A program made the translations under genes and the position numbers. This document shows, piece after piece, positions 1-64,000 of a stretch of DNA of 64,000 bases (its first letter is position 1; each line of letters starts with the position of its first letter). A model generated the notes under the pieces. The model was not told the DNA's origin and ran no database searches. It saw only the letters and a program-made list of their open reading frames with translations. The DNA is taken from contig CAJOEP010000003.1 in assembly GCA_905233445.1 (NCBI GenBank), forward strand, positions 1 to 64,000. Direction: 5' to 3'. This DNA comes from an uncultured Bacteroidales bacterium. GTDB taxonomy: Bacteria; Bacteroidota; Bacteroidia; Bacteroidales; F082.

Positions 1-997
1 AGAACTCACCTGAAGTCGATTTAATCAAAACAGTGCCGACGATAGGTCCGGTGCAGGCAAATGAAACCAGAACGAGGGTCAATGCCATGAAGAACACGCC
101 TGCGAGACCTTTTTTCTCAGAATTGGCATCTGATTTGTTGACCAAGCTGCTTGGGAGCACGATTTCGAATGCTCCGAAGAACGATGCGGCAAACACCATA
201 AACACCAGGAAGAAGATGATATTCGGAATCCAATGTGTTGATAACCAATTGAATATGTCGCCAGTGACGCTGTCGCCACCGAAAATCCATGTCACCATGA
301 TGATGATTGCGATTGGCAAGGTGTAGAGCAACACTATGAAAATGAAGTACATAATGGCTTTGAAGCGTCCAGCTGCCTTGTTTTCGCTGCCGTGAAGGAA
401 GAACGACACCGTCATCGGGATCATCGGGAAGACGCATGGGGTGAGTAATGCCGCCAAGCCCCAGAGGATTGCCTGAAGTATCATCGAGAGGAGGCTGTCG
501 CCTTCTTTATCTTGAGCGTCAGCGTTTGCTAGTGTTCCAGGGTTCAGGTTGATGTCAAACTCAACAGCTGTCGGAGGCAAGCACTGTCCATCGTTGCACA
601 CCATATATTCGAGTTCGCCTTTGACTGCAACCGGTTCTTTACCAAGAACTTTCACTTTTTGTGTAAAAATCGCCTCTTTTTCGAAGAAACGCAGTTCCAT
701 ATCGAAAACAGGGTCGTGCAGGACTATGGCTTCACTCTCACTCACAGCTCCAACTCTCTCATAATCAGTGGCTTCTGCAAAATAGAATGCCGTAGGAATC
801 GGACCTCCATCAGCGATATTTTGCGAATACACATGCCATCCGGCTTCGATGTCAGCTTTGAAAATGACGTTGTACTCATTATTTCCCAACGATTCTGTCG
901 AAAAACTCCATTGCACAGGGTCGTAAATCTGAGCGAACGACGCCAAAGGCATTATTAATGAAACAACTAAAGCTAAAAACAATCCAAGTTTTTTCAT
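1..997 (-). CDS. Thiol:disulfide interchange protein DsbD-like, 3' part cut by window edge
   Basis: I translated this open frame directly: it starts at the ATG at 995-997 and stays open to base 1, so about 332 residues are present and the C-terminus is missing. Residues 1-22 are a signal peptide (MKKLGLFLALVVS, then ASFAQ). Next comes a periplasmic DsbD N-terminal-like domain with a CNDGQCLPP cysteine pair. Membrane segments begin around residue 170 with the LTPCVFPMIPMTVSFF motif, which holds the transmembrane redox cysteine of the DsbD/CcdA family; a second cysteine follows in SFACTGPIVG. The family moves electrons from cytoplasmic thioredoxin across the inner membrane to periplasmic thiol proteins. 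A C-terminal thioredoxin domain would be expected beyond the left edge but cannot be seen. A promoter match lies just upstream (1054-1084). Confidence 0.85.
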   Translation of the reverse strand, partial: MKKLGLFLALVVSLIMPLASFAQIYDPVQWSFSTESLGNNEYNVIFKADIEAGWHVYSQNIADGGPIPTAFYFAEATDYERVGAVSESEAIVLHDPVFDMELRFFEKEAIFTQKVKVLGKEPVAVKGELEYMVCNDGQCLPPTAVEFDINLNPGTLANADAQDKEGDSLLSMILQAILWGLAALLTPCVFPMIPMTVSFFLHGSENKAAGRFKAIMYFIFIVLLYTLPIAIIIMVTWIFGGDSVTGDIFNWLSTHWIPNIIFFLVFMVFAASFFGAFEIVLPSSLVNKSDANSEKKGLAGVFFMALTLVLVSFACTGPIVGTVLIKSTSGEF

Positions 998-1053
998 AGT
1001 TAATTGATTTTCAATGATTTAATATTTTTTACTCGTATTTACAATACAAGCTA

Positions 1054-1084
1054 CAAATGTACAAAACATTTTTTAATTATCAAA
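1054..1084 (-). promoter_or_regulatory. Promoter for the DsbD-like gene
   Basis: Read on the minus strand, there is a -7 element TACATTTG (1054-1061) and a -33 TTTG (1081-1084) separated by 19 bases. This matches the Bacteroidota sigma-ABfr pattern. It lies about 57 bases upstream of the ATG at 997 and overlaps the last codons of tilS. Confidence 0.55.
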
Positions 1085-2449
1085 ATAAATTTGATAAATG
1101 GTTTTTGTTTTTTCAGTGATTTTGAATCTTTCGTCGATACGATGTCCGACAATCCACACTATTTGGTCGTCGGCCTCAGTTAAAATCACTGTGGTTTTCT
1201 TTTGAAAAGTCGTGAAAGCGTTGTCGTTGAAAAAATCTGAAACAAGCTTTGTGCCTTTCATGCCGAGAGGATGGAAACGGTCGCCTTGCTGCCAATGACG
1301 AGCTTTTAAAGGCAGTTTCAGCTTGTCGTAATCGAGCTGAGCAACATTGCAGTTTGAAGTTTGGAGTTTGAAGTTTGGAGTTTTTTCAAACTGAGATACC
1401 TTAAGGGCATTAATGGCGTTAAGGGCATTAATGGCCTTAGGGAAAATATTGATTGTTTCTTTTTCAATAACTAATTGATATTCAGCCGAATAGAATGCTT
1501 TCCCTGGTTCAGAATTTAAAGACAAAAAGATTGATTCGCATTGAGAGAAAGAGAAGCCGAATTGACGAATCCACTCAAAAAGAAGTTGCTTTGATATGAG
1601 GAGATTTCTCGACTCCGCTGCGCTACGCTCGAAATGACGTTTAGGAACTGAATGAAGAACGCCGTCAACCTTTTCAATTTGAGAAATCTTTTCTTTCAAA
1701 AGTTCTCTATATAATTGATTTTCAGCAGCTAAATAATTAACAGATTCGAGAATTTTCTCTCTCGCTTCAGGTTTGATACTGTCGAAAACAGGTATCAGGT
1801 CATGGCGGATTTTATTGCGAAGATAAACAGTGTCGTTATTTGTGCTGTCCTCGCGCCATTTGATGCCATTTTCAATCGCGAACCTCTTGATTTCTTCGCG
1901 TGAAGCCCAAAGTAACGGTCTGATATACAATCTGTTACAAGGCTGCATCGCTTTAAGACCTTTAATGCCAGAGCCACGGAGAAGGTTGATGAAAAATGTC
2001 TCTATTTGGTCGTCGGCGTGGTGAGCCAAGGCGAGCTTGTCGAATCGGAGATTTCTCCAATCGCTACGCTCGGTCGAAATGATCGCTTCTTTTGTGTTCA
2101 GATATTCATTAGCGTTGATCAAATCGTTAAACCATGCGTAGCGCAGTTCGCGGGCGGCCATTTCAACGGAAACCTTGTTGTTTTCAACGAAATCCAAGGT
2201 GTCAAGCTGCCGCACAAAGAGCTTCACTCCCACCCTATTCGCGTATTCGCGGACAAATTGCTCGTCGCCATCGGATTCTTTGCCACGCAGATGAAAATTG
2301 CAGTGCGCAAAGGCAATGTCGTAGCCTTCAAGCCTTAACAATTCCGCCAGCACCATCGAGTCGACGCCACCACTCAGGGCAACGAGGATGCGGTCACCTT
2401 TATTAATAAGGTGGTTTGAGGCGATGTATTTGCGGAATTGTTCAATCAT
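1073..2449 (-). CDS. tilS: tRNA(Ile)-lysidine synthase TilS
   Basis: TilS ligates lysine to the wobble cytidine (C34) of tRNA-Ile(CAU), so that it reads AUA. The 458-residue product has the PP-loop ATP-binding motif LSGGVDSM near residues 24-32, an AHHADDQIETFF motif, a RNKIRHDLIP segment, and a C-terminal TilS domain (RHWQQGDRFHPLGMKG). It directly abuts the 3067-2450 gene upstream (ATG at 2447-2449, the preceding stop at 2450-2452). Oddly, three kinds of dispersed repeat are translated inside it: one at 2048-2085 (STERSDWRNLR), one at 1601-1639 (RHFERSAAESRNL), and one at 1351-1440 (TPNFKLQTSN and ALNAINALK). They fall between the conserved motifs, so function is probably kept. Confidence 0.95.
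   Translation of the reverse strand: MIEQFRKYIASNHLINKGDRILVALSGGVDSMVLAELLRLEGYDIAFAHCNFHLRGKESDGDEQFVREYANRVGVKLFVRQLDTLDFVENNKVSVEMAARELRYAWFNDLINANEYLNTKEAIISTERSDWRNLRFDKLALAHHADDQIETFFINLLRGSGIKGLKAMQPCNRLYIRPLLWASREEIKRFAIENGIKWREDSTNNDTVYLRNKIRHDLIPVFDSIKPEAREKILESVNYLAAENQLYRELLKEKISQIEKVDGVLHSVPKRHFERSAAESRNLLISKQLLFEWIRQFGFSFSQCESIFLSLNSEPGKAFYSAEYQLVIEKETINIFPKAINALNAINALKVSQFEKTPNFKLQTSNCNVAQLDYDKLKLPLKARHWQQGDRFHPLGMKGTKLVSDFFNDNAFTTFQKKTTVILTEADDQIVWIVGHRIDERFKITEKTKTIYQIYFDN
1351..1440. repeat. Two adjacent dispersed repeats inside tilS
   Basis: Bases 1351-1380 hold alternating AGTTTGAAG / TTTGGAG units; the same units recur between infB and the next gene at 37126-37157. Bases 1401-1440 hold TTAAGGGCATTAATGGC units; close relatives recur in the hairpin at 32031-32080. 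Both are read in frame by tilS. Confidence 0.8.
1601..1639. repeat. GAGATTTCTC...GAAATGACG dispersed repeat, copy in tilS
   Basis: This element starts GAGATTTCTC, carries CGCTACGCTCG-type inner sequence and ends CGAAATGACG. Two further copies are visible at 2048-2085 and 3081-3120. From general knowledge, near-identical elements are common in Bacteroidota genomes. It is translated within tilS as RHFERSAAESRNL. Confidence 0.8.
2048..2085. repeat. GAGATTTCTC...GAAATGA dispersed repeat, second copy in tilS
   Basis: This is a diverged copy of the 1601-1639 element, with GAGATTTCTCC at its start and GGTCGAAATGATCG at its end. It is also read in frame by tilS. Confidence 0.7.
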
Positions 2450-3067
2450 TTAAAAATATAAATAAACGAGTAAAAATCCGATGCCGAGTCCTACGATGGC
2501 ACTGATGGCGTACCACATCAGCTTTTTCCAAGGCGAGGCATCAGGCTCAAGCGATTGTTCAATCTTTTTCTTTGGGATGATGTCACCGACAAAAATCTCG
2601 TCTTTATCAGCATTTTCTATCGATTCAGGAAGAGTCGGCTCCAAGAAAACGAGTTCGGAATCTTTGATTTTATGTGCCTTGCCACGGAAATAATAATCGA
2701 CGCAGTAGTTGTTTTCCAACAGAATTATCACGCCTGTGCTGTCATCTTCAGTAGATTTTGCCACTATCTTAGCACGACGGCCGTAGTTTTGCTTCAAAAG
2801 AATCTCGTTGTCATCAACAGTGAGATATGCCACAACCGATTCAACATCCTGGACATCTTTCAATGCCGAAGTGAGATAAATGACCAGCAGACTCACAGCC
2901 AAAGTACTCAAATCGTCGTGCAAGCCGATAATAACCTGATTGTCAGCGAGTTGGTAAAACCAAAAATTCACTTCAGGATTGAAAGAATGCGGATACAATT
3001 TGACCCATTCTTTCACCAGTCCGATGACTTCGTCTTTTTGGAGGCCGTATACTTTAATATAATCCAT
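2450..3067 (-). CDS. Unknown protein with a C-terminal membrane anchor
   Basis: I do not recognise the family. The 205-residue product has a soluble part of about 175 residues, a lysine-rich stretch (IPKKKIEQ) and one hydrophobic C-terminal helix (ISAIVGLGIGFLLVYLYF), so it is probably tail-anchored in the inner membrane. I chose the ATG at 3065-3067 (MDYIKVYGL). The longer open frame to 3103 would add 12 residues encoded by the dispersed repeat at 3081-3120 and would overlap the preceding flavin reductase. The gene directly abuts tilS, suggesting co-transcription. Confidence 0.7.
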   Translation of the reverse strand: MDYIKVYGLQKDEVIGLVKEWVKLYPHSFNPEVNFWFYQLADNQVIIGLHDDLSTLAVSLLVIYLTSALKDVQDVESVVAYLTVDDNEILLKQNYGRRAKIVAKSTEDDSTGVIILLENNYCVDYYFRGKAHKIKDSELVFLEPTLPESIENADKDEIFVGDIIPKKKIEQSLEPDASPWKKLMWYAISAIVGLGIGFLLVYLYF

Positions 3068-3080
3068 TAACTTATTATTT

Positions 3081-3120
3081 GAGATTTCTCCACTCCGTTT
3101 CACTTCGGTCGAAATGACGG
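3081..3120. repeat. GAGATTTCTC...GAAATGACGG dispersed repeat forming a gene end
   Basis: This is the third copy of the family seen at 1601-1639 and 2048-2085. It supplies the last codons and the stop codon (TGA at 3100-3102) of the flavin reductase, and the short leader of the next gene. Confidence 0.8.
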
Positions 3121-3705
3121 GGTGGTGGTTTTTCTTTTATGTTGAATTTTCTCTACTGAGAATCCGAATTTGCCGATTTTTTCGCCTAAAGCGTAGTATT
3201 TTCCATGTGAATATGTTATCAAATCCGCTTGATTAAGCTGGAAAAGCCCTGTGCTTGGGTCGTAATATTTCTCATCACCATGAACGGCAACGATTTCTGC
3301 CATAAACATATCATGCGAGCCCAACTCCTTGATTTCCACTACCTTACACTCAATATTCACAGGCGATTCCGCAATCATCGGGGCTTTCACCACCTCAGCA
3401 GGTTCAGGCGTGAGATGCATCTCCTTGAACTTGTTGTGATCTCTTCCAGAGCGCACTCCGCACCAGTCTGTGGCTTTCGCCAAGGCTTCAGTTGTGAGAT
3501 TTATCACAAATTCCATGTTTTTCGATATAATCGCATGTGAATGGCGCTCCTTTCTTATCGAAACATAGCACATCGGAGGGTCGGAGCATACAATTCCTGT
3601 CCACGCCACCGTGATGATGTTGTAGTTCTCAGGGCTGTCGCCGCATGAGACCATCACCACCGGAAGTGGATAAAGCATTGTTCCGGGTTTAAAACTTCTT
3701 TTCAT
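3100..3705 (-). CDS. Flavin reductase-like (flavoredoxin) family protein
   Basis: The 201-residue protein matches the FMN-binding split-barrel flavin reductase family. It has an N-terminal PGTMLYPLPVVMVSCG strand, NIITVAWTGIVCSDPPM, then SIRKERHSHAII and EFVINLTT. Members reduce or carry FMN, often for ferredoxin-linked or detoxifying redox reactions; the substrate cannot be read from the sequence. The last residues (PSFRPK) and the stop codon are encoded by the dispersed repeat at 3081-3120, so the original C-terminus has probably been replaced. A TATTTTTGC -7 box sits only five bases upstream of the ATG, hinting at a leaderless or very short-leader mRNA. Confidence 0.88.
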   Translation of the reverse strand: MKRSFKPGTMLYPLPVVMVSCGDSPENYNIITVAWTGIVCSDPPMCYVSIRKERHSHAIISKNMEFVINLTTEALAKATDWCGVRSGRDHNKFKEMHLTPEPAEVVKAPMIAESPVNIECKVVEIKELGSHDMFMAEIVAVHGDEKYYDPSTGLFQLNQADLITYSHGKYYALGEKIGKFGFSVEKIQHKRKTTTPSFRPK

Positions 3706-3709
3706 ACTG

Positions 3710-3717
3710 CAAAAATA
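3710..3717 (-). promoter_or_regulatory. -7 box very close to the flavin reductase start
   Basis: On the minus strand this reads TATTTTTG, matching the Bacteroidota -7 consensus. It ends five bases before the ATG (3703-3705). No convincing -33 element is seen, because the upstream region is the terminator hairpin. Confidence 0.4.
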
Positions 3718-3718
3718 A

Positions 3719-3750
3719 AAAAAATCCCGTCATGCAGGCGGGATTTTTTC
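3719..3750. terminator. Rho-independent terminator, downstream of the oxidoreductase operon
   Basis: Stem ATCCCG (3724-3729) pairs with CGGGAT (3739-3744). It is flanked by A-runs on the left and T-runs on the right, so it can act in either direction. It closes the minus-strand operon ending at 3787. Confidence 0.8.
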
Positions 3751-3761
3751 ATTTTTTATTG

Positions 3762-3781
3762 AGACGTACGGCCGTACGTCT
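3762..3781. repeat. Perfect 20-bp palindrome of the GAGACG family
   Basis: AGACGTACGG is followed at once by its exact reverse complement CCGTACGTCT. It shares its outer arms (GAGACG / CGTCT) with the palindromes at 7082, 9627, 45010 and 63713, but has a different core (TACGGCCGTA). Confidence 0.85.
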
Positions 3782-3786
3782 TTACA

Positions 3787-4821
3787 CTACTTGATATCCC
3801 AAGTTGTGCCACTGTTGAGCAAGTCGTCAACTGTCTTGATGTTCGACTTGGCTGATTCGCGCTCGATGACGTCGGTGAGGCAGTCGTCGTAGGTCGGAGC
3901 TTCCACATTGCGGATAACACCGATAGCGACTGGGAACGCCGGAGGCATCATGTGAGCGAGCATCATGTGGATACCTGTGTTCTCTTCTTTCTCGTCGTGA
4001 ACGAGGATATCCTTTTCTGTGATGCCGTTTTCGCCGATTGTGACGACTTCAAGCTTGTTGCCGTTGAGACGCAGACCTTTGTTTCTCTCCTTACCGAAGA
4101 TGAGAGGTTTGCCGTGTTCGCACTTCACCTGCATATCGTCGCGGACGTCCTTGCCTGTGATGTTTTCGTGAACGCCGTTCGAGAAAATCATACAGTTTTG
4201 GAGCACCTCGATGACTGACATACCGTCGTGTTTCTGAGCTCTCATGCAGATGTCGGTGAGTTCTTTGGTGTTAATGTCAACGCCACGGGCGAAGAACTTA
4301 CCACCGGCACCGATAACGAGTTCACCAACGTTGAACGGATCCTCGTAAGTACCTTGTGGAGAAGTCTTTGTGACTGTGCCACGGAATGTACATGGTGAGA
4401 ACTGGCCTTTTGTCATACCGTAGATACGGTTGTTGAACAGAAGGAGGTTCATGTCCATGTTACGGCGGACAGCGTGGATGAAGTGGTTACCACCGATAGC
4501 TGTGCAGTCGCCGTCACCAGTGACGATCCATACTGAGAGGTTAGGATTTGCAAGCTTCACACCTGTTGCGATAGCGCAAGCGCGGCCGTGAATGCTATGG
4601 AATCCGTAGGTGTTCATATAATGCGGAAAACGTGATGAGCAGCCGATACCAGAAACGACGCAGATGTCTTCTTTCTTTTTACCGATCTGTGGAAACACGT
4701 CCTGCAAAACCTTCAAAATAGCATGGTCACCACAACCTGGGCACCATTTCACTATCTGATCGCAAACGAAATCTTCTTTAGTAAGATTAACAACCTGATT
4801 ATTCAAATTTGTGTTTTCCAT
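3787..4821 (-). CDS. korB: 2-oxoacid:ferredoxin oxidoreductase, beta subunit (2-oxoglutarate-type)
   Basis: This 344-residue subunit holds the thiamine diphosphate site. It has KWCPGCGDH near the N-terminus, GIGCSSRFPHY, the TPP motif GDGDCTAIGGNH with NNRIYGMTKGQ following, and HDGMSVIEVLQNC later on. Together with the alpha subunit, which ends seven bases upstream, it oxidatively decarboxylates a 2-oxoacid with CoA and passes electrons to ferredoxin. The fused gamma-alpha plus separate beta layout is typical of KorAB; I prefer 2-oxoglutarate over pyruvate, but substrate preference cannot be proven from motifs. A bidirectional terminator follows at 3719-3750. Confidence 0.9.
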   Translation of the reverse strand: MENTNLNNQVVNLTKEDFVCDQIVKWCPGCGDHAILKVLQDVFPQIGKKKEDICVVSGIGCSSRFPHYMNTYGFHSIHGRACAIATGVKLANPNLSVWIVTGDGDCTAIGGNHFIHAVRRNMDMNLLLFNNRIYGMTKGQFSPCTFRGTVTKTSPQGTYEDPFNVGELVIGAGGKFFARGVDINTKELTDICMRAQKHDGMSVIEVLQNCMIFSNGVHENITGKDVRDDMQVKCEHGKPLIFGKERNKGLRLNGNKLEVVTIGENGITEKDILVHDEKEENTGIHMMLAHMMPPAFPVAIGVIRNVEAPTYDDCLTDVIERESAKSNIKTVDDLLNSGTTWDIK

Positions 4822-4828
4822 GGTACTC

Positions 4829-6670
4829 TTATTTTAAAAGGTCATTAAACTTATTTTCTAACTCTGCTGTGAGGAATGGGAGACCCTGAATCTTGTTGAA
4901 TTGCTCATACTTGAAGTCAGGCATCTTCTCTCTGAGGTAGTTCACGAACTGACCGTTGTTGTTCTCACAGACGAGGATCTTCTTGTGACCGCTCAACACC
5001 TTTGCTGTGTTCTTTGGCAGAGGCATGATGTGGCGGAAGTGTGCGTGAGCGACTGACTTGCCTTCTTCGAGCATCTTCTCGATGACTGAGAGGACAACGC
5101 CGTAAGTGCCGCCCCAGCTCACCACGAGGAGGTCAGCGTTAGGGTCACCGACGATCTCCTGTTCAGGGATGTAGTTGGCGACACGCTGCACTTTCTCTTC
5201 ACGAAGTTCAACCATGAGCTGGTGGTTCTTCGGGTCGAGAGAGAGGTTTCCAGAACCGTTGGCCTTTTCAAGACCGCTGATGCGGTGACGCAGACCTTCT
5301 GTTCCTGGGAGAGCCCACTGACGGCTGAGTTTTGCCTCGTCGCGTTTGTATGGTTGATATTCAGGATCGTTTGCCTTTGCGATTGGTGGAACGATAGCCG
5401 GGAGGTCAGCGACTCTTGGGATACGGAGGATCTCAGAACCGTTGCCGAGAGCACCTTCTGTGAGGAGGATGACAGGAGTCATGTGCTCCATTGCCAATTT
5501 AGCTGCCTCGTATGCTGAATAGAAGCAGTCAGCTGAGCTGCGAGCTGCCAAGACGATAAGTGGAGCATCTCCGTTACGTCCGTAGAGAGCCTGCATGAGG
5601 TCGCTCTGTTCTGACTTGGTTGGGAGACCTGTTGAAGGACCGCCACGCTGAACGTCAACGACGACGAGTGGAAGCTCTGTCATGACTGCGAGGCCGAGGG
5701 CTTCTGATTTCAGTGAAAGACCAGGACCTGATGTTGTTGTCACTGCGAGGCAGCCAGCAAATGAGGCACCGAGTGATGAGCAGATACCTGCAATCTCATC
5801 TTCAGCCTGAAAAGCCTTGACTTTCAAGTTCTTATATTTCACCAACTCTGCGAGGATATCTGTAGCAGGAGTGATAGGATATGATCCGCAGAAAATCTGA
5901 CGGCCTGAGCGCTCTGCTGCTGCCATCAAACCCCATGCTGTAGCGACGTTACCGGTGATGTCACGGTATTTGCCCTTGGCGAGGTTAGCCGGCTCGATAC
6001 GATATGTGTTGGCGAAGATTTCCATTGTGTCAGCGTAGCTGTAACCTGCTGCGACGACAGTCTGGTTAGCCTTGATAACTTCAGGTTTGTTTTTGAATTT
6101 GTTGTTGAAATATGCGTTCAACATGGTGATGTCGCGATTGAAGAGGTACATCACGATGCCGAGAGCGAACATATTCTTTGACTTGAGCATAGCCTTGCGG
6201 TCCCAGCCGAAATCTTTCAAAGCCTCGAGTGTCATCGATGTGATAGGGGCTTTGACGACTTTGTACTGGCTGAGGGTGTCATCCTGAGTAGGATCTGATG
6301 TGTAACCGGCTTTTTCGAGAGCCTTGTCGTTCATCGAGTCGACGTCGAAGATGATTGTCGTGCCTGGTTTAAGCCAGCGCATGTTAGCCTTGATTGATGC
6401 TGGGTTCATTGCGACGAGCACATCGCAGAGGTCACCTGTGGTGTGGACTGGTTTATGTCCGAAATGGACCTGGAATCCAGAAACGCCTGACACAGTACCT
6501 TGTGGTGGGCGGATTTCTCCTGGATAGTCTGGGAAGGTGGCAAAATCGTTGCCTGCCAGAGCTGTTGAATCGGAAAACAGGTTTCCTGTCAGCTGCATAC
6601 CGTCGCCAGAGTCACCCGCAAAACGGATAACTACATGTTCAAGTTCTACAACTTTTGTTCTGTTAGCCAT
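4829..6670 (-). CDS. korA: 2-oxoacid:ferredoxin oxidoreductase, fused gamma-alpha subunit
   Basis: The 613-residue protein has an N-terminal gamma domain (about residues 1-190; RFAGDSGDGMQLTGNLF, FPDYPGEIRPPQGTVSG) fused to the pyrimidine-binding alpha domain (GSYPITPATDILAEL, FQAEDEIAGICSSLGASFAG, TTTSGPGLSLKSEALGLAVMTELP). This is the usual KorA architecture and length. It forms a two-gene operon with the beta subunit, and a 2[4Fe-4S] ferredoxin is encoded divergently across a 214-base gap, which is the likely electron acceptor. The leader carries a TACCTTTGC -7 box at 6752-6759. The start MANRTKVVELEHVV matches the gamma-domain beginning. Confidence 0.92.
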   Translation of the reverse strand: MANRTKVVELEHVVIRFAGDSGDGMQLTGNLFSDSTALAGNDFATFPDYPGEIRPPQGTVSGVSGFQVHFGHKPVHTTGDLCDVLVAMNPASIKANMRWLKPGTTIIFDVDSMNDKALEKAGYTSDPTQDDTLSQYKVVKAPITSMTLEALKDFGWDRKAMLKSKNMFALGIVMYLFNRDITMLNAYFNNKFKNKPEVIKANQTVVAAGYSYADTMEIFANTYRIEPANLAKGKYRDITGNVATAWGLMAAAERSGRQIFCGSYPITPATDILAELVKYKNLKVKAFQAEDEIAGICSSLGASFAGCLAVTTTSGPGLSLKSEALGLAVMTELPLVVVDVQRGGPSTGLPTKSEQSDLMQALYGRNGDAPLIVLAARSSADCFYSAYEAAKLAMEHMTPVILLTEGALGNGSEILRIPRVADLPAIVPPIAKANDPEYQPYKRDEAKLSRQWALPGTEGLRHRISGLEKANGSGNLSLDPKNHQLMVELREEKVQRVANYIPEQEIVGDPNADLLVVSWGGTYGVVLSVIEKMLEEGKSVAHAHFRHIMPLPKNTAKVLSGHKKILVCENNNGQFVNYLREKMPDFKYEQFNKIQGLPFLTAELENKFNDLLK

Positions 6671-6751
6671 AGGAAAATGAATTTAATTTATTGTATTTTA
6701 ATAACTTAGATATTTATCAATGCATTTCAAGATATAATCTCAAATTCTCTG

Positions 6752-6759
6752 CAAAGGTA
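6752..6759 (-). promoter_or_regulatory. -7 box for the korAB operon
   Basis: On the minus strand this reads TACCTTTG followed by C, a full match to TAnnTTTGY, about 80 bases upstream of the korA ATG. No clear TTTG -33 element was found at the right distance. Confidence 0.45.
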
Positions 6760-6829
6760 AGCATATATTTAATATAAAAAAAATAATTAAGGAAAATTTT
6801 TACGAAAAAAATATTTTTGAAAAATGTCG

Positions 6830-6858
6830 TTGTGTATTGGAAAAACCCATATCTTTGC
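6830..6858 (+). promoter_or_regulatory. Promoter of the ferredoxin gene
   Basis: TTG at 6830-6832 is followed 17 bases later by TATCTTTGC at 6850-6858, matching the Bacteroidota -7 consensus. It lies 26 bases before the ATG at 6885, so the ferredoxin must start at 6885 and not at an upstream in-frame codon. Confidence 0.65.
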
Positions 6859-6884
6859 AGAAATTTTCTAAACTAATAAACATT

Positions 6885-7052
6885 ATGGCATACAAAATTT
6901 TAGACAGCTGTGTAGCTTGCGGTACTTGCATCGACGAGTGCCCAGTCGGCGCTATTTCAGAAGGTAGCATCTATTCAATCAACGCTGATAACTGCGTTTC
7001 ATGCGGCACATGCGCAAGCGTTTGCCCGAACGAAGCTATCGTTGAGGACTAA
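6885..7052 (+). CDS. 2[4Fe-4S] ferredoxin
   Basis: This 55-residue protein starts MAYKILDSC and carries two classic clusters, CVACGTCIDECP and CVSCGTCASVCP, each C-x2-C-x2-C-x3-C. The size is typical of clostridial-type bacterial ferredoxins. It is divergent from korAB, so it is the probable redox partner of that enzyme. The start is set by the promoter -7 box at 6850-6858, which would lie inside any longer reading. A palindrome/terminator follows at 7082-7115. Confidence 0.95.
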   Translation: MAYKILDSCVACGTCIDECPVGAISEGSIYSINADNCVSCGTCASVCPNEAIVED

Positions 7053-7081
7053 TAGATAATTACACAGATTATCGAAAACAC

Positions 7082-7115
7082 GTAGAGACGCCACATGTGA
7101 CGTCTCTACATTTTT
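7082..7115. terminator. GAGACG-family palindrome acting as terminator
   Basis: Arms GTAGAGACG (7082-7090) and CGTCTCTAC (7101-7109) pair perfectly around a core containing CACATGTG. A T-run follows at once. It lies between the convergent ferredoxin and GH2 genes, so it can terminate the ferredoxin transcript; the GH2 side lacks a T-run as good. Confidence 0.7.
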
Positions 7116-8947
7116 TATTTCTTGAAATAGTTTGAAATCTTCAGGTTTATTTCCCTTAATCGTTCCTCGTTCAGTTTCACTACTTCCCTATCGTAAGTCA
7201 TAAGACCGTTCAATTCCACCTCACAGTCGGTGGTCTGGGTGTAAACTGCCGCCGAGAATCCGCGCGGAATAAGATTAAGCAAGATGTTAGCGTATTCCAC
7301 ATAGGTATCGGTGACTTTCTCCTCTGTGTCGTATTCCACATAGCCCCAGCCTTGTTCAGGAACCCAAGTGTGTCCCTCGATTTTCCTGCCGATTCCGCCA
7401 TATTCGCCGAGAACATTAGCATGTGAAGCATCATAAAAATACATATCAGGTTGCGGATAGTTGTGCAAATCGAGAATGTCGCCTACCGGATAGTGGTTGC
7501 CGCCAGAAGCAGGATTGACTAAACGCGACGGGTCATAACTCTTGGTCCACTCAACAATTTCAGGGGTTTTAAACTGCCCCCACGACTCGTTGAACGGCAC
7601 CCAGACGCCTATCGAAGGCACAGAATACAGGTAATCGATGATTTCTTTCCATTCTTTTTTGTATGTAGCCTCCGATTCTGGCGTACGTTCACTCAGCGAG
7701 CCCTCGAAATATCTGTCGGTAACCCAGCCCGGACCTTTGCCTCCAGAAGGCATGTCCTGCCACACTATGATTCCAAGTTTATCACACCAATAGTACCAAC
7801 GCGCAGGCTCCACCTTCACATGCTTACGAATCATATTGAAGCCGAAGTCCTTCGTTTTCTGGATGTCGTATTTCAGTGCCTCGTCGCACGGAGCGGTGTA
7901 CAATCCATCGCACCACCAGCCCTGGTCGAGCGGACCGAACATGAAAATCGGCTCGTTGTTGAGCATCAGGCGCACAATGCCATTTTCGTCTTTCTCAGTG
8001 CCGAATTTGCGCATCGCGAAGTAACTGGTTACATGGTCAACAATCTTATTATCTTTATACAAAAACACATCAATGTTATAAAGGAATGGATCGTCAGGTG
8101 TCCAAAGATTAATTTTATTTAAATAAAATGGTACTTCTATAGTTTCTTCATTTATTGACTGCTCACTAGCCACAGCCAGATCCGAACCCATCTTAATGTC
8201 AATTCTCACCATAATATCAGCCGAGGCATTGGCGATTTGTGGCGTCACATATACTGTTTTATTATCAATATCAGGCACGATTTTCAAATCAACAATATGG
8301 TTCTCATTGACAGGCTCAAGCCATACCGTCTGCCAGATTCCAGTCACTGGAGTGTACCAGATTCCATGAGGTTTCACATGTTGTTTGCCGCAAGGCTGCT
8401 CACCTTGGTCGGTCGGATCCCAAACGCGGACTTTCAACACATTACCTTTCTTTTTCAAAACTTGAGTAATGTCCATGCTAAACGGAGTGTAACCGCCAGT
8501 GTGCGAACCTACTTTTATGTCATTGACCCACACATCACACTTCCAATCGACAGCACCGAAATGAAGAATAACATGTTTCCCTTTCCATGATTTCGGGACC
8601 TCAAATTCCCGCTGATACCATAGCACATTATCTTTCCCAACGTATTTCTGCACTCCAGACAGTGCGGATTCGACACAGAAAGGAACCAGAATCTTTCCAT
8701 CCAACTGATCAACAAAAATCTCATCAATACTATTTACATCTTTCGAGCGAATAGCATAATCCCATAATCCATTCAGGTTCAACCAGTCTTCGCGCGCCAT
8801 CTGCGGACGCGGATACTCTTGCCAAACGTTTTCTGGAGTTATTTCAGAAGCCCAGCGGGTCTTCAAACTGTCGCCCGCAGGAGCATATTGTGCCATTGCC
8901 AACTGACTGACAATCAGGCAAATAGCAAATAACAATAACTTTTTCAT
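7115..8947 (-). CDS. Secreted glycoside hydrolase family 2 enzyme
   Basis: The 610-residue protein begins with a signal peptide (MKKLLLFAICLIVSQLAMA). It then shows the GH2 layout: a jelly-roll sugar-binding domain (about 40-220; WYQREFEVPKSW, HFGAVDWKCDVWVNDIKVGSHTGG), an immunoglobulin-like middle domain, and a TIM barrel (from about 330; NMIRKHVKVEPARWYYWCDKLGI). The acid/base is Glu454 in PFNESWGQ and the likely nucleophile is Glu515 in VLGEYGG. Family members act as beta-galactosidases, beta-glucuronidases and related enzymes; the sugar cannot be assigned. It lies three bases after the DUF2490-like gene and may be in its operon. Confidence 0.88.
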   Translation of the reverse strand: MKKLLLFAICLIVSQLAMAQYAPAGDSLKTRWASEITPENVWQEYPRPQMAREDWLNLNGLWDYAIRSKDVNSIDEIFVDQLDGKILVPFCVESALSGVQKYVGKDNVLWYQREFEVPKSWKGKHVILHFGAVDWKCDVWVNDIKVGSHTGGYTPFSMDITQVLKKKGNVLKVRVWDPTDQGEQPCGKQHVKPHGIWYTPVTGIWQTVWLEPVNENHIVDLKIVPDIDNKTVYVTPQIANASADIMVRIDIKMGSDLAVASEQSINEETIEVPFYLNKINLWTPDDPFLYNIDVFLYKDNKIVDHVTSYFAMRKFGTEKDENGIVRLMLNNEPIFMFGPLDQGWWCDGLYTAPCDEALKYDIQKTKDFGFNMIRKHVKVEPARWYYWCDKLGIIVWQDMPSGGKGPGWVTDRYFEGSLSERTPESEATYKKEWKEIIDYLYSVPSIGVWVPFNESWGQFKTPEIVEWTKSYDPSRLVNPASGGNHYPVGDILDLHNYPQPDMYFYDASHANVLGEYGGIGRKIEGHTWVPEQGWGYVEYDTEEKVTDTYVEYANILLNLIPRGFSAAVYTQTTDCEVELNGLMTYDREVVKLNEERLREINLKISNYFKK

Positions 8948-8950
8948 ACT

Positions 8951-9694
8951 TTAATGTTTAAATCTCCAGCCTATTCCCAAAAACACTGTTCTGATTTGGT
9001 CGTCTGTAATGTAAATATCCCTGTAATCTCTAACAAATACTAACAAATACTGGCGTCGCGTCAAGCGATAATCGACATTTCCGACAAGTAAAATGCTTTC
9101 AAGGAACAAATCTTTATCCTTATTTTCAGCGATCAATTCCCCTGAAACACCATAGCTCCACCTCGAGTTTCTCTCATGATACTCTACCGAAAGCCTGTTG
9201 CGCCATACATGCTGCATCTTGTAGTTGTAATAGCCCGTAGTTTCGTCATGCATCATCATCTGATAGCGAGTGCGGAAGGCGAATTCCCAGTTTCTATAGT
9301 CATATTTATAAGTAAAATGGGCTGAAAAACGGTATCTGTTGCGATAGATGTGCCTCCCCGTGTATTTGTTGATAAAATCAAAAGCGACACCCATCTTCAA
9401 ACCGTCCAAGAGTCTGTATTTTTTCAGCTTATAATCAAAGCCTATCGCTGTTTTTGAACGCGAATATTGCGAGAAATTATTGTCGAAACGAAGGTCTTCC
9501 TTCACCCAAACATCATAATAATTCGCTAAGCTGCACTGGTATTCCGCCGTCAGCATGCCGCCAAAATCGGTGGAATTTTGGGCGTTTAAGGATAATGTTG
9601 TCAACAATAAAACCAATATCATAATCGTAGAGACGCGCCATGGCACGTCTTTACGAAAATGTAAATTTTTCAATATTTTTTGCCCGAAAATCAT
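8951..9694 (-). CDS. DUF2490-like outer-membrane beta-barrel protein
   Basis: The 247-residue product has a hydrophobic leader ending LLLTTLSLNAQ, then repeated amphipathic strands rich in Tyr and Arg (YKYDYRNWEFAFRTRYQMM, YNYKMQHVWRNRLSVEY) ending GIGWRFKH. This fits the DUF2490 family of small barrels. The ATG at 9692-9694 overlaps the upstream stop (ATGA), which supports this start. The first 24 residues include FRKDVPWRVST, which is the translated palindrome at 9627-9654; an internal Met at 9622 would give a start without it. No catalytic role can be inferred. Confidence 0.65.
   Translation of the reverse strand: MIFGQKILKNLHFRKDVPWRVSTIMILVLLLTTLSLNAQNSTDFGGMLTAEYQCSLANYYDVWVKEDLRFDNNFSQYSRSKTAIGFDYKLKKYRLLDGLKMGVAFDFINKYTGRHIYRNRYRFSAHFTYKYDYRNWEFAFRTRYQMMMHDETTGYYNYKMQHVWRNRLSVEYHERNSRWSYGVSGELIAENKDKDLFLESILLVGNVDYRLTRRQYLLVFVRDYRDIYITDDQIRTVFLGIGWRFKH
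9627..9654. repeat. GAGACG-family palindrome inside a signal-peptide region
   Basis: Arms GTAGAGACG (9627-9635) and CGTCTTTAC (9646-9654) enclose the core CGCCATGGCA, which is self-complementary through GCCATGGC. It is read in frame in the N-terminal region of the DUF2490-like gene. Confidence 0.8.
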
Positions 9695-10416
9695 TGAAAA
9701 TCTTTCAATTTGGTGATATTATTTATCGTATTTTGTGTTTTGGCGAAAGGCTTGTAAGTCACCTTCACAAATGCAACGTCACGCAGGAAATCGATGTGTC
9801 CGACTTCAACTTCCGTGATATCAAGACCTGTGCGCTCCTTCAAATCAGCGATGAGTTCGGCCTCGCGACCGTGTTTCGCATTCTCAATCTTATCATAAAG
9901 AACGATTTTTGTCTCGGTGCGTTTTCTTGTAATGACACCGCTTTCAAATAGCCATATTGCTATGATAAACAATAAGTTAGTAACGCCAAGCTCGAGATAG
10001 CTAACAGTCAACGCCAATCCATTGATGATTGAGATGCCGATGATGATGAAAAGATAAGTCATCTCCCTGACTTTCAGCGTCTCCGTTCGGTATCGAATCA
10101 TTCCGAAAATGGCAAAGAGTCCCAAAGCGAAGCTTATCGCCATCTTCATGTTTTCCATGTGAATTATGAGCAGGAAAATCGTGATTGCGAAGAGCATGAA
10201 GGTGAAATAATAGTCGTTTCTGCGGCTTTTCGGGTAATAAAAACATCTCACGATGAGCCAGCACACCAAAAAATGGAATGCGAAACGCACCAAAAGCGTC
10301 CACAGACTGGTCATGTCAACCAACGGCACACCCAAAAATCCCGATTCGAAAGCATCACCGCCAAACTCACGTGCGATGTCCGGGTCAAAGTTCTGCATTG
10401 TCTGAAGTAACAGCAT
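9691..10416 (-). CDS. DUF4956 family membrane protein
   Basis: The 241-residue protein has four or so membrane helices (LLVRFAFHFLVCWLIVRCF, YYFTFMLFAITIFLLIIHM, ISFALGLFAIFGMIRYRT, YLFIIIGISIINGLALTV, NLLFIIAIWLFESG), then a soluble C-terminal domain (about 175-241). The FALGLFAIFGMIRYRT segment followed by REMTYLF is typical of DUF4956. The gene overlaps the VTC-domain gene by 32 bases. From family knowledge, DUF4956 proteins sit next to VTC-type polyphosphate polymerase genes, so it may form the membrane part of that complex. A second in-frame ATG at 10398 is also possible. Confidence 0.75.
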   Translation of the reverse strand: MLLLQTMQNFDPDIAREFGGDAFESGFLGVPLVDMTSLWTLLVRFAFHFLVCWLIVRCFYYPKSRRNDYYFTFMLFAITIFLLIIHMENMKMAISFALGLFAIFGMIRYRTETLKVREMTYLFIIIGISIINGLALTVSYLELGVTNLLFIIAIWLFESGVITRKRTETKIVLYDKIENAKHGREAELIADLKERTGLDITEVEVGHIDFLRDVAFVKVTYKPFAKTQNTINNITKLKDFQ

Positions 10417-11188
10417 ATTCTCTAAGTTTTTTCAATTTTTCAAGTTTGATAATTTTCTTTTTAAAACGGTTTTGTTTCAACATTTTGTCGGTCAACGCTC
10501 TGCCGATACAATACTTACTGATACTCAACGGCTTAACTCTCAATTCAAAAAGCGTTTTCTGAAAAAACGACTCACATTGTCCGTCACGTTTCAGCTCTAT
10601 GATGACCAAAGGTGATATACCTTCATCGTTACCGTTTTCAAAATTGTGAAACCTCACGTTGTAATCGATTGTGATTCGTTCGGTTTTGCCTTTGTTGACT
10701 ACTGTTATGCGTTCAAAAGACGTTGCAAGTTTCTTTACAAATCCGTCAAAATCATAGTCAGGCAGTTCTTTCTCGACAAATTCGCGCACCGCAGCGTCAG
10801 ATTTCAAGTCAGTGAACGCCATCTCCCCCACTTCTATACGTTTTTTCTTGGTGCGTCCGTGGTTGTTTTTATGTTTCACCTCGCAGAAATAGTTTCCGGT
10901 GTCGACATAATTTCTCACACGCAGTTTGTCGCGTTTCAGTTTTTTATCCTGATGGATGATGTACATGTGATTATCAGCGGTGTCGTAGTAAACGCTGTCA
11001 TAAGCGGCAATCCGTTTCCCGTCGATTTCCTGCACATAATACTCATCTTTTATCAGCGAAAAAAGTTTAGCGACTGTCAGGTCATCAGCGACATACTTAG
11101 TGTCGACACGGTTCATCAGCTTCACGGTGCTCATCTCGTCCAAGCTGATTGGTGTCATTGTTTCTAATATGTCATTGATATTCAACAT
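10385..11188 (-). CDS. VTC-domain (polyphosphate polymerase-like) protein
   Basis: The 267-residue protein fits the VTC domain, a triphosphate-tunnel fold. It has MNRVDTKYVAD near the start, YDSVYYDTADNHMY, then the basic tunnel strands KRDKLRVRNY, CEVKHKNNHGRTKKKR, ERITIDYNVRF and VIIELKRDG. In yeast this domain makes polyphosphate from ATP, and bacterial relatives are annotated as polyphosphate polymerase domains. It starts in a TAATG overlap with the upstream gene and overlaps DUF4956 downstream, so the three are translationally coupled. Activity is inferred only. Confidence 0.8.
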   Translation of the reverse strand: MLNINDILETMTPISLDEMSTVKLMNRVDTKYVADDLTVAKLFSLIKDEYYVQEIDGKRIAAYDSVYYDTADNHMYIIHQDKKLKRDKLRVRNYVDTGNYFCEVKHKNNHGRTKKKRIEVGEMAFTDLKSDAAVREFVEKELPDYDFDGFVKKLATSFERITVVNKGKTERITIDYNVRFHNFENGNDEGISPLVIIELKRDGQCESFFQKTLFELRVKPLSISKYCIGRALTDKMLKQNRFKKKIIKLEKLKKLREYAVTSDNAEL

Positions 11189-11616
11189 TATCTGAAAATC
11201 AATTCATATTCTTTCACCGATTCCAGCTTGCCGTTAGGATAATAATTGTATTGTCGTTTCTTTGAGCCGTCTTCGTTATATTCGTATTTTTTGATACGGG
11301 CCACTTTGTCACGGTCATTGTACTCTATTTCGCGCGACACCTTTGAAGCCGGGTCAAGTGGATCGACGTATTCGCTCACAACACGCGATTTCTGTCCGTA
11401 TGACGCATATTCTATCTCCTCGACTTTTCTTCCGAGAGAATCGTATGTCGTGACATGGTCCAAAAACGCCTGTTTTGACCCAGAAACCGTATTCCACTCC
11501 TTGACAGTCAATCCCTTACGTTTCTGTCGTTTAATCAAAGTCTCGGGAGTCACCTGCTGTGAAAATGCTGGAATTACCAAAGCAAATAAAAACGATAATA
11601 TCAATAATCTTTTCAT
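11188..11616 (-). CDS. Secreted protein with YwqK/MORN-like repeats
   Basis: The 142-residue product has a signal peptide (MKRLLILSFLFALVIPAFSQ). After it come repeated strands such as TTYDSLGRKVEEIEY, EIEYNDRDKVARIKKYEY and NYYPNGKLESVKEYEL, resembling MORN/YwqK-type beta-repeat proteins. It is predicted to be periplasmic or surface exposed. The stop codon overlaps the VTC-domain start, tying it to the putative polyphosphate operon. No specific function can be given. Confidence 0.6.
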   Translation of the reverse strand: MKRLLILSFLFALVIPAFSQQVTPETLIKRQKRKGLTVKEWNTVSGSKQAFLDHVTTYDSLGRKVEEIEYASYGQKSRVVSEYVDPLDPASKVSREIEYNDRDKVARIKKYEYNEDGSKKRQYNYYPNGKLESVKEYELIFR

Positions 11617-11640
11617 AATTTCAATGTAATTTATTGATTA

Positions 11641-12354
11641 TCAAACTTGTATTCTCACCACAAAGGTTGTATCCGGTTCCATTTCAATAATCTCGCCGGT
11701 ATTTTCTATTGTCAAGGTGTCGATTAACGGAGAAGGCACTTCCTGGGCATTTTGAGTAAATGTAAACACTTCATAATCACCAGGTTGCAGCTTCTGGAAA
11801 GCGAAAACGCCGTCAAGGCCAACGCGCACATCGTCAAACTGATAAGTATCGCCGAGTTTTCTGATATAGACACGGTGTTCGTAAGCCCAGCCCTGTCCGC
11901 GATAAGTGTCGTTGTGGAAATACATTCCGTAAACCTTGCCTTTCACAATTGACGTTCCATACGCCTTTCCCTGATGGATATAAAGCGTCGGAACATGGCC
12001 CGTCTCACCTTTTCCTATTGATATTGAAGCAGTTACAGGTACCTTTTCACCAGATGGCAATGTCGAATACGAATAAACCGTATAGTCGCCTTTGGTCAGA
12101 TATTTGAATTTGTAAAATCCTTTATCGTCGGTCTCAACATCATCACCATAGAAGTCGGAATTGCCATAAACGATGAAAACGTCAGTCTTTGCAGCATCCA
12201 TGGTGTCAGCTGGCAGCGTGTAGTTGTCATCCGGATGATTGATGAGCTTCACATAACCCTGAATCGTTCCCGTTCCGCCTTCGCCCGCGCTTTGATTGCA
12301 TGACGAAAAGCACAGCAAACCGGCTAAAACAAATAAAATCAGTCTTATTTTCAT
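11641..12354 (-). CDS. Lipoprotein with carboxypeptidase-regulatory-like domains
   Basis: The start at 12352-12354 gives MKIRLILFVLAGLLCFSSC, a lipoprotein signal with lipobox Cys19. The 237-residue body shows two CarboxypepD_reg/SdrD-like beta sandwiches: one with TIQGYVKLINHPDD ... GFYKFKYLTKGDYTVYSYS, the second with VFAFQKLQPGDYEVFTFTQ. Such domains are structural and common in Bacteroidota surface lipoproteins. A longer frame to 12396 overlaps the MarR gene and is less likely. It sits 10 bases after the MarR stop. Confidence 0.7.
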   Translation of the reverse strand: MKIRLILFVLAGLLCFSSCNQSAGEGGTGTIQGYVKLINHPDDNYTLPADTMDAAKTDVFIVYGNSDFYGDDVETDDKGFYKFKYLTKGDYTVYSYSTLPSGEKVPVTASISIGKGETGHVPTLYIHQGKAYGTSIVKGKVYGMYFHNDTYRGQGWAYEHRVYIRKLGDTYQFDDVRVGLDGVFAFQKLQPGDYEVFTFTQNAQEVPSPLIDTLTIENTGEIIEMEPDTTFVVRIQV

Positions 12355-12364
12355 AGTAAAATTA

Positions 12365-12814
12365 TTAGTTTTCTTTATCATCTTCATTGCCTTCAAGATT
12401 TCCCTTCAACTTACGCATCACATCCACAAAAGTATTAAGATCTTGATTGTCAATGCCTGCAATGGTATCATTCATAAACTTAATAGCCACTTCTGTTGTG
12501 TTTTTCTCCAAAGCCTCCCCTTCTTTAGTCAGCTCTATCCTATTGATTCTGCGGTCTTTTTTATCCACGACTCTGCTCACGAAATTCTTTTTTTCTAGCG
12601 AATCAATGATTTTGGTGACCGAATTCTTGTCTTTTTGAATGACATCAGCGATATTTTGCTGCGAAAGCGACTGGTTTTCCCACAAAATATCCATCACTAG
12701 ATACTGTTCCGGGGTAATGTTTATCCCGTTTTCCTGAAGCCTGTCAAAAAAACACTTTTTAATCCTTGAATTTAGGATATTTACATAAAAAGCTATTTCC
12801 TTAATGAGCATCAT
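12365..12814 (-). CDS. MarR family transcriptional regulator
   Basis: The 149-residue protein has the winged-helix MarR pattern: QYLVMDILWENQSLSQQNIADVIQ, KDKNSVTKIIDSLEKKNFVSR (recognition helix) and VVDKKDRRINRIELTKEG (wing with the conserved DxRxxR-type motif). The start is an ATG at 12812-12814, with a promoter 26 bases upstream. As first gene of a run leading into the lipoprotein, YwqK-like, VTC, DUF4956 and DUF2490 genes, it probably controls that operon and itself. The ligand is unknown. Confidence 0.85.
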   Translation of the reverse strand: MMLIKEIAFYVNILNSRIKKCFFDRLQENGINITPEQYLVMDILWENQSLSQQNIADVIQKDKNSVTKIIDSLEKKNFVSRVVDKKDRRINRIELTKEGEALEKNTTEVAIKFMNDTIAGIDNQDLNTFVDVMRKLKGNLEGNEDDKEN

Positions 12815-12839
12815 AAGGCACAAAAGTTAATTATCGCCA

Positions 12840-12872
12840 CAAAAATAGTGATTTTTTTCGATAAAAATCAAA
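12840..12872 (-). promoter_or_regulatory. Promoter of the MarR-led operon
   Basis: On the minus strand, TATTTTTG (12840-12847) and TTTG (12869-12872) lie 21 bases apart, matching the Bacteroidota promoter pattern, 26 bases before the ATG. The AT-rich gap up to 12883 would also be the place for a MarR operator, but I see no clear inverted repeat. Confidence 0.6.
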
Positions 12873-12883
12873 AAACTTTCTAT

Positions 12884-13708
12884 TTATTTCTTTTTTATAG
12901 GGCTTTCCGGTTCTTTGGCCATCAGCTTATATTCGCACCATTCCGAGAATTTTGGCAAGGCGAAGGTAAAGAATTTGGTGATTTTTCCTACCGGTGTGAG
13001 AAGCATCTCGTTTTTACGGAATCTCAATCCGTAAGCCATCCTCTGTGCCACACGCTCAGCTGTCATCATCTTATCCTCATTACGAGGAGTCATTCCTTGA
13101 GGCGAGCCGTCGGCCAAAAGCGCAGTATTTCTTATATTAGAGGCTGTAAATCCTGGGGCGAACACCATTACATGAAGCCCGTCGTAGCGATGTTCAACGC
13201 GCAAGGTGCTAAGGAATCCCCTGATGGCGAATTTCGATGCGGAATAGCCTGTCCTGCCTGGCAATCCGAGGTATCCGGCGGTCGAGATTACCCCCACTAC
13301 GCTGCCCTTCGACTCAAGAAGATACGGCAGCGCAAATTTTGTGCAATAAACAGTGCCCCAGAAATTAGTGTCCATCAGTCGTTTGATGACGTCGAGGTCA
13401 AGATCACGGAACATCGCGCGCATCGAGATGCCGGCATTATTAACAAGTACATCAATGCGTCCGAAGGTTTCAACAGTCTTTTGGATAAGATTCTTGCAGT
13501 CGTCCTCTACAGCCACGTCGGTCTTGACACACAGCACGTTAGCAGGATTTGGCATCTCTGCCTTAATCTGTTCCAATTTTTCGATAGAACGTGCCGCCAT
13601 CACAACCTTTGCGTCCAGAGAGACGAAAAGTTTGGCTGCAGCCAGCCCTATTCCAGAGCTGGCTCCAGTCACAATAATCACTTTATCCTTAAAATATTTG
13701 ACTTTCAT
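12884..13708 (-). CDS. Short-chain dehydrogenase/reductase (possible 3-ketosphinganine reductase)
   Basis: The 274-residue SDR has TGASSGIG for NAD(P) binding, NNAGIS, and the Ser-Tyr-Lys site (VISTAGYLGLPGRTGYSASK). The C-terminal tail (LTPVGKITKFFTFALPKF) resembles DHRS7-like SDRs with a membrane-associating end. It starts one base after the stop of an alpha-oxoamine synthase gene. That pairing suggests it reduces the beta-ketoamine made by that enzyme, as in sphingoid-base synthesis, but this rests on context only. Confidence 0.8.
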   Translation of the reverse strand: MKVKYFKDKVIIVTGASSGIGLAAAKLFVSLDAKVVMAARSIEKLEQIKAEMPNPANVLCVKTDVAVEDDCKNLIQKTVETFGRIDVLVNNAGISMRAMFRDLDLDVIKRLMDTNFWGTVYCTKFALPYLLESKGSVVGVISTAGYLGLPGRTGYSASKFAIRGFLSTLRVEHRYDGLHVMVFAPGFTASNIRNTALLADGSPQGMTPRNEDKMMTAERVAQRMAYGLRFRKNEMLLTPVGKITKFFTFALPKFSEWCEYKLMAKEPESPIKKK

Positions 13709-13709
13709 T

Positions 13710-14969
13710 TTACAGAATAGCCATCTTTGGCATGTCAGGGTTGTCGTACTTGCCTGCAGCGAGTTTTTCTTTGATTTCCTTGAATGCGTTGAGTGTGTAT
13801 TCCACGTCTTCGAGCGAGTGAGCTGCCGTCGGGATGATTCTGAAGATGATCATGCCTCTCGGGATGACAGGATAAGTCACGATTGAGCAGAAAATCTTGT
13901 AGTTTGTGCGCAAGTCGAGCGCAATCCAAGCGGCCTGTACCTCGTTGCCCGGCAGGAATATTGGCGTGACGCAGGCTTCTGCCGGTCCGATTTCGAATCC
14001 AAGGTTACGGAAGCCGTTCTGCAAAGTACGTGTGACAGTCCAGAGTTTCTTGCGGAGTTCGTCGCCTTCTGCGCTGCGTATGATTTCGAGACGTTTCAAG
14101 CAGCCTTCGACGATAGGCATCGGCAGTGACTTGGCGTACATCTGTGAGCGCATGTTATATCTGAGGTAATCGATAATGACTTTCGGTCCTGCCACGAAGC
14201 CGCCGATGATAGCCATCGACTTGGCGTAGGCGCCGATGTAAAGGTCTATGTCGTCCATCACGCCGAAATGCTCTGATGTGCCGCGTCCTGTAGGACCCAT
14301 GCAACCGAATCCGTGAGCGTCGTCGATGAGGATGCGGAACTGATATTTCTTCTTGAGAGCCACGATTTGGTCGAGGATTCCAAGAGCGCCTGTCATGCCG
14401 AACACGCCTTCTGTGATGAGAAGGATACCGCCTCCGGTCTTCTTCACGACTTCCGTCGCTCTTTGCAGCATTTTCTCGCAACTGACGATGTCGTTGTGTT
14501 TAAAATGGAACGACTGTCCCATGTGCAGACGTTTTCCGTCGATGAGGCAAGCATGAGCCTCGGCGTCGAACACGATAACGTCGTTGCGTGTGCAGAGTGC
14601 GTCGATAGTAGAAACGATGCCCTGGTAGCCGAAGTTAAACTCATAAGCGTCCTCTTTACGTTCAAAATCAGCGAGTTCACGTTCGAGACGCTCGTGCAGA
14701 CGTGTGTTACCGCTCATCATACGAGCGCCCATCGGGTATGCGAGACCCCAGCGTGCCGCAGCCTCAGCGTCAACTTTTCTAACCTCGGGATGGTTGGCCA
14801 AACCAAGATAATTATTCAAACTCCAGCACAACACGTCAACGCCGTTGAAACGCATATGAGGGCCGAGTTCGCCTTCCAAACGTGGGAACGCAAAATATCC
14901 GTGAATGCGGTCCATATACTGACCTATCGGACCACCAGAATCGTGAGCTATTCTTTCAAAAATTTCCAT
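13710..14969 (-). CDS. PLP-dependent alpha-oxoamine synthase (AONS/KBL/SPT family)
   Basis: The 419-residue protein joins an amino acid to an acyl thioester with loss of CO2. Visible features are an N-terminal NNYLGLANHPEV, MMSGNTRLHERLERELA, the PLP region DAEAHACLIDG and ITEGVFGMTG, LIDDAHGFGCMG, and the Schiff-base lysine in GAYAKSMAIIGGF. It is longer at the N-terminus than the Sphingobacterium-type serine palmitoyltransferase I recall, and its lysine context differs from typical AONS and KBL. Serine palmitoyltransferase, 2-amino-3-ketobutyrate ligase or another acyl-amino-acid synthase all remain possible. It is the first gene of a two-gene unit with the SDR, with a TATCTTTGC -7 box upstream. 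Confidence 0.8.
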   Translation of the reverse strand: MEIFERIAHDSGGPIGQYMDRIHGYFAFPRLEGELGPHMRFNGVDVLCWSLNNYLGLANHPEVRKVDAEAAARWGLAYPMGARMMSGNTRLHERLERELADFERKEDAYEFNFGYQGIVSTIDALCTRNDVIVFDAEAHACLIDGKRLHMGQSFHFKHNDIVSCEKMLQRATEVVKKTGGGILLITEGVFGMTGALGILDQIVALKKKYQFRILIDDAHGFGCMGPTGRGTSEHFGVMDDIDLYIGAYAKSMAIIGGFVAGPKVIIDYLRYNMRSQMYAKSLPMPIVEGCLKRLEIIRSAEGDELRKKLWTVTRTLQNGFRNLGFEIGPAEACVTPIFLPGNEVQAAWIALDLRTNYKIFCSIVTYPVIPRGMIIFRIIPTAAHSLEDVEYTLNAFKEIKEKLAAGKYDNPDMPKMAIL

Positions 14970-14995
14970 TTTTTAAAAAATTTGTTTTTATCTTG

Positions 14996-15003
14996 CAAAG
15001 ATA
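14996..15003 (-). promoter_or_regulatory. -7 box for the oxoamine synthase-SDR operon
   Basis: On the minus strand this reads TATCTTTG followed by C, 26 bases before the ATG. No TTTG was found at -33; the region further upstream is AT-rich. Confidence 0.45.
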
Positions 15004-15063
15004 GTAAAAATATTTACTGTATAGCCATATTTATATTTTTTTCTAAAAAAAATCAAAATTTTA

Positions 15064-15091
15064 TTTGAATTATTAAAATTTTGTATCTTTG
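15064..15091 (+). promoter_or_regulatory. Promoter of the SDR-VOC operon
   Basis: TTTG (15064-15067) and TATCTTTG (15084-15091) are 16 bases apart. The -7 box is 16 bases before the ATG at 15108, which supports that start over an upstream in-frame codon. Confidence 0.6.
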
Positions 15092-15107
15092 TATTTTATT
15101 TTTGAAT

Positions 15108-15899
15108 ATGATTATTCTTAATAATAAGAATGCCATCGTAACTGGCGCAAGTTCAGGAATCGGAGCAGCCATCGCTCGTCGCCTCGCCAAGGAAAAATGC
15201 AATCTTTTCCTTACGGGACTTGGCGAAACACAGCTTCATGAAACCAAAGAAACATGCGAAAAAGAGGGCGTCAAAGTTTATTTTAAAGAATGTGATTTCG
15301 CCAATTTTGCATCGATTGACGAGTTGGTGAAAGAAATAAAAAAAATCGGCTTTCATATAGATTTATACGTTCTTAACGCTGGGATATCACAACGCGACCG
15401 CGGGCTCGAAACTGATTTTGCTATCGACCAGAAAATCATGCAAATCAATTATTGGAGCAGCGTGTATCTCATCAAGAAGTTTAAAGACGAGATTTTGGCA
15501 TCAGAGCATGTCAACGTGTCTGTAACCACATCATTAGCAGGACTTTTCGGTTTTCCGCTGAGGACTTCCTATTGCGCTTCAAAGCATGCATTGTTCGGTT
15601 TTTTCGAATCGTTGGATCTTGAATATCCTAATATTCACGTCACATTTTTGATACCGGGACGCATAAATACACCAATCAGCAAGAGCGCATTGAAGGGAAA
15701 TGGTGAGCAATACGCGAAAATGGACGCCGGACAAGCAAAAGGCCTCGACGTTGACAAGGCCGCAAAACGGGCGGTGAAAGCCATCAAAAAAGAAAAACAT
15801 CGCAAGCTCATCGGCAAAAGCGAGATTCTGATGGCATATATTAATAGGTATATCCCTTGGCTTTATTATAAAATTGCAAACAAAATATCCCCGACATAA
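15108..15899 (+). CDS. Short-chain dehydrogenase/reductase
   Basis: The 263-residue SDR has TGASSGIGAAIARRL, LNAGIS (a variant of NNAG), and the active-site run SLAGLFGFPLRTSYCASK. The C-terminus (MAYINRYIPWLYYKIANK) is basic and amphipathic, suggesting membrane association as in DHRS7-type SDRs acting on lipid substrates. It is coupled by a TAATG overlap to the double-VOC protein. It is a separate paralogue of the SDR at 12884-13708, divergently transcribed around a shared promoter region. The substrate is unknown. Confidence 0.82.
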   Translation: MIILNNKNAIVTGASSGIGAAIARRLAKEKCNLFLTGLGETQLHETKETCEKEGVKVYFKECDFANFASIDELVKEIKKIGFHIDLYVLNAGISQRDRGLETDFAIDQKIMQINYWSSVYLIKKFKDEILASEHVNVSVTTSLAGLFGFPLRTSYCASKHALFGFFESLDLEYPNIHVTFLIPGRINTPISKSALKGNGEQYAKMDAGQAKGLDVDKAAKRAVKAIKKEKHRKLIGKSEILMAYINRYIPWLYYKIANKISPT

Positions 15900-16969
15900 T
15901 GAGAAGACAAAAAGAGAAAGTTATCTGCGGCATACAGCAGGTAGGAATTGGAGTTGAAGACCTTCAGAAAGCATGGAAATGGTACAACCGAAACCTCAAC
16001 ATCGAAATACCGATGGTTGACGATGACGGTGTTGCAGAGCGCATGCTTCCTTATACCGGCGGCAAACCTCAGCCACGGCATGCCATCCTCGCCATCACAC
16101 AGCGTGGAGGCGGCGGTTTTGAAATCTGGCAGCCCAAAGGCAGAAAAGTGGTCTATCCGAAAACACCTCTTCAACTGGGTGACTACGGCATCAACATCTG
16201 CAAAGTCAAGTCAAGAGACATGTTTGAAGCTTACAACTTTTTTTTAGACCACGAGATAACTATTCTAAGCGACATCAGCACATCGTCATTGGGTATTGAG
16301 CACTTTTACATTCAGGACCCATGGGGCAATATTTTTGAGATAGAAAAAGACGATTATTGTTTTATCGATGCCGATAAGCATACTGGAGGTTCCAACGGTG
16401 TGGTCATTGGCGTGTCAAATATGGAAAAATCGATAGAGTTTTACAGCAAACTCCTAGATTATGACATAGTTGCATTTGACAAGACAGATGTATTCAACGA
16501 TTTCAAGGATCTTCCTGGCGGAAAATGCAAGATTCGTCGTGTTGAGTTACGCCGCTCTAAACCGGTCTGCGGCCCGCTCAGCGACTTGATGGGCAACTCG
16601 CATATTGAACTGGTGCAAAACCTTGATATTGAAGCACATAAGACTTTGGAAGGCCGCTGGTGGGGCGACCCCGGATTCATTCATCTTTGTTTTGATGTGC
16701 GTAATATGGATAAGGTACAGGAAGCTGCCAAGGCACTCGGTCACGAATTCGTGTGTGACAGTGGAGCCAACTTCGACATGGGAGACGCCAACGGTCACTT
16801 TACATACGTTGAAGATCCCGACGGCACCCTCATTGAGTTCGTTGAGACTTACAAAATCCCTGTAATCAGAAAGTGGGGAATCTATATCAACCTAAAACGC
16901 AGGAGCGACTACAAGCCGCTGCCGAAATACATCACGAGGGCGTTAAAGCGCATGAGAGTGGAGTTATAA
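15899..16969 (+). CDS. Two-domain VOC (glyoxalase/dioxygenase superfamily) protein
   Basis: The 356-residue protein has two vicinal-oxygen-chelate modules: residues about 8-150 (QQVGIGVEDLQKAWKWYN ... IQDPWGNIFEIEKD) and about 160-325 (VVIGVSNMEKSIEFYSKLL ... YVEDPDGTLIEFVET). Metal ligands of the type His/Glu fit in each repeat (HFYIQDPWGNIFEIE, HLCFD, LIEFVE). The family includes glyoxalases, extradiol dioxygenases and 4-hydroxyphenylpyruvate dioxygenase; I cannot choose between them. Its start overlaps the SDR stop, so the two probably act in one pathway. A strong hairpin terminator follows. Confidence 0.75.
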   Translation: MRRQKEKVICGIQQVGIGVEDLQKAWKWYNRNLNIEIPMVDDDGVAERMLPYTGGKPQPRHAILAITQRGGGGFEIWQPKGRKVVYPKTPLQLGDYGINICKVKSRDMFEAYNFFLDHEITILSDISTSSLGIEHFYIQDPWGNIFEIEKDDYCFIDADKHTGGSNGVVIGVSNMEKSIEFYSKLLDYDIVAFDKTDVFNDFKDLPGGKCKIRRVELRRSKPVCGPLSDLMGNSHIELVQNLDIEAHKTLEGRWWGDPGFIHLCFDVRNMDKVQEAAKALGHEFVCDSGANFDMGDANGHFTYVEDPDGTLIEFVETYKIPVIRKWGIYINLKRRSDYKPLPKYITRALKRMRVEL

Positions 16970-17003
16970 AAAAAAAGCGCCGCCCTGCGGGCGGCGCTTA
17001 ATA
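16970..17003. terminator. Strong bidirectional terminator
   Basis: AAGCGCCGCCC (16975-16985), a TGC loop and GGGCGGCGCTT (16989-16999) form an 11-bp perfect stem, with an A-run before it. It separates the converging VOC and ompH genes. Confidence 0.88.
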
Positions 17004-17005
17004 TT

Positions 17006-17515
17006 TTAGAGTCCGAGTTTCTTTTTGACATCGGCAGTGATGTCGATAGCGCTGTCGCCGATAGAAAGGATGACTGTCTTTTCAAACACATAGGCCATAC
17101 CTTTTTCTTTCACTACGTCGTCGATAGCTTTCTTGATCTTATCAAGCATTGGTTTTGAAAGCTCATCTTGTTTTGCTGCGAAGTCGGTTTCAGCGTTTGC
17201 CTGAAAATCTTGAATTCTGCTCTGAAGGTCAAGGATTTCCTTTTCCTTTGTCTGGCGGGCGATGTTCGGCCATGTAGCTGAGTTGGCTTCATATTCTCTC
17301 ATTTTATTCTGATATTCAACAGCCATAGCCTGAAGTTGGGCTTGAAGTTCGCCATAATAAGCCTGCAAATCCTGCTGGATTTTCGCGCTTTCCGGCATCA
17401 TATCAATGATAGTCTGTGAGTCAACATAACCGATTTTCTGTCCCTGTGCGTTAGCTCCGAAACCGATTCCTAATGCTAACACTAACAAAATAAATACTTT
17501 AGTTAATCTTTTCAT
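17006..17515 (-). CDS. OmpH/Skp family periplasmic chaperone (copy 1)
   Basis: The 169-residue protein has a signal peptide (MKRLTKVFILLVLALGIGFGANA), then GQKIGYVDSQTIIDMMPE and a long charged coiled coil (AYYGELQAQLQAMAVEYQ ... KEKEILDLQSRIQDFQ). The end, GMAYVFEKTVILSIGDSAIDIT, is typical of Skp. Skp holds unfolded outer-membrane proteins in the periplasm before BamA folds them. It has its own full promoter (17549-17580) and is the last of the bamA-ompH-ompH gene run. Confidence 0.9.
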   Translation of the reverse strand: MKRLTKVFILLVLALGIGFGANAQGQKIGYVDSQTIIDMMPESAKIQQDLQAYYGELQAQLQAMAVEYQNKMREYEANSATWPNIARQTKEKEILDLQSRIQDFQANAETDFAAKQDELSKPMLDKIKKAIDDVVKEKGMAYVFEKTVILSIGDSAIDITADVKKKLGL

Positions 17516-17548
17516 TTTTATAAATTTTAATTATTCTCTAATTTTTTG

Positions 17549-17580
17549 CAAAAATACGACTTTTTTGTCAATGCGTCAAA
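17549..17580 (-). promoter_or_regulatory. Promoter of the first ompH/skp gene
   Basis: On the minus strand, TATTTTTG (17549-17556) and TTTG (17577-17580) are spaced by 20 bases, an excellent match. It lies 33 bases before the ATG at 17515. Confidence 0.65.
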
Positions 17581-17594
17581 TATTTTTACAATGT

Positions 17595-18224
17595 TTATTT
17601 CTTTCCTTCCGAGCCTTTGCCGCCGCCCGCGTTGCCTTTGGTACCTGTTCCGCCTGTATTTCCGCCACGTTTTCTATCCTGACGGCGCACTGTCTGCATC
17701 ACATTTCCGATTTCATCGAGAACATCATCGCTGATGTCGAACTTGTCGTTGCAATAAAGGATTGAGGTTCCAGAGGCTTTGTCAAAGACAAAAGCATAGT
17801 TTTTAACTTGTGCCACCTGGCTGATTGCGTTGTAAATCTTCTCCTGGATAGGCTGAATCAGCTCGATACGCTTGGTAAACAGTTCGCCTTCAGGACCGAA
17901 ATACTGCATCTGCAACGCTGTCAGCTCTTGTTCTTTTGCAGAGATTGCCTCTTCTTTTTTCCTCTTCATGTCATCAGAAAGAAGAACTGCCTCTGTCTGG
18001 TAGTCGCGTTTCATCTGGTCGAGCTTGTCGCGCAAGGTTTTCAACTCTTTCTGCCATTTTACCGACATCTGGTTTATTTCCTCCTGAGCGTCGCCGTATT
18101 CCGGAATATTCTGCAGGATATAATCCGTGTCCACGTAGGCATATTTCTGATTGCCTTGGGCTTTTACTGTTGTCGCCCCGAGTATCATGAGGAATGCAAG
18201 CAATAAAATTTTCGTTGTCTTCAT
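17595..18224 (-). CDS. OmpH/Skp family periplasmic chaperone (copy 2)
   Basis: Starting at the ATG at 18222-18224 gives MKTTKILLLAFLMILGATTVKAQ, a clean signal peptide. The mature part begins NQKYAYVDTDYILQNIPEYGDAQ and has a long coiled coil (about 50-110). A low-complexity Gly/Lys/Arg tail follows (RRQDRKRGGNTGG ... KGSEGKK) that copy 1 lacks. It starts 24 bases after bamA, in the order bamA-ompH2-ompH1, supporting a shared job in outer-membrane protein assembly. Confidence 0.9.
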   Translation of the reverse strand: MKTTKILLLAFLMILGATTVKAQGNQKYAYVDTDYILQNIPEYGDAQEEINQMSVKWQKELKTLRDKLDQMKRDYQTEAVLLSDDMKRKKEEAISAKEQELTALQMQYFGPEGELFTKRIELIQPIQEKIYNAISQVAQVKNYAFVFDKASGTSILYCNDKFDISDDVLDEIGNVMQTVRRQDRKRGGNTGGTGTKGNAGGGKGSEGKK

Positions 18225-18248
18225 ATTTCTATCGAATTTTATCATTTT

Positions 18249-20906
18249 TTAATCTATTGAACCGCCAATTGAGAAGTGGAACTGGCTTCCTGACGCGTCT
18301 TTTGCACCTGGCACTTCGTCGAAGCCGTAGCCCCAGTCGAGGCCGAGCATACCGAACATCGGCAGATAGATGCGCACGCCCACACCAGCCGAGCGATACA
18401 AATCGAACGGGTTGAACTTGTCGAATCCGAGCCAGCAGTTACCTGCTTCGACAAAGGTGAGCGCGTAGATTGTAGCCGACGGGTTCAGAGTGAGCGGATA
18501 ACGCAGCTCCATGGTGTATTTTGCAAAGATATTACCACCCTCGCTGCTATTTGAGGTATAATCAGGAGTCAATGAGGTGTTGGCATAGCCTCGCATACCA
18601 ATCAGCTCGCGGCCGTCGAAGTTGTAAGAGCCTGTCAGACCGTCGCCTCCGAGGCAGAAACGCTGGAACGGAGTGATACCGATGGATGGGTTATAATAGC
18701 CCAACAGTCCGAAGCGGGCTCGCGTCATGATGACCAGTTTGTCAAACACTTCGGTGTAAAGTGCAGCCTTGAATTTCCATTTATGGAACTCAACCCAGTG
18801 ATACATAGCGTCTTCACGCTCATCCGCATCTGAATATTCCTTCTCATAATCGACAGTATTGAAAGCCGAATACGGAGGCGTAACTTCAAGAGAAAGGACA
18901 AATTCCGAGCCGTAGCGAGGATAAATAGGGTGACTGGTGGAGTTACGTCCGAAGGTGATATTATAACCTATCAAATTGAAATTACCGTTACCAGTACCGA
19001 AGTTGAAGATATTCTTGTAATTGCTTAATGTATAGCGGATTACGTTGATTCCATTGTAGAGTGTGAAATAGTCATCAGGCCATTTCAAGCGCGTTCCGAT
19101 ACCTGCTGAGACACCTGTTTGTCTGAAGATACCCGTGGTTGCCGTATATGTGTTCTTGTATGTTGAATGATACACCGAAACGGTAAATGAGTTCGGTTTC
19201 TTGCCACCCAGCCATGGCTCAGTGAACGAAACACCATAATTAATATATGTTGTTCCATAAGTCTGGATTCGGAACGACAATTTTTGTCCGTCACCTGCAG
19301 GAATCGGTCGCCATGCATCCTTTTTGAAGAAATTCTTCAATGATACGTTATTGAGATTCAGGCCCAAAGAAAGCATAAGACGGTTGTATCCCCATCCTGC
19401 TGAAAGCTCAATCTGATCGTTTGGTGTTTCCTCGACTACGTAATTGATGTCAACGGTTCCGTCGGCTGGGTCCGGCTTGATATCAGGCACAAGTTTCTGT
19501 GCATCAAAGTATTGCAGCGCCGACAATTCGCGTATTGTTCTGATGATGTCGCCACGGCTGTAGAGCTGTCCGGGGCGAGTGTACATTTCGCGTATAATGA
19601 TACGGTCGTTAGTCTTAGTGTTACCCTCAACAGTAACATGTTTGATGGTCGCCTGATCGCCCTCGCTCATTCTCATCTCAAGGTCGATGGTGTCGTTTTC
19701 GACTCTAACTTCAACAGGGTCAATGCGGAAGAACAGATAACCGTCATCCATGTAAAGCGATGACACATCATATCCGCCCTCGCTATAAGTAAGGTTTTTG
19801 TCAAGCAGTTCCTGGTTATACACGTCACCTTTACGGATTCCGAGCACTTTGTTAAGAGTTGCTGTGTCGTATTTTGTGTTACCGACCCATGTAATGTTAC
19901 CGAAATAATATTTATCACCTTCGCTTATGGTCAAGGCAATTCCAATATTCCTGTCATCCATAACATACACTGAGTCTTTCACGATTTTTGCATCTCTGTA
20001 GCCCTTGTCGTTGTATTTCTTGATTATCAGTTTCTTATCATCTTCAAAATTACTCTCATCGAAACGCGAGGCTTTGAAAATCCTCGGTCGGATATTTTCT
20101 GTGAAGTACCAGCTTATTTCTTCTTCGGCTTTGGCCGGCCGGAGAGTAACAAGATCCCACAAGGTATTTACGAACGAGGCTCCGAGTGGGCGCAGTGGGT
20201 CGAATTTACCTCTGCGTTTTGTTTCCTTCATGGCCGAACGCACTTGGACATCCGTCAGCACCTCGTTGTCGTTCACCACAATCTCGCCAATGCGGACTTT
20301 ATGTTTTTTATCAACGTCGATAATAACGTTCACATAGTTATCCATTGTGGTGTCGGACACTGCAATCATTTTAACCTCAGTGTTGAGGAAGCCCTTGTCG
20401 GCGTAATATTTCTTTACTATTCCAGAGGTTTTGTTATATGTATGTTCTGTTGCGACATCTCCTCTTGTGATGTTTATTTTTTTTCTCAGTTCTTCTGCTT
20501 CAGACCTTTTTACGCCTTTGAAAGAGAATTTGCTTATTCTTGGGCGTTCTTTCAAATCGATATTAAGAAACACTTTTCCGCCAACTCTTTGAGTTTGAAT
20601 GATTTGAATATCTTCAAAAAGTCCCTGATTCCACAGATTTTTGATAGCTCGTGTTATTTTATCACCTGGCACTTTCACTGTCATGCCGACACGAAGGCCA
20701 GACAGCATAACAACCACTGCAGGATCGACAAACTCCACGCCTGTGACAGTGATTCCGCCTATTTCACACTCACGTGGCATTGAATAATCAATATCCGAAA
20801 GGTCATTTCCGACTTGAATCTGAGCGTTTGCCGCCAACCCTGTCAGAAGGAACATCCATAATGACAGGACAAGTGCATATATGTTATGTCGTTTTAAAAA
20901 AACCAT
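18249..20906 (-). CDS. bamA: Outer membrane protein assembly factor BamA
   Basis: I chose the ATG at 20904-20906, which gives an 885-residue protein with signal peptide MVFLKRHNIYALVLSLW ... AANAQ and starts four bases after uppS ends. Residues about 50-480 hold POTRA domains (ITVTGVEFVDPAVVVMLSGL, KISKFSFKGVKRSEAEELRKK, ITWVGNTKYDTATLNKVLGI, VTVEGNTKTNDRIIIREMY). The rest is the Omp85 barrel, with GAGVGVRIYLPMFGMLGLDWGYGFD near the end. BamA inserts beta-barrel proteins into the outer membrane. It lies in a porG-uppS-bamA-ompH run. The C-terminus ends in SIGGSID and not in the usual aromatic residue. Confidence 0.95.
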   Translation of the reverse strand: MVFLKRHNIYALVLSLWMFLLTGLAANAQIQVGNDLSDIDYSMPRECEIGGITVTGVEFVDPAVVVMLSGLRVGMTVKVPGDKITRAIKNLWNQGLFEDIQIIQTQRVGGKVFLNIDLKERPRISKFSFKGVKRSEAEELRKKINITRGDVATEHTYNKTSGIVKKYYADKGFLNTEVKMIAVSDTTMDNYVNVIIDVDKKHKVRIGEIVVNDNEVLTDVQVRSAMKETKRRGKFDPLRPLGASFVNTLWDLVTLRPAKAEEEISWYFTENIRPRIFKASRFDESNFEDDKKLIIKKYNDKGYRDAKIVKDSVYVMDDRNIGIALTISEGDKYYFGNITWVGNTKYDTATLNKVLGIRKGDVYNQELLDKNLTYSEGGYDVSSLYMDDGYLFFRIDPVEVRVENDTIDLEMRMSEGDQATIKHVTVEGNTKTNDRIIIREMYTRPGQLYSRGDIIRTIRELSALQYFDAQKLVPDIKPDPADGTVDINYVVEETPNDQIELSAGWGYNRLMLSLGLNLNNVSLKNFFKKDAWRPIPAGDGQKLSFRIQTYGTTYINYGVSFTEPWLGGKKPNSFTVSVYHSTYKNTYTATTGIFRQTGVSAGIGTRLKWPDDYFTLYNGINVIRYTLSNYKNIFNFGTGNGNFNLIGYNITFGRNSTSHPIYPRYGSEFVLSLEVTPPYSAFNTVDYEKEYSDADEREDAMYHWVEFHKWKFKAALYTEVFDKLVIMTRARFGLLGYYNPSIGITPFQRFCLGGDGLTGSYNFDGRELIGMRGYANTSLTPDYTSNSSEGGNIFAKYTMELRYPLTLNPSATIYALTFVEAGNCWLGFDKFNPFDLYRSAGVGVRIYLPMFGMLGLDWGYGFDEVPGAKDASGSQFHFSIGGSID

Positions 20907-20910
20907 TTTT

Positions 20911-21657
20911 TCACTTTTTAATCTGTTCGCTTGTCTTCCCGAATCTACGTTCTCGTCCTTGATAATCCAAAATAGCTTCATACAGATCCTCTTTCGAGAA
21001 GTCAGGCCAGTATTTTTTTGTAAAATAAAGTTCAGAATATGCTATTTGCCATAGCAGATAATTACTGATTCGTTCTTCACCGCTTGTACGTATCAGCAGA
21101 TCCGGGTCGGGCATAGTGGCAGTAGCTAAGCTATTGCTAATCAATGCTTCATCGATTTGTTCCGGATTTAACACACCATTTTTTACTTTTATTGCGATTT
21201 CTTGCATTGCCTTTGTCAGTTCCCACCGTCCCGAATAGCTGAGGCATAATGTCAACGTCATTCGGGTGTTATTTTTTGTTTTTTCGATAGCCGACATTAA
21301 GGCATCGTATTGTAAGTCCGGCAGTCGTTTAAGGTCACCGATTGCATTAAGACGTATATTATTGTCGTTCAATGTTTTAAACTCTTTTTTCAAAGCATTT
21401 GTCAGTAATGTCATCAGAGCATCGACCTCAAACGATGAGCGGTTCCAGTTTTCTGTGGAGAAAGCGTACAAAGTAAGATATTTCACGCCCAGTTCGGCGC
21501 AGGCTTTGGTGATTTCATGTACAGTATCTACACCATGTTGATGGCCGAAAACGCGCATTTTGCCCTGTTGCTTGGCCCAACGTCCATTGCCGTCCATAAT
21601 AATAGCGATATGCTGCGGAAGGCGTTCCTCAATAATCTTATCTTTCAGGCTTCCCAT
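20911..21657 (-). CDS. uppS: Isoprenyl transferase (undecaprenyl diphosphate synthase)
   Basis: The 248-residue cis-prenyltransferase builds the C55 carrier lipid for peptidoglycan and O-antigen from isopentenyl diphosphate. It shows [15 protein letters not shown] (the catalytic Asp), [37 protein letters not shown] and the C-terminal [19 protein letters not shown] with [10 protein letters not shown]. All conserved regions are present. It lies between the porG-like gene (three bases before) and bamA (four bases after). Confidence 0.97.
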
Positions 21658-21660
21658 TGT

Positions 21661-22491
21661 TTATTCGTAGTTTTTATATCTGTCTCTTTTATTACAATCT
21701 TTTCCATCCGGCAAAACAAATTTGTATGTCAGGGAGAAATTCAGGTATCCGAACCAGTCGTTGTCGGCCTTGTTTCCGCGTTGTATATAGAGATCACCAT
21801 TGTTATTCGTAAAATTAGTCGGATCGCTATACTCATTATTCACTGTGGGATAATAAGCGTGACAGTCGTCGAGCCAGTCGGTGAATGAGTAATCCCATCT
21901 CCATTCCAGAGCAACGCCGATTTTTTGTCCGAGACTGTATTTCACGCCCATTCCAAATGGAATCGACAATGCTGTTCTGCTGTATTTTCCGGTACCATCA
22001 TCAGGAATGTTCTGGTCGAAATCGACATCGGTCAAGACACTACAAAGTTCTGTGCCGTCGTTTGCTTTCGGGTTAAATCTCAGCACCGACACGCCGCCGA
22101 ACAGGTACGGTGACAATCCGCTACGTCTGCTTCCCGTGAAATAGTCGAGGAAGTTAAACTCTGCCATTAATGCCACGTCGTGAACCTTGGTATTGAACGA
22201 CAGTCCACGTTCCGGGCGGTAATTTGAGGTCTTGTCGCTGCCGTTAAGCTGTAGATTGGAATAAGTGAGACGGAAAGCCCATCGTGTGCCCTCATAATAT
22301 CTCACCAGGACGCCCCAGCCCAAATCGCTGCTGATGAAAGGCATTTTCGGGTTTATGTCACCCATATAATACGACAATCCCACGGAGCCGCCCACTTCAA
22401 AGACCTGGGCTTGCACCGTCTTCGGAGCAAGAAATTGTCCTGACAACAAGACAATCAACGCAATGATAAAAACTTTTTTACAATTCTTCAT
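21661..22491 (-). CDS. PorG-like (DUF6089) outer-membrane protein of type IX secretion
   Basis: The 276-residue protein has a signal peptide (MKNCKKVFIIALIVLLSGQFLAPKTVQAQ) and beta-barrel strands. It begins FEVGGSVGLSYYMGDINP and includes LGWGVLVRYYEGTRWAFRLTYSNLQL, VALMAEFNFLDYF and SPYLFGGVSVLRFNPKA. This matches the DUF6089/PorG family that anchors the PorK-PorN ring of the type IX secretion system to the outer membrane. T9SS cargo proteins in the same window (37177-40253) support this. It leads the uppS-bamA run with its own promoter. Confidence 0.85.
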   Translation of the reverse strand: MKNCKKVFIIALIVLLSGQFLAPKTVQAQVFEVGGSVGLSYYMGDINPKMPFISSDLGWGVLVRYYEGTRWAFRLTYSNLQLNGSDKTSNYRPERGLSFNTKVHDVALMAEFNFLDYFTGSRRSGLSPYLFGGVSVLRFNPKANDGTELCSVLTDVDFDQNIPDDGTGKYSRTALSIPFGMGVKYSLGQKIGVALEWRWDYSFTDWLDDCHAYYPTVNNEYSDPTNFTNNNGDLYIQRGNKADNDWFGYLNFSLTYKFVLPDGKDCNKRDRYKNYE

Positions 22492-22551
22492 TCGCTTACA
22501 ATTTCTTTCCTATTGATAGACAGTCGTTTAAACTTTTATCCAATAAACTGA

Positions 22552-22584
22552 CAAATATACGAATTTTTTGTTAATGTCAACAAA
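22552..22584 (-). promoter_or_regulatory. Promoter of the porG-uppS-bamA run
   Basis: On the minus strand, TATATTTG (22552-22559) and TTTG (22581-22584) are spaced by 21 bases. It lies about 60 bases before the porG-like ATG. Confidence 0.6.
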
Positions 22585-22589
22585 AAAAT

Positions 22590-23468
22590 CTAATTTCTCA
22601 CATCATTTCCCCAAAGCAGTTTTTTTCTGATGGCTTCGAAGAAATCTTTTTCTGGTAGTTTCACCATATTGAATGAGAAGTCAGCTTTTTTGATTTCAAG
22701 CTGTAAACCCTTGTCAACCAATTTAGTACGTGAATCAAGACTCAGGTCGTATGCATCGCATCGGCCGTCAACTTTAATTTTCACGACGCTTTTGTCAGAT
22801 ATAACGACGGGACGTACACTTAAATTGTGTGCGGATATAGGAGTTATCAAAAAACTATCATTATTTGGGGCTACGATAGGTCCGCCGGCGCTCAGCGAGT
22901 ATGCAGTGGAGCCGGTAGGTGTTGCCAAAATAAGACCGTCAGCCCAATATGTATTAAGCAGTTTATCATCGACGAAGACCTGTATCACGATTAGGCTGCT
23001 GCCGTCTTTTCGCATGACACTCAATTCGTTAAGAGCGTAGTTGATACCCTTAAACCGTTGTTCCTCCCCCACCAGTTCAAGCAATGAGCGCTTTTCGACC
23101 TCATAGTCGCCATCAAGAATCTTACGCACTGCATCAATTGTTTCAGAAGAAGAAACGCTTGAGAGGAATCCGAGTCGTCCCATATTGATTCCGAGCACTG
23201 GGATGGCAGTGTCGCGCACGTATTCAACAGAGTCGAGCATGGTGCCATCACCGCCGAAAGAGAAGAGGACATCGGCATTATCCTTGAGTTGCTCATACGA
23301 ATTAAATGTTTGATAATCAACATTTTCGCACAGACATCTTTTGATATCGTCAATCAAACCGCTGAAGACCATAGTCTCGGTACCGGCGTCTTTCAAAACG
23401 CGCAGGACTTCTTTCATAAGTCCGTCATAATCAGGGCCGAAGCCTCTGCCATATAATGCTATTTTCAT
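22590..23468 (-). CDS. nadK: NAD kinase
   Basis: The 292-residue enzyme makes NADP from NAD and ATP. Motifs are FSFGGDGTMLDSVEY (the GGDGT nucleotide site), GINMGRLGFLSS, LNELSVMRKDGSSLI, YWADGLILATPTGSTAYSLSAGGPIVAP and ISAHNLSVRPVVI, all canonical. It follows the BamA-like gene by 18 bases, so the two are probably co-transcribed. Confidence 0.97.
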   Translation of the reverse strand: MKIALYGRGFGPDYDGLMKEVLRVLKDAGTETMVFSGLIDDIKRCLCENVDYQTFNSYEQLKDNADVLFSFGGDGTMLDSVEYVRDTAIPVLGINMGRLGFLSSVSSSETIDAVRKILDGDYEVEKRSLLELVGEEQRFKGINYALNELSVMRKDGSSLIVIQVFVDDKLLNTYWADGLILATPTGSTAYSLSAGGPIVAPNNDSFLITPISAHNLSVRPVVISDKSVVKIKVDGRCDAYDLSLDSRTKLVDKGLQLEIKKADFSFNMVKLPEKDFFEAIRKKLLWGNDVRN

Positions 23469-23486
23469 AACAACAGTGTTTTCATG

Positions 23487-24884
23487 TTATATTGGAGCCA
23501 CGAGATGAACAAAGAATCCAGACTCACCCAAACCGTTAAAGCCGTACTCCAACCGCAAAACCTTATCGTAATACGTAACAAAATCTATGCCAAAACCTGT
23601 TCCGTAAATCCATTTATTTGCAATTTTCGAGTCAACCCCTTGAGGAACAACGACATTCCACGTATAAGCGAAGTCAAAAAATATGTTCGCGTAAAACGCC
23701 AGATGAATCTTCCCGAATCTATCATTTTTGATGAAAGGGATGTGTTTCGTTACCGGTTTAAGTATCTCGAACTTCAAGTTATTTTTACATATTGCATAAT
23801 TAAGAGCATCGATGACATATAGGTCGAAAGCTCTCACATAATCGTTATTATATCCTAAGCCCTGCGACAGAAAGTAAGGAGCCTTATTGCTGTCGGACAC
23901 TTTCGCTGTCACATTTGAAGCCCAGTAGAATCTGCCATATACAGGTGTATACCAATCAGCTGTCAGCTTTCCGTAGAATATGTCTGGCGAGTAATCGAAC
24001 AAACCAAGGCCGGTTTTTGTCAGTTCGAGTTCCAAATAATGACCGTCGAGGGGATAGTTATGGTCGTCACGGTAATCGTTTTTGAATATTGCCGACAGTG
24101 TAAAGTATTGAAAACGTGTGCCTTCCGCATTTAAAAAATCAGGATTGAGCACCGCAAGACTGTCGTTAAACGCTCTATCGTCGTAACTCAGTTGCAGATA
24201 CAACTTATTCCGATAACCGAACCGGTAATATGGCATAATTGATGCGTAAAACGATTCATGGGCGAATTTTTCATCTCCCTTAAAAAACTTCACTTTATCA
24301 TTTTCCGTTAAATAAGCCACCTCTCTATTTCTGGTATAACCGACAGATGTTTTGATTCCAAGTCGCTGTCTATGAGTAACATACGGAACATCATAGGTTA
24401 AACCATAGTTTTGGTTATAGCCGCCAATGACAATAAGGTCGAGTTCATGTTTAAGTCCCCACAGGTTGCTATAAACCAAGTCGAAGCCATAGCTTAAACG
24501 ATTGATATTATCTGCTTCATACCAAGAGCGCAGGTTACGGTCGGCATATGCCAAATATGGAATTGGCCACAAGTACCATCGTTCCACAACACTGATTGTC
24601 AACGTTTTAGTTACAATACCGGCAGTATCGGAATCGACGAGCCAGTCAAAATCGACGAAATTAAACAAGGAGGTGTTGATCAAATTCTCACGGCTTTGTT
24701 TAATTGTCTCATCAGAGCAGACGGTATCGCCTTTACTGAATAACAATTCTCTATCTATGGTTGACAATTTTGTAACTTTATTGCCTTTCACAGTAATGTT
24801 TGATACCACGAAACAGTCTTCTTGCTGTTGTGCGACAGCCACAACAGATAACATCACCAGCAGCACTACAATCAGTCTTCTCAT
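23487..24884 (-). CDS. Second Omp85/BamA-superfamily outer-membrane protein
   Basis: From the ATG at 24882-24884 the 465-residue protein has a signal peptide (MRRLIVVLLVMLSVVAVAQ). It then has a single POTRA-like segment (VVSNITVKGNKVTKLSTIDRELLFSKGD) and a barrel domain (about 120-465; YRDDHNYPLDGHYLELELTKTG, WASNVTAKVSD, GTGFGIDFVTYYDKVLRLEYG). It is much shorter than BamA and resembles Bacteroidota BamA/TamA-like accessory proteins. The exact substrate is unknown. It starts five bases after the rsgA stop. Confidence 0.82.
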   Translation of the reverse strand: MRRLIVVLLVMLSVVAVAQQQEDCFVVSNITVKGNKVTKLSTIDRELLFSKGDTVCSDETIKQSRENLINTSLFNFVDFDWLVDSDTAGIVTKTLTISVVERWYLWPIPYLAYADRNLRSWYEADNINRLSYGFDLVYSNLWGLKHELDLIVIGGYNQNYGLTYDVPYVTHRQRLGIKTSVGYTRNREVAYLTENDKVKFFKGDEKFAHESFYASIMPYYRFGYRNKLYLQLSYDDRAFNDSLAVLNPDFLNAEGTRFQYFTLSAIFKNDYRDDHNYPLDGHYLELELTKTGLGLFDYSPDIFYGKLTADWYTPVYGRFYWASNVTAKVSDSNKAPYFLSQGLGYNNDYVRAFDLYVIDALNYAICKNNLKFEILKPVTKHIPFIKNDRFGKIHLAFYANIFFDFAYTWNVVVPQGVDSKIANKWIYGTGFGIDFVTYYDKVLRLEYGFNGLGESGFFVHLVAPI

Positions 24885-24889
24885 AAAGA

Positions 24890-25798
24890 TCAATCATCCA
24901 TCATGTTACAATAGTTCTCGTAGCGCCAATCAGCGATAACTCCTTGTTCCACGGCGTTTTTAATTGCGCAATGCGGTTCATGCATGTGGGTACAGTTATT
25001 AAAACGGCAATCATGCATCAGCGCACGCATTTCCGGAAACCGTTGGGCTAAGGTTTCTTTTTCCATGTCATAGAGTGCGAACTCTTTTATTCCTGGAGTA
25101 TCAATGATATATCCGCCAAAGCCGAGTTCGTACATCTGTGCGAATGTAGTAGTATGTTTCCCTTTTTCATGAACTTCCGAAATCTCTCCAACTCTGATAT
25201 TCAGACCGGGGTCGAGTTTGTTTACCAGTGCTGATTTTCCCACTCCCGAATGGCCTGAGAGCATACTCATTCTGTCTTTCATGATGTTTTCAAGCCTGTC
25301 GCAGTTATAGCCAGTCTTTGCAGAAATCGCGAATGACTGATAGCCGATGCTGTTATACACTTTCATCAGTTCTTCAGCCTGTTCATTCTGCTCAGCGTTG
25401 TAGATATCGCATTTATTAAACACGATAACCACGGGGATATGATAAGCTTCGGCCGTCACCGTAAACCTGTCGATGAAACCCGTTGATGTCCTTGGTTGGG
25501 CAATAGTCGCTACAAGGATTGCTTGGTCGATATTTGACGCGATGACATGTGATTCTTTTGATAGATTCACTGATTTTCTGACTATCACGTTGGTACGTGG
25601 CAAAATCTTATCTATCACGCAGGTCTCTTTGTCGCGTTCTTTCTCATAATTCACCCAATCACCAACTGCCACGGGGTTGGTGGTACGCAATCCGTCGAGG
25701 CGGATTTTACCTCTAAGACGGCACATAACCACCTCTCCGGCGTCATTGCGGACGTCGTACCAGCTTCCTGTTGACTTGATAACTCTCCCTATCGCCAT
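24890..25798 (-). CDS. rsgA: Ribosome small subunit-dependent GTPase RsgA
   Basis: The ATG at 25796-25798 gives MAIGRVIKSTGSWYDV, the usual OB-fold start of RsgA, 302 residues. The circularly permuted GTPase shows VFNKCDIY (G4) before GHSGVGKSALVN (G1) and DTPGIKEFAL (G3). The C-terminal zinc knuckle is DCRFNNCTHMHEPHCAI. RsgA helps late maturation of the 30S subunit. Its promoter -7 box (TACCTTTGC) lies 22 bases upstream. Confidence 0.97.
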   Translation of the reverse strand: MAIGRVIKSTGSWYDVRNDAGEVVMCRLRGKIRLDGLRTTNPVAVGDWVNYEKERDKETCVIDKILPRTNVIVRKSVNLSKESHVIASNIDQAILVATIAQPRTSTGFIDRFTVTAEAYHIPVVIVFNKCDIYNAEQNEQAEELMKVYNSIGYQSFAISAKTGYNCDRLENIMKDRMSMLSGHSGVGKSALVNKLDPGLNIRVGEISEVHEKGKHTTTFAQMYELGFGGYIIDTPGIKEFALYDMEKETLAQRFPEMRALMHDCRFNNCTHMHEPHCAIKNAVEQGVIADWRYENYCNMMDD

Positions 25799-25819
25799 CG
25801 TTTGTAGTAAAAAACGATG

Positions 25820-25852
25820 CAAAGGTAAAGATTTTTATTGAATTACAGCAAA
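25820..25852 (-). promoter_or_regulatory. Promoter of rsgA
   Basis: On the minus strand, TACCTTTG (25820-25827) and TTTG (25849-25852) are spaced by 21 bases, a good Bacteroidota promoter. Confidence 0.6.
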
Positions 25853-25856
25853 ATCC

Positions 25857-26954
25857 TTACAACTTTTGATAACGTTTTCCTGGCAAGGCAGTCAAGACCC
25901 CGTCAAATTCCAGCGAAAGCAGCACGGATGCGATTTTTGATGGCGACAAATCAGTACCGACTATTATGTCATCGAGATGTACAATACTATTATTATCGAA
26001 TACATCCATTACTTTTTTCTCGTCCTCGCTAAAATCGCGGAACATACGCATTTGTTTGGCGACCACTTTTGTGTCTATGTCCCAGCGCATAACATATCTG
26101 ATATCCGCGGCACTATTGATAAGGTTCGCCTTGTTTGTCTTTATTAGCTGATTACAGCCTTCGCTGTATATATCGCCTATTTTCCCTGGTATTGCGAACA
26201 CTTCGCGGTCGTACGAGTTGGCAATATCCGCTGTTATCATGGCTCCACCTTTCAGTGCGCTTTCGATTACGATAAGACAATCTATCATACCTGCAACTAT
26301 TCTGTTTCGTTTTGGAAAGTTTTCCCTGTCAGGTTGTGTCCCGCTGACAAATTCCGTTAATATACCTCCTTTCTCTAACATGTTTGTTGATAGTTTTCTA
26401 TTTTCCGCCGGATAGATAATTTGCATACCATGTCCCAGCACGCCCACGGTTGCAAGATTATATTTTAGGGCAGCCCGATGTGCCACGGAGTCCACTCCGT
26501 AAGCCAAGCCGCTGATTATAAGCACATTATCGGCTGACAAATCTTCAATTATTTTTTCTGTCACATAACGTCCGTAGTCAGTGATGTTGCGTGTTCCGAC
26601 GACTCCGACAACTTTTTGCGTGTTAAGGTCGGCATTACCTTTATAATATAGCATCAAAGGGCTGTCGTGACAATGTTGAAGCCGTTTCGGATAATCTTGG
26701 TCAAGATAAAACAGAGGTGTTATCCCGTTTTTCAGAACAAATTCGATTTCTTTCTCGGCTTTTTTCATAACCTCCTTTGAGTCAAGGCTTTTTATAACAT
26801 TTTCACTCACTCCGTTGATTTTGGTCAAAGCTTTTTTCTTCTCACAAAACACGGCCTCGGCGCCTCCGCAGTAGGCGACCAGCTTCTTGCCATTCACAAT
26901 TCCGACACCGGGAACTAGCGTAAGAGCTATCTCGTATAATTTTTGATTATTCAT
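25857..26954 (-). CDS. dprA: DNA-processing protein DprA
   Basis: The 365-residue protein has an N-terminal helix-hairpin region (LTLVPGVGIVNGKKL), then the DprA Rossmann core GVVGTRNITDYGRYVTEKI, SGLAYGVDSVAHRAAL, TVGVLGHGMQIIYPAENRKL, FPKRNRIVAGMIDCLIVIES and GAMITADIANSYDREVFAIPG. A C-terminal winged helix follows (about 300-365). DprA loads RecA onto incoming single-stranded DNA. A TAATTTTGC -7 box ends four bases before the ATG, so the mRNA may be leaderless. Confidence 0.96.
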   Translation of the reverse strand: MNNQKLYEIALTLVPGVGIVNGKKLVAYCGGAEAVFCEKKKALTKINGVSENVIKSLDSKEVMKKAEKEIEFVLKNGITPLFYLDQDYPKRLQHCHDSPLMLYYKGNADLNTQKVVGVVGTRNITDYGRYVTEKIIEDLSADNVLIISGLAYGVDSVAHRAALKYNLATVGVLGHGMQIIYPAENRKLSTNMLEKGGILTEFVSGTQPDRENFPKRNRIVAGMIDCLIVIESALKGGAMITADIANSYDREVFAIPGKIGDIYSEGCNQLIKTNKANLINSAADIRYVMRWDIDTKVVAKQMRMFRDFSEDEKKVMDVFDNNSIVHLDDIIVGTDLSPSKIASVLLSLEFDGVLTALPGKRYQKL

Positions 26955-26958
26955 GACG

Positions 26959-26966
26959 CAAAATTA
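26959..26966 (-). promoter_or_regulatory. -7 box immediately upstream of dprA
   Basis: On the minus strand this reads TAATTTTG, four bases before the dprA ATG (26952-26954). No good -33 element is seen. If real, transcription would begin at or near the start codon. Confidence 0.35.
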
Positions 26967-27004
26967 CTGATTATTTCAATCAGTTTTCTTACAGATTTAT
27001 GCAA

Positions 27005-27031
27005 TTTGTGTTAATTTTTTTAGTATTTTTG
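27005..27031 (+). promoter_or_regulatory. Promoter of the glycosyltransferase-lgt pair
   Basis: TTTG (27005-27008) and TATTTTTG (27024-27031) lie 15 bases apart, shorter than usual. The position supports the ATG at 27050, since an upstream in-frame start would lie before the promoter. Confidence 0.5.
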
Positions 27032-27049
27032 CAAAAAAATAGACGAGAA

Positions 27050-28126
27050 ATGAATGTATTAGTTTGTCCTTTGAATTGGGGGTTAGGTCACGCAACACGT
27101 TGTGTGCCAATAATTAATGCTTTAAAAAATCTCGGCAACGATGTTATTATTGCAGCCGACAAAGGGCCATTGGCGTTTTTGCGACAGGCGTTTCCTGATT
27201 TGGAATATATCGAATTCCCCGGATTTGATCCGAAATACAGCAAAAACAACTCTCAGGTTTTCAAGTTTTTGTTTTCATATCCGAGAGCAAAGAGAGCTTT
27301 CAGAAGAGACCACAGGAAACTTGAGACTCTCATCAAAGAACACGACATTGACATTGTTATTTCAGACAACCGTTTCGGATGCTGGAGCCGCAATGTTTAC
27401 TGTGTTTTCATTACACATCAGTTGCACATTCAGGTTCCTCATATTTGGAAATGGGCTTCACCCTTTATCAGGATATTCAACAACAGATACATCAAAAGGT
27501 ACAATGAGGTGTGGGTTCCGGATTACGAAGACGATCCGTCGTTGGCGGGCAAGTTATCGCATCCATACAATAGAAGGATAAAGACCGAATATCTTGGTAT
27601 CATGAGCCGTTTTGATGCTAACAATCAAGAGGTTACAGAAAAAACAATCAAGTATTTAGTGATTCTATCAGGTCCCGAGAAACAAAGAACTGTTTTTGAA
27701 AACATTATATTGGAACAAGCCAAGGGCACCAAAGGCAACATAGTGATACTCAGAGCCAAGCCAACCGACGAAGAACTTCCTAAAGATGTTCCGGCAAACG
27801 TCAGGATGTACAATCATGTTGACGACGAGACTTTTGTAAAATTCGTAAACAGTGCAGAAAATATAATCTGCAGAGGCGGCTACTCGTCTCTTATGGATCT
27901 CATAAGATTGGGCAAAAGCGCATATTTGGTGCCGACGCCAGGTCAAACCGAACAAGAGTATCTTGCAAAACATTTATGCAAGGAAGGTTATTTCAACAAA
28001 TGCAAACAGTCGAACTTTAGATTGGACAAGGTGATTACGCCAGAGATAACCATTCGTGAGCGATTCAGGGACAATGTGAGTGCCATTGACGATTTCTTAC
28101 AGATTTGGACAGAAAACTTAAGATAA
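27050..28126 (+). CDS. MurG-like glycosyltransferase
   Basis: The 358-residue protein starts MNVLVCPLNWGLGHATRCVPI, with the glycine-rich GLGHATR loop seen in GT28/MurG-like enzymes. The C-terminal half has LVILSGPEKQRTVFEN and the nucleotide-sugar site CRGGYSSLMDLIRLG, then TPGQTEQEYLAKHL. I read it as a UDP-sugar-using glycosyltransferase, possibly glycolipid-forming, with a membrane-associating loop (WKWASPFIRIFNNRYIK). It is not MurG itself. The stop is one base before the lgt start. Confidence 0.75.
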   Translation: MNVLVCPLNWGLGHATRCVPIINALKNLGNDVIIAADKGPLAFLRQAFPDLEYIEFPGFDPKYSKNNSQVFKFLFSYPRAKRAFRRDHRKLETLIKEHDIDIVISDNRFGCWSRNVYCVFITHQLHIQVPHIWKWASPFIRIFNNRYIKRYNEVWVPDYEDDPSLAGKLSHPYNRRIKTEYLGIMSRFDANNQEVTEKTIKYLVILSGPEKQRTVFENIILEQAKGTKGNIVILRAKPTDEELPKDVPANVRMYNHVDDETFVKFVNSAENIICRGGYSSLMDLIRLGKSAYLVPTPGQTEQEYLAKHLCKEGYFNKCKQSNFRLDKVITPEITIRERFRDNVSAIDDFLQIWTENLR

Positions 28127-28127
28127 T

Positions 28128-28970
28128 ATGATGTTAAATTTCATCACTTGGGATGTCAATCCGTATATTTTTGTTTTTCCGGAAAAATTTCCGCTTCTGG
28201 GAGGACATCCTGTAGCATGGTACGGCCTGCTTTGGGCGATGGTTTTTGTTGTCGGCTACTATGTCATGCGTAAAGTGTATCGCAAAGAAAGCCTCAGCGA
28301 CGAGCTTTTGGACAAGCTGACGGTATATATGCTGATTTTCACCATCATAGGCGCACGTTTGGGGCATTGTTTATTTTACGAGCCAGCTTATTATCTTGCA
28401 AATCCCGAGAAGTTTTTGTACATCTGGGAAGGTGGTCTGGCCAGTCACGGAGGGGCGATAGGCATCCTTATCGGACTACTGATTTATTCAAAAAAAATCA
28501 AAAAGACATATCTTTGGATTTTGGACAGGATTGTCATTCCAGTATCCATAGGAGGTGCTTTCATCCGCATCGGGAACCTGATGAATTCTGAGATTTACGG
28601 TTATGAGACCTCACTGCCGTGGGGGTTCAAGTTTGTTCGCGACTGGGCGCCTGGAACACCTCTTGACTCAATTCCAGCATGTCATCCTACGCAGATTTAC
28701 GAAGCTTTGATATGCCTGATAGTTTTTGTCGTGTTGATGTATCTTTATTTCAAGAACGACACTGCAGAAAAACGTCCTGGATTTTTGTTCGGATTGTTCT
28801 GCGCCGTCGTTTTCGGCACAAGAATCCTCATAGAGTTTATCAAACAGCCGCAGGTGGAATTTGAAAGCTCTATGACGCTCGACATGGGGCAATGGCTTAG
28901 TATTCCTTTTGTGATTGTCGGGATTTACTTTATGTTTTTCTACAAATACGGCAAGAAAATATCCAAATAG
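28128..28970 (+). CDS. lgt: Prolipoprotein diacylglyceryl transferase
   Basis: The 280-residue inner-membrane enzyme moves diacylglycerol from phosphatidylglycerol to the lipobox Cys of prolipoproteins. It has several membrane helices and the family motifs GARLGHCLFY, WEGGLASHGGAIG and FIRIGNLMNSEIYG. A conserved HPTQIYEAL lies near residue 185. The last 31 bases overlap the 3' end of the convergent GT117 gene. Confidence 0.96.
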   Translation: MMLNFITWDVNPYIFVFPEKFPLLGGHPVAWYGLLWAMVFVVGYYVMRKVYRKESLSDELLDKLTVYMLIFTIIGARLGHCLFYEPAYYLANPEKFLYIWEGGLASHGGAIGILIGLLIYSKKIKKTYLWILDRIVIPVSIGGAFIRIGNLMNSEIYGYETSLPWGFKFVRDWAPGTPLDSIPACHPTQIYEALICLIVFVVLMYLYFKNDTAEKRPGFLFGLFCAVVFGTRILIEFIKQPQVEFESSMTLDMGQWLSIPFVIVGIYFMFFYKYGKKISK

Positions 28971-31900
28971 TCGTTTACAACTTTGTCGAGTTGTTGCTGA
29001 ATATCGTAGCGTCTGTAGCGTTTGGCGCAGTCGGCCATGGTATTCACCAACGACAATGCATCGTGCACATCCTGACTGTAATACTCTATAAACTTCGGTT
29101 CAAGAGTATTGAAATAACGCAGCTCATCAGCAGCATTTGCTGCTATTTTCATCAAAACGGCATCGCCTTTTTCATTAGCGCCTGAACGGTAATACAATTC
29201 AGGGAAATATCCTTCGTAGTAATAACCATAAGGTATTCTCTCATCGGGGAAGAAATACTGACATTTATCCATAACAGTTATTGCTTCGTCGTAGCGTTCG
29301 CGGTTTACAAGTGATTGAGCCAGACGCATATAGGCCATTTTCACGAAAGAGATGTTGCGTGTGCTTTCCGGATCGACAGTAACTTTTGGATCATTGAGGC
29401 AGCCCCAGCGTGTCTTATTAACGAGAAGGTCATATGAGCCGTCAATAAACACTCCACCTGCATTTTTGTAATAATCAGGCGCCAAGACCGGCATGAAACG
29501 ATGTGCCAGACCCTCCTGATGCAGATATTTATCAATGCCCAGGATGTCCGAAATATCGCTCAAACTGGTGAAATAAACGCATCTTTCCCAGTTGTTGGTT
29601 GCCATAAAATCAAGCAGCATCAATTCGTTTTTCGTAAGATAATCGACTTTATCGGCGATAGTCCAAACGATTTCATCGACGATATCGTCTTTCATACTTT
29701 CCGGAACTATACCAGATGCGATCACTTTCTCTTTATCCACTGTGAGTTTCAACTTCCTTGTCGGGAAATAATCGACTCTGTCACCTGACATTGTCGTTGC
29801 TTTTGTACGGGGGTTCTCACTTCTCACGAAGTCGATGACATCACGTAATTCAACAGGACCTTCGATAACATTCTCAATTTTCACGTTTTCATGCACACCG
29901 TTATCGTATTGTGCCGGTGTCAATGAAAGCGGCAGTTTCTCTGAGTTATAGATTTTTCTACCCATTTGGTGAACATACCAGTAACCTGATGAGAGCATGA
30001 AATTACACACTCTGATGTCGGTGCGGAAACCTTCGACCTCTTGAACGTACCACAACGGGAATGTATCGTTGTCGCCGCGTGTGAAAATCACGGCATTTTC
30101 AGGCAGATTCATGAGATAGTTCTTACCCCAGTCGAGGGCTGAGGTCTTACCTGAGCGGTTGTGACCTTCCCAGCCTTGCACGGCCATCAGCACTGGCACG
30201 AACAAGCAGGCTGCTGTCGCACCAAAAACCACAACACGTTGATTGTTAATCACTTTTTGCAGACCTTCTATTATACCAAGTACGCCAAATCCCATCCATA
30301 TTGCGAAAGCATAGAAAGCTCCTGCATAAGAATAGTCACGTTCACGCGGCTGATATGGAGTTTGGTTGAGGTACATGATGATAGCGATACCTGTCATAAA
30401 GAACAGCAGGAACACCACCCAGCAGTTTTTGGCGTCTTTTTTAAGCTGATAGAACAATCCCACTAACCCGAGAATCAATGGCAGGAAATAATATTCTGTC
30501 CGTACTGGACTCTGCATTGTTCGCGGAAGGTCTTTCTGGCTGCCAAGTCGCGGATTATCGATAAAACCTATTCCGCTTACCCAGTTGCCATGTTCGATTT
30601 CACCTTGACCTTCGGTATCGTTTTGACGGCCGACAAAGTTCCACATAAAGTAACGCCAGAACATCCAACCACACTGATAATCAATGAAGAAACGCATGTT
30701 TTGACCGAATGTAGGGATCATCACGCGCTCTGCTGTGCCTCTTGGTGTCATTTGAGTTGTGACACGCATCTTCGATTTGTCGATATAACGCTCGTAAGTG
30801 CTGATAAACGTCTTCTTTGAGCCGTTCCACATTCTAGGCAAAAGAGTCTGAACATTGCTGTCGTAGATATATTTACCCGGATTTTTGGCTATCTCGACAT
30901 ATTTCCCTTTCTGGCGGTCCTTATAATAAATAGGTGTACCCTCTTCCATATCGTATGGTTTTGCCATATAATAAGGTCCGTAAAGCAACGGCCAGCTGCC
31001 GTATTGTTCACGTTTCAGATAGGAAAGCATGGAGATTGCATCTTTCGGCTCATTTTCGTTGATAGGAGTATTCGCATTGGCGCGAATGACAAGCATAAAG
31101 AACGAAGAATAGCCTATAAGGATGAACATAAATGACAGGATGACTGTGTTCCAAATCGGTTCATTTTTCTTTGTTGTAAACCACAAACCCCAGATTATCA
31201 ATGCGATAATAAGAACAAAATAGAATATTGTTCCAAAGTTAAACGGCATTCCGATTGAGTTCACAAAGAACAATTCGAATTTTCCTGCTAGCGAAACAAT
31301 TGCCGGAATGAGTATCACTTGAATAAAGCCAGTCAATAAAATTGAGATGATGCCGGCCCAAATAAAGCCCTTCCATGAGAACTTGTATTTCTTGAAATAT
31401 ACGATGTATGTAATGGCTGGAATCGTCAGCAAATTCAGCAGATGCACGCCGATTGAAAGACCTATGACATAGGCTATGAAAACAATCCAGCGATAATGGT
31501 TCGGTTCGTCGGCAACTTTTTCCCATTTCAGAATAGCCCAGAAAGTGATGGCGGTAAGTAACGATGACATCGCATACACTTCACCTTCGACGGCATTGAA
31601 CCAGAACGAATCGGTGAATGTGAAAGCCAAAGCGCCTATTGCTGATGCTGCCAATACTGCCCATTTGCTGCCGTCGCTGGCATTTTCACCGTCTTTCATC
31701 CAAATCTTCTGCGCGAGCATCGAAATAGTCCAGAAAAGGAACAAAATAGTGAAACTCGAGCAGAGGCACGACATAATGTTAATCATCATCGCCACTTTGG
31801 TGACGTCACCGAAAGCGAACAAGGAGAAGAAACGTCCTATCAGCTGGAATGTAGGTGCTCCTGGCGGATGGCCGACCTGCAATTTATTTGCTGTTGAAAT

Positions 31901-32014
31901 GTACTCGCCGCAGTCCCACCAGCTCACGGTAGGCTCCATGGTGAGGAAATAAACGACGGTGGCGACCAGAAACACGCCCCATCCGAAAAGATTATTTAAC
32001 TTTTTAAAATTCAT
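28940..32014 (-). CDS. DUF2723/GT117 family membrane protein
   Basis: The 1024-residue protein begins with the DUF2723 signature: FLVATVVYFLTMEPTVSWWDCGEYI then KLQVGHPPGAPTFQLIGRFF. A dozen or so membrane helices reach to about residue 620, then a soluble, helical C-terminal part contains a TPR-like stretch (MRLAQSLVNRERYDEAITVMDKC). In Bacteroidota such proteins are classed as glycosyltransferase family 117 and are thought to glycosylate exported proteins or glycolipids using a lipid-linked sugar. Its C-terminus overlaps lgt on the opposite strand by 31 bases. A repeat-built hairpin sits in its 5' leader. Confidence 0.88.
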   Translation of the reverse strand: MNFKKLNNLFGWGVFLVATVVYFLTMEPTVSWWDCGEYISTANKLQVGHPPGAPTFQLIGRFFSLFAFGDVTKVAMMINIMSCLCSSFTILFLFWTISMLAQKIWMKDGENASDGSKWAVLAASAIGALAFTFTDSFWFNAVEGEVYAMSSLLTAITFWAILKWEKVADEPNHYRWIVFIAYVIGLSIGVHLLNLLTIPAITYIVYFKKYKFSWKGFIWAGIISILLTGFIQVILIPAIVSLAGKFELFFVNSIGMPFNFGTIFYFVLIIALIIWGLWFTTKKNEPIWNTVILSFMFILIGYSSFFMLVIRANANTPINENEPKDAISMLSYLKREQYGSWPLLYGPYYMAKPYDMEEGTPIYYKDRQKGKYVEIAKNPGKYIYDSNVQTLLPRMWNGSKKTFISTYERYIDKSKMRVTTQMTPRGTAERVMIPTFGQNMRFFIDYQCGWMFWRYFMWNFVGRQNDTEGQGEIEHGNWVSGIGFIDNPRLGSQKDLPRTMQSPVRTEYYFLPLILGLVGLFYQLKKDAKNCWVVFLLFFMTGIAIIMYLNQTPYQPRERDYSYAGAFYAFAIWMGFGVLGIIEGLQKVINNQRVVVFGATAACLFVPVLMAVQGWEGHNRSGKTSALDWGKNYLMNLPENAVIFTRGDNDTFPLWYVQEVEGFRTDIRVCNFMLSSGYWYVHQMGRKIYNSEKLPLSLTPAQYDNGVHENVKIENVIEGPVELRDVIDFVRSENPRTKATTMSGDRVDYFPTRKLKLTVDKEKVIASGIVPESMKDDIVDEIVWTIADKVDYLTKNELMLLDFMATNNWERCVYFTSLSDISDILGIDKYLHQEGLAHRFMPVLAPDYYKNAGGVFIDGSYDLLVNKTRWGCLNDPKVTVDPESTRNISFVKMAYMRLAQSLVNRERYDEAITVMDKCQYFFPDERIPYGYYYEGYFPELYYRSGANEKGDAVLMKIAANAADELRYFNTLEPKFIEYYSQDVHDALSLVNTMADCAKRYRRYDIQQQLDKVVNDYLDIFLPYL

Positions 32015-32030
32015 TTAATGATATTTTTTC

Positions 32031-32080
32031 TGCGCTGCCATTAAGGCCATTAATGCCTTTAAAGCCCTTAAGGCAGCGCA
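32031..32080. repeat. Repeat-derived hairpin in the leader of the GT117 gene
   Basis: Outer arms TGCGCTGCC (32031-32039) and GGCAGCGCA (32072-32080) pair perfectly. Inside are TTAAGGCC and TTAATGCC units related to the elements in tilS (1401-1440). With the -7 box at 32092-32099, the hairpin would be in the 5' untranslated region, ending 17 bases before the GT117 ATG. Confidence 0.65.
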
Positions 32081-32091
32081 ATTTTAAACTG

Positions 32092-32099
32092 CAAAAATA
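32092..32099 (-). promoter_or_regulatory. -7 box for the GT117 gene
   Basis: On the minus strand this reads TATTTTTG, with C next. A weak TTG is 16 bases further upstream. Confidence 0.45.
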
Positions 32100-32156
32100 C
32101 GCAAAAATTGTTAATCAAGGCTATTTTTTTACTTTTAAAATATTTTTTTAAGAAAA

Positions 32157-32189
32157 TTTGTTTCGTATTAAAAAGTTTTGTAATTTTGC
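32157..32189 (+). promoter_or_regulatory. Promoter of tRNA-Gln
   Basis: TTTG (32157-32160) and TAATTTTGC (32181-32189) are spaced by 20 bases, 23 bases before the tRNA. This is one of the best promoter matches in the window. Confidence 0.7.
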
Positions 32190-32212
32190 AGCCGCATTCA
32201 GAATTGGAATGA

Positions 32213-32283
32213 TGTCGAGTGGTGTAATGGCAGCACTGCAGATTTTGGTTCTGCCTGTCAAGGTTCGAATCCTTGCTCGACAA
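32213..32283 (+). tRNA. tRNA-Gln (anticodon TTG)
   Basis: The acceptor arms TGTCGAG (32213-32219) and CTCGACA (32276-32282) pair fully. The anticodon stem GCAGA/TCTGC encloses the loop TTTTGGT, giving anticodon TTG. The T-arm contains GGTTCGAATCC. CCA is not encoded. A hairpin with a T-run follows at 32304-32331. Confidence 0.95.
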
Positions 32284-32303
32284 CATTAGGAAAGAGTTGA
32301 AGG

Positions 32304-32331
32304 CCTGCTACGGAATGTAACAGGTTTTTTT
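32304..32331 (+). terminator. Terminator after tRNA-Gln
   Basis: CCTGCTAC (32304-32311) and GTAACAGG (32317-32324) pair with one mismatch around GGAAT, followed by seven T. It ends 12 bases before rimP, so rimP probably depends on read-through or its own start. Confidence 0.7.
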
Positions 32332-32343
32332 ATTGTTAAAGAA

Positions 32344-32805
32344 ATGATAACGAAAGAACAAATCATCAGTTTGGCCGAAGAGGCGATGCTAGGCAGCGAC
32401 CGTTACGTCGTTAACGTACTGATTCACAAGGACAATGTCATCGAGCTTTTCCTCGATGCGGACAGTTCGGTGACCATCGATGACTGCGTTGCGGTGAGCA
32501 ATTTTATCAACGAGAAACTCGACCGCGACGTTGAAGATTACGAACTCAGCGTGTCGTCGGCCGGCATTGACGAGCCTCTTCTGAAGATGAGACAATATCA
32601 GAAATATATCGGTAAAGATTTGATTATCACCGATAACGAAGGCGTGAAAAAGATGTTTAAGTTGCTGTCTTTTAACGATGAGCAGCTTGAAGTCGAGGAA
32701 GCCGAGGCGAAGAAATACGGCAAGCTCACGAAAGTCATCTATCACGATGCTACAACATTGGAAATCAATAAATTAAAAGAAGTCAGACCATATATTAAAT
32801 TTTAA
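32344..32805 (+). CDS. rimP: Ribosome maturation factor RimP
   Basis: The 153-residue protein matches RimP, which assists 30S assembly: an N-terminal alpha/beta domain (LFLDADSSVTIDDCVAVSNFINEKLD), the conserved YELSVSSAGIDEPLL, and a C-terminal Sm-like beta domain. It starts the standard rimP-nusA-infB order, with two bases between it and nusA. Confidence 0.95.
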   Translation: MITKEQIISLAEEAMLGSDRYVVNVLIHKDNVIELFLDADSSVTIDDCVAVSNFINEKLDRDVEDYELSVSSAGIDEPLLKMRQYQKYIGKDLIITDNEGVKKMFKLLSFNDEQLEVEEAEAKKYGKLTKVIYHDATTLEINKLKEVRPYIKF

Positions 32806-32807
32806 AA

Positions 32808-34052
32808 ATGGACACACTTAACTTAATCGACACCTTCTCCGAATTTAAGGAGTTTAAGAACATCGACCGTGAAGCCATGATGCACATTCTGAGCGACGTG
32901 TTCAAGGCTATGCTTGCAAAGAAATACGGCAGCGACGAGTATTTCGACATCATCGTCAACATCGACAAGGGCGACCTTGAGATTTATCACAACCGCACTG
33001 TAGTTGAGGACGGTGCTGTTGAGGACGAGCTGGCTGAGATTGCATATTCCGATGCAATAAAAATAGAGCCGGACTTCGAAGTCGGTGACGATGTGGCTGA
33101 AGTCGTTGACATTCATAGTTTTGGTAGAAGAGAGATTTTAGCTATCCGTCAGAACCTCCAGACCAAAATCATGGAATATGAGAAGGAGAATATTTATCAG
33201 AAATACAAAGATAAAGTTGGTGAGATTGTGAATGCCGAGGTTTCGCAGGCTTGGCGCAAGGAGGTCATTGCTGTTGACGAAGAAGGCATTGAGCTTGTTT
33301 TACCAAAAATCGAGCAGATTCCGGCCGACGTATATAAGAAAGGCGAGACGATTCGCGCCATTGTGAAGAGCGTGGAGAACAAGAACGGCACACCTGTCAT
33401 CACTTTGTCAAGGACATCGGAGATTTTCCTGCAGCGTTTGTTCGAGCAGGAGGTTCCTGAGGTTTACGATGGCCTTATCACTATCAGAAAGATTGTGCGT
33501 GAGCCAGGTCAGAGAGCGAAAATAGCCGTCGAGTCATACGACGACAGAATCGACCCGGTTGGTGCCTGCGTCGGTATGAAAGGTTCGCGTATCCACGGTA
33601 TCGTGAGAGAGTTGCGTAACGAAAACATCGACGTCATCAACTTCACCACAAAGCCAGAGTTGTTCATCAGCAGAGCGTTGAGTCCGGCAAAGATCACTTC
33701 AATAAACATCAACGAGGCCAAGAAACTCGCTGAGGTCTATATGGAAAACGACCAGGTGAGTCTCGCCATCGGCAAGGGCGGATACAACATCAAGCTTGCA
33801 GGAAAGCTCACGGGATACGACATCGACGTTTACAGAAATTCTGACGAAGTCGATATGGAAGACGACGTCGATTTGAAGGAATTCAACGATGAAATCGAAG
33901 ATTGGATTATCGATTCACTCAGAAGAATGGGCTGCGATACAGCTAAGAACGTCCTCGCATACACACCTGAGGAGGTGGCGTCACGTGCCGACCTTGAAAT
34001 CGAGACAGTTAATGAGGTGTTCAAGATTTTGCAGGCTGAGTTCGCTGAATAA
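32808..34052 (+). CDS. nusA: Transcription termination/antitermination factor NusA
   Basis: The 414-residue protein has the N-terminal RNA-polymerase-binding domain (about 1-125), an S1 domain (about 135-200), and tandem KH domains (GACVGMKGSRIHGIVRELRNENIDVI and VSLAIGKGGYNIKLAGKLTGYDIDVY). A short acidic tail with one helix-hairpin-helix follows. NusA modulates pausing, termination and antitermination. The 85-base gap before infB holds no recognisable signal. Confidence 0.97.
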   Translation: MDTLNLIDTFSEFKEFKNIDREAMMHILSDVFKAMLAKKYGSDEYFDIIVNIDKGDLEIYHNRTVVEDGAVEDELAEIAYSDAIKIEPDFEVGDDVAEVVDIHSFGRREILAIRQNLQTKIMEYEKENIYQKYKDKVGEIVNAEVSQAWRKEVIAVDEEGIELVLPKIEQIPADVYKKGETIRAIVKSVENKNGTPVITLSRTSEIFLQRLFEQEVPEVYDGLITIRKIVREPGQRAKIAVESYDDRIDPVGACVGMKGSRIHGIVRELRNENIDVINFTTKPELFISRALSPAKITSININEAKKLAEVYMENDQVSLAIGKGGYNIKLAGKLTGYDIDVYRNSDEVDMEDDVDLKEFNDEIEDWIIDSLRRMGCDTAKNVLAYTPEEVASRADLEIETVNEVFKILQAEFAE

Positions 34053-34137
34053 AGTGTAGAGATTAGAGTAGTTGAAAAGTTTTAAGTTGAAATAGTATAA
34101 AGATTATAGAAAAATTTAACAAAAATTAGAAATTTTT

Positions 34138-37122
34138 ATGTCCGAAGAAGTTAAAAACATCAGATTATCAAAGGCTGCGAGGGAGTTTAACGTTGGCACC
34201 TCGACGATTGTGGAGTTTCTTGCAAAGAAAGGCATGAATATCGACCCGTCGCCGAACACCAAACTCACTCCGGAGCAGTATGCCTTGGTTGTTAAAGAAT
34301 ATCAGGGCGAGAAAGAAGTGAAGAAAAACGCCGACCAACTTGGAAACATCGCATTCAAAGGCAAAACCATCACCGTTGAGACGACGGAAAAACCGAAAAT
34401 TATTGAAGAGGAAGAGGAGATTCTTTCAATAAAATCGAATGTATTGCCGAAAACTGAGGAGAAGGGTGTTGAGAAGAAAGAGAAGGTAGTGGAGAAGAAA
34501 GAAGAAAGCAGTGTTAAGGACGCCATAAAACTTAATGTTGTCGGTAAGATTGATTTGGACGGCGGCAAGAAAGCCAAGGAACAGAAGGGTAACGGACAGC
34601 CTGGAAACGATGGCAAGAAGGAAGAGAAACCGGCACCGGAGAAGGCAGAACATCCTGTAAAACAGGAAGATACAGCGAAGCAAGAGCCTATTGCCAAGCA
34701 AGAGCAACCGGTCAAACAGGAACCTGTTGCACAGCAGGAGCAACCTGCTAAGCAGGAGCCCATTGCCAAGCCGGAACAATCTGACAAGCAGGAGAAGCCT
34801 GTTCAGCCAATCAAGCCAATACAGCACAAACAGCCTGAAAAACCGGCTCAGCAGCCTGCTAACGCCGACTCTGACGTTAACTTCATATCGATAAAAGTGA
34901 AGAAGCTTGAAGGTCCGAAGATTGTCGATAAAATCGAGCTTCCTGTCGAGCACAGAGGCAAAGGCAAACCTGTTGCCACGTCTGGTGATGACAAGAAAGA
35001 CAAGAAAAAGAAGCGCAAACGCATCGGCAACGGTCCTGTCAATCCCAATGAGGTAGCTGGCGCTGACAAGCCAAAGGACAACAAGGGTGGCAAGCCGCAA
35101 GGTCAGGGCGGGAAACCGCAGCAGGGCCAGGGAGGAAAGCCAGGCAAGGACGACAAGCGCGGAAAAGACCGTTTCAAGAAAGGCAGACAGCCGATAATTG
35201 AAGACAAGCCTGAGCTTTCGGACGAAGAAATCCAGAAACAGATCAAGGAGACGCTCGCAAGATTGTCGCCGTTAGGAAAATCCAAGACTTCGAAGCACCG
35301 TCGCGAGAAACGTCATAACATCCAAAACGAGCTTGAGGAGGAAAGAATGCACGAAATGGAGGAACAGAAAGTCCTCAAGGTCACGGAGTTCGTCACTGCC
35401 AACGAGTTGGCCACATTGATGAATATCCCTGTGACCAAGGTCATCGCTACCTGCATGAGCCTCGGAATGTTCGTCTCCATCAACCAGCGCTTGGATGCTG
35501 AGATTCTGCAAGTCGTGGCTGAGGAGTTCGGTTTCAAGGTCGAGTTCCAAAGCATGGACGTGCAAGAGGCTATCGCTGAAGCTGACGAGCCTGACAATCC
35601 AGAGGATTTGGTTCCGAGAGCGCCTGTCGTAACCGTCATGGGACACGTCGATCATGGTAAGACCAAACTTTTGGACTTCATCAGAAGCACCAACGTGGTG
35701 GCTGGCGAGGCCGGCGGTATCACACAGCACATCGGTGCTTACGAGGTGAAGACCAGCACTGGCAAGAAGATCACATTCCTGGATACTCCTGGTCACGAGG
35801 CGTTCACCGCCATGCGTGCCCGTGGTGCCAAGATTACAGACGTTGCCATCATTGTTATCGCGGCTGATGACAATGTTATGCCGCAGACCGTCGAGGCTAT
35901 CAACCACGCTCACGCTGCCAACGTGCCTATCGTATTCGCTATCAACAAGATAGACAAGCCGACAGCTGATCCTCAGAAGATTTACCGTCAGTTAGCCGAC
36001 ATGAACATCCTCGTTGAGGAATGGGGCGGCAAGGTACAGTCGCAGGAAATATCAGCAAAACAAGGTATTGGCGTTGATGAGTTGTTAGAGAAAGTGCTTC
36101 TCGAAGCCGAGATGCTCGACCTTAAGGGCAACCCTAACAAATTAGCCAAAGGTGCTGTTATAGAGTCGGCACTCGACAAAGGACGCGGTTACGTGGCAAA
36201 GATATTGGTTCAGGAAGGGACGTTACGCGTTGGAGACATGGTGCTTGCCGGTACCACTTACGGTAAGGTGAAGGCTATGTTCAACGAGCGCAACCAGCCT
36301 CTGAAAGAAGCTGGCCCTTCTACCCCACTGTTGCTGTTAGGTTTGAACGGTGCGCCTCAGGCAGGTGATAACTTCAATGTGATGACCGACGAGCGCGAGG
36401 TGAAGACCATAGCGAACCGCCGTCAGCAGTTGCAACGAGAGATGGGTATCCGCACTCAGAAACACATCACTTTGGACGAGATCGGACGCCGTATCGCCAT
36501 CGGCGACTTCAAGGAACTCAACATTATCGTCAAGGCCGACGTCGATGGTTCAGTGGAGGCTTTGTCAGACTCATTGTTGAAACTCTCGACAGAGGAGGTT
36601 CAGGTCAACATCATCCACAAGTCGGTGGGTGCCATAAGCGAGGCGGATATCATGCTCGCATCGGCATCCAACGCCATCATCGTGGGCTTCAACGTGCGTC
36701 CGACGATGCAGGCAAGAAAGATTGCGGAAAAAGAGCAAATCGATATCAGGCTTTACTCAATCATTTACACTGCCATCGAAGAAATCAAAGCTGCTATCGA
36801 AGGCATGTTGTCGCCTGAGATTCAAGAAGTTGTCACATGCAACATCGAAATCCGAGAGGTGTTCCACATCAGTAAAGTCGGAAACATCGCAGGCTGCATG
36901 GTACTCGACGGCAAGGTCAATCGTCAGACGAAGATACGTCTCATCCGCGACGGCATCGTTGTTCACCAAGGCACGCTTGGCTCTCTGAAACGTTTCAAAG
37001 ACGACGTCAAAGAAGTTTCAGCAGGTTTCGAATGCGGTCTGAACATCGAAAACTTCAACGACATCAAGGTTGGAGACATCATCGAAGGATACACTGAGAA
37101 AGAAGTCAGCAGAAAACTTTAA
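34138..37122 (+). CDS. infB: Translation initiation factor IF-2
   Basis: The 994-residue protein has an N-terminal IF2_N helix ([21 protein letters not shown]), then a long disordered lysine-, glutamine- and proline-rich arm (about 90-390). The G domain carries GHVDHGKT at about 502-509, DTPGHE and NKIDKP, followed by domains II-IV. It delivers initiator tRNA to the ribosome. Residues about 170-235 are built of near-repeats such as [16 protein letters not shown], an internally repetitive tract at DNA level. It is the third gene of the rimP-nusA-infB operon. Confidence 0.98.
34650..34840 (+). repeat. Degenerate tandem repeat in the infB N-terminal arm
   Basis: Units of about 21-24 bases encode variants of KQEP(I/V)A and KQEQP. 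It is read in frame and gives a flexible charged arm. Length variation between strains would be expected. Confidence 0.7.
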
Positions 37123-37125
37123 TAT

Positions 37126-37157
37126 AGTTTGGAGTTTGGAGTTTGAAGTTTGAAGTT
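37126..37157. repeat. TTTGGAG/TTTGAAG dispersed repeat
   Basis: Alternating AGTTTGGAG and TTTGAAG units lie between infB and the next start, and match the element inside tilS at 1351-1380. Confidence 0.75.
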
Positions 37158-37176
37158 AACAGTTATTCAGTTTCAT

Positions 37177-38244
37177 ATGAAAAAGTGGATTGTCACCTTA
37201 GTATTGTTATTTACAGCGAATTTTGCTTTCGCCGACAGCGTGCTTATCGAAGGTTTTGAATACGCCAATCACGATGGGGAATCGCCTGTCGGATGGACTT
37301 GTGACGATAGTTCATGGGTTTGCGGATATCTTGAAAAAGACCACAACCGGATGCCACATAGCGGCAACTGGTACGCATACACCAACGGCGCCGAATCGTG
37401 GATGTTCATGCCAATTTATATGAGCACCGAATTGAAATACCGTTTCTCTCTGTGGGCAATCTCTGACGGTGACTATCAATTAGAGATATGGGCTGGAAAT
37501 GAAGCAAACAGCAATGCCATGACACAGCTCCTTCTCGATGATATCGTCAGCAGCGGAAGCTACGAGAAATTCTCGGTTTACGTGGAAAATGTCGCATCCA
37601 ATTATCAGTATTTCGGCATACATGCGGTGCAGTCATACTGCGGCGACTGCCTCCTCACAATCGACGACATTGAGGTTGACATGGTTAACAAATATGATAT
37701 AACAGTTAATCCGGCAAACTATTACACCACGGCTGTCCCAGGCTCACAGGTTGAATTCAACTGCAGATTCACCAATTTAGGCTATGAGCCGGCAAATGTC
37801 TTCATAACATGTTACAGCGATTATTTCACAAACACCCATCTTTATATCGATGGGGAGGCTTGTACATCATTCCATGCCGAACCTGACGAAACGGTAAATT
37901 TCACTGGTGTCGCGACATTGACTCCTGACATTGAACTAGGAACGATGGGCTGGGTCGACATCATGTTCACCCTCGACTGCGATTGCGCGACAACTATGTT
38001 CACTCTTTGGGCTACGGCAAGCAATGAGTCTATTGATGAAAGCGGTGCCACAACAATGAGCATATATCCGAACCCTTCAGCCGGCATGATAACGATTGAA
38101 GGCAATGGAACGGTGACGATTACAAACACGCTCGGACAAGAGATTCTAAACAAAGAAATCATTGATAAAGAAATACTTACATTAGAAAAAGGCATATACT
38201 TCATAAAAATCAATGATATGACGAAAAAAGTTATCGTGCGATGA
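37177..38244 (+). CDS. Secreted protein with T9SS type A sorting domain
   Basis: The ATG at 37177 gives a 355-residue protein with signal peptide MKKWIVTLVLLFTANFAFA. Residues about 20-170 resemble a choice-of-anchor/cleaved-adhesin jelly roll (LIEGFEYANHDGESPVGWTCDD ... SYCGDCLLTIDDIEVDM). A second beta domain follows. The C-terminal 75 residues are a T9SS sorting domain (MSIYPNPSAGMITIEG ... KGIYFIKINDMTKKVIVR). It is predicted to be exported and fixed to the cell surface. It overlaps the next gene by ATGA. Confidence 0.85.
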   Translation: MKKWIVTLVLLFTANFAFADSVLIEGFEYANHDGESPVGWTCDDSSWVCGYLEKDHNRMPHSGNWYAYTNGAESWMFMPIYMSTELKYRFSLWAISDGDYQLEIWAGNEANSNAMTQLLLDDIVSSGSYEKFSVYVENVASNYQYFGIHAVQSYCGDCLLTIDDIEVDMVNKYDITVNPANYYTTAVPGSQVEFNCRFTNLGYEPANVFITCYSDYFTNTHLYIDGEACTSFHAEPDETVNFTGVATLTPDIELGTMGWVDIMFTLDCDCATTMFTLWATASNESIDESGATTMSIYPNPSAGMITIEGNGTVTITNTLGQEILNKEIIDKEILTLEKGIYFIKINDMTKKVIVR

Positions 38245-40253
38245 AACGGCTCATTGTGTTATTGTCACTATTATGTTTGTCGTTGTTGTCGTCGGCACAA
38301 GCATTCACCGACAGTAATCTCCCGATAGTAATTATTGACACCGATGGTGGCGTTACCATTCCTGATGAGCCCAAGGTTCTTGCCACAATGAAGATTATAT
38401 GGCATGAGGATGGCTCGCGCAACTATGTTTCCGACCAAAACAGCTCTGAGTTTTTGAATTACGACGGCAGAATCGGCATTGAGATTCGTGGAAGTTCATC
38501 ACAGATGCTTCAGAAGAAACCTTACGGCCTTGAGACTTTGCAGGCTGACAATGTGACAAATAACAACGTAAGTATTTTAGGCATGCCAAAAGAAAACGAC
38601 TGGGTGCTTAACTCACTTGCCTACGATCAAACAGGAATTCGTGATGTGTTGTCGTACGAACTGTCAGAAAAACTCGGACAATATGCTCCGCGACGTGTTT
38701 ATTGCGAAGTGATGATAAACGGCGACTACAAAGGCCTTTACGTCTTCATGGAGAAGATCAAGGCCGACGACAACCGTGTGAACATTGAGAAGATGGACGC
38801 GACATGCAACAGCTATCCTGAAGTGACCGGCGGATACATCACCAAGACTGACAAGACAAACGGCAGTGACCCTGTAGCATGGACGATGCAGAGTTACGGA
38901 AGTGGTTGGTGGACGCCTTCAAACGATTTCATACATCATTATCCGAAGCCGGAGGATATAACAAATGCGCAGAACAACCATATCAAAAGCGTGTTTATGA
39001 ACCTCGCGAGTGCAGCCGGCAGCCACAACGTATCGATAGGAAACGGCATCCCTTCAATCATTGATGTCTCGGCTTTTGTCGATTTCATGCTGATTGCCGA
39101 GTTCTCGTCAAACGTAGATGTTTACACCTACAGCACTTTCTTCCACAAAGACAGATTAGGCAAGCTACGTGCCGGTCCGGTGTGGGACTACAACCTCGCC
39201 TACGGTCACGACGAGTTCGGAAACCGCAGTCGCTACGATGTCTGGCAGTTCGACAACAGCGATAATACAGGTCCTAAATTCTGGAAAGATCTGTTCAACA
39301 CCGCCGAGTTCAAATGCTATCTCGCGAAGCGCTGGTTTGAGGTTACATCAGACGGTAATCCTTTTAATTACAATGTAATATGTTCAAGGATCGACGAGTT
39401 TGATGCTTTGATAACAGAAGCTGTAGAGCGCGATAACCAACGTTGGCACAAGATGCAGCAGCATACGTCGGAAGTGCAGGCGATGAAGACATGGATTCAA
39501 CAGAGAATCAATTGGTTAAACCAACATATCGGCTCATATAGCGAATGCGATGATATCGACTTGCCACCGCTCGTAATATCCAAGATTCATTATCATCCGC
39601 TTGATTTGCCTGAGATTAATGGTAACCAGTTGGAGTTTATCCAAATAAACAACAACGGCGACGAGGATATTGACCTTACGGGAATATATTTGCGTGAATT
39701 AGGCATCACATACCAATTCCCAAACGGTGCGCGTCTCGCAGCGCTCGATTCGTTGGTATTATGTTCAGACTCAATAACATATATAAATTATTACGGGTTG
39801 ACACCTTTCGGAGAATACAACAGAAAACTCTCGAACAAATCGGAAAACATTGTCATTGCCGATGCTTGGGGCAACGTTATCGACGAAGTTCATTACGCTG
39901 ATTCAGAACCATGGCCGACTGAGCCAGACGGTAACGGGCCGTATTTACAACTCATTGATTTAAACTCAGATAACTCACTGGCTGAAAATTGGACATATAG
40001 TTCATCGTTTTATAATGTTGAGGATATTTCTGCTTGCAAAGTGGTTATTTATCCCAATCCGAGCAATGGCATTGTAAATATCATAACAGAAGAAGAGGTG
40101 ATTTCTGTCGAGATCGTTGATTTGTCAGGGAAAACCATCAAATTGTCAAATTGCAATACTATTGACACTTCATCGTTAAATAGTGGAATTTATATATTGA
40201 AAATAAATACATTACACAATCTTTTCACCGAAAAGATTTCAATAATTAAATAA
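38241..40253 (+). CDS. CotH kinase-like secreted protein with lamin-tail and T9SS domains
   Basis: The 670-residue protein has a signal peptide (MKRLIVLLSLLCLSLLSSAQA) and a CotH domain with IEIRGSSSQMLQKKPYGLE, YKGLYVFMEKIKADDNRVNI and GPVWDYNLAYGHDEFG, the last being the metal-binding motif. It then has a lamin-tail-like domain (about 450-570; ISKIHYHPLD ... LEFIQINNNGDEDIDLTGIYLRE) and a T9SS sorting domain (VVIYPNPSNGIVNI ... NSGIYILKINTL). CotH proteins are atypical protein kinases; the substrate here is unknown. Its ATG overlaps the stop of the preceding cargo gene, so the two are made together. Confidence 0.88.
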   Translation: MKRLIVLLSLLCLSLLSSAQAFTDSNLPIVIIDTDGGVTIPDEPKVLATMKIIWHEDGSRNYVSDQNSSEFLNYDGRIGIEIRGSSSQMLQKKPYGLETLQADNVTNNNVSILGMPKENDWVLNSLAYDQTGIRDVLSYELSEKLGQYAPRRVYCEVMINGDYKGLYVFMEKIKADDNRVNIEKMDATCNSYPEVTGGYITKTDKTNGSDPVAWTMQSYGSGWWTPSNDFIHHYPKPEDITNAQNNHIKSVFMNLASAAGSHNVSIGNGIPSIIDVSAFVDFMLIAEFSSNVDVYTYSTFFHKDRLGKLRAGPVWDYNLAYGHDEFGNRSRYDVWQFDNSDNTGPKFWKDLFNTAEFKCYLAKRWFEVTSDGNPFNYNVICSRIDEFDALITEAVERDNQRWHKMQQHTSEVQAMKTWIQQRINWLNQHIGSYSECDDIDLPPLVISKIHYHPLDLPEINGNQLEFIQINNNGDEDIDLTGIYLRELGITYQFPNGARLAALDSLVLCSDSITYINYYGLTPFGEYNRKLSNKSENIVIADAWGNVIDEVHYADSEPWPTEPDGNGPYLQLIDLNSDNSLAENWTYSSSFYNVEDISACKVVIYPNPSNGIVNIITEEEVISVEIVDLSGKTIKLSNCNTIDTSSLNSGIYILKINTLHNLFTEKISIIK

Positions 40254-40271
40254 TAAAGAACATCACAAACA

Positions 40272-40332
40272 GCTGTATCGTACAGCGTTTGCATTTTAGT
40301 CGCAAAATTCGTGAATTTTGCGGCTTTTTTTT
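40272..40332 (+). terminator. Double hairpin terminator before the polyene operon
   Basis: A small stem GCTGTA/TACAGC (40272-40286) is followed by CGCAAAATTC (40301-40310), GT, and GAATTTTGCG (40313-40322) with a run of T after it. It insulates the polyene operon from the infB-cotH genes. Confidence 0.85.
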
Positions 40333-40362
40333 GTTTTCTATAGATTTTTTTCATATTTTTGC
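40330..40362 (+). promoter_or_regulatory. Promoter of the aryl-polyene operon
   Basis: TTTG (40330-40333) and TATTTTTGC (40354-40362) are spaced by 20 bases, as in the tRNA-Gln promoter. It directly follows the terminator and lies 37 bases before the TAL ATG. An AGGAG at 40388-40392 is a possible ribosome site. Confidence 0.7.
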
Positions 40363-40399
40363 AAGTTTAAATATAATTAGGTGTAACAGGAGTTTTTTT

Positions 40400-41938
40400 A
40401 TGATTACATTCAAAGACAGGATAACTCTCGACGAAGTAGAAAAAGTTTTGTATTCGGGTGAAAACATTGAGGTTTCCAGCGATTGGCTGGCACGTGTCGA
40501 CGCTTGTTACCGTTTTTTGGAGAAATTTGCGGCCGAGAAAGTGATTTACGGAATCAATACAGGTTTCGGTCCGATGGCACAATGGCGCGTTGATGACCGT
40601 TACCTCACTGATTTACAATACAATATCATTCGCAGTCACGCAACTGGAGCAGGAGAACCACTTGACGATGTATATGTCAAGTCGGCAATGATTGCAAGAC
40701 TTGGAACCGTTTTGCAATGCCGCTCAGGAGTGCATACCGATGTCGCTAAGCTGTTGATTTCGTTTATCAACGAAGGCATCTACCCTTTCATCCCGATGCA
40801 CGGCAGCGTGGGTGCGAGCGGCGACTTAGTGCAGCTGGCACATATCGCGCTCTGCCTCATCGGCGAAGGCGAAGTTCACTACAAAGGCGAGTGGCGTAAA
40901 TCCGCCGACGTGATGAAACAACTTGGTCTTACTCCGCTGAAGATGCACATCCGCGAAGGCTTGAGCATCACCAACGGAACATCAGTGATGACTGGCATCA
41001 GTGTGGTAAATCAGCTGCATGCCGAAAACTTGCTCGACTGGGCTACGTTGGCAGCAGTGTGGATGAACGAGATCGCTGCATCGTTTGACGATTACATGTC
41101 AGAAGGCGAAAATAGCTGCCGTCGTCATGAAGGTCAGCAGGTGATGGCACGCAGGATGCGCGAGCTTTCAGAAGGCTCGAAATGCCTCAAGAAACGCGCT
41201 CATGAACTCTACGACTACGGACATAAAGATGTGAAGGTTTTCGAGCACAAGGTGCAGGCGTATTATTCGCTTCGTTGCACTCCTCAGATTCTCGGTCCGA
41301 TTTATGACACCTTACAAAACGCCCGTCAAATCATTGAAGATGAATTGAATTCGGCATGCGACAACCCTATCGTCGATCCGGATTCGCAATACGTTTACCA
41401 TGGCGGAAACTTCCACGGAGACTATATCTCGCTGGAGGAAGACAAGGTCAAGATTGCTCTCGTACGTCTCTGCATGACAGCTGAACGACAGCTCAACTAC
41501 CTGTTCCATGACCGCATCAACGGCATCTTGCCGCCGTTCCTCAACTTAGGCACACTCGGCTTGAACTACGGAATGCAGGCTTGTCAGTTCACCGCCACCT
41601 CGACAACCGCTGAGTGTCAGACACTTGCGATGCCCAACTACGTGCACAGCATCCCTAACAACAACGACAACCAGGACATCGTGAGCATGGGCACCAACAC
41701 CGCTTTGATTTGCAAGCAGGTGGTCGAAAATTGCTTCCAGGTGATGGCGATACAGTACATCGCTTTGGCGCAGGCGACCGACTGTCTGAAGATTGCCGAC
41801 AAGCTCGCTCCCACCTCACGTAAGGTTTACGACAAGATTCGTGAGATGGTACCGCTCTTCATCGAAGACACGCCGTTCTACAACGACATCGCGAACGTGG
41901 AAAACTATTTGAAAATCAATAAATTGAATCTGATATAA
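40400..41938 (+). CDS. Tyrosine ammonia-lyase (HAL/PAL family), starter enzyme
   Basis: The 512-residue enzyme eliminates ammonia from an aromatic amino acid with the self-made MIO cofactor, from Ala139-Ser140-Gly141 in GSVGASGDLVQL. VIYGINTGFGPMAQ, FTATSTTAE and HSIPNNNDNQDIVSMG are strongly like the Flavobacterium johnsoniae tyrosine ammonia-lyase as I recall it, including LQYNIIRSH (Ser79-His80) at the substrate-selecting loop. That makes p-coumarate from tyrosine the likely reaction; histidine lyase is the main alternative. I chose the ATG at 40400, since the longer frame begins upstream of the promoter. First gene of the pigment operon. Confidence 0.85.
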   Translation: MITFKDRITLDEVEKVLYSGENIEVSSDWLARVDACYRFLEKFAAEKVIYGINTGFGPMAQWRVDDRYLTDLQYNIIRSHATGAGEPLDDVYVKSAMIARLGTVLQCRSGVHTDVAKLLISFINEGIYPFIPMHGSVGASGDLVQLAHIALCLIGEGEVHYKGEWRKSADVMKQLGLTPLKMHIREGLSITNGTSVMTGISVVNQLHAENLLDWATLAAVWMNEIAASFDDYMSEGENSCRRHEGQQVMARRMRELSEGSKCLKKRAHELYDYGHKDVKVFEHKVQAYYSLRCTPQILGPIYDTLQNARQIIEDELNSACDNPIVDPDSQYVYHGGNFHGDYISLEEDKVKIALVRLCMTAERQLNYLFHDRINGILPPFLNLGTLGLNYGMQACQFTATSTTAECQTLAMPNYVHSIPNNNDNQDIVSMGTNTALICKQVVENCFQVMAIQYIALAQATDCLKIADKLAPTSRKVYDKIREMVPLFIEDTPFYNDIANVENYLKINKLNLI

Positions 41939-41939
41939 A

Positions 41940-42668
41940 ATGAAATACGCTCTCATCACCGGTGCCTCACGCGGCTTGGGAAAAGCTGTTGCCATCCGCC
42001 TCGCAAAAGACGGTTTCTCGGTGATTATCAATTATCAGTCGAATAAAGAGGCTGCAGAAGACACCTTGAGACAGGTGCAGGGACTCGGTGGCACTGGCGA
42101 GCTTTTGCCTTTTGATGTCGCTGATCCTCAAGCGATTGAGGCTGCACTAGAAGGCTGGCAAGCCGCTCATCCAGATGACTATATCTCCGTTTTGGTGAAT
42201 AACGCCGGCATCCGCAAAGATAACCTCATGGTTTTCATGCAAGATGAAGAATGGAACAAAGTCCTCGACACCACCTTGAACGGATTCTTTTACATCACTC
42301 GCCGACTGCTGAAAGACATGATGATGCACCGTAATGGTAGAATCATCAATATGGCTTCGTTGTCAGGAATCAAAGGACTTCCGGGACAAGCCAACTACTC
42401 GGCGGCAAAGGCAGCGCTTATTGGAGCGACTAAAGCACTGGCACAAGAAGTGGCAGCACGAAAAGTCACCGTCAACGCCATCGCACCGGGATTCATCGCG
42501 ACGGACATGACAAAGGAGTTAAACGAGACCGAACTGAAGAAGCTCATCCCGATGGGACGTTTCGGAAAACCTGAAGAAGTGGCAAGTCTAGTGTCATTTT
42601 TAGCATCCGACGAGGCAGCGTATATCACAGGTCAGGCAATCTCCATAAACGGAGGATTATACACTTAA
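41940..42668 (+). CDS. 3-oxoacyl-ACP reductase (FabG-like), polyene ketoreductase
   Basis: The 242-residue SDR has TGASRGLGKAVA, NNAGIRKDNL, the catalytic Ser-Tyr-Lys in MASLSGIKGLPGQANYSAAK, and a FabG-like end (PEEVASLVSFLASDEAAYITGQAISINGG). In aryl-polyene pathways this enzyme reduces the beta-keto group on ACP after every extension. It starts one base after the ammonia-lyase stop and precedes the first ketosynthase, so it belongs to the operon and is not the housekeeping fabG by context. Confidence 0.9.
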   Translation: MKYALITGASRGLGKAVAIRLAKDGFSVIINYQSNKEAAEDTLRQVQGLGGTGELLPFDVADPQAIEAALEGWQAAHPDDYISVLVNNAGIRKDNLMVFMQDEEWNKVLDTTLNGFFYITRRLLKDMMMHRNGRIINMASLSGIKGLPGQANYSAAKAALIGATKALAQEVAARKVTVNAIAPGFIATDMTKELNETELKKLIPMGRFGKPEEVASLVSFLASDEAAYITGQAISINGGLYT

Positions 42669-42678
42669 TTCGCAAATT

Positions 42679-43905
42679 ATGGCAAGAAGAGTAGTCATCA
42701 CCGGCATGGGCATCTGGTCGTGCCTGGGAAAAAATAAAGAAGAAGTCAGCATGGCGTTGCGCGAAGGCAAATCGGGCATCGGCATCGACCCACAGCGTAT
42801 CGAATACGGCTATCGTTCGCCTCTGACAGGCATTGTTGAGAAGCCACAGCTTAAAGGCAAACTCGACCGCAAGCTCCGCATGTACCTTGCCGAGGAAGGC
42901 GAATATGCTTACATGGCGACATTGGAGGCTTTCGAACAGGCAAAAATCACCAAAGAATATCTCTTAAACAACGAGATTGGCGTGCTTTTCGGCAATGACT
43001 CTTCTGCAAAAGCTGTCATCGAGTCGCATGAGATTGCTTTGGAGAAAAAAGACACCACTTTGGTTGGCTCATCAGCGATCTTCCAGTCGATGAACTCCAC
43101 CGTGACAATGAACCTCTCGACAATCTTCCACCTCAAAGGCATCAACATGACAATCAGTGCCGCCTGTGCAAGTGGCTCACACTCAATAGGTTTAGGTGCT
43201 TTACTGATTAAAAACGGCTTGCAGGATATGGTGCTTTGCGGCGGCGCTCAAGAGACAAATTATCTCTCAATGGGCAGCTTCGACGGCATCAGCGCATTCT
43301 CAACAAGAATAGATGATCCGACAAAAGCCTCTCGTCCATTCGACCGCGACCGCGACGGCCTCGTTCCAAGCGGCGGCGCAGCAGCATTAGTACTCGAAGA
43401 CTACGACCATGCCATCGCTCGTGGTGCTACGATTTTAGCTGAAGTCTGCGGCTACGGGTTCTCGTCGAACGGCGAAAACCACATCTCACAACCAAGCGAA
43501 GACGGATGTTATCGTGCCATGTCGCGTGCCATGAAAGAAGCTGGCGTCGAAGCAAAAGACATCGACTACGTAAACGCTCATGCTACATCAACACCGCAAG
43601 GCGACATGTTCGAGGCAATGGCGCTGAAACGACTCTTCAGTCCTACTCAAACCCCGATTTCATCAACGAAATCGATGACCGGGCACGAATGCTGGATGGC
43701 GGGCGCCAGCGAGATAGTCTACAGCATCCTCATGATGAAAGGCAAATTCATCGCCCCGAACATCAACTTTGAGCACCCCGATGAATATTCCGAAGGTTTG
43801 AACATCATCAACAAGACGACAGACAAAGAATTAGACACTATTCTTTCCAACTCATTCGGTTTTGGTGGAACGAATAGTGCATTGATAATCAAGAAAATAC
43901 ATTAA
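42679..43905 (+). CDS. Beta-ketoacyl-ACP synthase 1 of the polyene operon
   Basis: The 408-residue FabF-like ketosynthase has the full catalytic set: Cys163 in SAACASGSHS, His in NAHATSTPQGD, and His in KSMTGHECWMAG, plus LSNSFGFGGTNSALI at the C-terminus. It would extend ACP-bound acyl chains with malonyl-ACP. ACASGS with Met-Thr-Gly-His-Glu-Cys-Trp differs from typical FabF, consistent with specialised substrates. It is 10 bases after the ketoreductase. Confidence 0.9.
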   Translation: MARRVVITGMGIWSCLGKNKEEVSMALREGKSGIGIDPQRIEYGYRSPLTGIVEKPQLKGKLDRKLRMYLAEEGEYAYMATLEAFEQAKITKEYLLNNEIGVLFGNDSSAKAVIESHEIALEKKDTTLVGSSAIFQSMNSTVTMNLSTIFHLKGINMTISAACASGSHSIGLGALLIKNGLQDMVLCGGAQETNYLSMGSFDGISAFSTRIDDPTKASRPFDRDRDGLVPSGGAAALVLEDYDHAIARGATILAEVCGYGFSSNGENHISQPSEDGCYRAMSRAMKEAGVEAKDIDYVNAHATSTPQGDMFEAMALKRLFSPTQTPISSTKSMTGHECWMAGASEIVYSILMMKGKFIAPNINFEHPDEYSEGLNIINKTTDKELDTILSNSFGFGGTNSALIIKKIH

Positions 43906-43907
43906 AT

Positions 43908-45005
43908 ATGAAATTGTTTCCAGGCCTCGAGAAGGCATATACGAAAGAGCACAAACGCGCTGGTGAAGCACAGGAGATGGCATATTTCATCGCCTTCGGT
44001 CCTATCATCTTCCAAGTTGGACGTTTGATGATAAAATTCGGCATCCTCGACATGCTTCGCGACAGCGAAAAAGGCATGACGATGGCTGAGATAGCAGCAA
44101 AGACTGGACTTTCCGACTACGCCGTAAAGGTCTTGATGGAAGGCTCTCTCTGCATCGGATTGGTAATTTTGGACAAAGACACCGACCGTTTCACCATGTC
44201 GAAGACCGGTTTCTTCCTCCTCACTGACCCCGCCATCCGCGTGAACATCGACTTCAACCACGACGTCAATTACGAAGGCTGGTTTAAGCTCGCAGAGGCT
44301 CTGAAAGAAGGAAAACCTGCAGGTTTGGAGCATTTCGGCGACTGGCCGACGATTTATGAAGGTCTTTCGCAACTGCCGGCAGACGTGCAGAAGAGCTGGT
44401 TCGGATTCGACCATTTCTACTCAGACCACTCTTTCGACCAAGCATTGCAGATTGTGTTCAGCAACAAGCCGAAGACCTTGCTCGACGTTGGCGGAAACAC
44501 TGGCCGTTGGGCTTTAAAATGCGTTGATTTCGATGAAAATGTCAACGTCACCATCATGGATCTACCTCAGCAGCTCGATATGATGAAGAAATACACCAAA
44601 GGCAAGAAAGGCTTCGAACGAATCGACGGCTATGGAATCAATTTGCTTGACAAAGCTCAGCAGTTCCCGACAAACAAGCATTACGACATCATCTGGATGA
44701 GCCAGTTCCTTGACTGCTTTGGCGAAGACGAGATTTTGAGCATAGTTTCAAGAGCTGCGAAAATCATGAATAAAGACAGCCGTTTGTGCATCATGGAGAC
44801 ATTCTGGGACCGCCAGAACTACCCTGCCGCCGCTTTCGCGTTGACGATGACATCGTTGTATTTCACAGCATTAGCTAATGGAAACAGCAAGATGTATCAT
44901 TCCGACGATATGGAACGTCTCGTGAAGAAAGCAGGTCTGGAGGTTGAAACGATTCATGACGGATTGGGACACGGCCACAGCATTATGATTTGCAAGAAAA
45001 AATAA
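43908..45005 (+). CDS. SAM-dependent methyltransferase (O-methyltransferase-like)
   Basis: The 365-residue protein has an N-terminal winged-helix/dimerisation part (about 60-110; MTMAEIAAKTGLSDYAVKVLMEG) and a class I SAM-binding domain with LLDVGGNTGRWALK near residue 190, ending GHGHSIMICKK. This matches the COMT-like plant/bacterial O-methyltransferases, which methylate phenolic or small acid substrates. In the operon it may methylate the aryl head group or the ring. The true position is unknown. Confidence 0.8.
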   Translation: MKLFPGLEKAYTKEHKRAGEAQEMAYFIAFGPIIFQVGRLMIKFGILDMLRDSEKGMTMAEIAAKTGLSDYAVKVLMEGSLCIGLVILDKDTDRFTMSKTGFFLLTDPAIRVNIDFNHDVNYEGWFKLAEALKEGKPAGLEHFGDWPTIYEGLSQLPADVQKSWFGFDHFYSDHSFDQALQIVFSNKPKTLLDVGGNTGRWALKCVDFDENVNVTIMDLPQQLDMMKKYTKGKKGFERIDGYGINLLDKAQQFPTNKHYDIIWMSQFLDCFGEDEILSIVSRAAKIMNKDSRLCIMETFWDRQNYPAAAFALTMTSLYFTALANGNSKMYHSDDMERLVKKAGLEVETIHDGLGHGHSIMICKKK

Positions 45006-45009
45006 AATG

Positions 45010-45037
45010 GTAGAGACGCACGGCCGTGCGTCTGTAC
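45010..45037. repeat. GAGACG-family palindrome within the operon
   Basis: Arms GTAGAGACG (45010-45018) and CGTCTGTAC (45029-45037) enclose the perfect palindrome CACGGCCGTG. It occupies most of the 63-base gap between the methyltransferase and the first ACP, the longest non-coding gap of the main operon. Confidence 0.85.
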
Positions 45038-45068
45038 AGATTAAAATGAATATCAAACATTTCAAAAT

Positions 45069-45311
45069 ATGAATAGACAAGAAATTGAAGCAAAAGTCAG
45101 AGAGTTCATGGTTGAGGACCTTGAGCTTGACGAAGAGAAGATTAAGCCGGAGGCTCGTCTGAAGGAAGACATCGGCATCGACAGTCTCGATTTCGTTGAC
45201 ATCGTGGTCATCGTCGAACGCAAATTCGGTTTCAAGATCAAGACCGAAGAGATGGCTAATGTCAAGACATTCAATCAGTTCTGCGATTATATTGAGAAGA
45301 AGACGGCCTAA
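45069..45311 (+). CDS. Acyl carrier protein 1
   Basis: The 80-residue ACP carries the phosphopantetheine serine in DIGIDSLDFVDIVV and is strongly acidic. In the aryl-polyene system two distinct ACPs are usual, one for chain growth. It follows the palindrome and precedes the LpxL-like acyltransferase by two bases. Confidence 0.93.
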   Translation: MNRQEIEAKVREFMVEDLELDEEKIKPEARLKEDIGIDSLDFVDIVVIVERKFGFKIKTEEMANVKTFNQFCDYIEKKTA

Positions 45312-45313
45312 GT

Positions 45314-46207
45314 ATGGCAGAAGCACTGCAACATAACGAATGGTCGGGCAAGACTGACGGACAGCCTTGGATGCAGCGATCGCTCATCACCATTTTCCGT
45401 GTAGTGCCTTTGTGGCTACCTTACGGAATTATGGCGTTGGTGGTGCCTTTCTATATGATTTTCAATAGGAAAGGCTACAAGGCGATGTATCGTTTCTTCC
45501 GCGATAGGTTCATTTTTGGACCTTGGAAATCGTTTTGGAAGGTCTATGCCAACCATTTTAAATTCGGTCAGATTATATTGGACCGTTTCGGCGTGTATGC
45601 AGGCAAAAAATACCGTTTCATCACTGAGGGTCAAGAACTTATGGATGAATTGGAGAAACATCCTGAAGGATTTGTAAACTTAAGCAGTCATGTAGGCAAC
45701 TATGAGATAGCAGGTTATTCATTAAAGCCTAAATCAAAGAGATTCAACGCTTTAGTGTATGCTGGTGAGACGGCGACAGTGATGGAAAACCGTCAGAAGA
45801 TGCTTTCGCAGAACAACATGAGCATGATTCTGGTTAGAGAAGACATGTCGCATCTGTTCGCATTGAATTCTGCCATCGACAATGGAGAAATTGTCAGTAT
45901 GCCCGCAGACCGCATCTATGGCTCGCAAAAAGCTGCAGAATGTGAATTTTTTGGCGAGAAAGTGAGATTTCCGTTAGGAGCCTTCGCCTTGGCGGCACAA
46001 AAAAACGTATCGATGCTTGCTGTATTCGTGATGAAGGAAGGTTACAAGACATATCACGCCTATGTTCGTGAAATTCAATGTGATAGAGATGCAAAGATAC
46101 GTGAGCAGATGAATCAGCTGGCACAAAATTTCGCAGAGAACCTCGAGGAAATCGTGAGAAAATACCCTACGCAATGGTTCAACTATTTTGATTTTTGGAA
46201 ACAATGA
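45314..46207 (+). CDS. LpxL/HtrB-like acyltransferase
   Basis: The 297-residue protein has one N-terminal membrane segment (LPYGIMALVVPFYMIF) and the LpxL/HtrB-type motif LSSHVGNYEIAGY (H-x4-E) near residue 125, followed by SMPADRIYG. Family members transfer acyl chains from ACP onto lipids at the inner membrane. In aryl-polyene clusters such acyltransferases are thought to attach the polyene to a lipid anchor. Its stop overlaps the next gene by ATGA. Confidence 0.8.
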   Translation: MAEALQHNEWSGKTDGQPWMQRSLITIFRVVPLWLPYGIMALVVPFYMIFNRKGYKAMYRFFRDRFIFGPWKSFWKVYANHFKFGQIILDRFGVYAGKKYRFITEGQELMDELEKHPEGFVNLSSHVGNYEIAGYSLKPKSKRFNALVYAGETATVMENRQKMLSQNNMSMILVREDMSHLFALNSAIDNGEIVSMPADRIYGSQKAAECEFFGEKVRFPLGAFALAAQKNVSMLAVFVMKEGYKTYHAYVREIQCDRDAKIREQMNQLAQNFAENLEEIVRKYPTQWFNYFDFWKQ

Positions 46208-46641
46208 GAAAAATCGAGGACATAACGCTAAACGAACTGTTGCCGCAGCGACCGCCATTCGTGATGATTGACAGGCTGGTGTCGTGCGACGAAGTGTTTG
46301 CTGTGACCGAGTTGGCCGTTCGTGAAGATAATATTTTCATTGATAATGAACGACTTACATCTTCAGGATTGATTGAAAACATAGCTCAAACATGCGCAGC
46401 GAGGATAGGTTACATCAATCTTAACAAAGGCGGAACGGTGAAAATCGGGGTCATAGGAGCGATTAGCAACCTTGATATTGCAAGAACTCCAAAAGTTGGT
46501 GAGAAACTTGTGACAACGATAGAATTGATTAGCGAAGTCATGCAGATGACACTGGTTGAGGCCGTAGTAAGAATCGGTGATGAGGAAATAGTCCGCGCCA
46601 GCATGAAAATAGCGTTAACTGATAAAGAATCAAAAGATTAG
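46204..46641 (+). CDS. Hotdog-fold dehydratase-like protein (ApeP type)
   Basis: The 145-residue hotdog protein starts MRKIEDITLNELLPQRPPFVMIDRL. After NERLTSSGLIENIAQTCAARIGYI it lacks the HFPGxPIxPG motif that holds the catalytic His of FabZ. This resembles the ApeP-type accessory dehydratases of aryl-polyene clusters, which look similar. It may act together with the canonical dehydratase at 51797-52174. The ATG at 46204 overlaps the preceding stop, so I used it in preference to the upstream in-frame codon. Confidence 0.72.
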   Translation: MRKIEDITLNELLPQRPPFVMIDRLVSCDEVFAVTELAVREDNIFIDNERLTSSGLIENIAQTCAARIGYINLNKGGTVKIGVIGAISNLDIARTPKVGEKLVTTIELISEVMQMTLVEAVVRIGDEEIVRASMKIALTDKESKD

Positions 46642-46643
46642 CA

Positions 46644-47762
46644 ATGATAGTCTGTGTAGCGCATAATATCATCTCGCCACTCGGCAGCAACTCTGCGGAA
46701 AACTACGCCGCCGTGAAGTCGGGCAAGTCTGCATTGAGAAAATACGACGGACTTTGGGGCTTGCCAGAGCCTTTCGTGGCATCATTGCTTGACAGAAACG
46801 CTTTCACAGACAAAAGATATACAATTGACGAACAGATTGTAATCGCTTCAATATCAAAGGCTTTAAAGCAAACAGACATTGATGTAAAATCGTCGAAGGT
46901 GCTTTTCATCATTTCGACCACCAAAGGCAACGTTTTTTTACTTGACAAAAACGAAAACGTTTTTCCCCAAGAGAGAATTCGCCTCGGAGTTATGGCAAGA
47001 GAGGTGACCAAGCACTTTGGCAATCCCAATGAGCCCATCATAGTGTCAAATGCTTGTATTTCAGGCGTTTGTGCACAGATTGAGGCAATGCGATATCTTG
47101 AAAGCGGGGAATATGACTATGTCGTCGTGTGCGGCGTGGATGTACAGTCGTCGTTCATTGTGTCTGGTTTTCAGTCGTTTAAGGCACTTTCACCCGTCGA
47201 ATGCAAGCCTTTCGATGCAAACAGACAAGGTTTGAATTTAGGTGATGCCGCCGCCACTATCATATATACAAAAAAAGATAAAGTTAATGATAATGAATGG
47301 GTTGCATGTCGTGGAGCAATTAGAAACGACGCCAACCACATCTCAGGACCGTCAAGAACCGGTGAAGGCAGTTTTAGAGCTTTGAGAATCGCTTTAGGCG
47401 ACCTCGAACCTGAAAAACTGGCATTCATCAACGCACATGGAACAGCTACGCCATACAACGACGAGATGGAGTCAATAGCCATTGAAAGAGCGGGTTTGGC
47501 TGGCGTTCCCGTAAACTCGATGAAAGGATATTACGGTCACACAATGGGAGCGGCAGGAGTTCTCGAAACCATCATCTCAATGCAGGCTGTAGATGACCAT
47601 AACATATTGGGTACCAGAGGTTTCGACACTTTAGGAGTGACACATCCTCTCGTTGTATCAAATCAAAACAGAGCGACCGAAAAACGCACTTTCATCAAGC
47701 TTTTATCTGGATTTGGAGGCTGTAATGCGGCACTTCTCATGGCGAAAGGAGGTCTCAAATGA
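46644..47762 (+). CDS. Beta-ketoacyl-ACP synthase 2 of the polyene operon
   Basis: The 372-residue ketosynthase is shorter than FabF (about 410). It keeps Cys138 in VSNACISGVCAQ, His in NAHGTATPYNDE, and His in KGYYGHTMGAAG, and ends LLSGFGGCNAALLM. The whole catalytic triad is therefore present. The ACISGV loop differs from the ACASG of ketosynthase 1, hinting at a different acyl substrate. It overlaps the next gene by ATGA. Confidence 0.86.
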   Translation: MIVCVAHNIISPLGSNSAENYAAVKSGKSALRKYDGLWGLPEPFVASLLDRNAFTDKRYTIDEQIVIASISKALKQTDIDVKSSKVLFIISTTKGNVFLLDKNENVFPQERIRLGVMAREVTKHFGNPNEPIIVSNACISGVCAQIEAMRYLESGEYDYVVVCGVDVQSSFIVSGFQSFKALSPVECKPFDANRQGLNLGDAAATIIYTKKDKVNDNEWVACRGAIRNDANHISGPSRTGEGSFRALRIALGDLEPEKLAFINAHGTATPYNDEMESIAIERAGLAGVPVNSMKGYYGHTMGAAGVLETIISMQAVDDHNILGTRGFDTLGVTHPLVVSNQNRATEKRTFIKLLSGFGGCNAALLMAKGGLK

Positions 47763-48316
47763 TGAAACACAGCGTCATAATAACTCCCGAGCATGTGCTT
47801 GTAGATGGTAATCCATTGATGCACAATGAGAAAGGCTCTGCTTCACTGACAGAATTATATCGCAATCATATAGGAGATTATCCGAAGTTTTTCAAAATGG
47901 ACACCTTGAGCAAATTAGGATTCATAGCTTCGGAACTCCTTTTAAATGCTGAAGGAAACAGAAGCTTCGAGCCTCGCGAAGACCGTGCCGTCATCTTGTT
48001 CAACCGACATGCGTCGTTGCAAGCTGACACGGCATATCAGGCGACGATACAAGACCCTGATAACTTCTTCCCTAGCCCGGCGGCCTTTGTTTACACCTTG
48101 CCGAACATCGTGACAGGCGAAATCGCCATACGTAACAAGTATTTCGGCGAGACCTCATTCATGGTGATTGACGATTTCGACGAGAAAATCATTATAAAAA
48201 ACCTTGAAAACGCATTCCAGGACCCAATCACAAAAAGCATCATCGGCGGCTGGGTCGATTGCAGCGACGAGGAACATTTTGAAGCAAAAATGTTTTTAAT
48301 GGAAAAAGAAATTTAA
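47759..48316 (+). CDS. Free-standing degenerate ketosynthase-like fragment
   Basis: The 185-residue protein looks like the N-terminal half of a thiolase-fold ketosynthase: FFKMDTLSKLGFIASELLL, then AVILFNRHASLQADTAYQ, FPSPAAFVYTLPNIVTGEIAIRNKYFGE. The nucleophile Cys and both His of a true ketosynthase are absent, and the C-terminal half is missing. It could pair with another ketosynthase as a chain-length-factor-like or structural partner. It is coupled by ATGA overlap to ketosynthase 2. The resemblance is by eye. Confidence 0.65.
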   Translation: MMKHSVIITPEHVLVDGNPLMHNEKGSASLTELYRNHIGDYPKFFKMDTLSKLGFIASELLLNAEGNRSFEPREDRAVILFNRHASLQADTAYQATIQDPDNFFPSPAAFVYTLPNIVTGEIAIRNKYFGETSFMVIDDFDEKIIIKNLENAFQDPITKSIIGGWVDCSDEEHFEAKMFLMEKEI

Positions 48317-48347
48317 ATCTTTAAATTTTGAATTTTAAATAATAGTT

Positions 48348-48605
48348 ATGGACGAATTGATTTACACACTGAAACAGCAGATTATTGAGGCTTTGAACCT
48401 CGAAGACATGAAACCTGAAGACATCGACGAGAACGCCACATTGTTTGGCGAAGGTCTCGGTCTCGACAGCATTGACGCTCTTGAACTTATCGTGATGATG
48501 GAGAAGAATTACGGCATCAAGTTACAGGACCCTACACAGGGCAAGGAAATCTTCAAGTCGGTGGCTGTGATGGCTGATTTTATAGCGAAAAACAGAACAA
48601 AATAA
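48348..48605 (+). CDS. Acyl carrier protein 2
   Basis: The 85-residue ACP has the phosphopantetheine serine in GLGLDSIDALELIV, typical of the second aryl-polyene ACP. The next gene starts immediately after its stop. The 31-base gap before it is A/T-rich. Confidence 0.93.
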   Translation: MDELIYTLKQQIIEALNLEDMKPEDIDENATLFGEGLGLDSIDALELIVMMEKNYGIKLQDPTQGKEIFKSVAVMADFIAKNRTK

Positions 48606-50855
48606 ATGACAAAACCGATTTTGATAACGGGTACGGGCGTCGTTTCGGCTATCGGATGCGGCAAGGAGCAGACTTTGGACGCTTTGCTGAACAACCGCAC
48701 TGGCGTGGGACCGCTTGTCTATCTCAAGACGGAGCACAAGGAATTTCCCGTCGGCGAAGTCAAGATGAGCGACTACGAGATGCGTAAGTACTTGAATATC
48801 AATAACGACACAATCACTACACGTACTGCTTTGATGGGCATGATTGCCCTTGATGAAGCGTTAAAGGAGGCGAAAATCACCTCAGAGATGCTTCCAAACG
48901 TGGGTTTTATCTCTGGAACCACGGTCGGCGGCATGGACATGAGCGAGCAGTTTTACCTCGATTATGTCAACAACGATAATCACAAGGAATACATTGCCGT
49001 GCACGACTGTGGAAGTTGCTCGGAGATGACGGCAAAGCACTTCGGAAAGTTCGCTTTTATCACCACGCTATCGACAGCATGTTCGTCGGCAGCAAACGCT
49101 ATCATATTGGGAGCCAACATGATACGTCGCGGAGAGGCGGATATCGTTGTCGTGGGTGGCAGTGAGTGCATCACCAAGTTCCACCTCAACGGTTTCAACT
49201 CGCTGATGATTTTGGACACACAATGGTGCCGTCCGTTTGATGCGACACGTGCCGGGTTAAACCTTGGCGAAGGCGCGGCTTACCTCGTTTTGGAATCGGA
49301 AGAAAGCGCAAAGAAGCGCGGTGTGAAGGCACAAGCCATACTTTCGAGCTACGGCAACGCCTGCGATGCCTTTCACCAGACGGCATCGTCACCCGACGGC
49401 GAAGGAGCCTTCAGAGCGATGAAAGAAGCACTTGAACTCGCTGACATTCAACCAGATAAGATTGACTACATCAACGCACACGGCACTGGAACGCCAAACA
49501 ACGACTTAAGCGAAAGCCAAGCCGTGAAACGACTTTTCGGGGATAACGTGCCTCCGATGTCGTCAACGAAACAATTCACAGGACACACCACAAGCGCCTC
49601 TGGTTCCATTGAAGCAGTGTTCTGTATCTTGGCTTTGCAAAACGGATTTTTGCCAGTTAATTTGAACTGGTCACAGCCAATGGACGACGGCATAGTCCCT
49701 GTGCATCAAGCAGTTAAGAAAGAACTGAAGCATATTTTGTGCAACGCTTTCGGGTTCGGAGGCAACGATTCATCGCTTTTGATTTCAAAAGACATGAGAC
49801 ACGAGACTACGAGACACGAGACTGAGGGACAAGAGTCTCACGTCACAGGTCCCGAAGTCTCGCGTCCACTGTTTGTGCTTTCGGCGAAACAGATTTCTGT
49901 GCAGCAGCCTTTGAGCGAAGACTGGATGACGCAACCAATTGAGTATCAGACGCCTTTCAACCGTTCCATTGACCCGAGTTTCAAGGAATACATCCCTCCT
50001 ATCGAAGCTCGAAGAATGGGAAAGATTCTGAAACGTGCCATAGCGACCTCGAAAGAAGCCATTAAAGCATCAGGTTTGGAAAGCGTTGACGCCATCATCA
50101 CTGGGACAGGCTACGGATGCATAGAAAACACCGAGTTTTTCCTAGAATCTCTGTCGAAAGAAGGCGAACAGATGCTCAGCCCGACGTATTTCATGCAATC
50201 TACGCACAACACCATCAGCTCGTTGGTGGCGATTCAGACAAAAAACCACGGCTACAACGTGACTTACGCGCACAAAGGCATATCGTTCGACAGTGCCTTG
50301 CAGGACGCGGTTTTGCAGATGCGTTTGGGCAAGATAAACTCAGCCCTTGTCGGTGGTCACGATGAGTTGACCCCAACATTTTATCAAATCTTGAAAAAAG
50401 GCGGAATGATGGGTCTGGATGACGAAATGTGCGGCGAATCAGCTGTTTCTGTTGTTTTAGGCTCGAAAAGCGACAATTATCTTTGCAAGTTAGTGAATTT
50501 CAAGATGTTACACAAGCCAACAATGGAACAATTGAAGGCCGTCGCCGCTGATTTCAAAGCTGATCATATCCTTACCGGAATAAGTGGAAATCACAAAAGC
50601 GATGTGGCATATTTGGAAGAATGCAAAGAGTTGTTTAGCGGTGCTAAATTATTGAAATACAAGCATTTATTTGGCGAAAGTTTCACCTCATCAGGTATCG
50701 GGTTTTATGTGGCGGCACAATGCTTGAAGGCTGGTAGAATTCCAGCTCATCTGTTTGTAAATCCGCAAGAAACTATAGACAATAAGCCATCTAACATATT
50801 GATTTTCAATCATTCAGATGGAGACAATTATTCATTAACTCTATTGGAGGCATAA
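48606..50855 (+). CDS. Ketosynthase fused to a chain-length-factor-like half
   Basis: The 749-residue protein has two thiolase-fold halves. Residues about 1-395 are an active-looking ketosynthase: Cys159 in LSTACSSAANAI, NAHGTGTPNNDLS, and KQFTGHTTSASGS. Residues about 423-749 look ketosynthase-derived (IITGTGYGCIENTEFFLESL, YFMQSTHNTISSLVAIQTK, SALVGGHDE) but have YAHKGISFDSAL where the Cys should be, like a KSbeta/CLF. In type II systems KSalpha and KSbeta are separate genes; here they form one chain. The linker (about 397-422) is translated from a repeat (49794-49860). Confidence 0.82.
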   Translation: MTKPILITGTGVVSAIGCGKEQTLDALLNNRTGVGPLVYLKTEHKEFPVGEVKMSDYEMRKYLNINNDTITTRTALMGMIALDEALKEAKITSEMLPNVGFISGTTVGGMDMSEQFYLDYVNNDNHKEYIAVHDCGSCSEMTAKHFGKFAFITTLSTACSSAANAIILGANMIRRGEADIVVVGGSECITKFHLNGFNSLMILDTQWCRPFDATRAGLNLGEGAAYLVLESEESAKKRGVKAQAILSSYGNACDAFHQTASSPDGEGAFRAMKEALELADIQPDKIDYINAHGTGTPNNDLSESQAVKRLFGDNVPPMSSTKQFTGHTTSASGSIEAVFCILALQNGFLPVNLNWSQPMDDGIVPVHQAVKKELKHILCNAFGFGGNDSSLLISKDMRHETTRHETEGQESHVTGPEVSRPLFVLSAKQISVQQPLSEDWMTQPIEYQTPFNRSIDPSFKEYIPPIEARRMGKILKRAIATSKEAIKASGLESVDAIITGTGYGCIENTEFFLESLSKEGEQMLSPTYFMQSTHNTISSLVAIQTKNHGYNVTYAHKGISFDSALQDAVLQMRLGKINSALVGGHDELTPTFYQILKKGGMMGLDDEMCGESAVSVVLGSKSDNYLCKLVNFKMLHKPTMEQLKAVAADFKADHILTGISGNHKSDVAYLEECKELFSGAKLLKYKHLFGESFTSSGIGFYVAAQCLKAGRIPAHLFVNPQETIDNKPSNILIFNHSDGDNYSLTLLEA
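49794..49860 (+). repeat. GAGACACGAGAC-type repeat at the KS-CLF junction
   Basis: Units GAGACACGAGACT and close variants are repeated and read in frame as RHETTRHETEGQESH. A related sequence (GACTCGCGTCCCGTGTC) lies at 60507-60523 in front of the PaaK-like gene. Confidence 0.7.
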
Positions 50856-50857
50856 TT

Positions 50858-51211
50858 ATGTGGAGATTATTGGAATTGGTAGCGGTACAGACGTTTTTCC
50901 TCACTGGCGGTCAGGTTTTCCTGAAGCTAGCAATGGAAAAACTCCCTAAATTTGAATGGTCATGGGCATATTTCAAAGCCGTTTTGGTCGATTGGTGGCT
51001 GCTTGCATGCGGTATCAGCTTCGGCGCAGCTACGGTTTTGTGGCTTTACATACTCAAAAAATTCCCATTCAGCCAAGCATATCCCCTCACAAGCCTCTCA
51101 TTCGTGTTCGGGATGATTGCTGCGTGGTTGGTTTTCGGCGAAGCTGTACCTCTCTCCCGTTGGATTGGCTTGATTTTAGTTGTCTCAGGCTGTTTCTTAA
51201 TTATGAAATGA
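50858..51211 (+). CDS. Small DMT/SMR-type membrane protein
   Basis: The 117-residue protein has four membrane helices (LELVAVQTFFLTGGQVFLKLA, WWLLACGISFGAATVLWLYIL, YPLTSLSFVFGMIAAWLVFGE, WIGLILVVSGCFLIM), like EamA/SMR and ArnE-ArnF-like small transporters. PLTSLSFVFGMIAA with a conserved Glu near VFGEAVPL supports this. It could help flip the polyene-lipid or its carrier. A good Shine-Dalgarno, GGAGG (50846-50850), stands seven bases before the ATG, rare in this window. Confidence 0.78.
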   Translation: MWRLLELVAVQTFFLTGGQVFLKLAMEKLPKFEWSWAYFKAVLVDWWLLACGISFGAATVLWLYILKKFPFSQAYPLTSLSFVFGMIAAWLVFGEAVPLSRWIGLILVVSGCFLIMK

Positions 51212-51212
51212 C

Positions 51213-51806
51213 ATGAAAAAGTTATATATCATTGGTTTTCTGATGCTTACAAGCATTTTCAGCTTCGCTCAATCTGAAGAAGAAGTGATGAATATGTTAA
51301 CTCAGACAGCCGCCTCAATGCAATGCATGAATTGTCGTTTTACGCAACAAAAAACAATGGCGATGCTTGAGCAACCGACTGTGGCAGAAGGACTTATGAG
51401 TTATAATTCACCAGATAAGATGCGTTGGGAATACACTTCGCCCTACTCTTTCGCACTTTTAGTCGATGGTGAGAAAATCACAAAAATAACCGACGGCAAC
51501 GAAGAGGTTCTTGACGCGAAATCAGGAAGGATGTATCAAGGCATTGTGAACATCATCATGAGTAGCGCAACGGGCAAAAAACTATTCGACAAATCAATGT
51601 TTGATGTAGTGATTACTGACGATGGCGAGTTTTGGAAATCCGAGATGAAACCCAAGAAAAACAACATGAAACGAATGTTTTCGATGCTTATTTTTTATTT
51701 TGGTAAAGACAACAACATCATCAACAAAGTCGAAATGGTTGAATCTGGCGGTGACGTGACTACAATACAATTTTATGACATGAAAATCAATGAGTTATGC
51801 GACTGA
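51213..51806 (+). CDS. LolA-like outer-membrane lipoprotein carrier protein
   Basis: The 197-residue protein has a signal peptide (MKKLYIIGFLMLTSIFSFAQ) and the LolA fold: CRFTQQKTMAMLEQPTVAEGLMSYNSPDKMRWEY, FALLVDGEKITKITDG and FDKSMFDVVITDDGEFW. LolA shuttles lipid-modified molecules through the periplasm. Aryl-polyene clusters typically encode such a carrier, so it probably moves the finished pigment to the outer membrane. Its last codons overlap the next gene's start. Confidence 0.85.
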   Translation: MKKLYIIGFLMLTSIFSFAQSEEEVMNMLTQTAASMQCMNCRFTQQKTMAMLEQPTVAEGLMSYNSPDKMRWEYTSPYSFALLVDGEKITKITDGNEEVLDAKSGRMYQGIVNIIMSSATGKKLFDKSMFDVVITDDGEFWKSEMKPKKNNMKRMFSMLIFYFGKDNNIINKVEMVESGGDVTTIQFYDMKINELCD

Positions 51807-52174
51807 CGGAAGGCTTCTTCATAGTTGAAACAACAAACGACACGGAAAACGGTTTTGAGGCTGTTTTGCGCACAAATCCGGAGCATCCGATTTACAAGGC
51901 GCATTTCCCTGGAAACCCAATAACACCAGGCGTTTGCATCATTCAAGCTGCTGGAGAATTACTCGAAAACCAGCTTGGTCGCAAGCTCTATCTGAAAACC
52001 GTCAAAAATGTAAAGTTTCTGTCGGTCATCATTCCGGAAGAAGGTAAAAAAATAAAATATAGTTTTTCAAACATTATTGAAGACGACAGCATTGTTAAAA
52101 CTCAGGTTTTGGTCAGCGATGATGCCGCCGTTTACGCAAAAATATCATTGATTTTCAGCAATGTACGACTCTAA
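51797..52174 (+). CDS. FabZ/FabA-like 3-hydroxyacyl-ACP dehydratase (ApeI type)
   Basis: The 125-residue hotdog protein has the canonical motif EHPIYKAHFPGNPITPGVCIIQAAGE, including the catalytic His of HFPGNP and the downstream acidic residue. It would dehydrate the beta-hydroxyacyl-ACP at each polyene cycle. The start at 51797 overlaps lolA by 10 bases. The next gene starts within its last codons, so lolA, this gene and the GT2 gene are translationally linked. Confidence 0.88.
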   Translation: MRLTEGFFIVETTNDTENGFEAVLRTNPEHPIYKAHFPGNPITPGVCIIQAAGELLENQLGRKLYLKTVKNVKFLSVIIPEEGKKIKYSFSNIIEDDSIVKTQVLVSDDAAVYAKISLIFSNVRL

Positions 52175-52910
52175 GACATCGAAAATCTGCGTGGTGATGC
52201 CGACCTACAATAACGATGGCACGCTACGTGACGTGGTGGAACACACTTTGCAGTTCTGCCCCGATGTCATTGTCGTAAACGACGGATGCACAGACACTTC
52301 CGCTGAAATTTTGGCTTCATTTGGCGAACATATCATTGTTGTCGATTACGGAAAAAACCGCGGCAAAGGCTATGCTTTAAAACAAGGTTTCAGAAAAGCC
52401 AAGGAACTCGGTTTTGATTATGCTATTACGATTGACTCCGACGGTCAGCATTTTCCAGAAGATATTCCATTGTTTATCAGTGCGTTAGAACAGCATCCTA
52501 ATGCTTTGATAGTTGGAAGTCGTAACTTGAATGAGGAAAACATGCCTGGAAAAAACACTTTCGCGAACAAGTTTTCAAATTTCTGGTTTAAGATTCAAAC
52601 AGGCGTAAATTTGCCTGACACACAGACCGGCTATCGTCTGTATCCATTGAAAAACCTTCTGAATCTGAGGTTTTTGACTTCAAGATACGAGGCTGAACTT
52701 GAACTTTTGGTAGGAGCGGCTTGGCGTGGAACCGATTTGATTCCCATTAAAATAAATGTGTTTTATCCAAAAGCCGAGGAACGCGTGTCGCATTTCCACC
52801 CGTTTTGGGATTTCTTGAGAATCAGCGTGTTAAACACGTTTTTGTGCTTTTTGGCAGTAGTCTATGGACTGCCTTCACGCTTTATCAGAAGAAGGAGGCA
52901 TCATGACTAA
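52161..52910 (+). CDS. Family 2 glycosyltransferase
   Basis: The 249-residue GT2 has KICVVMPTYNNDGTL, VIVVNDGCTDTSAE, and DSDGQHFPED with the DxD-like motif, then DTQTGYRLYPLKNLL. The C-terminus (RISVLNTFLCFLAVVYGLP) is a hydrophobic segment, as in dolichol-phosphate-mannose-synthase-like enzymes. It probably adds a sugar to the pigment or to a polyprenyl carrier. Its stop lies inside the start of the MMPL gene. Confidence 0.85.
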   Translation: MYDSKTSKICVVMPTYNNDGTLRDVVEHTLQFCPDVIVVNDGCTDTSAEILASFGEHIIVVDYGKNRGKGYALKQGFRKAKELGFDYAITIDSDGQHFPEDIPLFISALEQHPNALIVGSRNLNEENMPGKNTFANKFSNFWFKIQTGVNLPDTQTGYRLYPLKNLLNLRFLTSRYEAELELLVGAAWRGTDLIPIKINVFYPKAEERVSHFHPFWDFLRISVLNTFLCFLAVVYGLPSRFIRRRRHHD

Positions 52911-55900
52911 GTTTTTCCTTAAAATTTATGATTTTCTGTCAGGAAAGAAAGCTTTGTCAATATTTATTTTATTGATAATTACTGCTTTATGCGTCTTTTC
53001 CGCCTTAAAATTGGACTATAAGGAAAACATCGCCGACTTTTTGCCGACAGATCCAGAAAAGGAAAAATACACCTCGGTTTACGATGACTTGAGCAATCAA
53101 GGAAAAATCACCGTCATCTTCTCAGGCAACGACATTAATGAATTGATGAACGCCGTTGATGACTTCGAAACTAATTGGACAAAACTAGATACAGCATTAT
53201 TAGTCAATGATTTACGCTGCAAAGTTGACGAAAGTCTTGTCTTTGATGCCATCGATTTTATGCGGCAAAATCAGCCGTTGTTTTTGACTGACGACGACTA
53301 TAAGCGCATGGATTCGCTGCTTGCTGAGCCTAATTATATTGCCACTTGCATGCAAAACATCAAGCGAATGCTGGCATTCCCAACGGCGAGCATCCTAATT
53401 GAAGGCGTACAAGCTGATCCATTGAACTTGTATTCGCCTGCGCTTCAACGACTTAACGCATTAAATGCTACTGAAGGTTATCGTATGGAAGACGAATATC
53501 TTTTCAACGAAACTGGTGACAAAGCATTTGCATTCTTCTCATCTCCTTTCAATGGTAATGACACCAAAAACAATGCGATTTTAGTCAATTTGATGGAAAA
53601 TGTCATCAAATTGACTTCAGAATGCCATCAAAATGTTAAAATATCGGCAGTTGGAGCCCCGACGATAGCCGTCACCAACGCACAGCAGATTAAAAACGAC
53701 AGTTTTCTTTCTATTGCCTTGGCTATTGTTCTGATTTTCAGCATTTTAATGTTCACGATGGCAAAAAAACGCAACCTCTTGTGGTTAGGTTTGTCAATCA
53801 TCTTCGGCTGGATTTTCGCATTGGCTGTCATAGCGCTTTTCAAAACAAGCATCTCTATTATCGTCGTGGGCATCGGTTCAGTCATTGTTGGCATTGCCGT
53901 GAATTACCCATTGCATTATCTCGACCATATCAAGCAGGAACCTAACAAACGCGAGGCGCTGAAAGATGTCATTCAGCCATTAGTCATCGGCAACATCACC
54001 ACGGTCGCTGCTTTTGCCTGCCTGATTTTCGTCAAAGCCGAGGCCATGCACGATTTGGGACTTTTCGGAGCCCTAATGCTCATTGGAACCATACTTTTTG
54101 TGATGATTTTCCTGCCTTTGTTCGCCGTTTCACCTAAAAAAACGCACAAACTTTTCGTTGACAACGGCAAGAAACAATCAGAAAAATGGCGCAAAATAAA
54201 ACTCTACGCTTTCTGGCCAATCGTACTTATCACATTGATACTCAGTTATTTCAGCCAAAATACAGCCTTTGATTCCGATTTGCACAACATCAATTTCATG
54301 ACAGAACAGCAGAAAGAGGATTTGGCGGTTTTGAACGAATCTTTAAATAAAACAGGCGAAAGCGAGTTGATTTATGTGGTGGCGGAAGGAAAAGATTTGG
54401 AGGAGGCTTTGGAAAAAAATGAAGAAATTATTTCATCATTAAAGCTCTCCTATAACTTTGAGATCTCCAAGTACTCTATTTCTGGCTTAAACAGCTTACT
54501 CCCATCCATTGAAAAGCAACGCCAATCACTAGAAAAATGGGCTGAATTTTGGAATAATCACGCAGAAACAGCAGAAACAATAGAAAAAGAAGCTGTAAAA
54601 GCCGGATTTACTAGCAAGGCATTCTCAACTTTTACCCAAAACATTGACAAACAATATGTTACAAAACACCCAAGCGAAATGGAGGCTTTGACGGAATTGT
54701 GCAAGACTTACATTTTACAGCATGATTCTTTAACGAGAATTGTCAACTTTGTGCGCGTTCCTGTTGAAGAGTCGGAGGCAATGAAACAACAGTTCAGACA
54801 GATGGCCGTTCAACAGGCTGATAAACCAGCTAAAACCGATGCTTTCGCTTTCAGCATCAGCGATGTGGGCAACAACCTCGTCAACGCACTTTCCGATGAC
54901 TTCGACTACATTTTATACGTTTGCAGCATTGTGGTATTCTTCTTCCTTTGCTTGTCGTTAGGACGTTTGGAGCTGTCGATTCTAGCATTCCTCCCATTGA
55001 CCATCGGTTGGGCTTGGATATTGGGAATCATGGACTTAAGCGGAATAAGATTCAATATTGTAAACATCATTTTAGCAACATTTATCTTCGGTCAGGGTGA
55101 CGATTACACTATTTTCATCACCGAAGGGCTGCTTTACGAGTATGCATATGGCAAAAAAATGCTGAAAAACTACCGCAACAGCGTTATTTTATCCGGTATT
55201 TTGATGTTTATTGGCATCGGAACACTGATTTTCGCTAAGCATCCTGCGATGAAGTCGTTGGCAGAAGTGGCAATCATCGGAATGGCAACAGTCGTGTTCA
55301 TGGCATGTTACCTCCCTCCTATCGTGTTCGGCTGGCTAACCAAGAAAAAAGGCCAACTACGTGAAGTGCCATTGACGCTGAAACGCATACTTTACACAGG
55401 TTTAACGCTGCTGGTTTTCTTCGTCGCCGCATTCGTCATCGTCACACCTTTGACATTGATTTACATGGTGTTATGGCCCAAAACCAAGAACAAACGCTAT
55501 CGTTATCACCAGATGATTGCTACTTTTATGCGCATAGCTTTGAAACTGCTGCCTGGAGTAAAATTCCATCTTGAAAACAATTTTGGCGAGAAATTCGACA
55601 AACCCGCTGTCATTATCGCAAATCATCAGTCGCACCTCGACCTGTTGTGTGTCATGATGTTACATCCAAAAGTCGTGATAATGACCACCGACTGGGTATG
55701 GCGCAACCCGATTTACGGAGTCATCATTCGTTTTGCTGAGTTTTATCCAGTTTCAGACGGCTACGACAAAAATGTGGAACGTTTGCAAAGCCTAGTAAAA
55801 CGTGGCTATTCCATTGTCGTATTCCCAGAAGGCACACGTTCGGTTACAGGTGAGATTCTCCGTTTCCACAAAGGTGCTTTCCAACTTGCACAGGCTTTAA

Positions 55901-56454
55901 ATATTGATATTTTGCCGGTTTTCATCCATGGTGTTCACGATGTGATGCCGAAAAATGATTTCGTTTTACGCGAAGGCCAAATTTATGTTGAAATAGGACA
56001 AAGAATGGCAGCGGAAGAAGCTAAATCAATGGAAACCAAGGCTTTAAGATCATATTTCCACGAGTTTTATATCAAGCATTTTGAAGAAATAAGGAAAGAA
56101 CATGAAAAGGTTGACTATGTCTTGCCTCTCGTCAAGTACAAATATATATATAAAGGTAATGATGTGGAACATGCCGTTCGAGCTAATTTGAAGAAAATCA
56201 AAGCGCATGCAACAGAGCTTAACGCATTGAATTACAATAGTATAGCAGTCGCAAATAGCGGTTTTGGAGAACTCGCATGGGCAATTGCTTTGGCGCATCG
56301 CAACACTCAAGTTTATGCATTTGAAAAAGATGAGGACAAATATTTGATTGCATTGCATTGCAGCTATATACCAGATAATCTGCATTTTGTTAATGATGAT
56401 AAAATCTTGACAAAATACAATTATATAATTGATAATCAACTATTTACAAAATGA
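52903..56454 (+). CDS. MMPL/RND exporter fused to a PlsC-type acyltransferase and a C-terminal domain
   Basis: The 1183-residue protein has an RND/MMPL exporter part (about 1-850): a first helix at about 18-35, a periplasmic domain, a helix group (about 265-425), a second periplasmic domain and a second helix group (about 660-830; GRLELSILAFLPLTIGWAW, FGQGDDYTIFITEGLLYEY). Then comes a PlsC acyltransferase with IIANHQSHLDLL (about 907) and VFPEGTRSVTG (about 974). The last 85-100 residues (NSIAVANSGFGELAWAIALAHRNTQVYAFE) look like a partial Rossmann fold. AAGGAGG (52892-52898) precedes the ATG. It probably exports and acylates the pigment lipid. Confidence 0.82.
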   Translation: MTKFFLKIYDFLSGKKALSIFILLIITALCVFSALKLDYKENIADFLPTDPEKEKYTSVYDDLSNQGKITVIFSGNDINELMNAVDDFETNWTKLDTALLVNDLRCKVDESLVFDAIDFMRQNQPLFLTDDDYKRMDSLLAEPNYIATCMQNIKRMLAFPTASILIEGVQADPLNLYSPALQRLNALNATEGYRMEDEYLFNETGDKAFAFFSSPFNGNDTKNNAILVNLMENVIKLTSECHQNVKISAVGAPTIAVTNAQQIKNDSFLSIALAIVLIFSILMFTMAKKRNLLWLGLSIIFGWIFALAVIALFKTSISIIVVGIGSVIVGIAVNYPLHYLDHIKQEPNKREALKDVIQPLVIGNITTVAAFACLIFVKAEAMHDLGLFGALMLIGTILFVMIFLPLFAVSPKKTHKLFVDNGKKQSEKWRKIKLYAFWPIVLITLILSYFSQNTAFDSDLHNINFMTEQQKEDLAVLNESLNKTGESELIYVVAEGKDLEEALEKNEEIISSLKLSYNFEISKYSISGLNSLLPSIEKQRQSLEKWAEFWNNHAETAETIEKEAVKAGFTSKAFSTFTQNIDKQYVTKHPSEMEALTELCKTYILQHDSLTRIVNFVRVPVEESEAMKQQFRQMAVQQADKPAKTDAFAFSISDVGNNLVNALSDDFDYILYVCSIVVFFFLCLSLGRLELSILAFLPLTIGWAWILGIMDLSGIRFNIVNIILATFIFGQGDDYTIFITEGLLYEYAYGKKMLKNYRNSVILSGILMFIGIGTLIFAKHPAMKSLAEVAIIGMATVVFMACYLPPIVFGWLTKKKGQLREVPLTLKRILYTGLTLLVFFVAAFVIVTPLTLIYMVLWPKTKNKRYRYHQMIATFMRIALKLLPGVKFHLENNFGEKFDKPAVIIANHQSHLDLLCVMMLHPKVVIMTTDWVWRNPIYGVIIRFAEFYPVSDGYDKNVERLQSLVKRGYSIVVFPEGTRSVTGEILRFHKGAFQLAQALNIDILPVFIHGVHDVMPKNDFVLREGQIYVEIGQRMAAEEAKSMETKALRSYFHEFYIKHFEEIRKEHEKVDYVLPLVKYKYIYKGNDVEHAVRANLKKIKAHATELNALNYNSIAVANSGFGELAWAIALAHRNTQVYAFEKDEDKYLIALHCSYIPDNLHFVNDDKILTKYNYIIDNQLFTK

Positions 56455-57929
56455 AGACTTGCATTGTCGTAGGTGGTGGTATTGGCGGACTCGTGACAGG
56501 TGCCTTACTCGCAAAAGAAGGCTATAAAGTTACCGTTTTGGAGAAAAATGCTATCATTGGAGGCGGCCTGCAGACTTTCAAGCGCAACGGCGTGAGTTTC
56601 CCGACAGGCATGCACATCTTCGGAGGCTTCAACGAAGGCGGTAACCTTAAGCAAATATTTGATTATCTTGACATTACGGATAAATTAAAACTAAAGGCGA
56701 CGGACAATGAAGCTTGCGATGTGGTGACAATTGCCGAAGACAACGCGACATATTATCTTCCGAAAGGCAAGGAAAATCTTATAAATTATCTTGCAAAAGT
56801 ATTTCCTGAAGAGAGTGAAAATATCAAAAATTACCTCGAAAAACTCTTTGAATTGTCGCAGGAAGAAGACCTTTTCTACCTTCGTGAAAGCCTTTCTGGT
56901 TCGAAGGCCATGGATCTGAGCGAAGACTTCCTAAAGCCCTATAATCTGCTGATTACCAATTATATAAGCAATCCAAAATTAAGAAGACTGTTAGGATATC
57001 TCAGTCCCCTGTTTGGTGGCGTTGAAGACATTACCCCTGCATTTTTCAATGCACTTTTGAGTGTTCTTCACATCAGTGGCACGTTCCAGTTTTTGAATGG
57101 CAGCCAGCAGATGGCCGATTTGCTGAAAGAAGTGATAGAAAATGGTGGCGGAAAAGTGATTCCAAACGAGGAAGTTGTCAAAATAAACGTTGATAATCAT
57201 TTGGTTACAAATGTTATAACCCGAAATGGCAATACTTTCAAAGCCGACAATTATATCTCTGACGTTCATCCGGACGTGCTACTCAAAATAATCTCTGACG
57301 ACGCTTTCACAACAGCTTTCAAAAAAAGAATCCATTCAATTCCCGAGACGTCATCGAGTTTTAAAGTTTATATAAAATTCAAAGACAAATCTTTTAAATA
57401 CGTCAACCATCCTTGCTATTATATTGATAATCAAAAAGATTGGCCAAACCAATACATGTACGTGACGCCTCCGATTGAGAATCAGAGCGATTTTGCGGAA
57501 ACGATGATAATCATATGCATGATGGACTTCGCGCAGGTAAAAAAATGGGAAGACACTAAAACCGGACATCGTGGTGAAGATTACGAGCTCTGGAAACGCG
57601 ATATGACTGAAAAAGTTCTCAATAGGTTGGATAGGATTTATCCGGATTTCCGCAGCTGCATTGAATTTTTGTTTGCCTCCTCCCCTCTTACAATACGCGA
57701 TTTTTACGGTAACAAAGAAGGTTCCAACTATGGTTTCTTAAAAGACAGCCACGACATGATGCTTTCGCAAATGTCAGTGTTTACTAAGGTTAAGAATCTT
57801 TTCTTGACCGGACAGAACGTCAACATCCACGGCTTATGCGGCGTTTCGCTGACGGCCATCCAGACTGCCGAAGCACTTGTCGGACATAACGAAATTGTTA
57901 GAAAAATCAACAAAAAAAGTTCAATTTAA
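56451..57929 (+). CDS. CrtI/phytoene dehydrogenase-like FAD oxidoreductase
   Basis: The 492-residue protein has the FAD-binding motif VVGGGIGGLVTGALLAKEG then TVLEKNAIIGGGLQTF, a HIFGGFNEGGNLKQ region, and the C-terminal NLFLTGQNVNIHGLCGVSLTAIQTAEALVG. CrtI-like enzymes desaturate or isomerise long conjugated chains, and homologues are annotated in flexirubin clusters. It may set the final conjugation or oxidise the aryl ring. It overlaps the MMPL gene by ATGA and is the last gene of the main operon; I see no terminator after it. Confidence 0.82.
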   Translation: MKTCIVVGGGIGGLVTGALLAKEGYKVTVLEKNAIIGGGLQTFKRNGVSFPTGMHIFGGFNEGGNLKQIFDYLDITDKLKLKATDNEACDVVTIAEDNATYYLPKGKENLINYLAKVFPEESENIKNYLEKLFELSQEEDLFYLRESLSGSKAMDLSEDFLKPYNLLITNYISNPKLRRLLGYLSPLFGGVEDITPAFFNALLSVLHISGTFQFLNGSQQMADLLKEVIENGGGKVIPNEEVVKINVDNHLVTNVITRNGNTFKADNYISDVHPDVLLKIISDDAFTTAFKKRIHSIPETSSSFKVYIKFKDKSFKYVNHPCYYIDNQKDWPNQYMYVTPPIENQSDFAETMIIICMMDFAQVKKWEDTKTGHRGEDYELWKRDMTEKVLNRLDRIYPDFRSCIEFLFASSPLTIRDFYGNKEGSNYGFLKDSHDMMLSQMSVFTKVKNLFLTGQNVNIHGLCGVSLTAIQTAEALVGHNEIVRKINKKSSI

Positions 57930-57940
57930 GAAAATTTCTG

Positions 57941-57948
57941 TATCTTTG
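57941..57948 (+). promoter_or_regulatory. -7 box of the second operon
   Basis: TATCTTTG matches the -7 consensus and lies 28 bases before the ATG at 57977. There is no clear TTTG at -33. With the 47-base gap, this marks a likely new transcription start after the CrtI-like gene. Confidence 0.5.
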
Positions 57949-57976
57949 TAGTTTCTATTGATGTGAATATTTTGAA

Positions 57977-59281
57977 ATGGAAACTATAAAGCTGAAACTG
58001 ATTTACCCGAAATGGAACAAGCTTCCGGGACAGACGACGTTCAATTTGCCGCCGCACGGACCTGTGGCATTTGCCGCCACCTTACCGGAATATGTTGACA
58101 TTTCGTTCACCGACGAGAACGTTGAACCCATTGATTTTGATGAGGAATGCGACCTGGTGGCTTTGTCGATGATGCTCACAACCCAAGTGAAACGCGGCTG
58201 GGCAATCGCGGACGAATATCACAAGAGAGGCAAGAAAGTTTTGGCAGGCGGCATCTCGACCATGCTTCACGCTGAAGAGATGGTGAATCATGTTGACAGC
58301 GTGTTTCTTGGCGAGTCAGAAGGCCGCTCGGAGCAGGTGATTCTGGATTGGAAAAACGGCTGTCTGAAGAAGATTTACAACTACATGGGCAACCAGCCAG
58401 ACATCGCATTGGTGGGGCCTTGCCGACGCGACCTTTACAAGCGCGAGTTGTACAACCACAAAGGCGTTCAGATGGTCGATTTGTTCCATGCCAGCCGTGG
58501 ATGCCGTTTCAGCTGCTACCCCTGCGCCGTGTCGTACCTCGGAGGCCGCAAATTCCGTCCGCGTCCGGTCGATAAGGTGGTCGAAGACATGGCAGCAATC
58601 GACAACAACCGTCTGTTTATCGTCGATAACTCATTGGCACAGAATAAAGAATGGGAAAAAGAGCTGTTCACCGCAATCGCTCCACTGAAGAAAAAATGGA
58701 TTAGCCACACCATCGAAGACGACCCCGAGATTCTCGACCTCGCCGCAAAAGCAGGCGCATGGTACGTTTATCAAGCCGTTTACGACACCTCAGATTACAT
58801 CAAAGAGCGTGTGAAACGCTATCACGACTACGGTATCGGTGTTGAAGGCACTATCCTCTTTGGTCTTGACAATCAGACAGAAGACGACATCAAACGCTTA
58901 ATCGATTTCCTTGGCGAGATTGATTTGGATTTGGCCGAATTCACAATATTCGCACCGTTCCCGCACACAAAGGGACACGACGATTTGCTGCGTCAAGGCC
59001 GCATCTTCGACTTCGACTGGGATCATTACAACGCCGGTCAGGTGGTGTATCAGCCTAAAAACATGTCGCCGGAGAAGCTGCAGGACCTCTACGACTACGC
59101 TTGGAAGAGTTTCTACGCCAGCGAAACACAGGAATCGAAGATGTTCCGCCTGTTCTGCAACGTGGCTTTGCGCGAAATGGAAGAAGGCACATATCGTCCG
59201 CGCGACCGTCGTTTGGCAAACAAGTCATTTGGTCGCGATGTTGATAGAAGTAAACGTAATGTTAATGTAAGAGTACAATGA
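57977..59281 (+). CDS. B12-binding-type radical SAM enzyme
   Basis: The 434-residue protein has an N-terminal B12-binding-like alpha/beta domain (about 1-150; VDISFTDENVEPI, VLAGGISTMLHAEE) and a radical SAM core whose cluster motif is CRFSCYPC, C-x3-C-x2-C, at about 175-182. LFIVDNSLAQNKEW and ILFGLDNQTEDDIKRLI follow. I do not see the DxHxxG cobalamin motif clearly. Such enzymes often methylate unreactive carbons or rearrange lipids. It starts its own transcription unit, and its substrate is unknown. It is linked by ATGA to the next gene. Confidence 0.85.
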   Translation: METIKLKLIYPKWNKLPGQTTFNLPPHGPVAFAATLPEYVDISFTDENVEPIDFDEECDLVALSMMLTTQVKRGWAIADEYHKRGKKVLAGGISTMLHAEEMVNHVDSVFLGESEGRSEQVILDWKNGCLKKIYNYMGNQPDIALVGPCRRDLYKRELYNHKGVQMVDLFHASRGCRFSCYPCAVSYLGGRKFRPRPVDKVVEDMAAIDNNRLFIVDNSLAQNKEWEKELFTAIAPLKKKWISHTIEDDPEILDLAAKAGAWYVYQAVYDTSDYIKERVKRYHDYGIGVEGTILFGLDNQTEDDIKRLIDFLGEIDLDLAEFTIFAPFPHTKGHDDLLRQGRIFDFDWDHYNAGQVVYQPKNMSPEKLQDLYDYAWKSFYASETQESKMFRLFCNVALREMEEGTYRPRDRRLANKSFGRDVDRSKRNVNVRVQ

Positions 59282-59640
59282 AAGTAGCACCGGATTATTA
59301 TGACGAGATTTTCCCATTCAAAGGTGAGTGGGACATGGAATCGTCTTGTGGATTGAAAATCAGAGAGATAGATGGCAAAAAATACGTTATTGTGACGGAG
59401 TTATATCAAGATAATCCAGGCACCTCAGTGACGTATGCGGGCAAGAAACTCGCCGACCAGATTTGCGAGGCAAAAAACCTGAAACTGGAAGAAATAGTCT
59501 ATCTCGAATGTACTCCGAACACCAATTCCAAGCTGTCGTTTTACGACGAGGAGTATTTTCAGGTTGATTTCTTTGCTGATATGCAGCACAAATACCGTCA
59601 GCTTTCAAAAGAGGAAGTGATGAAGATTTTAGGCAGATAA
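59278..59640 (+). CDS. Unknown 120-residue protein
   Basis: I do not recognise this family. It is acidic, with no signal peptide or membrane segment, and contains WDMESSCGLKIREIDGKKYVIVTELYQDNPGTSVTYAG and LEEIVYLECTPNTNSKLSFYDEEYFQVDF. It may be a small beta-sheet-rich cytosolic protein. It is tightly coupled to the radical SAM gene upstream (ATGA) and the hydrolase downstream (TAATG), so it probably works with the radical SAM enzyme. Confidence 0.65.
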   Translation: MKVAPDYYDEIFPFKGEWDMESSCGLKIREIDGKKYVIVTELYQDNPGTSVTYAGKKLADQICEAKNLKLEEIVYLECTPNTNSKLSFYDEEYFQVDFFADMQHKYRQLSKEEVMKILGR

Positions 59641-60503
59641 TGTTAAAAAAAGCATTGATACTCAGTCTGTTATTCATTCTTGTCGGAAGTGTTACCGCAC
59701 AAGAGGCAGTCGCTTTATGGCAAGGTCAGAATGTCAGGCATGGCGCGCAGGTGACGCTGACCCCGTTTATTGCTGAAAACAATACAGACGGAATAGCGGT
59801 GATAGTTTGCCCGGGAGGTAGCTATTTCTGGCTCGACGATAAAAATGAAGGCGATGACGTTGCACGCTGGCTCAACGAAAACGGCATCACTGCCTTTGTC
59901 TTGCGTTACAGAGCAGCTGGTTTCGGAGCTTATTTCTGGCATTACCGCAAAGTTTTCAACGGGAAACAACATCCCGACATGCTTTTTGACGCACAATACG
60001 CGATAGAATATGTAAAAACACATTCCGAAGAATATAAAATCGACCCTAACAAATTGGGAATCATGGGATTCTCAGCAGGAGGGCATCTCGCCATGATGAC
60101 GGCATGCTTTGCCGACAAGGAAGAGAACACGCCGGCTTTTATCGCCCCAATTTATCCTGTTGTGACCATGAACGAGCCCTACGTACACCAACGCTCACGC
60201 CGCGCATTGCTTGGAGAGAAACGAAAAAACAACCATACCATGCGTGACTCGCTGTCATTGGAAAGACATGTTCCGAACAATTGCCCACCGATATTTTTAG
60301 TAAACTGCGTCGATGACCAAGTCGTTGATTATCATAATTCTGTGTTGCTTGATTCGGCTTTGATAGAGAAAAATGTCGATCATCTGTACATTCAATATCA
60401 GACTGGAGGTCACGGCTTTGGAGCAAGCGAGACGAGAGGCACAGAGGAGTCGAGGCAATGGAGGAACGAGTTTATTGTTTGGATTCAAAATTTAAAGATT
60501 TAA
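59640..60503 (+). CDS. Secreted alpha/beta hydrolase (esterase-like)
   Basis: The 287-residue protein has a signal peptide (MLKKALILSLLFILVGSVTAQ). The serine hydrolase elements are GGSYFWLDDKNEGDDVARWL (oxyanion region), the nucleophile Ser in GIMGFSAGGHLAMM, Asp in VNCVDDQVVDYHN and His in GGHGFGASE. It resembles BD-FAE/acetylxylan-esterase-like enzymes. As part of this unit it may deacylate a pathway intermediate in the periplasm; that is inference. It starts in a TAATG overlap. Confidence 0.8.
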   Translation: MLKKALILSLLFILVGSVTAQEAVALWQGQNVRHGAQVTLTPFIAENNTDGIAVIVCPGGSYFWLDDKNEGDDVARWLNENGITAFVLRYRAAGFGAYFWHYRKVFNGKQHPDMLFDAQYAIEYVKTHSEEYKIDPNKLGIMGFSAGGHLAMMTACFADKEENTPAFIAPIYPVVTMNEPYVHQRSRRALLGEKRKNNHTMRDSLSLERHVPNNCPPIFLVNCVDDQVVDYHNSVLLDSALIEKNVDHLYIQYQTGGHGFGASETRGTEESRQWRNEFIVWIQNLKI

Positions 60504-60506
60504 AAT

Positions 60507-60540
60507 TGACTCGCGTCCCGTGTCTATAAGTCACACGTCA
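60507..60540. repeat. GACTCGCGTCCCGTGTC dispersed repeat
   Basis: This sequence before the PaaK-like gene contains GACTCGCGTCCCGTGTC and AGTCACACGTC, related to the junction repeat at 49794-49860 in the KS-CLF gene. Confidence 0.5.
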
Positions 60541-60555
60541 AATACAACTAAGACT

Positions 60556-61854
60556 ATGATTAACAAAGATATAGAATACAAATCAGTTGATGAAATAAAA
60601 ACGTTTCAGGAAGGTCTGCTTCATGAGGCGTTGGTTTTTCTGGATGAGCACTCGCCCTATTATCAGCGGATGTTCAAGAGCTACGGCATCAACATTGAGA
60701 AAATACGCCATATCGAGGATTTGGTGAAGATTCCGTTTACAGAGAAGAAAGATTTGCAGCTTTTCAACGATGAGTTTTTATGCTGTCCGAAGGCAAAAAT
60801 CATCGATTACATCACCACTTCTGGCACTTTAGGCGACCCGGTGACGTTTGGTTGCACCGAGAAAGATCTACAGCGACTGGCGTACAACGAGAAGAAATCG
60901 TTTGAATGCGCCGGTGTCAAGCCTGGCGACATCGTACAGCTGATGACCACTCTCGACAAACGTTTCATGGCTGGATTGGCTTATTTTCTTGGTCTTCGCG
61001 AGCTCGGCGCAGGTGTAATCCGTGTCGGCAACGGAATCCCGGAGCTGCAGTGGGACACCATCCGTCGCATCAAGCCCGACACCATCATGTGCGTGCCGTC
61101 ATTCATCCTAAAACTCATTCAATACGCTGAAGATCATAACATTGACTATAAAAACAGCAGCATCCGCCGCATCATCGGCATCGGTGAAGGCTTGAGAGAC
61201 CAGAACTTCGACCTCAACCTCCTTGGCCGCAAAATCAAGGAGAAATGGGATGTGCAGCTGTTTGCCACATATTCATCCACCGAGATGGGAGCAACATTCT
61301 CGGAATGCGAATTCGGTCAGGGTGGCCATGTGCATCCAGAGCTGATAATTGTAGAAATCATTGGTGAAGACGGGCTTCCGGTGCCTGATGGTCAGCCAGG
61401 CGAGATTGTTGTTACGACACTTGGCGTGGAAGCTATGCCGCTGCTGCGTTTCCGCACTGGCGACATCGCGGCGAAGATTGTGGAGCAATGCCAATGCGGA
61501 CGCAATTCCTACCGCCTCACCCCTCTCGTGGGACGCAAAAACAATATGATAAAACTAAAGGGCACAACGCTGTATCCGCCAGCAATCAATGACGTTTTGG
61601 ATAACACCGACTATGTCGAGAACTACGTCATCGAGGTACGTCAAAGCGAAGCTGGGACTGACGACGTTGTAGTGAAAATAGGTTTGAAATATCAGCCTGA
61701 CTACGATGTCGTGAAAGAGTTGAAAGACAGTTTCCGTTCGCGTATCAGAGTGGCTCCGCAGATTGAAGTGCATCCTGTTGAGGAGATTCAGAAGATTAAC
61801 TACCCGGCAAAAAGCCGTAAACCCATCAAATTCATAGACTTAAGAAACAAATAA
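60556..61854 (+). CDS. PaaK-like AMP-dependent acyl/aryl ligase
   Basis: From the ATG at 60556 the 432-residue protein begins MINKDIEYKSVDEIKTFQEG. It has the phenylacetate-CoA ligase motifs TTSGTLGDPVTFG (adenylate-binding), YSSTEMG and FRTGDIA, with GRKNNMIKLKGTTLYPP near the C-terminus. The family activates arylacetic or other acids as acyl-AMP. The main operon lacks an acid-activating ligase, so this gene is a candidate to activate p-coumarate or to load another acid, though it may equally serve the second operon. It is followed in a TAATG overlap by the acyltransferase gene. Confidence 0.85.
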   Translation: MINKDIEYKSVDEIKTFQEGLLHEALVFLDEHSPYYQRMFKSYGINIEKIRHIEDLVKIPFTEKKDLQLFNDEFLCCPKAKIIDYITTSGTLGDPVTFGCTEKDLQRLAYNEKKSFECAGVKPGDIVQLMTTLDKRFMAGLAYFLGLRELGAGVIRVGNGIPELQWDTIRRIKPDTIMCVPSFILKLIQYAEDHNIDYKNSSIRRIIGIGEGLRDQNFDLNLLGRKIKEKWDVQLFATYSSTEMGATFSECEFGQGGHVHPELIIVEIIGEDGLPVPDGQPGEIVVTTLGVEAMPLLRFRTGDIAAKIVEQCQCGRNSYRLTPLVGRKNNMIKLKGTTLYPPAINDVLDNTDYVENYVIEVRQSEAGTDDVVVKIGLKYQPDYDVVKELKDSFRSRIRVAPQIEVHPVEEIQKINYPAKSRKPIKFIDLRNK

Positions 61855-62963
61855 TGGCTAATTTCGACGACATAAGACCATATAACGCCGACGAGCTTCC
61901 AGCCGCCATGCAACGTATAGCAGACAGCGAGCTCATACCTGCAATCGCCGACTTCCTCATGCCTGGCATAGAGCCTGACATTTTAAGGAACAAATTACGT
62001 AACATCAAGAATATATATGAGTTACAGGTCGGGTTTTTAAAAGAAGTCATAGAGATTTTGGTTAAAAAAACCACCACACAATTCGACTGGTCGGGTTTAG
62101 ACAACATCAAGGAGAAGAAGCCTTATCTTTTTGTCTCAAATCACCGTGACATAGTGCTTGACGCTATGTTTCTGCAATATATTTTGAATGCAGGAGGGCA
62201 CAACACCTGCCAGATAACATTCGGCAGCAACCTCATGGAGCACCCTTTGGTCGTTGATTTCGGCAAGGCCAACAAGATGTTTCGCATCGAGCGCGGCGGT
62301 AACAGGATGGAGTTTTACAACAACCTGATGCACACCTCTGATTACATGCGTCATGTCATCACCGAAGAAAAAGAATCCGTGTGGATTGCCCAGCGCAACG
62401 GCCGCACCAAGAACGGCATCGATGCCACCGATCCTGCAATCATCAAGATGTTTTGGATGAGCCTCAGAGATGATAAAATCAAATCATTAGCCGAGTTAAA
62501 CATCGTCCCGATTGCCGTTTCCTATGAATGGGAATCATGCGACAAGCTTAAAACACTTGAGCTTTACGCCACAAAGGTCAACGGGAGATATGAAAAACGT
62601 CCTGGCGAGGACCTCAACAGCATCATCACAGGCATCATGCAGCCCAAGGGACATGTGCATTTCCACATATGCGAGCCTGTCACAGAAGACGACTTGTGCA
62701 GGATGGACAATATGCCTGGTGACTATTTCACCAACATCGCCAAACTGATGGACGAGAGAATCAACGCCGGATACATGTCGATGCCTACCAATTTCATTGC
62801 CAACGACCTTCGCAGTGAGTCGGACAAATACGCATCACATTATACAGAAAAGCAGAAATCCGATTTCATTCAGTACATGAAATGGATCGACGCGTACAAA
62901 GACCTTGACCAGGCGCTATTACGTGATATTTTCTTGGGGATTTACGGAAATTCCGTAAGATAA
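61854..62963 (+). CDS. PlsB-like glycerol-3-phosphate acyltransferase family protein
   Basis: The 369-residue protein has the acyltransferase block FVSNHRDIVLDAMF (NHxxD motif), then QITFGSNLMEHPLV and FRIERGGNRMEFYN, and an IAQRNGRTKNGIDATDPAIIKMF segment. This resembles the PlsB/glycerol acyltransferase superfamily. It is coupled to the PaaK-like gene by TAATG overlap, suggesting they activate and transfer the same acid. A small palindrome (TTACGGAA/TTCCGTAA, 62942-62958) overlaps its last codons. Confidence 0.82.
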   Translation: MANFDDIRPYNADELPAAMQRIADSELIPAIADFLMPGIEPDILRNKLRNIKNIYELQVGFLKEVIEILVKKTTTQFDWSGLDNIKEKKPYLFVSNHRDIVLDAMFLQYILNAGGHNTCQITFGSNLMEHPLVVDFGKANKMFRIERGGNRMEFYNNLMHTSDYMRHVITEEKESVWIAQRNGRTKNGIDATDPAIIKMFWMSLRDDKIKSLAELNIVPIAVSYEWESCDKLKTLELYATKVNGRYEKRPGEDLNSIITGIMQPKGHVHFHICEPVTEDDLCRMDNMPGDYFTNIAKLMDERINAGYMSMPTNFIANDLRSESDKYASHYTEKQKSDFIQYMKWIDAYKDLDQALLRDIFLGIYGNSVR

Positions 62964-62971
62964 GATTTTCG

Positions 62972-63050
62972 AATTTCGTCACAAAAACGGGTAATTTCGT
63001 CACAATTTTCAAAATTTCGTCACAAAATTCCGAATTTCGTCACAAAAATG
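62972..63050. repeat. Four tandem copies of an AATTTCGTCACAA unit
   Basis: AATTTCGTCACAA occurs at 62972, 62993, 63013 and 63033, so the unit spacing is 20-21 bases (two helical turns). It fills the gap between two converging genes. No other gene or site is visible in it. Confidence 0.8.
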
Positions 63051-63053
63051 GTA

Positions 63054-64000
63054 TCAAGTGGGAAAATGACGCAAAATCTGCTCTCCCAGTCCGATAGTAT
63101 AACCTTTTGACTCGAAAATCACCTTTCCTTCTTCGTTTTGCACCCTGAAAACTGGCAGGTTTTCTACAGGCATATTGCTGTTTATTTTAAAAACGACGTT
63201 ATCCGGCAAGTTTTTAAAATTCTTCAGCTCAAATTTCTTCAAATCTTCTTCATCCTTGAAGAAAAACGTCATCTCACCGCCCCATTTTTCAAACTTTTCC
63301 TTTAAAATGGATAGTTCCTGCATAGCGTGTGTTGTCGGTTCGCTGCCGCCGTCCAAATATGCGACGATTCTATAATCGCCGTTTAGAGACGTTTCAGGAA
63401 ACGATTTTATGGACCGCATCACCAATTCAACATTAGTCGTTTTCCCTGATTCTATCGTGAAATACACCAGATGGTTTAGCACGCTGCCGTCTTCCAGACG
63501 AGGTCCAGAACTCATGACATAAAAACCCGGGTCGAGTTGTTGTCCGCCGTCGGTCATCATCTGCGACAATGTCATTCCGACATCCATTCCGGGATCCATG
63601 GCGTCGTAGGCCAACAGGTCGAAGGTATTGCCGTTGAATCTCTTTATCGAGAAATGTGTGTAGTAGCGAGGGTCGTCATGGCCAGTATAATTTATCACCA
63701 ATTTTCCTGATTTTAGAGACGATGTGCACATCGTCTCTATAGGGGTAAAAACGACATCAATCCATTGATTATCAAAATATTGCACATTACCTGTAACAGG
63801 GTCTATTCTTGCGGGGATGCCTGCTGTTCGCGCCAACGCCACGAAGAAAATGTCGCGCGAGTGAGAATCGGCGTGACGTGAGCGCAGCACGCCTGCAGGA
63901 GAAATCGGTACTCTCTGAATGTTCAACGCGTCACATATTTCAATGCTGTCGCGAACGAAATTGATGATATCTGATGGCGTCGTGAGAGACGTTTCAGGAA
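63054..64000 (-). CDS. Transglutaminase-domain protein, N-terminal part cut by window edge
   Basis: The frame runs open from the right edge to the stop at 63054, so about 315 C-terminal residues are present. It contains SRHADSHSRDIFFVALARTAGIPARIDPVTG, the second half of a transglutaminase-like core: the His of SRHADSHSRD and the Asp-like acidic residues fit, and the nucleophile Cys would lie beyond the right edge. The rest is a beta-rich region (about 100-315). The peptide PIETMCTSSLKS is a translated palindrome (63713-63740), and FPETSL appears twice (63386-63400, 63985-64000) from another repeat. Confidence 0.75.
   Translation of the reverse strand, partial: PETSLTTPSDIINFVRDSIEICDALNIQRVPISPAGVLRSRHADSHSRDIFFVALARTAGIPARIDPVTGNVQYFDNQWIDVVFTPIETMCTSSLKSGKLVINYTGHDDPRYYTHFSIKRFNGNTFDLLAYDAMDPGMDVGMTLSQMMTDGGQQLDPGFYVMSSGPRLEDGSVLNHLVYFTIESGKTTNVELVMRSIKSFPETSLNGDYRIVAYLDGGSEPTTHAMQELSILKEKFEKWGGEMTFFFKDEEDLKKFELKNFKNLPDNVVFKINSNMPVENLPVFRVQNEEGKVIFESKGYTIGLGEQILRHFPT
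63713..63740. repeat. GAGACG-family palindrome read in frame
   Basis: Arms TTAGAGACG (63713-63721) and CGTCTCTAT (63732-63740) enclose the perfect palindrome ATGTGCACAT. It encodes residues inside the transglutaminase-domain protein. A related half-element, AGAGACGTTTCAGGAA, occurs at 63385-63400 and again at the window end. Confidence 0.8.

What the first reader, a model, noticed from the sequence alone, without database searches (positions are those of the whole stretch)
40330..57929. Complete aryl-polyene/flexirubin-type pigment operon in a Bacteroidales-type genome
One promoter, 17 genes on the same strand and many ATGA/TAATG overlaps encode tyrosine ammonia-lyase, ketoreductase, ketosynthases, two ACPs, two dehydratases, methyltransferase, acyltransferases, LolA carrier, exporter and CrtI-like enzyme. 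Seen in sequence: gene order, motifs, promoter and insulating terminator. Known: similar parts make aryl polyenes and flexirubins, pigmented antioxidant lipids of the outer membrane. Inference: this organism makes one from tyrosine-derived p-coumarate. The mix of genes (methyltransferase, KS-CLF fusion, exporter-acyltransferase fusion) is not one I recognise as characterised.
Basis: partly seen in the sequence, partly recalled or inferred. Interest (0 to 1): 0.8.

Follow-up and report, generated by a model that had tools for sequence, protein, structure and literature searches.

The report
Aryl-polyene pigment gene locus, resorcinol-free
This stretch of a Bacteroidales genome carries a known type of gene set for making a yellow, tyrosine-based membrane pigment (flexirubin-type aryl polyene), apparently without the usual resorcinol half and with an unstudied radical-SAM enzyme beside it.

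Summary
In detail: 17 same-strand genes (40400-57929) behind a hairpin terminator and a Bacteroidetes-type promoter. They form a flexirubin-type (flx) aryl-polyene locus of known kind: four proteins pass NCBI's curated flexirubin cut-offs (FlxA, FlxB, FlxJ, LolA2), and 12 of 17 match the E. coli ape cluster. The four KS/CLF domains group with flx-cluster homologues, not with the genome's FabF. The methyltransferase and the exporter-acyltransferase fusion are usual; the KS-CLF fusion varies within the genus. Two corrections. (1) The locus is larger: a second block, 57977-62963, encodes a radical-SAM protein, a small partner, an esterase, the missing coumarate-CoA ligase (FlxY orthologue by synteny and tree) and an acyltransferase. 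(2) No DarB (resorcinol synthase) was found in the genome (88% complete), so the product is probably an aryl-polyene lipid, not a true flexirubin; 23 of 46 sampled Bacteroidales with FlxA also lack DarB. New details: the 47759 ORF looks like a miniature chain-length factor, and the radical-SAM gene lies beside flx/dar-type genes in 16 of 18 further genomes read (of 22 with a copy); the library searches found no description of it. Ordinary as a finding; interesting in those two parts.

The parts
40298..40325 (+). Intrinsic-terminator-like hairpin (12 pairs) with T run, insulating the upstream CotH gene
   Evidence: sequence
40330..40361 (+). Bacteroidetes-type promoter TTTG-N20-TATTTTTG
   Evidence: 10 in window against 2.45 expected
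40400..41938 (+). FlxA tyrosine ammonia-lyase
   Evidence: NF053541 836 bits, cut-off 700; GSVGASGDL MIO motif, HAL-like SH at motif 1 and Q (own HAL: E) at motif 2
41940..42668 (+). FlxB ketoreductase (SDR)
   Evidence: NF053542 411 bits, cut-off 340; 46% to E. coli ApeQ
42679..43905 (+). KS1, FabB-like ketosynthase (best ape match ApeR, but not grouped with ApeR in the tree)
43908..45005 (+). FlxJ-family methyltransferase (aryl-ring methylation inferred)
   Evidence: NF053543 595 bits, cut-off 560; 46% to ApeB
45069..45311 (+). Acyl carrier protein 1 (ApeF-like)
45314..46207 (+). LpxL-type acyltransferase
   Evidence: PF03279; matches acyltransferase half of ApeJ
46204..46641 (+). Dehydratase 1 (FabZ-like, weak similarity)
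   Evidence: below cut-off; no Pfam hit
46644..47762 (+). KS2 ketosynthase with Cys-His-His (ApeO-like)
47759..48316 (+). Probable mini chain-length factor, presumed partner of KS2
   Evidence: no Pfam/NCBIfam hit; AF2 pLDDT 87; best PDB matches ishigamide CLF and ApeC; no Cys or His among invariant columns; same ORF as KS2 in L057
48348..48605 (+). Acyl carrier protein 2 (ApeE-like, 51%)
48606..50855 (+). KS-CLF fusion: active-site-bearing ApeO-like KS plus CLF without the triad
50858..51211 (+). EamA/ArnE-F-like small membrane protein (possible flippase)
   Evidence: ArnE/F models below cut-off
51213..51806 (+). LolA2, flexirubin-type lipid carrier
   Evidence: NF053544 148 bits, cut-off 125
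51797..52174 (+). Dehydratase 2 (FabA/ApeI-like)
52161..52910 (+). GT2 glycosyltransferase (N-terminal half of ApeJ)
52903..56454 (+). MMPL/RND exporter fused to PlsC-type acyltransferase (ApeM+ApeD)
   Evidence: same fusion in most relatives
56451..57929 (+). CrtI/CrtD-like FAD oxidoreductase (single copy; two domains in many relatives)
57977..59281 (+). Radical-SAM protein, perhaps cobalamin-binding, part of the locus
   Evidence: PF04055 over cut-off, B12-binding below cut-off; CX3CX2C invariant in 19 rows; co-occurrence and synteny
59278..59640 (+). 120-aa conserved protein of unknown family that follows the radical-SAM gene
59640..60503 (+). BD-FAE-type esterase
   Evidence: conserved place in genus
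60556..61854 (+). FlxY orthologue (by synteny and tree): PaaK-type ligase, likely 4-coumarate-CoA ligase
61854..62963 (+). PlsC-type acyltransferase, follows the ligase

Best explanation
The locus (40400-62963, 22 genes) makes and exports a methylated aryl polyene by the flexirubin/APE route, but without the dialkylresorcinol half. Proposed order of events: FlxA deaminates tyrosine to p-coumarate; the PaaK-type ligase at 60556 (FlxY) activates it; the acyl group is loaded on ACP; KS1 and two KS-CLF pairs (the fused KS-CLF, and KS2 with the mini-CLF) extend it with malonyl units; FlxB and two dehydratases turn each step into a conjugated double bond; FlxJ methylates the ring. LpxL-type, PlsC-type and GT2 enzymes join the polyene acid to a (glyco)lipid anchor, and the MMPL exporter and LolA2 carry it to the outer membrane, where it would act as a pigment and antioxidant. 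Shown here by comparison: family membership, gene order, KS phylogeny, FlxY orthology by synteny and tree, absence of DarB from the assembly. Inferred: every reaction in this organism, the KS2/mini-CLF pairing, the lipid anchor and the antioxidant role.
For: NCBIfam flexirubin equivalogs over cut-off. Matches of 12 of 17 proteins to the E. coli CFT073 ape cluster, whose mutants are published (PMC8253772, passages seen). C. pinensis FlxA and FlxY were assayed in vitro (PMC3992019, parts 1-2 of 5 read); the window's FlxA has the motif mix that paper reports (HAL-like motif 1, TAL/PAL-like motif 2). KS tree. FlxY: copies of 48-58% identity lie in or beside flx genes in six of the eight more distant genomes fetched; the 20 ligases labelled as flx-associated form one side of a branch (95/87) against 8 other PaaK-like proteins. 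Copies of 75% identity or more occur in 9 of the 10 FlxA+ genomes among 40 and in 1 of 30 FlxA- genomes. DarB: 0 of 40 relatives, own included, over cut-off; own genome has one KASIII.
Against: No pigment, transcript or enzyme datum exists for this organism. The assembly is 88% complete, so DarA/DarB on a missing contig cannot be ruled out (C. pinensis also keeps dar apart from flx, PMC3992019). DarA was searched only in the window, not genome-wide. A thioesterase, LolB2 and polysaccharide deacetylase found in other flx clusters have no match in the window. E. coli ApeR does not group with KS1 in the tree although BLAST pairs them. G007 has the ligase without detected FlxA (72% complete).
Confidence: 0.85

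Rival explanations
1. It makes a classical flexirubin: the dar genes lie elsewhere in the genome, in a part not assembled.
For: FlxA, FlxB and LolA2 carry flexirubin names in NCBIfam; in the order sample 23 of 46 FlxA+ genomes also carry DarB at E 1e-40 or better; completeness is 88%; G277 has a DarB-like gene (499 bits, below cut-off) on another contig (C2:983121) than FlxA (C1:1128914).
Against: No DarB over cut-off in own or any of 39 relatives, among them FlxA+ genus members of 98-100% completeness (G011, G015, G021); G418 of the same genus (99% complete) has FlxA and no DarB.
Confidence: 0.1
2. The genes form a specialised fatty-acid or other type II polyketide route, not an aryl polyene.
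For: KS, ACP, KR and DH parts resemble fatty-acid enzymes; a FabG and two ACP models are passed; KS1 groups next to E. coli FabB.
Against: KS domains group with flx homologues at 98-100% support and apart from the genome's two FabF-type KS; the aromatic starter genes FlxA and the ligase co-occur; FlxB and FlxJ pass curated flexirubin cut-offs.
Confidence: 0.04
3. The second block (57977-62963) is only a neighbour and not part of the pathway.
For: A 47-nt gap and a TATCTTTG promoter-like element precede it; the radical-SAM protein is absent from 29 of 46 FlxA+ genomes in the order sample, and 7 of 24 genomes with it have no FlxA over cut-off (one of these, G364, has FlxA in two pieces); two of 18 radical-SAM loci have no recognisable flx neighbours and a third (L165) shows only the rest of this block and a DarH-like gene.
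Against: No terminator-like site in the gap; the ligase belongs to flx clusters elsewhere; radical-SAM at 94% or more in 7 of 8 FlxA+ and 0 of 16 FlxA- genus genomes; 15 of 18 radical-SAM loci from other genomes hold core flx/dar genes such as lyase, KS, CrtI or exporter.
Confidence: 0.1

Closest known systems
Flexirubin (flx) gene cluster of Chitinophaga pinensis / Flavobacterium johnsoniae (PMC3992019)
   Same: FlxA TAL, FlxB, FlxJ, several KS, LolA, glycosyltransferase, exporter; PaaK-type ligase as FlxY candidate; much gene order shared with flx clusters of unnamed class relatives
   Different: No DarB in the assembly and no match in the window to DarA, DarG, DarH, LolB2, C45 acyltransferase, thioesterase or polysaccharide deacetylase of relative G146; adds radical-SAM plus 120-aa protein, EamA-like gene and esterase; KS and CLF fused. 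The C. pinensis and F. johnsoniae sequences themselves were not compared
E. coli CFT073 / Xenorhabdus aryl-polyene (ape) cluster (PMC8253772)
   Same: KR-ApeQ, MT-ApeB, ACPs-ApeE/F, KS1-ApeR, KS2-ApeO, KS-CLF to ApeO/ApeC, LolA-ApeL, DH2-ApeI, GT2 and LpxL-type to ApeJ, MMPL-AT to ApeM/ApeD (CFT073); no dialkylresorcinol in that product (general knowledge)
   Different: Starter would be made from tyrosine by FlxA and activated by a PaaK-type ligase instead of ApeH acting on 4-hydroxybenzoate; one extra KS-CLF pair; CrtI-like and radical-SAM enzymes
Ishigamide KS-CLF (PDB 6kxd) and ApeO-ApeC (6qsp)
   Same: The 47759 protein's model matches their B chains (read as the CLF) best of the PDB
   Different: Only 185 aa, 14-16% identity, TM 0.57-0.66 on its own length; unknown to Pfam and NCBIfam
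B12-type radical-SAM families HpnJ, BchE, TIGR04013
   Same: Weak similarity, CX3CX2C motif
   Different: All scores far below the family cut-offs (55 bits against 251 for TIGR04013); no PDB sequence relative at E 0.001

Membership tests
Flexirubin-type polyene (flx) cluster | FlxA tyrosine ammonia-lyase over curated cut-off | tested here: met
   836 against 700 bits
Flexirubin-type polyene (flx) cluster | FlxB reductase and FlxJ methyltransferase over curated cut-offs | tested here: met
   411/340 and 595/560 bits
Flexirubin-type polyene (flx) cluster | Flexirubin LolA2 carrier | tested here: met
   148 against 125 bits
Flexirubin-type polyene (flx) cluster | 4-coumarate-CoA ligase FlxY | tested here: inconclusive
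   orthology supported by synteny and tree; activity not tested and the C. pinensis sequence not compared
Flexirubin-type polyene (flx) cluster | Flexirubin LolB2 (present in some flx clusters) | tested here: inconclusive
   no tblastn match in the window to the L058 copy; rest of genome not searched
Flexirubin (polyene esterified with dialkylresorcinol) | DarB (and DarA) present | tested here: not met
   DarB not over cut-off in own genome, one KASIII only; DarA not in the window; genome 88% complete
Flexirubin (polyene esterified with dialkylresorcinol) | Pigment with KOH colour shift and dialkylresorcinol fragment | not testable with these tools
   needs a culture or heterologous host
Aryl polyene (APE) cluster | KS with CLF, second KS, KR, dehydratases, two ACPs, LolA/MMPL export | tested here: met
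   one of the two dehydratases only by weak similarity
Aryl polyene (APE) cluster | KS proteins distinct from housekeeping FabF | tested here: met
Cobalamin-dependent radical-SAM methylase (57977 gene) | Radical-SAM domain with CX3CX2C and a B12-binding domain | tested here: inconclusive
   PF04055 33.6 (cut-off 29.5), PF02310 24.5 (cut-off 32.1); motif invariant in 19 rows; model too poor to use (pLDDT 57)

The most novel reading that the evidence does not exclude
The radical-SAM protein (57977) and its 120-aa neighbour are an oxygen-independent tailoring module for aryl polyenes, seen so far only in Bacteroidales: a cobalamin-dependent radical enzyme that methylates or otherwise remodels the polyene or its anchor in anaerobes, alongside a second KS-CLF pair built on a one-domain mini-CLF.
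Probability: 0.35. Interest if true: 0.6.

Novelty: new variant of a known kind. Interest (0 to 1): 0.38.

Why it matters
[quoted passage not shown] This locus shows what a version in uncultured Bacteroidales looks like: tyrosine-started like flexirubins, resorcinol-free like APE lipids, with a conserved radical-SAM module. It gives a testable target for what such pigments do in anaerobes.

Tried and rejected
Reading the 57977 protein through its fold: the AlphaFold model was poor (pLDDT 57) and was not used; its profile found no PDB sequence. Reading the ligase as an ordinary phenylacetate-CoA ligase: disfavoured by tree and synteny, although PaaK structures are its nearest solved relatives. 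Treating the KS-CLF and exporter-acyltransferase fusions as new: rejected. The KASIII search for DarB needed a control: the same Pfam model does ring on a real DarB (L058), so the single KASIII in the own genome is informative. The profile of the 47759 protein hit a designed repeat protein first (8g8i_A, E 0.00011, no single stretch passing) and the ishigamide B chain second; the first was taken as chance. Paper searches: 'aryl polyene' with 'radical SAM' and 'cobalamin' gave 0 papers; 'flexirubin' with 'Bacteroidales' and 'gene cluster' gave 3, seen as a listing, one of them also by passages. That the radical-SAM part is undescribed rests on these and alone; no subscription literature or preprints were searched. 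Fisher p-values ignore relatedness of genomes and are too small. In one search the label 'flxlocus' is loose for G024 (no recognisable flx neighbours in L095) and G465 (L165 shows only the second block and a DarH-like gene). In one search one weak match (G488, 37%) was dropped from the count of 24.
Full report
Observation. The 17 genes reported between 40400 and 57929 exist, all on the + strand and all open. A 12-pair hairpin with a T run (40298-40325) separates them from an unrelated CotH-type gene upstream, and a Bacteroidetes-type promoter TTTG-N20-TATTTTTG lies at 40330-40361. Six of 16 junctions overlap, three of them as ATGA; the largest gap is 63 nt. The genes are therefore packed as an operon. 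The next gene is on the other strand.

What it is. NCBIfam release 20 has curated equivalog models for flexirubin proteins, and four window proteins pass them: FlxA tyrosine ammonia-lyase, FlxB reductase, FlxJ methyltransferase and LolA2. Against the E. coli CFT073 aryl-polyene cluster, BLAST pairs 12 of the 17: KR with ApeQ (46%), MT with ApeB (46%), ACP2 with ApeE (51%), ACP1 with ApeF, KS1 with ApeR, KS2 with ApeO, the two halves of the KS-CLF protein with ApeO and ApeC, LolA with ApeL, DH2 with ApeI, GT2 and the LpxL-type enzyme with the two halves of ApeJ, and the exporter with ApeM plus ApeD. DH1, the 47759 protein, EamA, CrtI and the lyase have no significant match there. Papers used: PMC3992019 (parts 1 and 2 of 5 read); PMC8253772, PMC8358021, PMC9769736 and PMC6767994 (passages only).

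Ketosynthases. In a maximum-likelihood tree of 27 proteins, KS1, KS2, and the N and C halves of the KS-CLF protein each form a group with the matching proteins from flx clusters of four more distant genomes (100/100, 100/100, 100/100 and 100/98), while the genome's two FabF-type proteins group with E. coli FabF (98/97). KS1, KS2 and the N half keep Cys-His-His; the C half has none of them. E. coli ApeO joins the KS2 and N-half groups (100/99) and ApeC, on a long branch, the CLF group (95/97); E. coli ApeR does not join KS1, which sits next to E. coli FabB (99/98). ApeR is described as FabB-like in the abstract of PMC8358021.

The 185-aa gene at 47759 has no Pfam or NCBIfam hit. Its model (pLDDT 87, pTM 0.83) matches chain-length factors best: ishigamide 6kxd_B (E 1.5e-7, TM 0.66 on its own length, rmsd 6.0) and ApeC 6qsp_B (E 8e-6); ordinary FabF structures follow close behind. 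That the B chains are the CLFs is read from titles and lengths. A profile search finds 6kxd_B too (E 0.0015), behind a designed repeat protein taken as chance. No Cys or His is among its invariant columns. In genome G277 it shares one 579-aa ORF with KS2. I read it as a one-domain CLF that pairs with KS2; PMC8358021 (passages) describes ApeC as a single thiolase domain of half the KS size. The pairing is inferred.

The starter. FlxA has the MIO motif and, at the two specificity motifs, the pattern reported for C. pinensis FlxA: HAL-like SH at motif 1, but Q where the genome's own HAL has E (which residues make up the motifs is recalled). Homologues of 48-58% identity lie in or beside flx genes in six of the eight more distant genomes fetched (G277, G146, G221, G265, G292, G138; not seen in the stretches of G308 and G056, where fewer bases were fetched). 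Twenty ligases labelled as flx-associated form one side of a branch (95/87) against eight other PaaK-like proteins of relatives; two labels are loose (G024 without flx neighbours, G465 with only the second block). Among 40 relatives, own included, copies of 75% identity or more occur in 9 of 10 FlxA+ genomes (the tenth, G019, has a 20-residue fragment at a contig edge) and in one of 30 without FlxA over cut-off (G007); the rest have 31% or less or none.

No resorcinol half. DarB (NF053539) is over its cut-off in 0 of 40 relatives, own included, and the own genome has one KASIII. The same models do find DarB in a flexirubin cluster (L058). In an order-wide sample of 247 genomes, own included, 46 have FlxA over cut-off, 29 have DarB at E 1e-40 or better (22 over its cut-off), and 23 have both, so half of the FlxA+ genomes lack DarB. 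The window also has no match to DarA, DarG, DarH, LolB2, the C45 acyltransferase, the thioesterase or the deacetylase of relative G146. The likely product is an aryl-polyene lipid rather than a true flexirubin. The genome is 88% complete, and DarA was not sought outside the window, so this is strong but not final.

Fusions. The KS-CLF fusion is one ORF of 736 aa or more (stop to stop) in 26 of 50 named loci; in 18 it is split and in 6 cut by a contig end; the lyase was matched in 38 of these 50 stretches. The exporter-acyltransferase protein is one ORF in 33 of the 36 named loci that show it uncut; in L146 the two parts are separate ORFs, and in L143 and L144 only the acyltransferase part was matched; the other 14 stretches end before or within it or do not match it. 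It is one ORF of 1175-1292 aa in the unnamed relatives where it was fully covered. The named loci are all uncultured or metagenome-assembled Bacteroidales or other Bacteroidia; titles that name an animal name ruminants or horses, so the window most likely comes from a similar organism.

The radical-SAM module. The 57977 protein has a radical-SAM domain over cut-off and a B12-binding hit below cut-off; its CX3CX2C is invariant in 19 sequences. In the genus it occurs at 94% identity or more in 7 of 8 FlxA+ genomes (in G016 as two pieces) and 0 of 16 FlxA- genomes. In the order sample, copies of 65% or more are in 24 of 247 genomes, 17 of them FlxA+ (a 25th match at 37% was dropped). Of the 22 such genomes outside the genus I read the stretch around the copy in 18 (G364, G474, G501 and G558 were not fetched): 15 hold core flx/dar genes (lyase, KS, CrtI, exporter or the like), a sixteenth (L165, contig starts inside the gene) holds the ligase, esterase and a DarH-like gene, and two hold none (L168, L175). 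Outside the order it was not seen: in a class sample of 395 genomes, about 380 of them outside the order, only the own genome matched at E 1e-60. A 120-aa protein of no known family follows it in most of these loci. Its reaction is unknown. Against a necessary role: 29 of 46 FlxA+ genomes in the sample lack it.

Verdict. A flexirubin-type aryl-polyene locus of known kind, larger than reported, apparently resorcinol-free, with two components for which I found no description. The pathway assignment is strong; every chemical step in this organism is inferred.

Noticed in passing
window 62972-63045: Four copies of AATTTCGTCACAA at 20-21 nt spacing in the gap after the last gene (0.27 expected with one mismatch allowed). 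Among 176 loci held, a like array was found only in this genome's own stretches, once more on contig C19 (L002, L071).
   Followed up: partly
window 56451-57929; L104-L110, L126, L128-L131 and others: In 18 of 50 named loci two CrtI-like domains form one ORF of about 1000 aa, in 9 they are two ORFs, in 7 there is one, in 16 the stretch is cut or shows none; the window has a single 492-aa CrtI most like the second domain, so one domain seems lost.
   Followed up: partly
L049 (G026): Reduced cluster with lyase, LpxL-type, KS2, mini-CLF, ACP, KS, CLF and ligase, in which the GT2 and the esterase share one 547-aa ORF.
   Followed up: no
L168, L175: Radical-SAM homologues of 67-68% identity without recognisable flx neighbours.
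   Followed up: no
L148: A Bacteroidales locus with two DarG and two DarH matches next to KS, CLF, radical-SAM, esterase and ligase.
   Followed up: no
window 38241-40253: CotH/LTD protein with a Por-type (T9SS) C-terminal sorting domain directly upstream.
   Followed up: no
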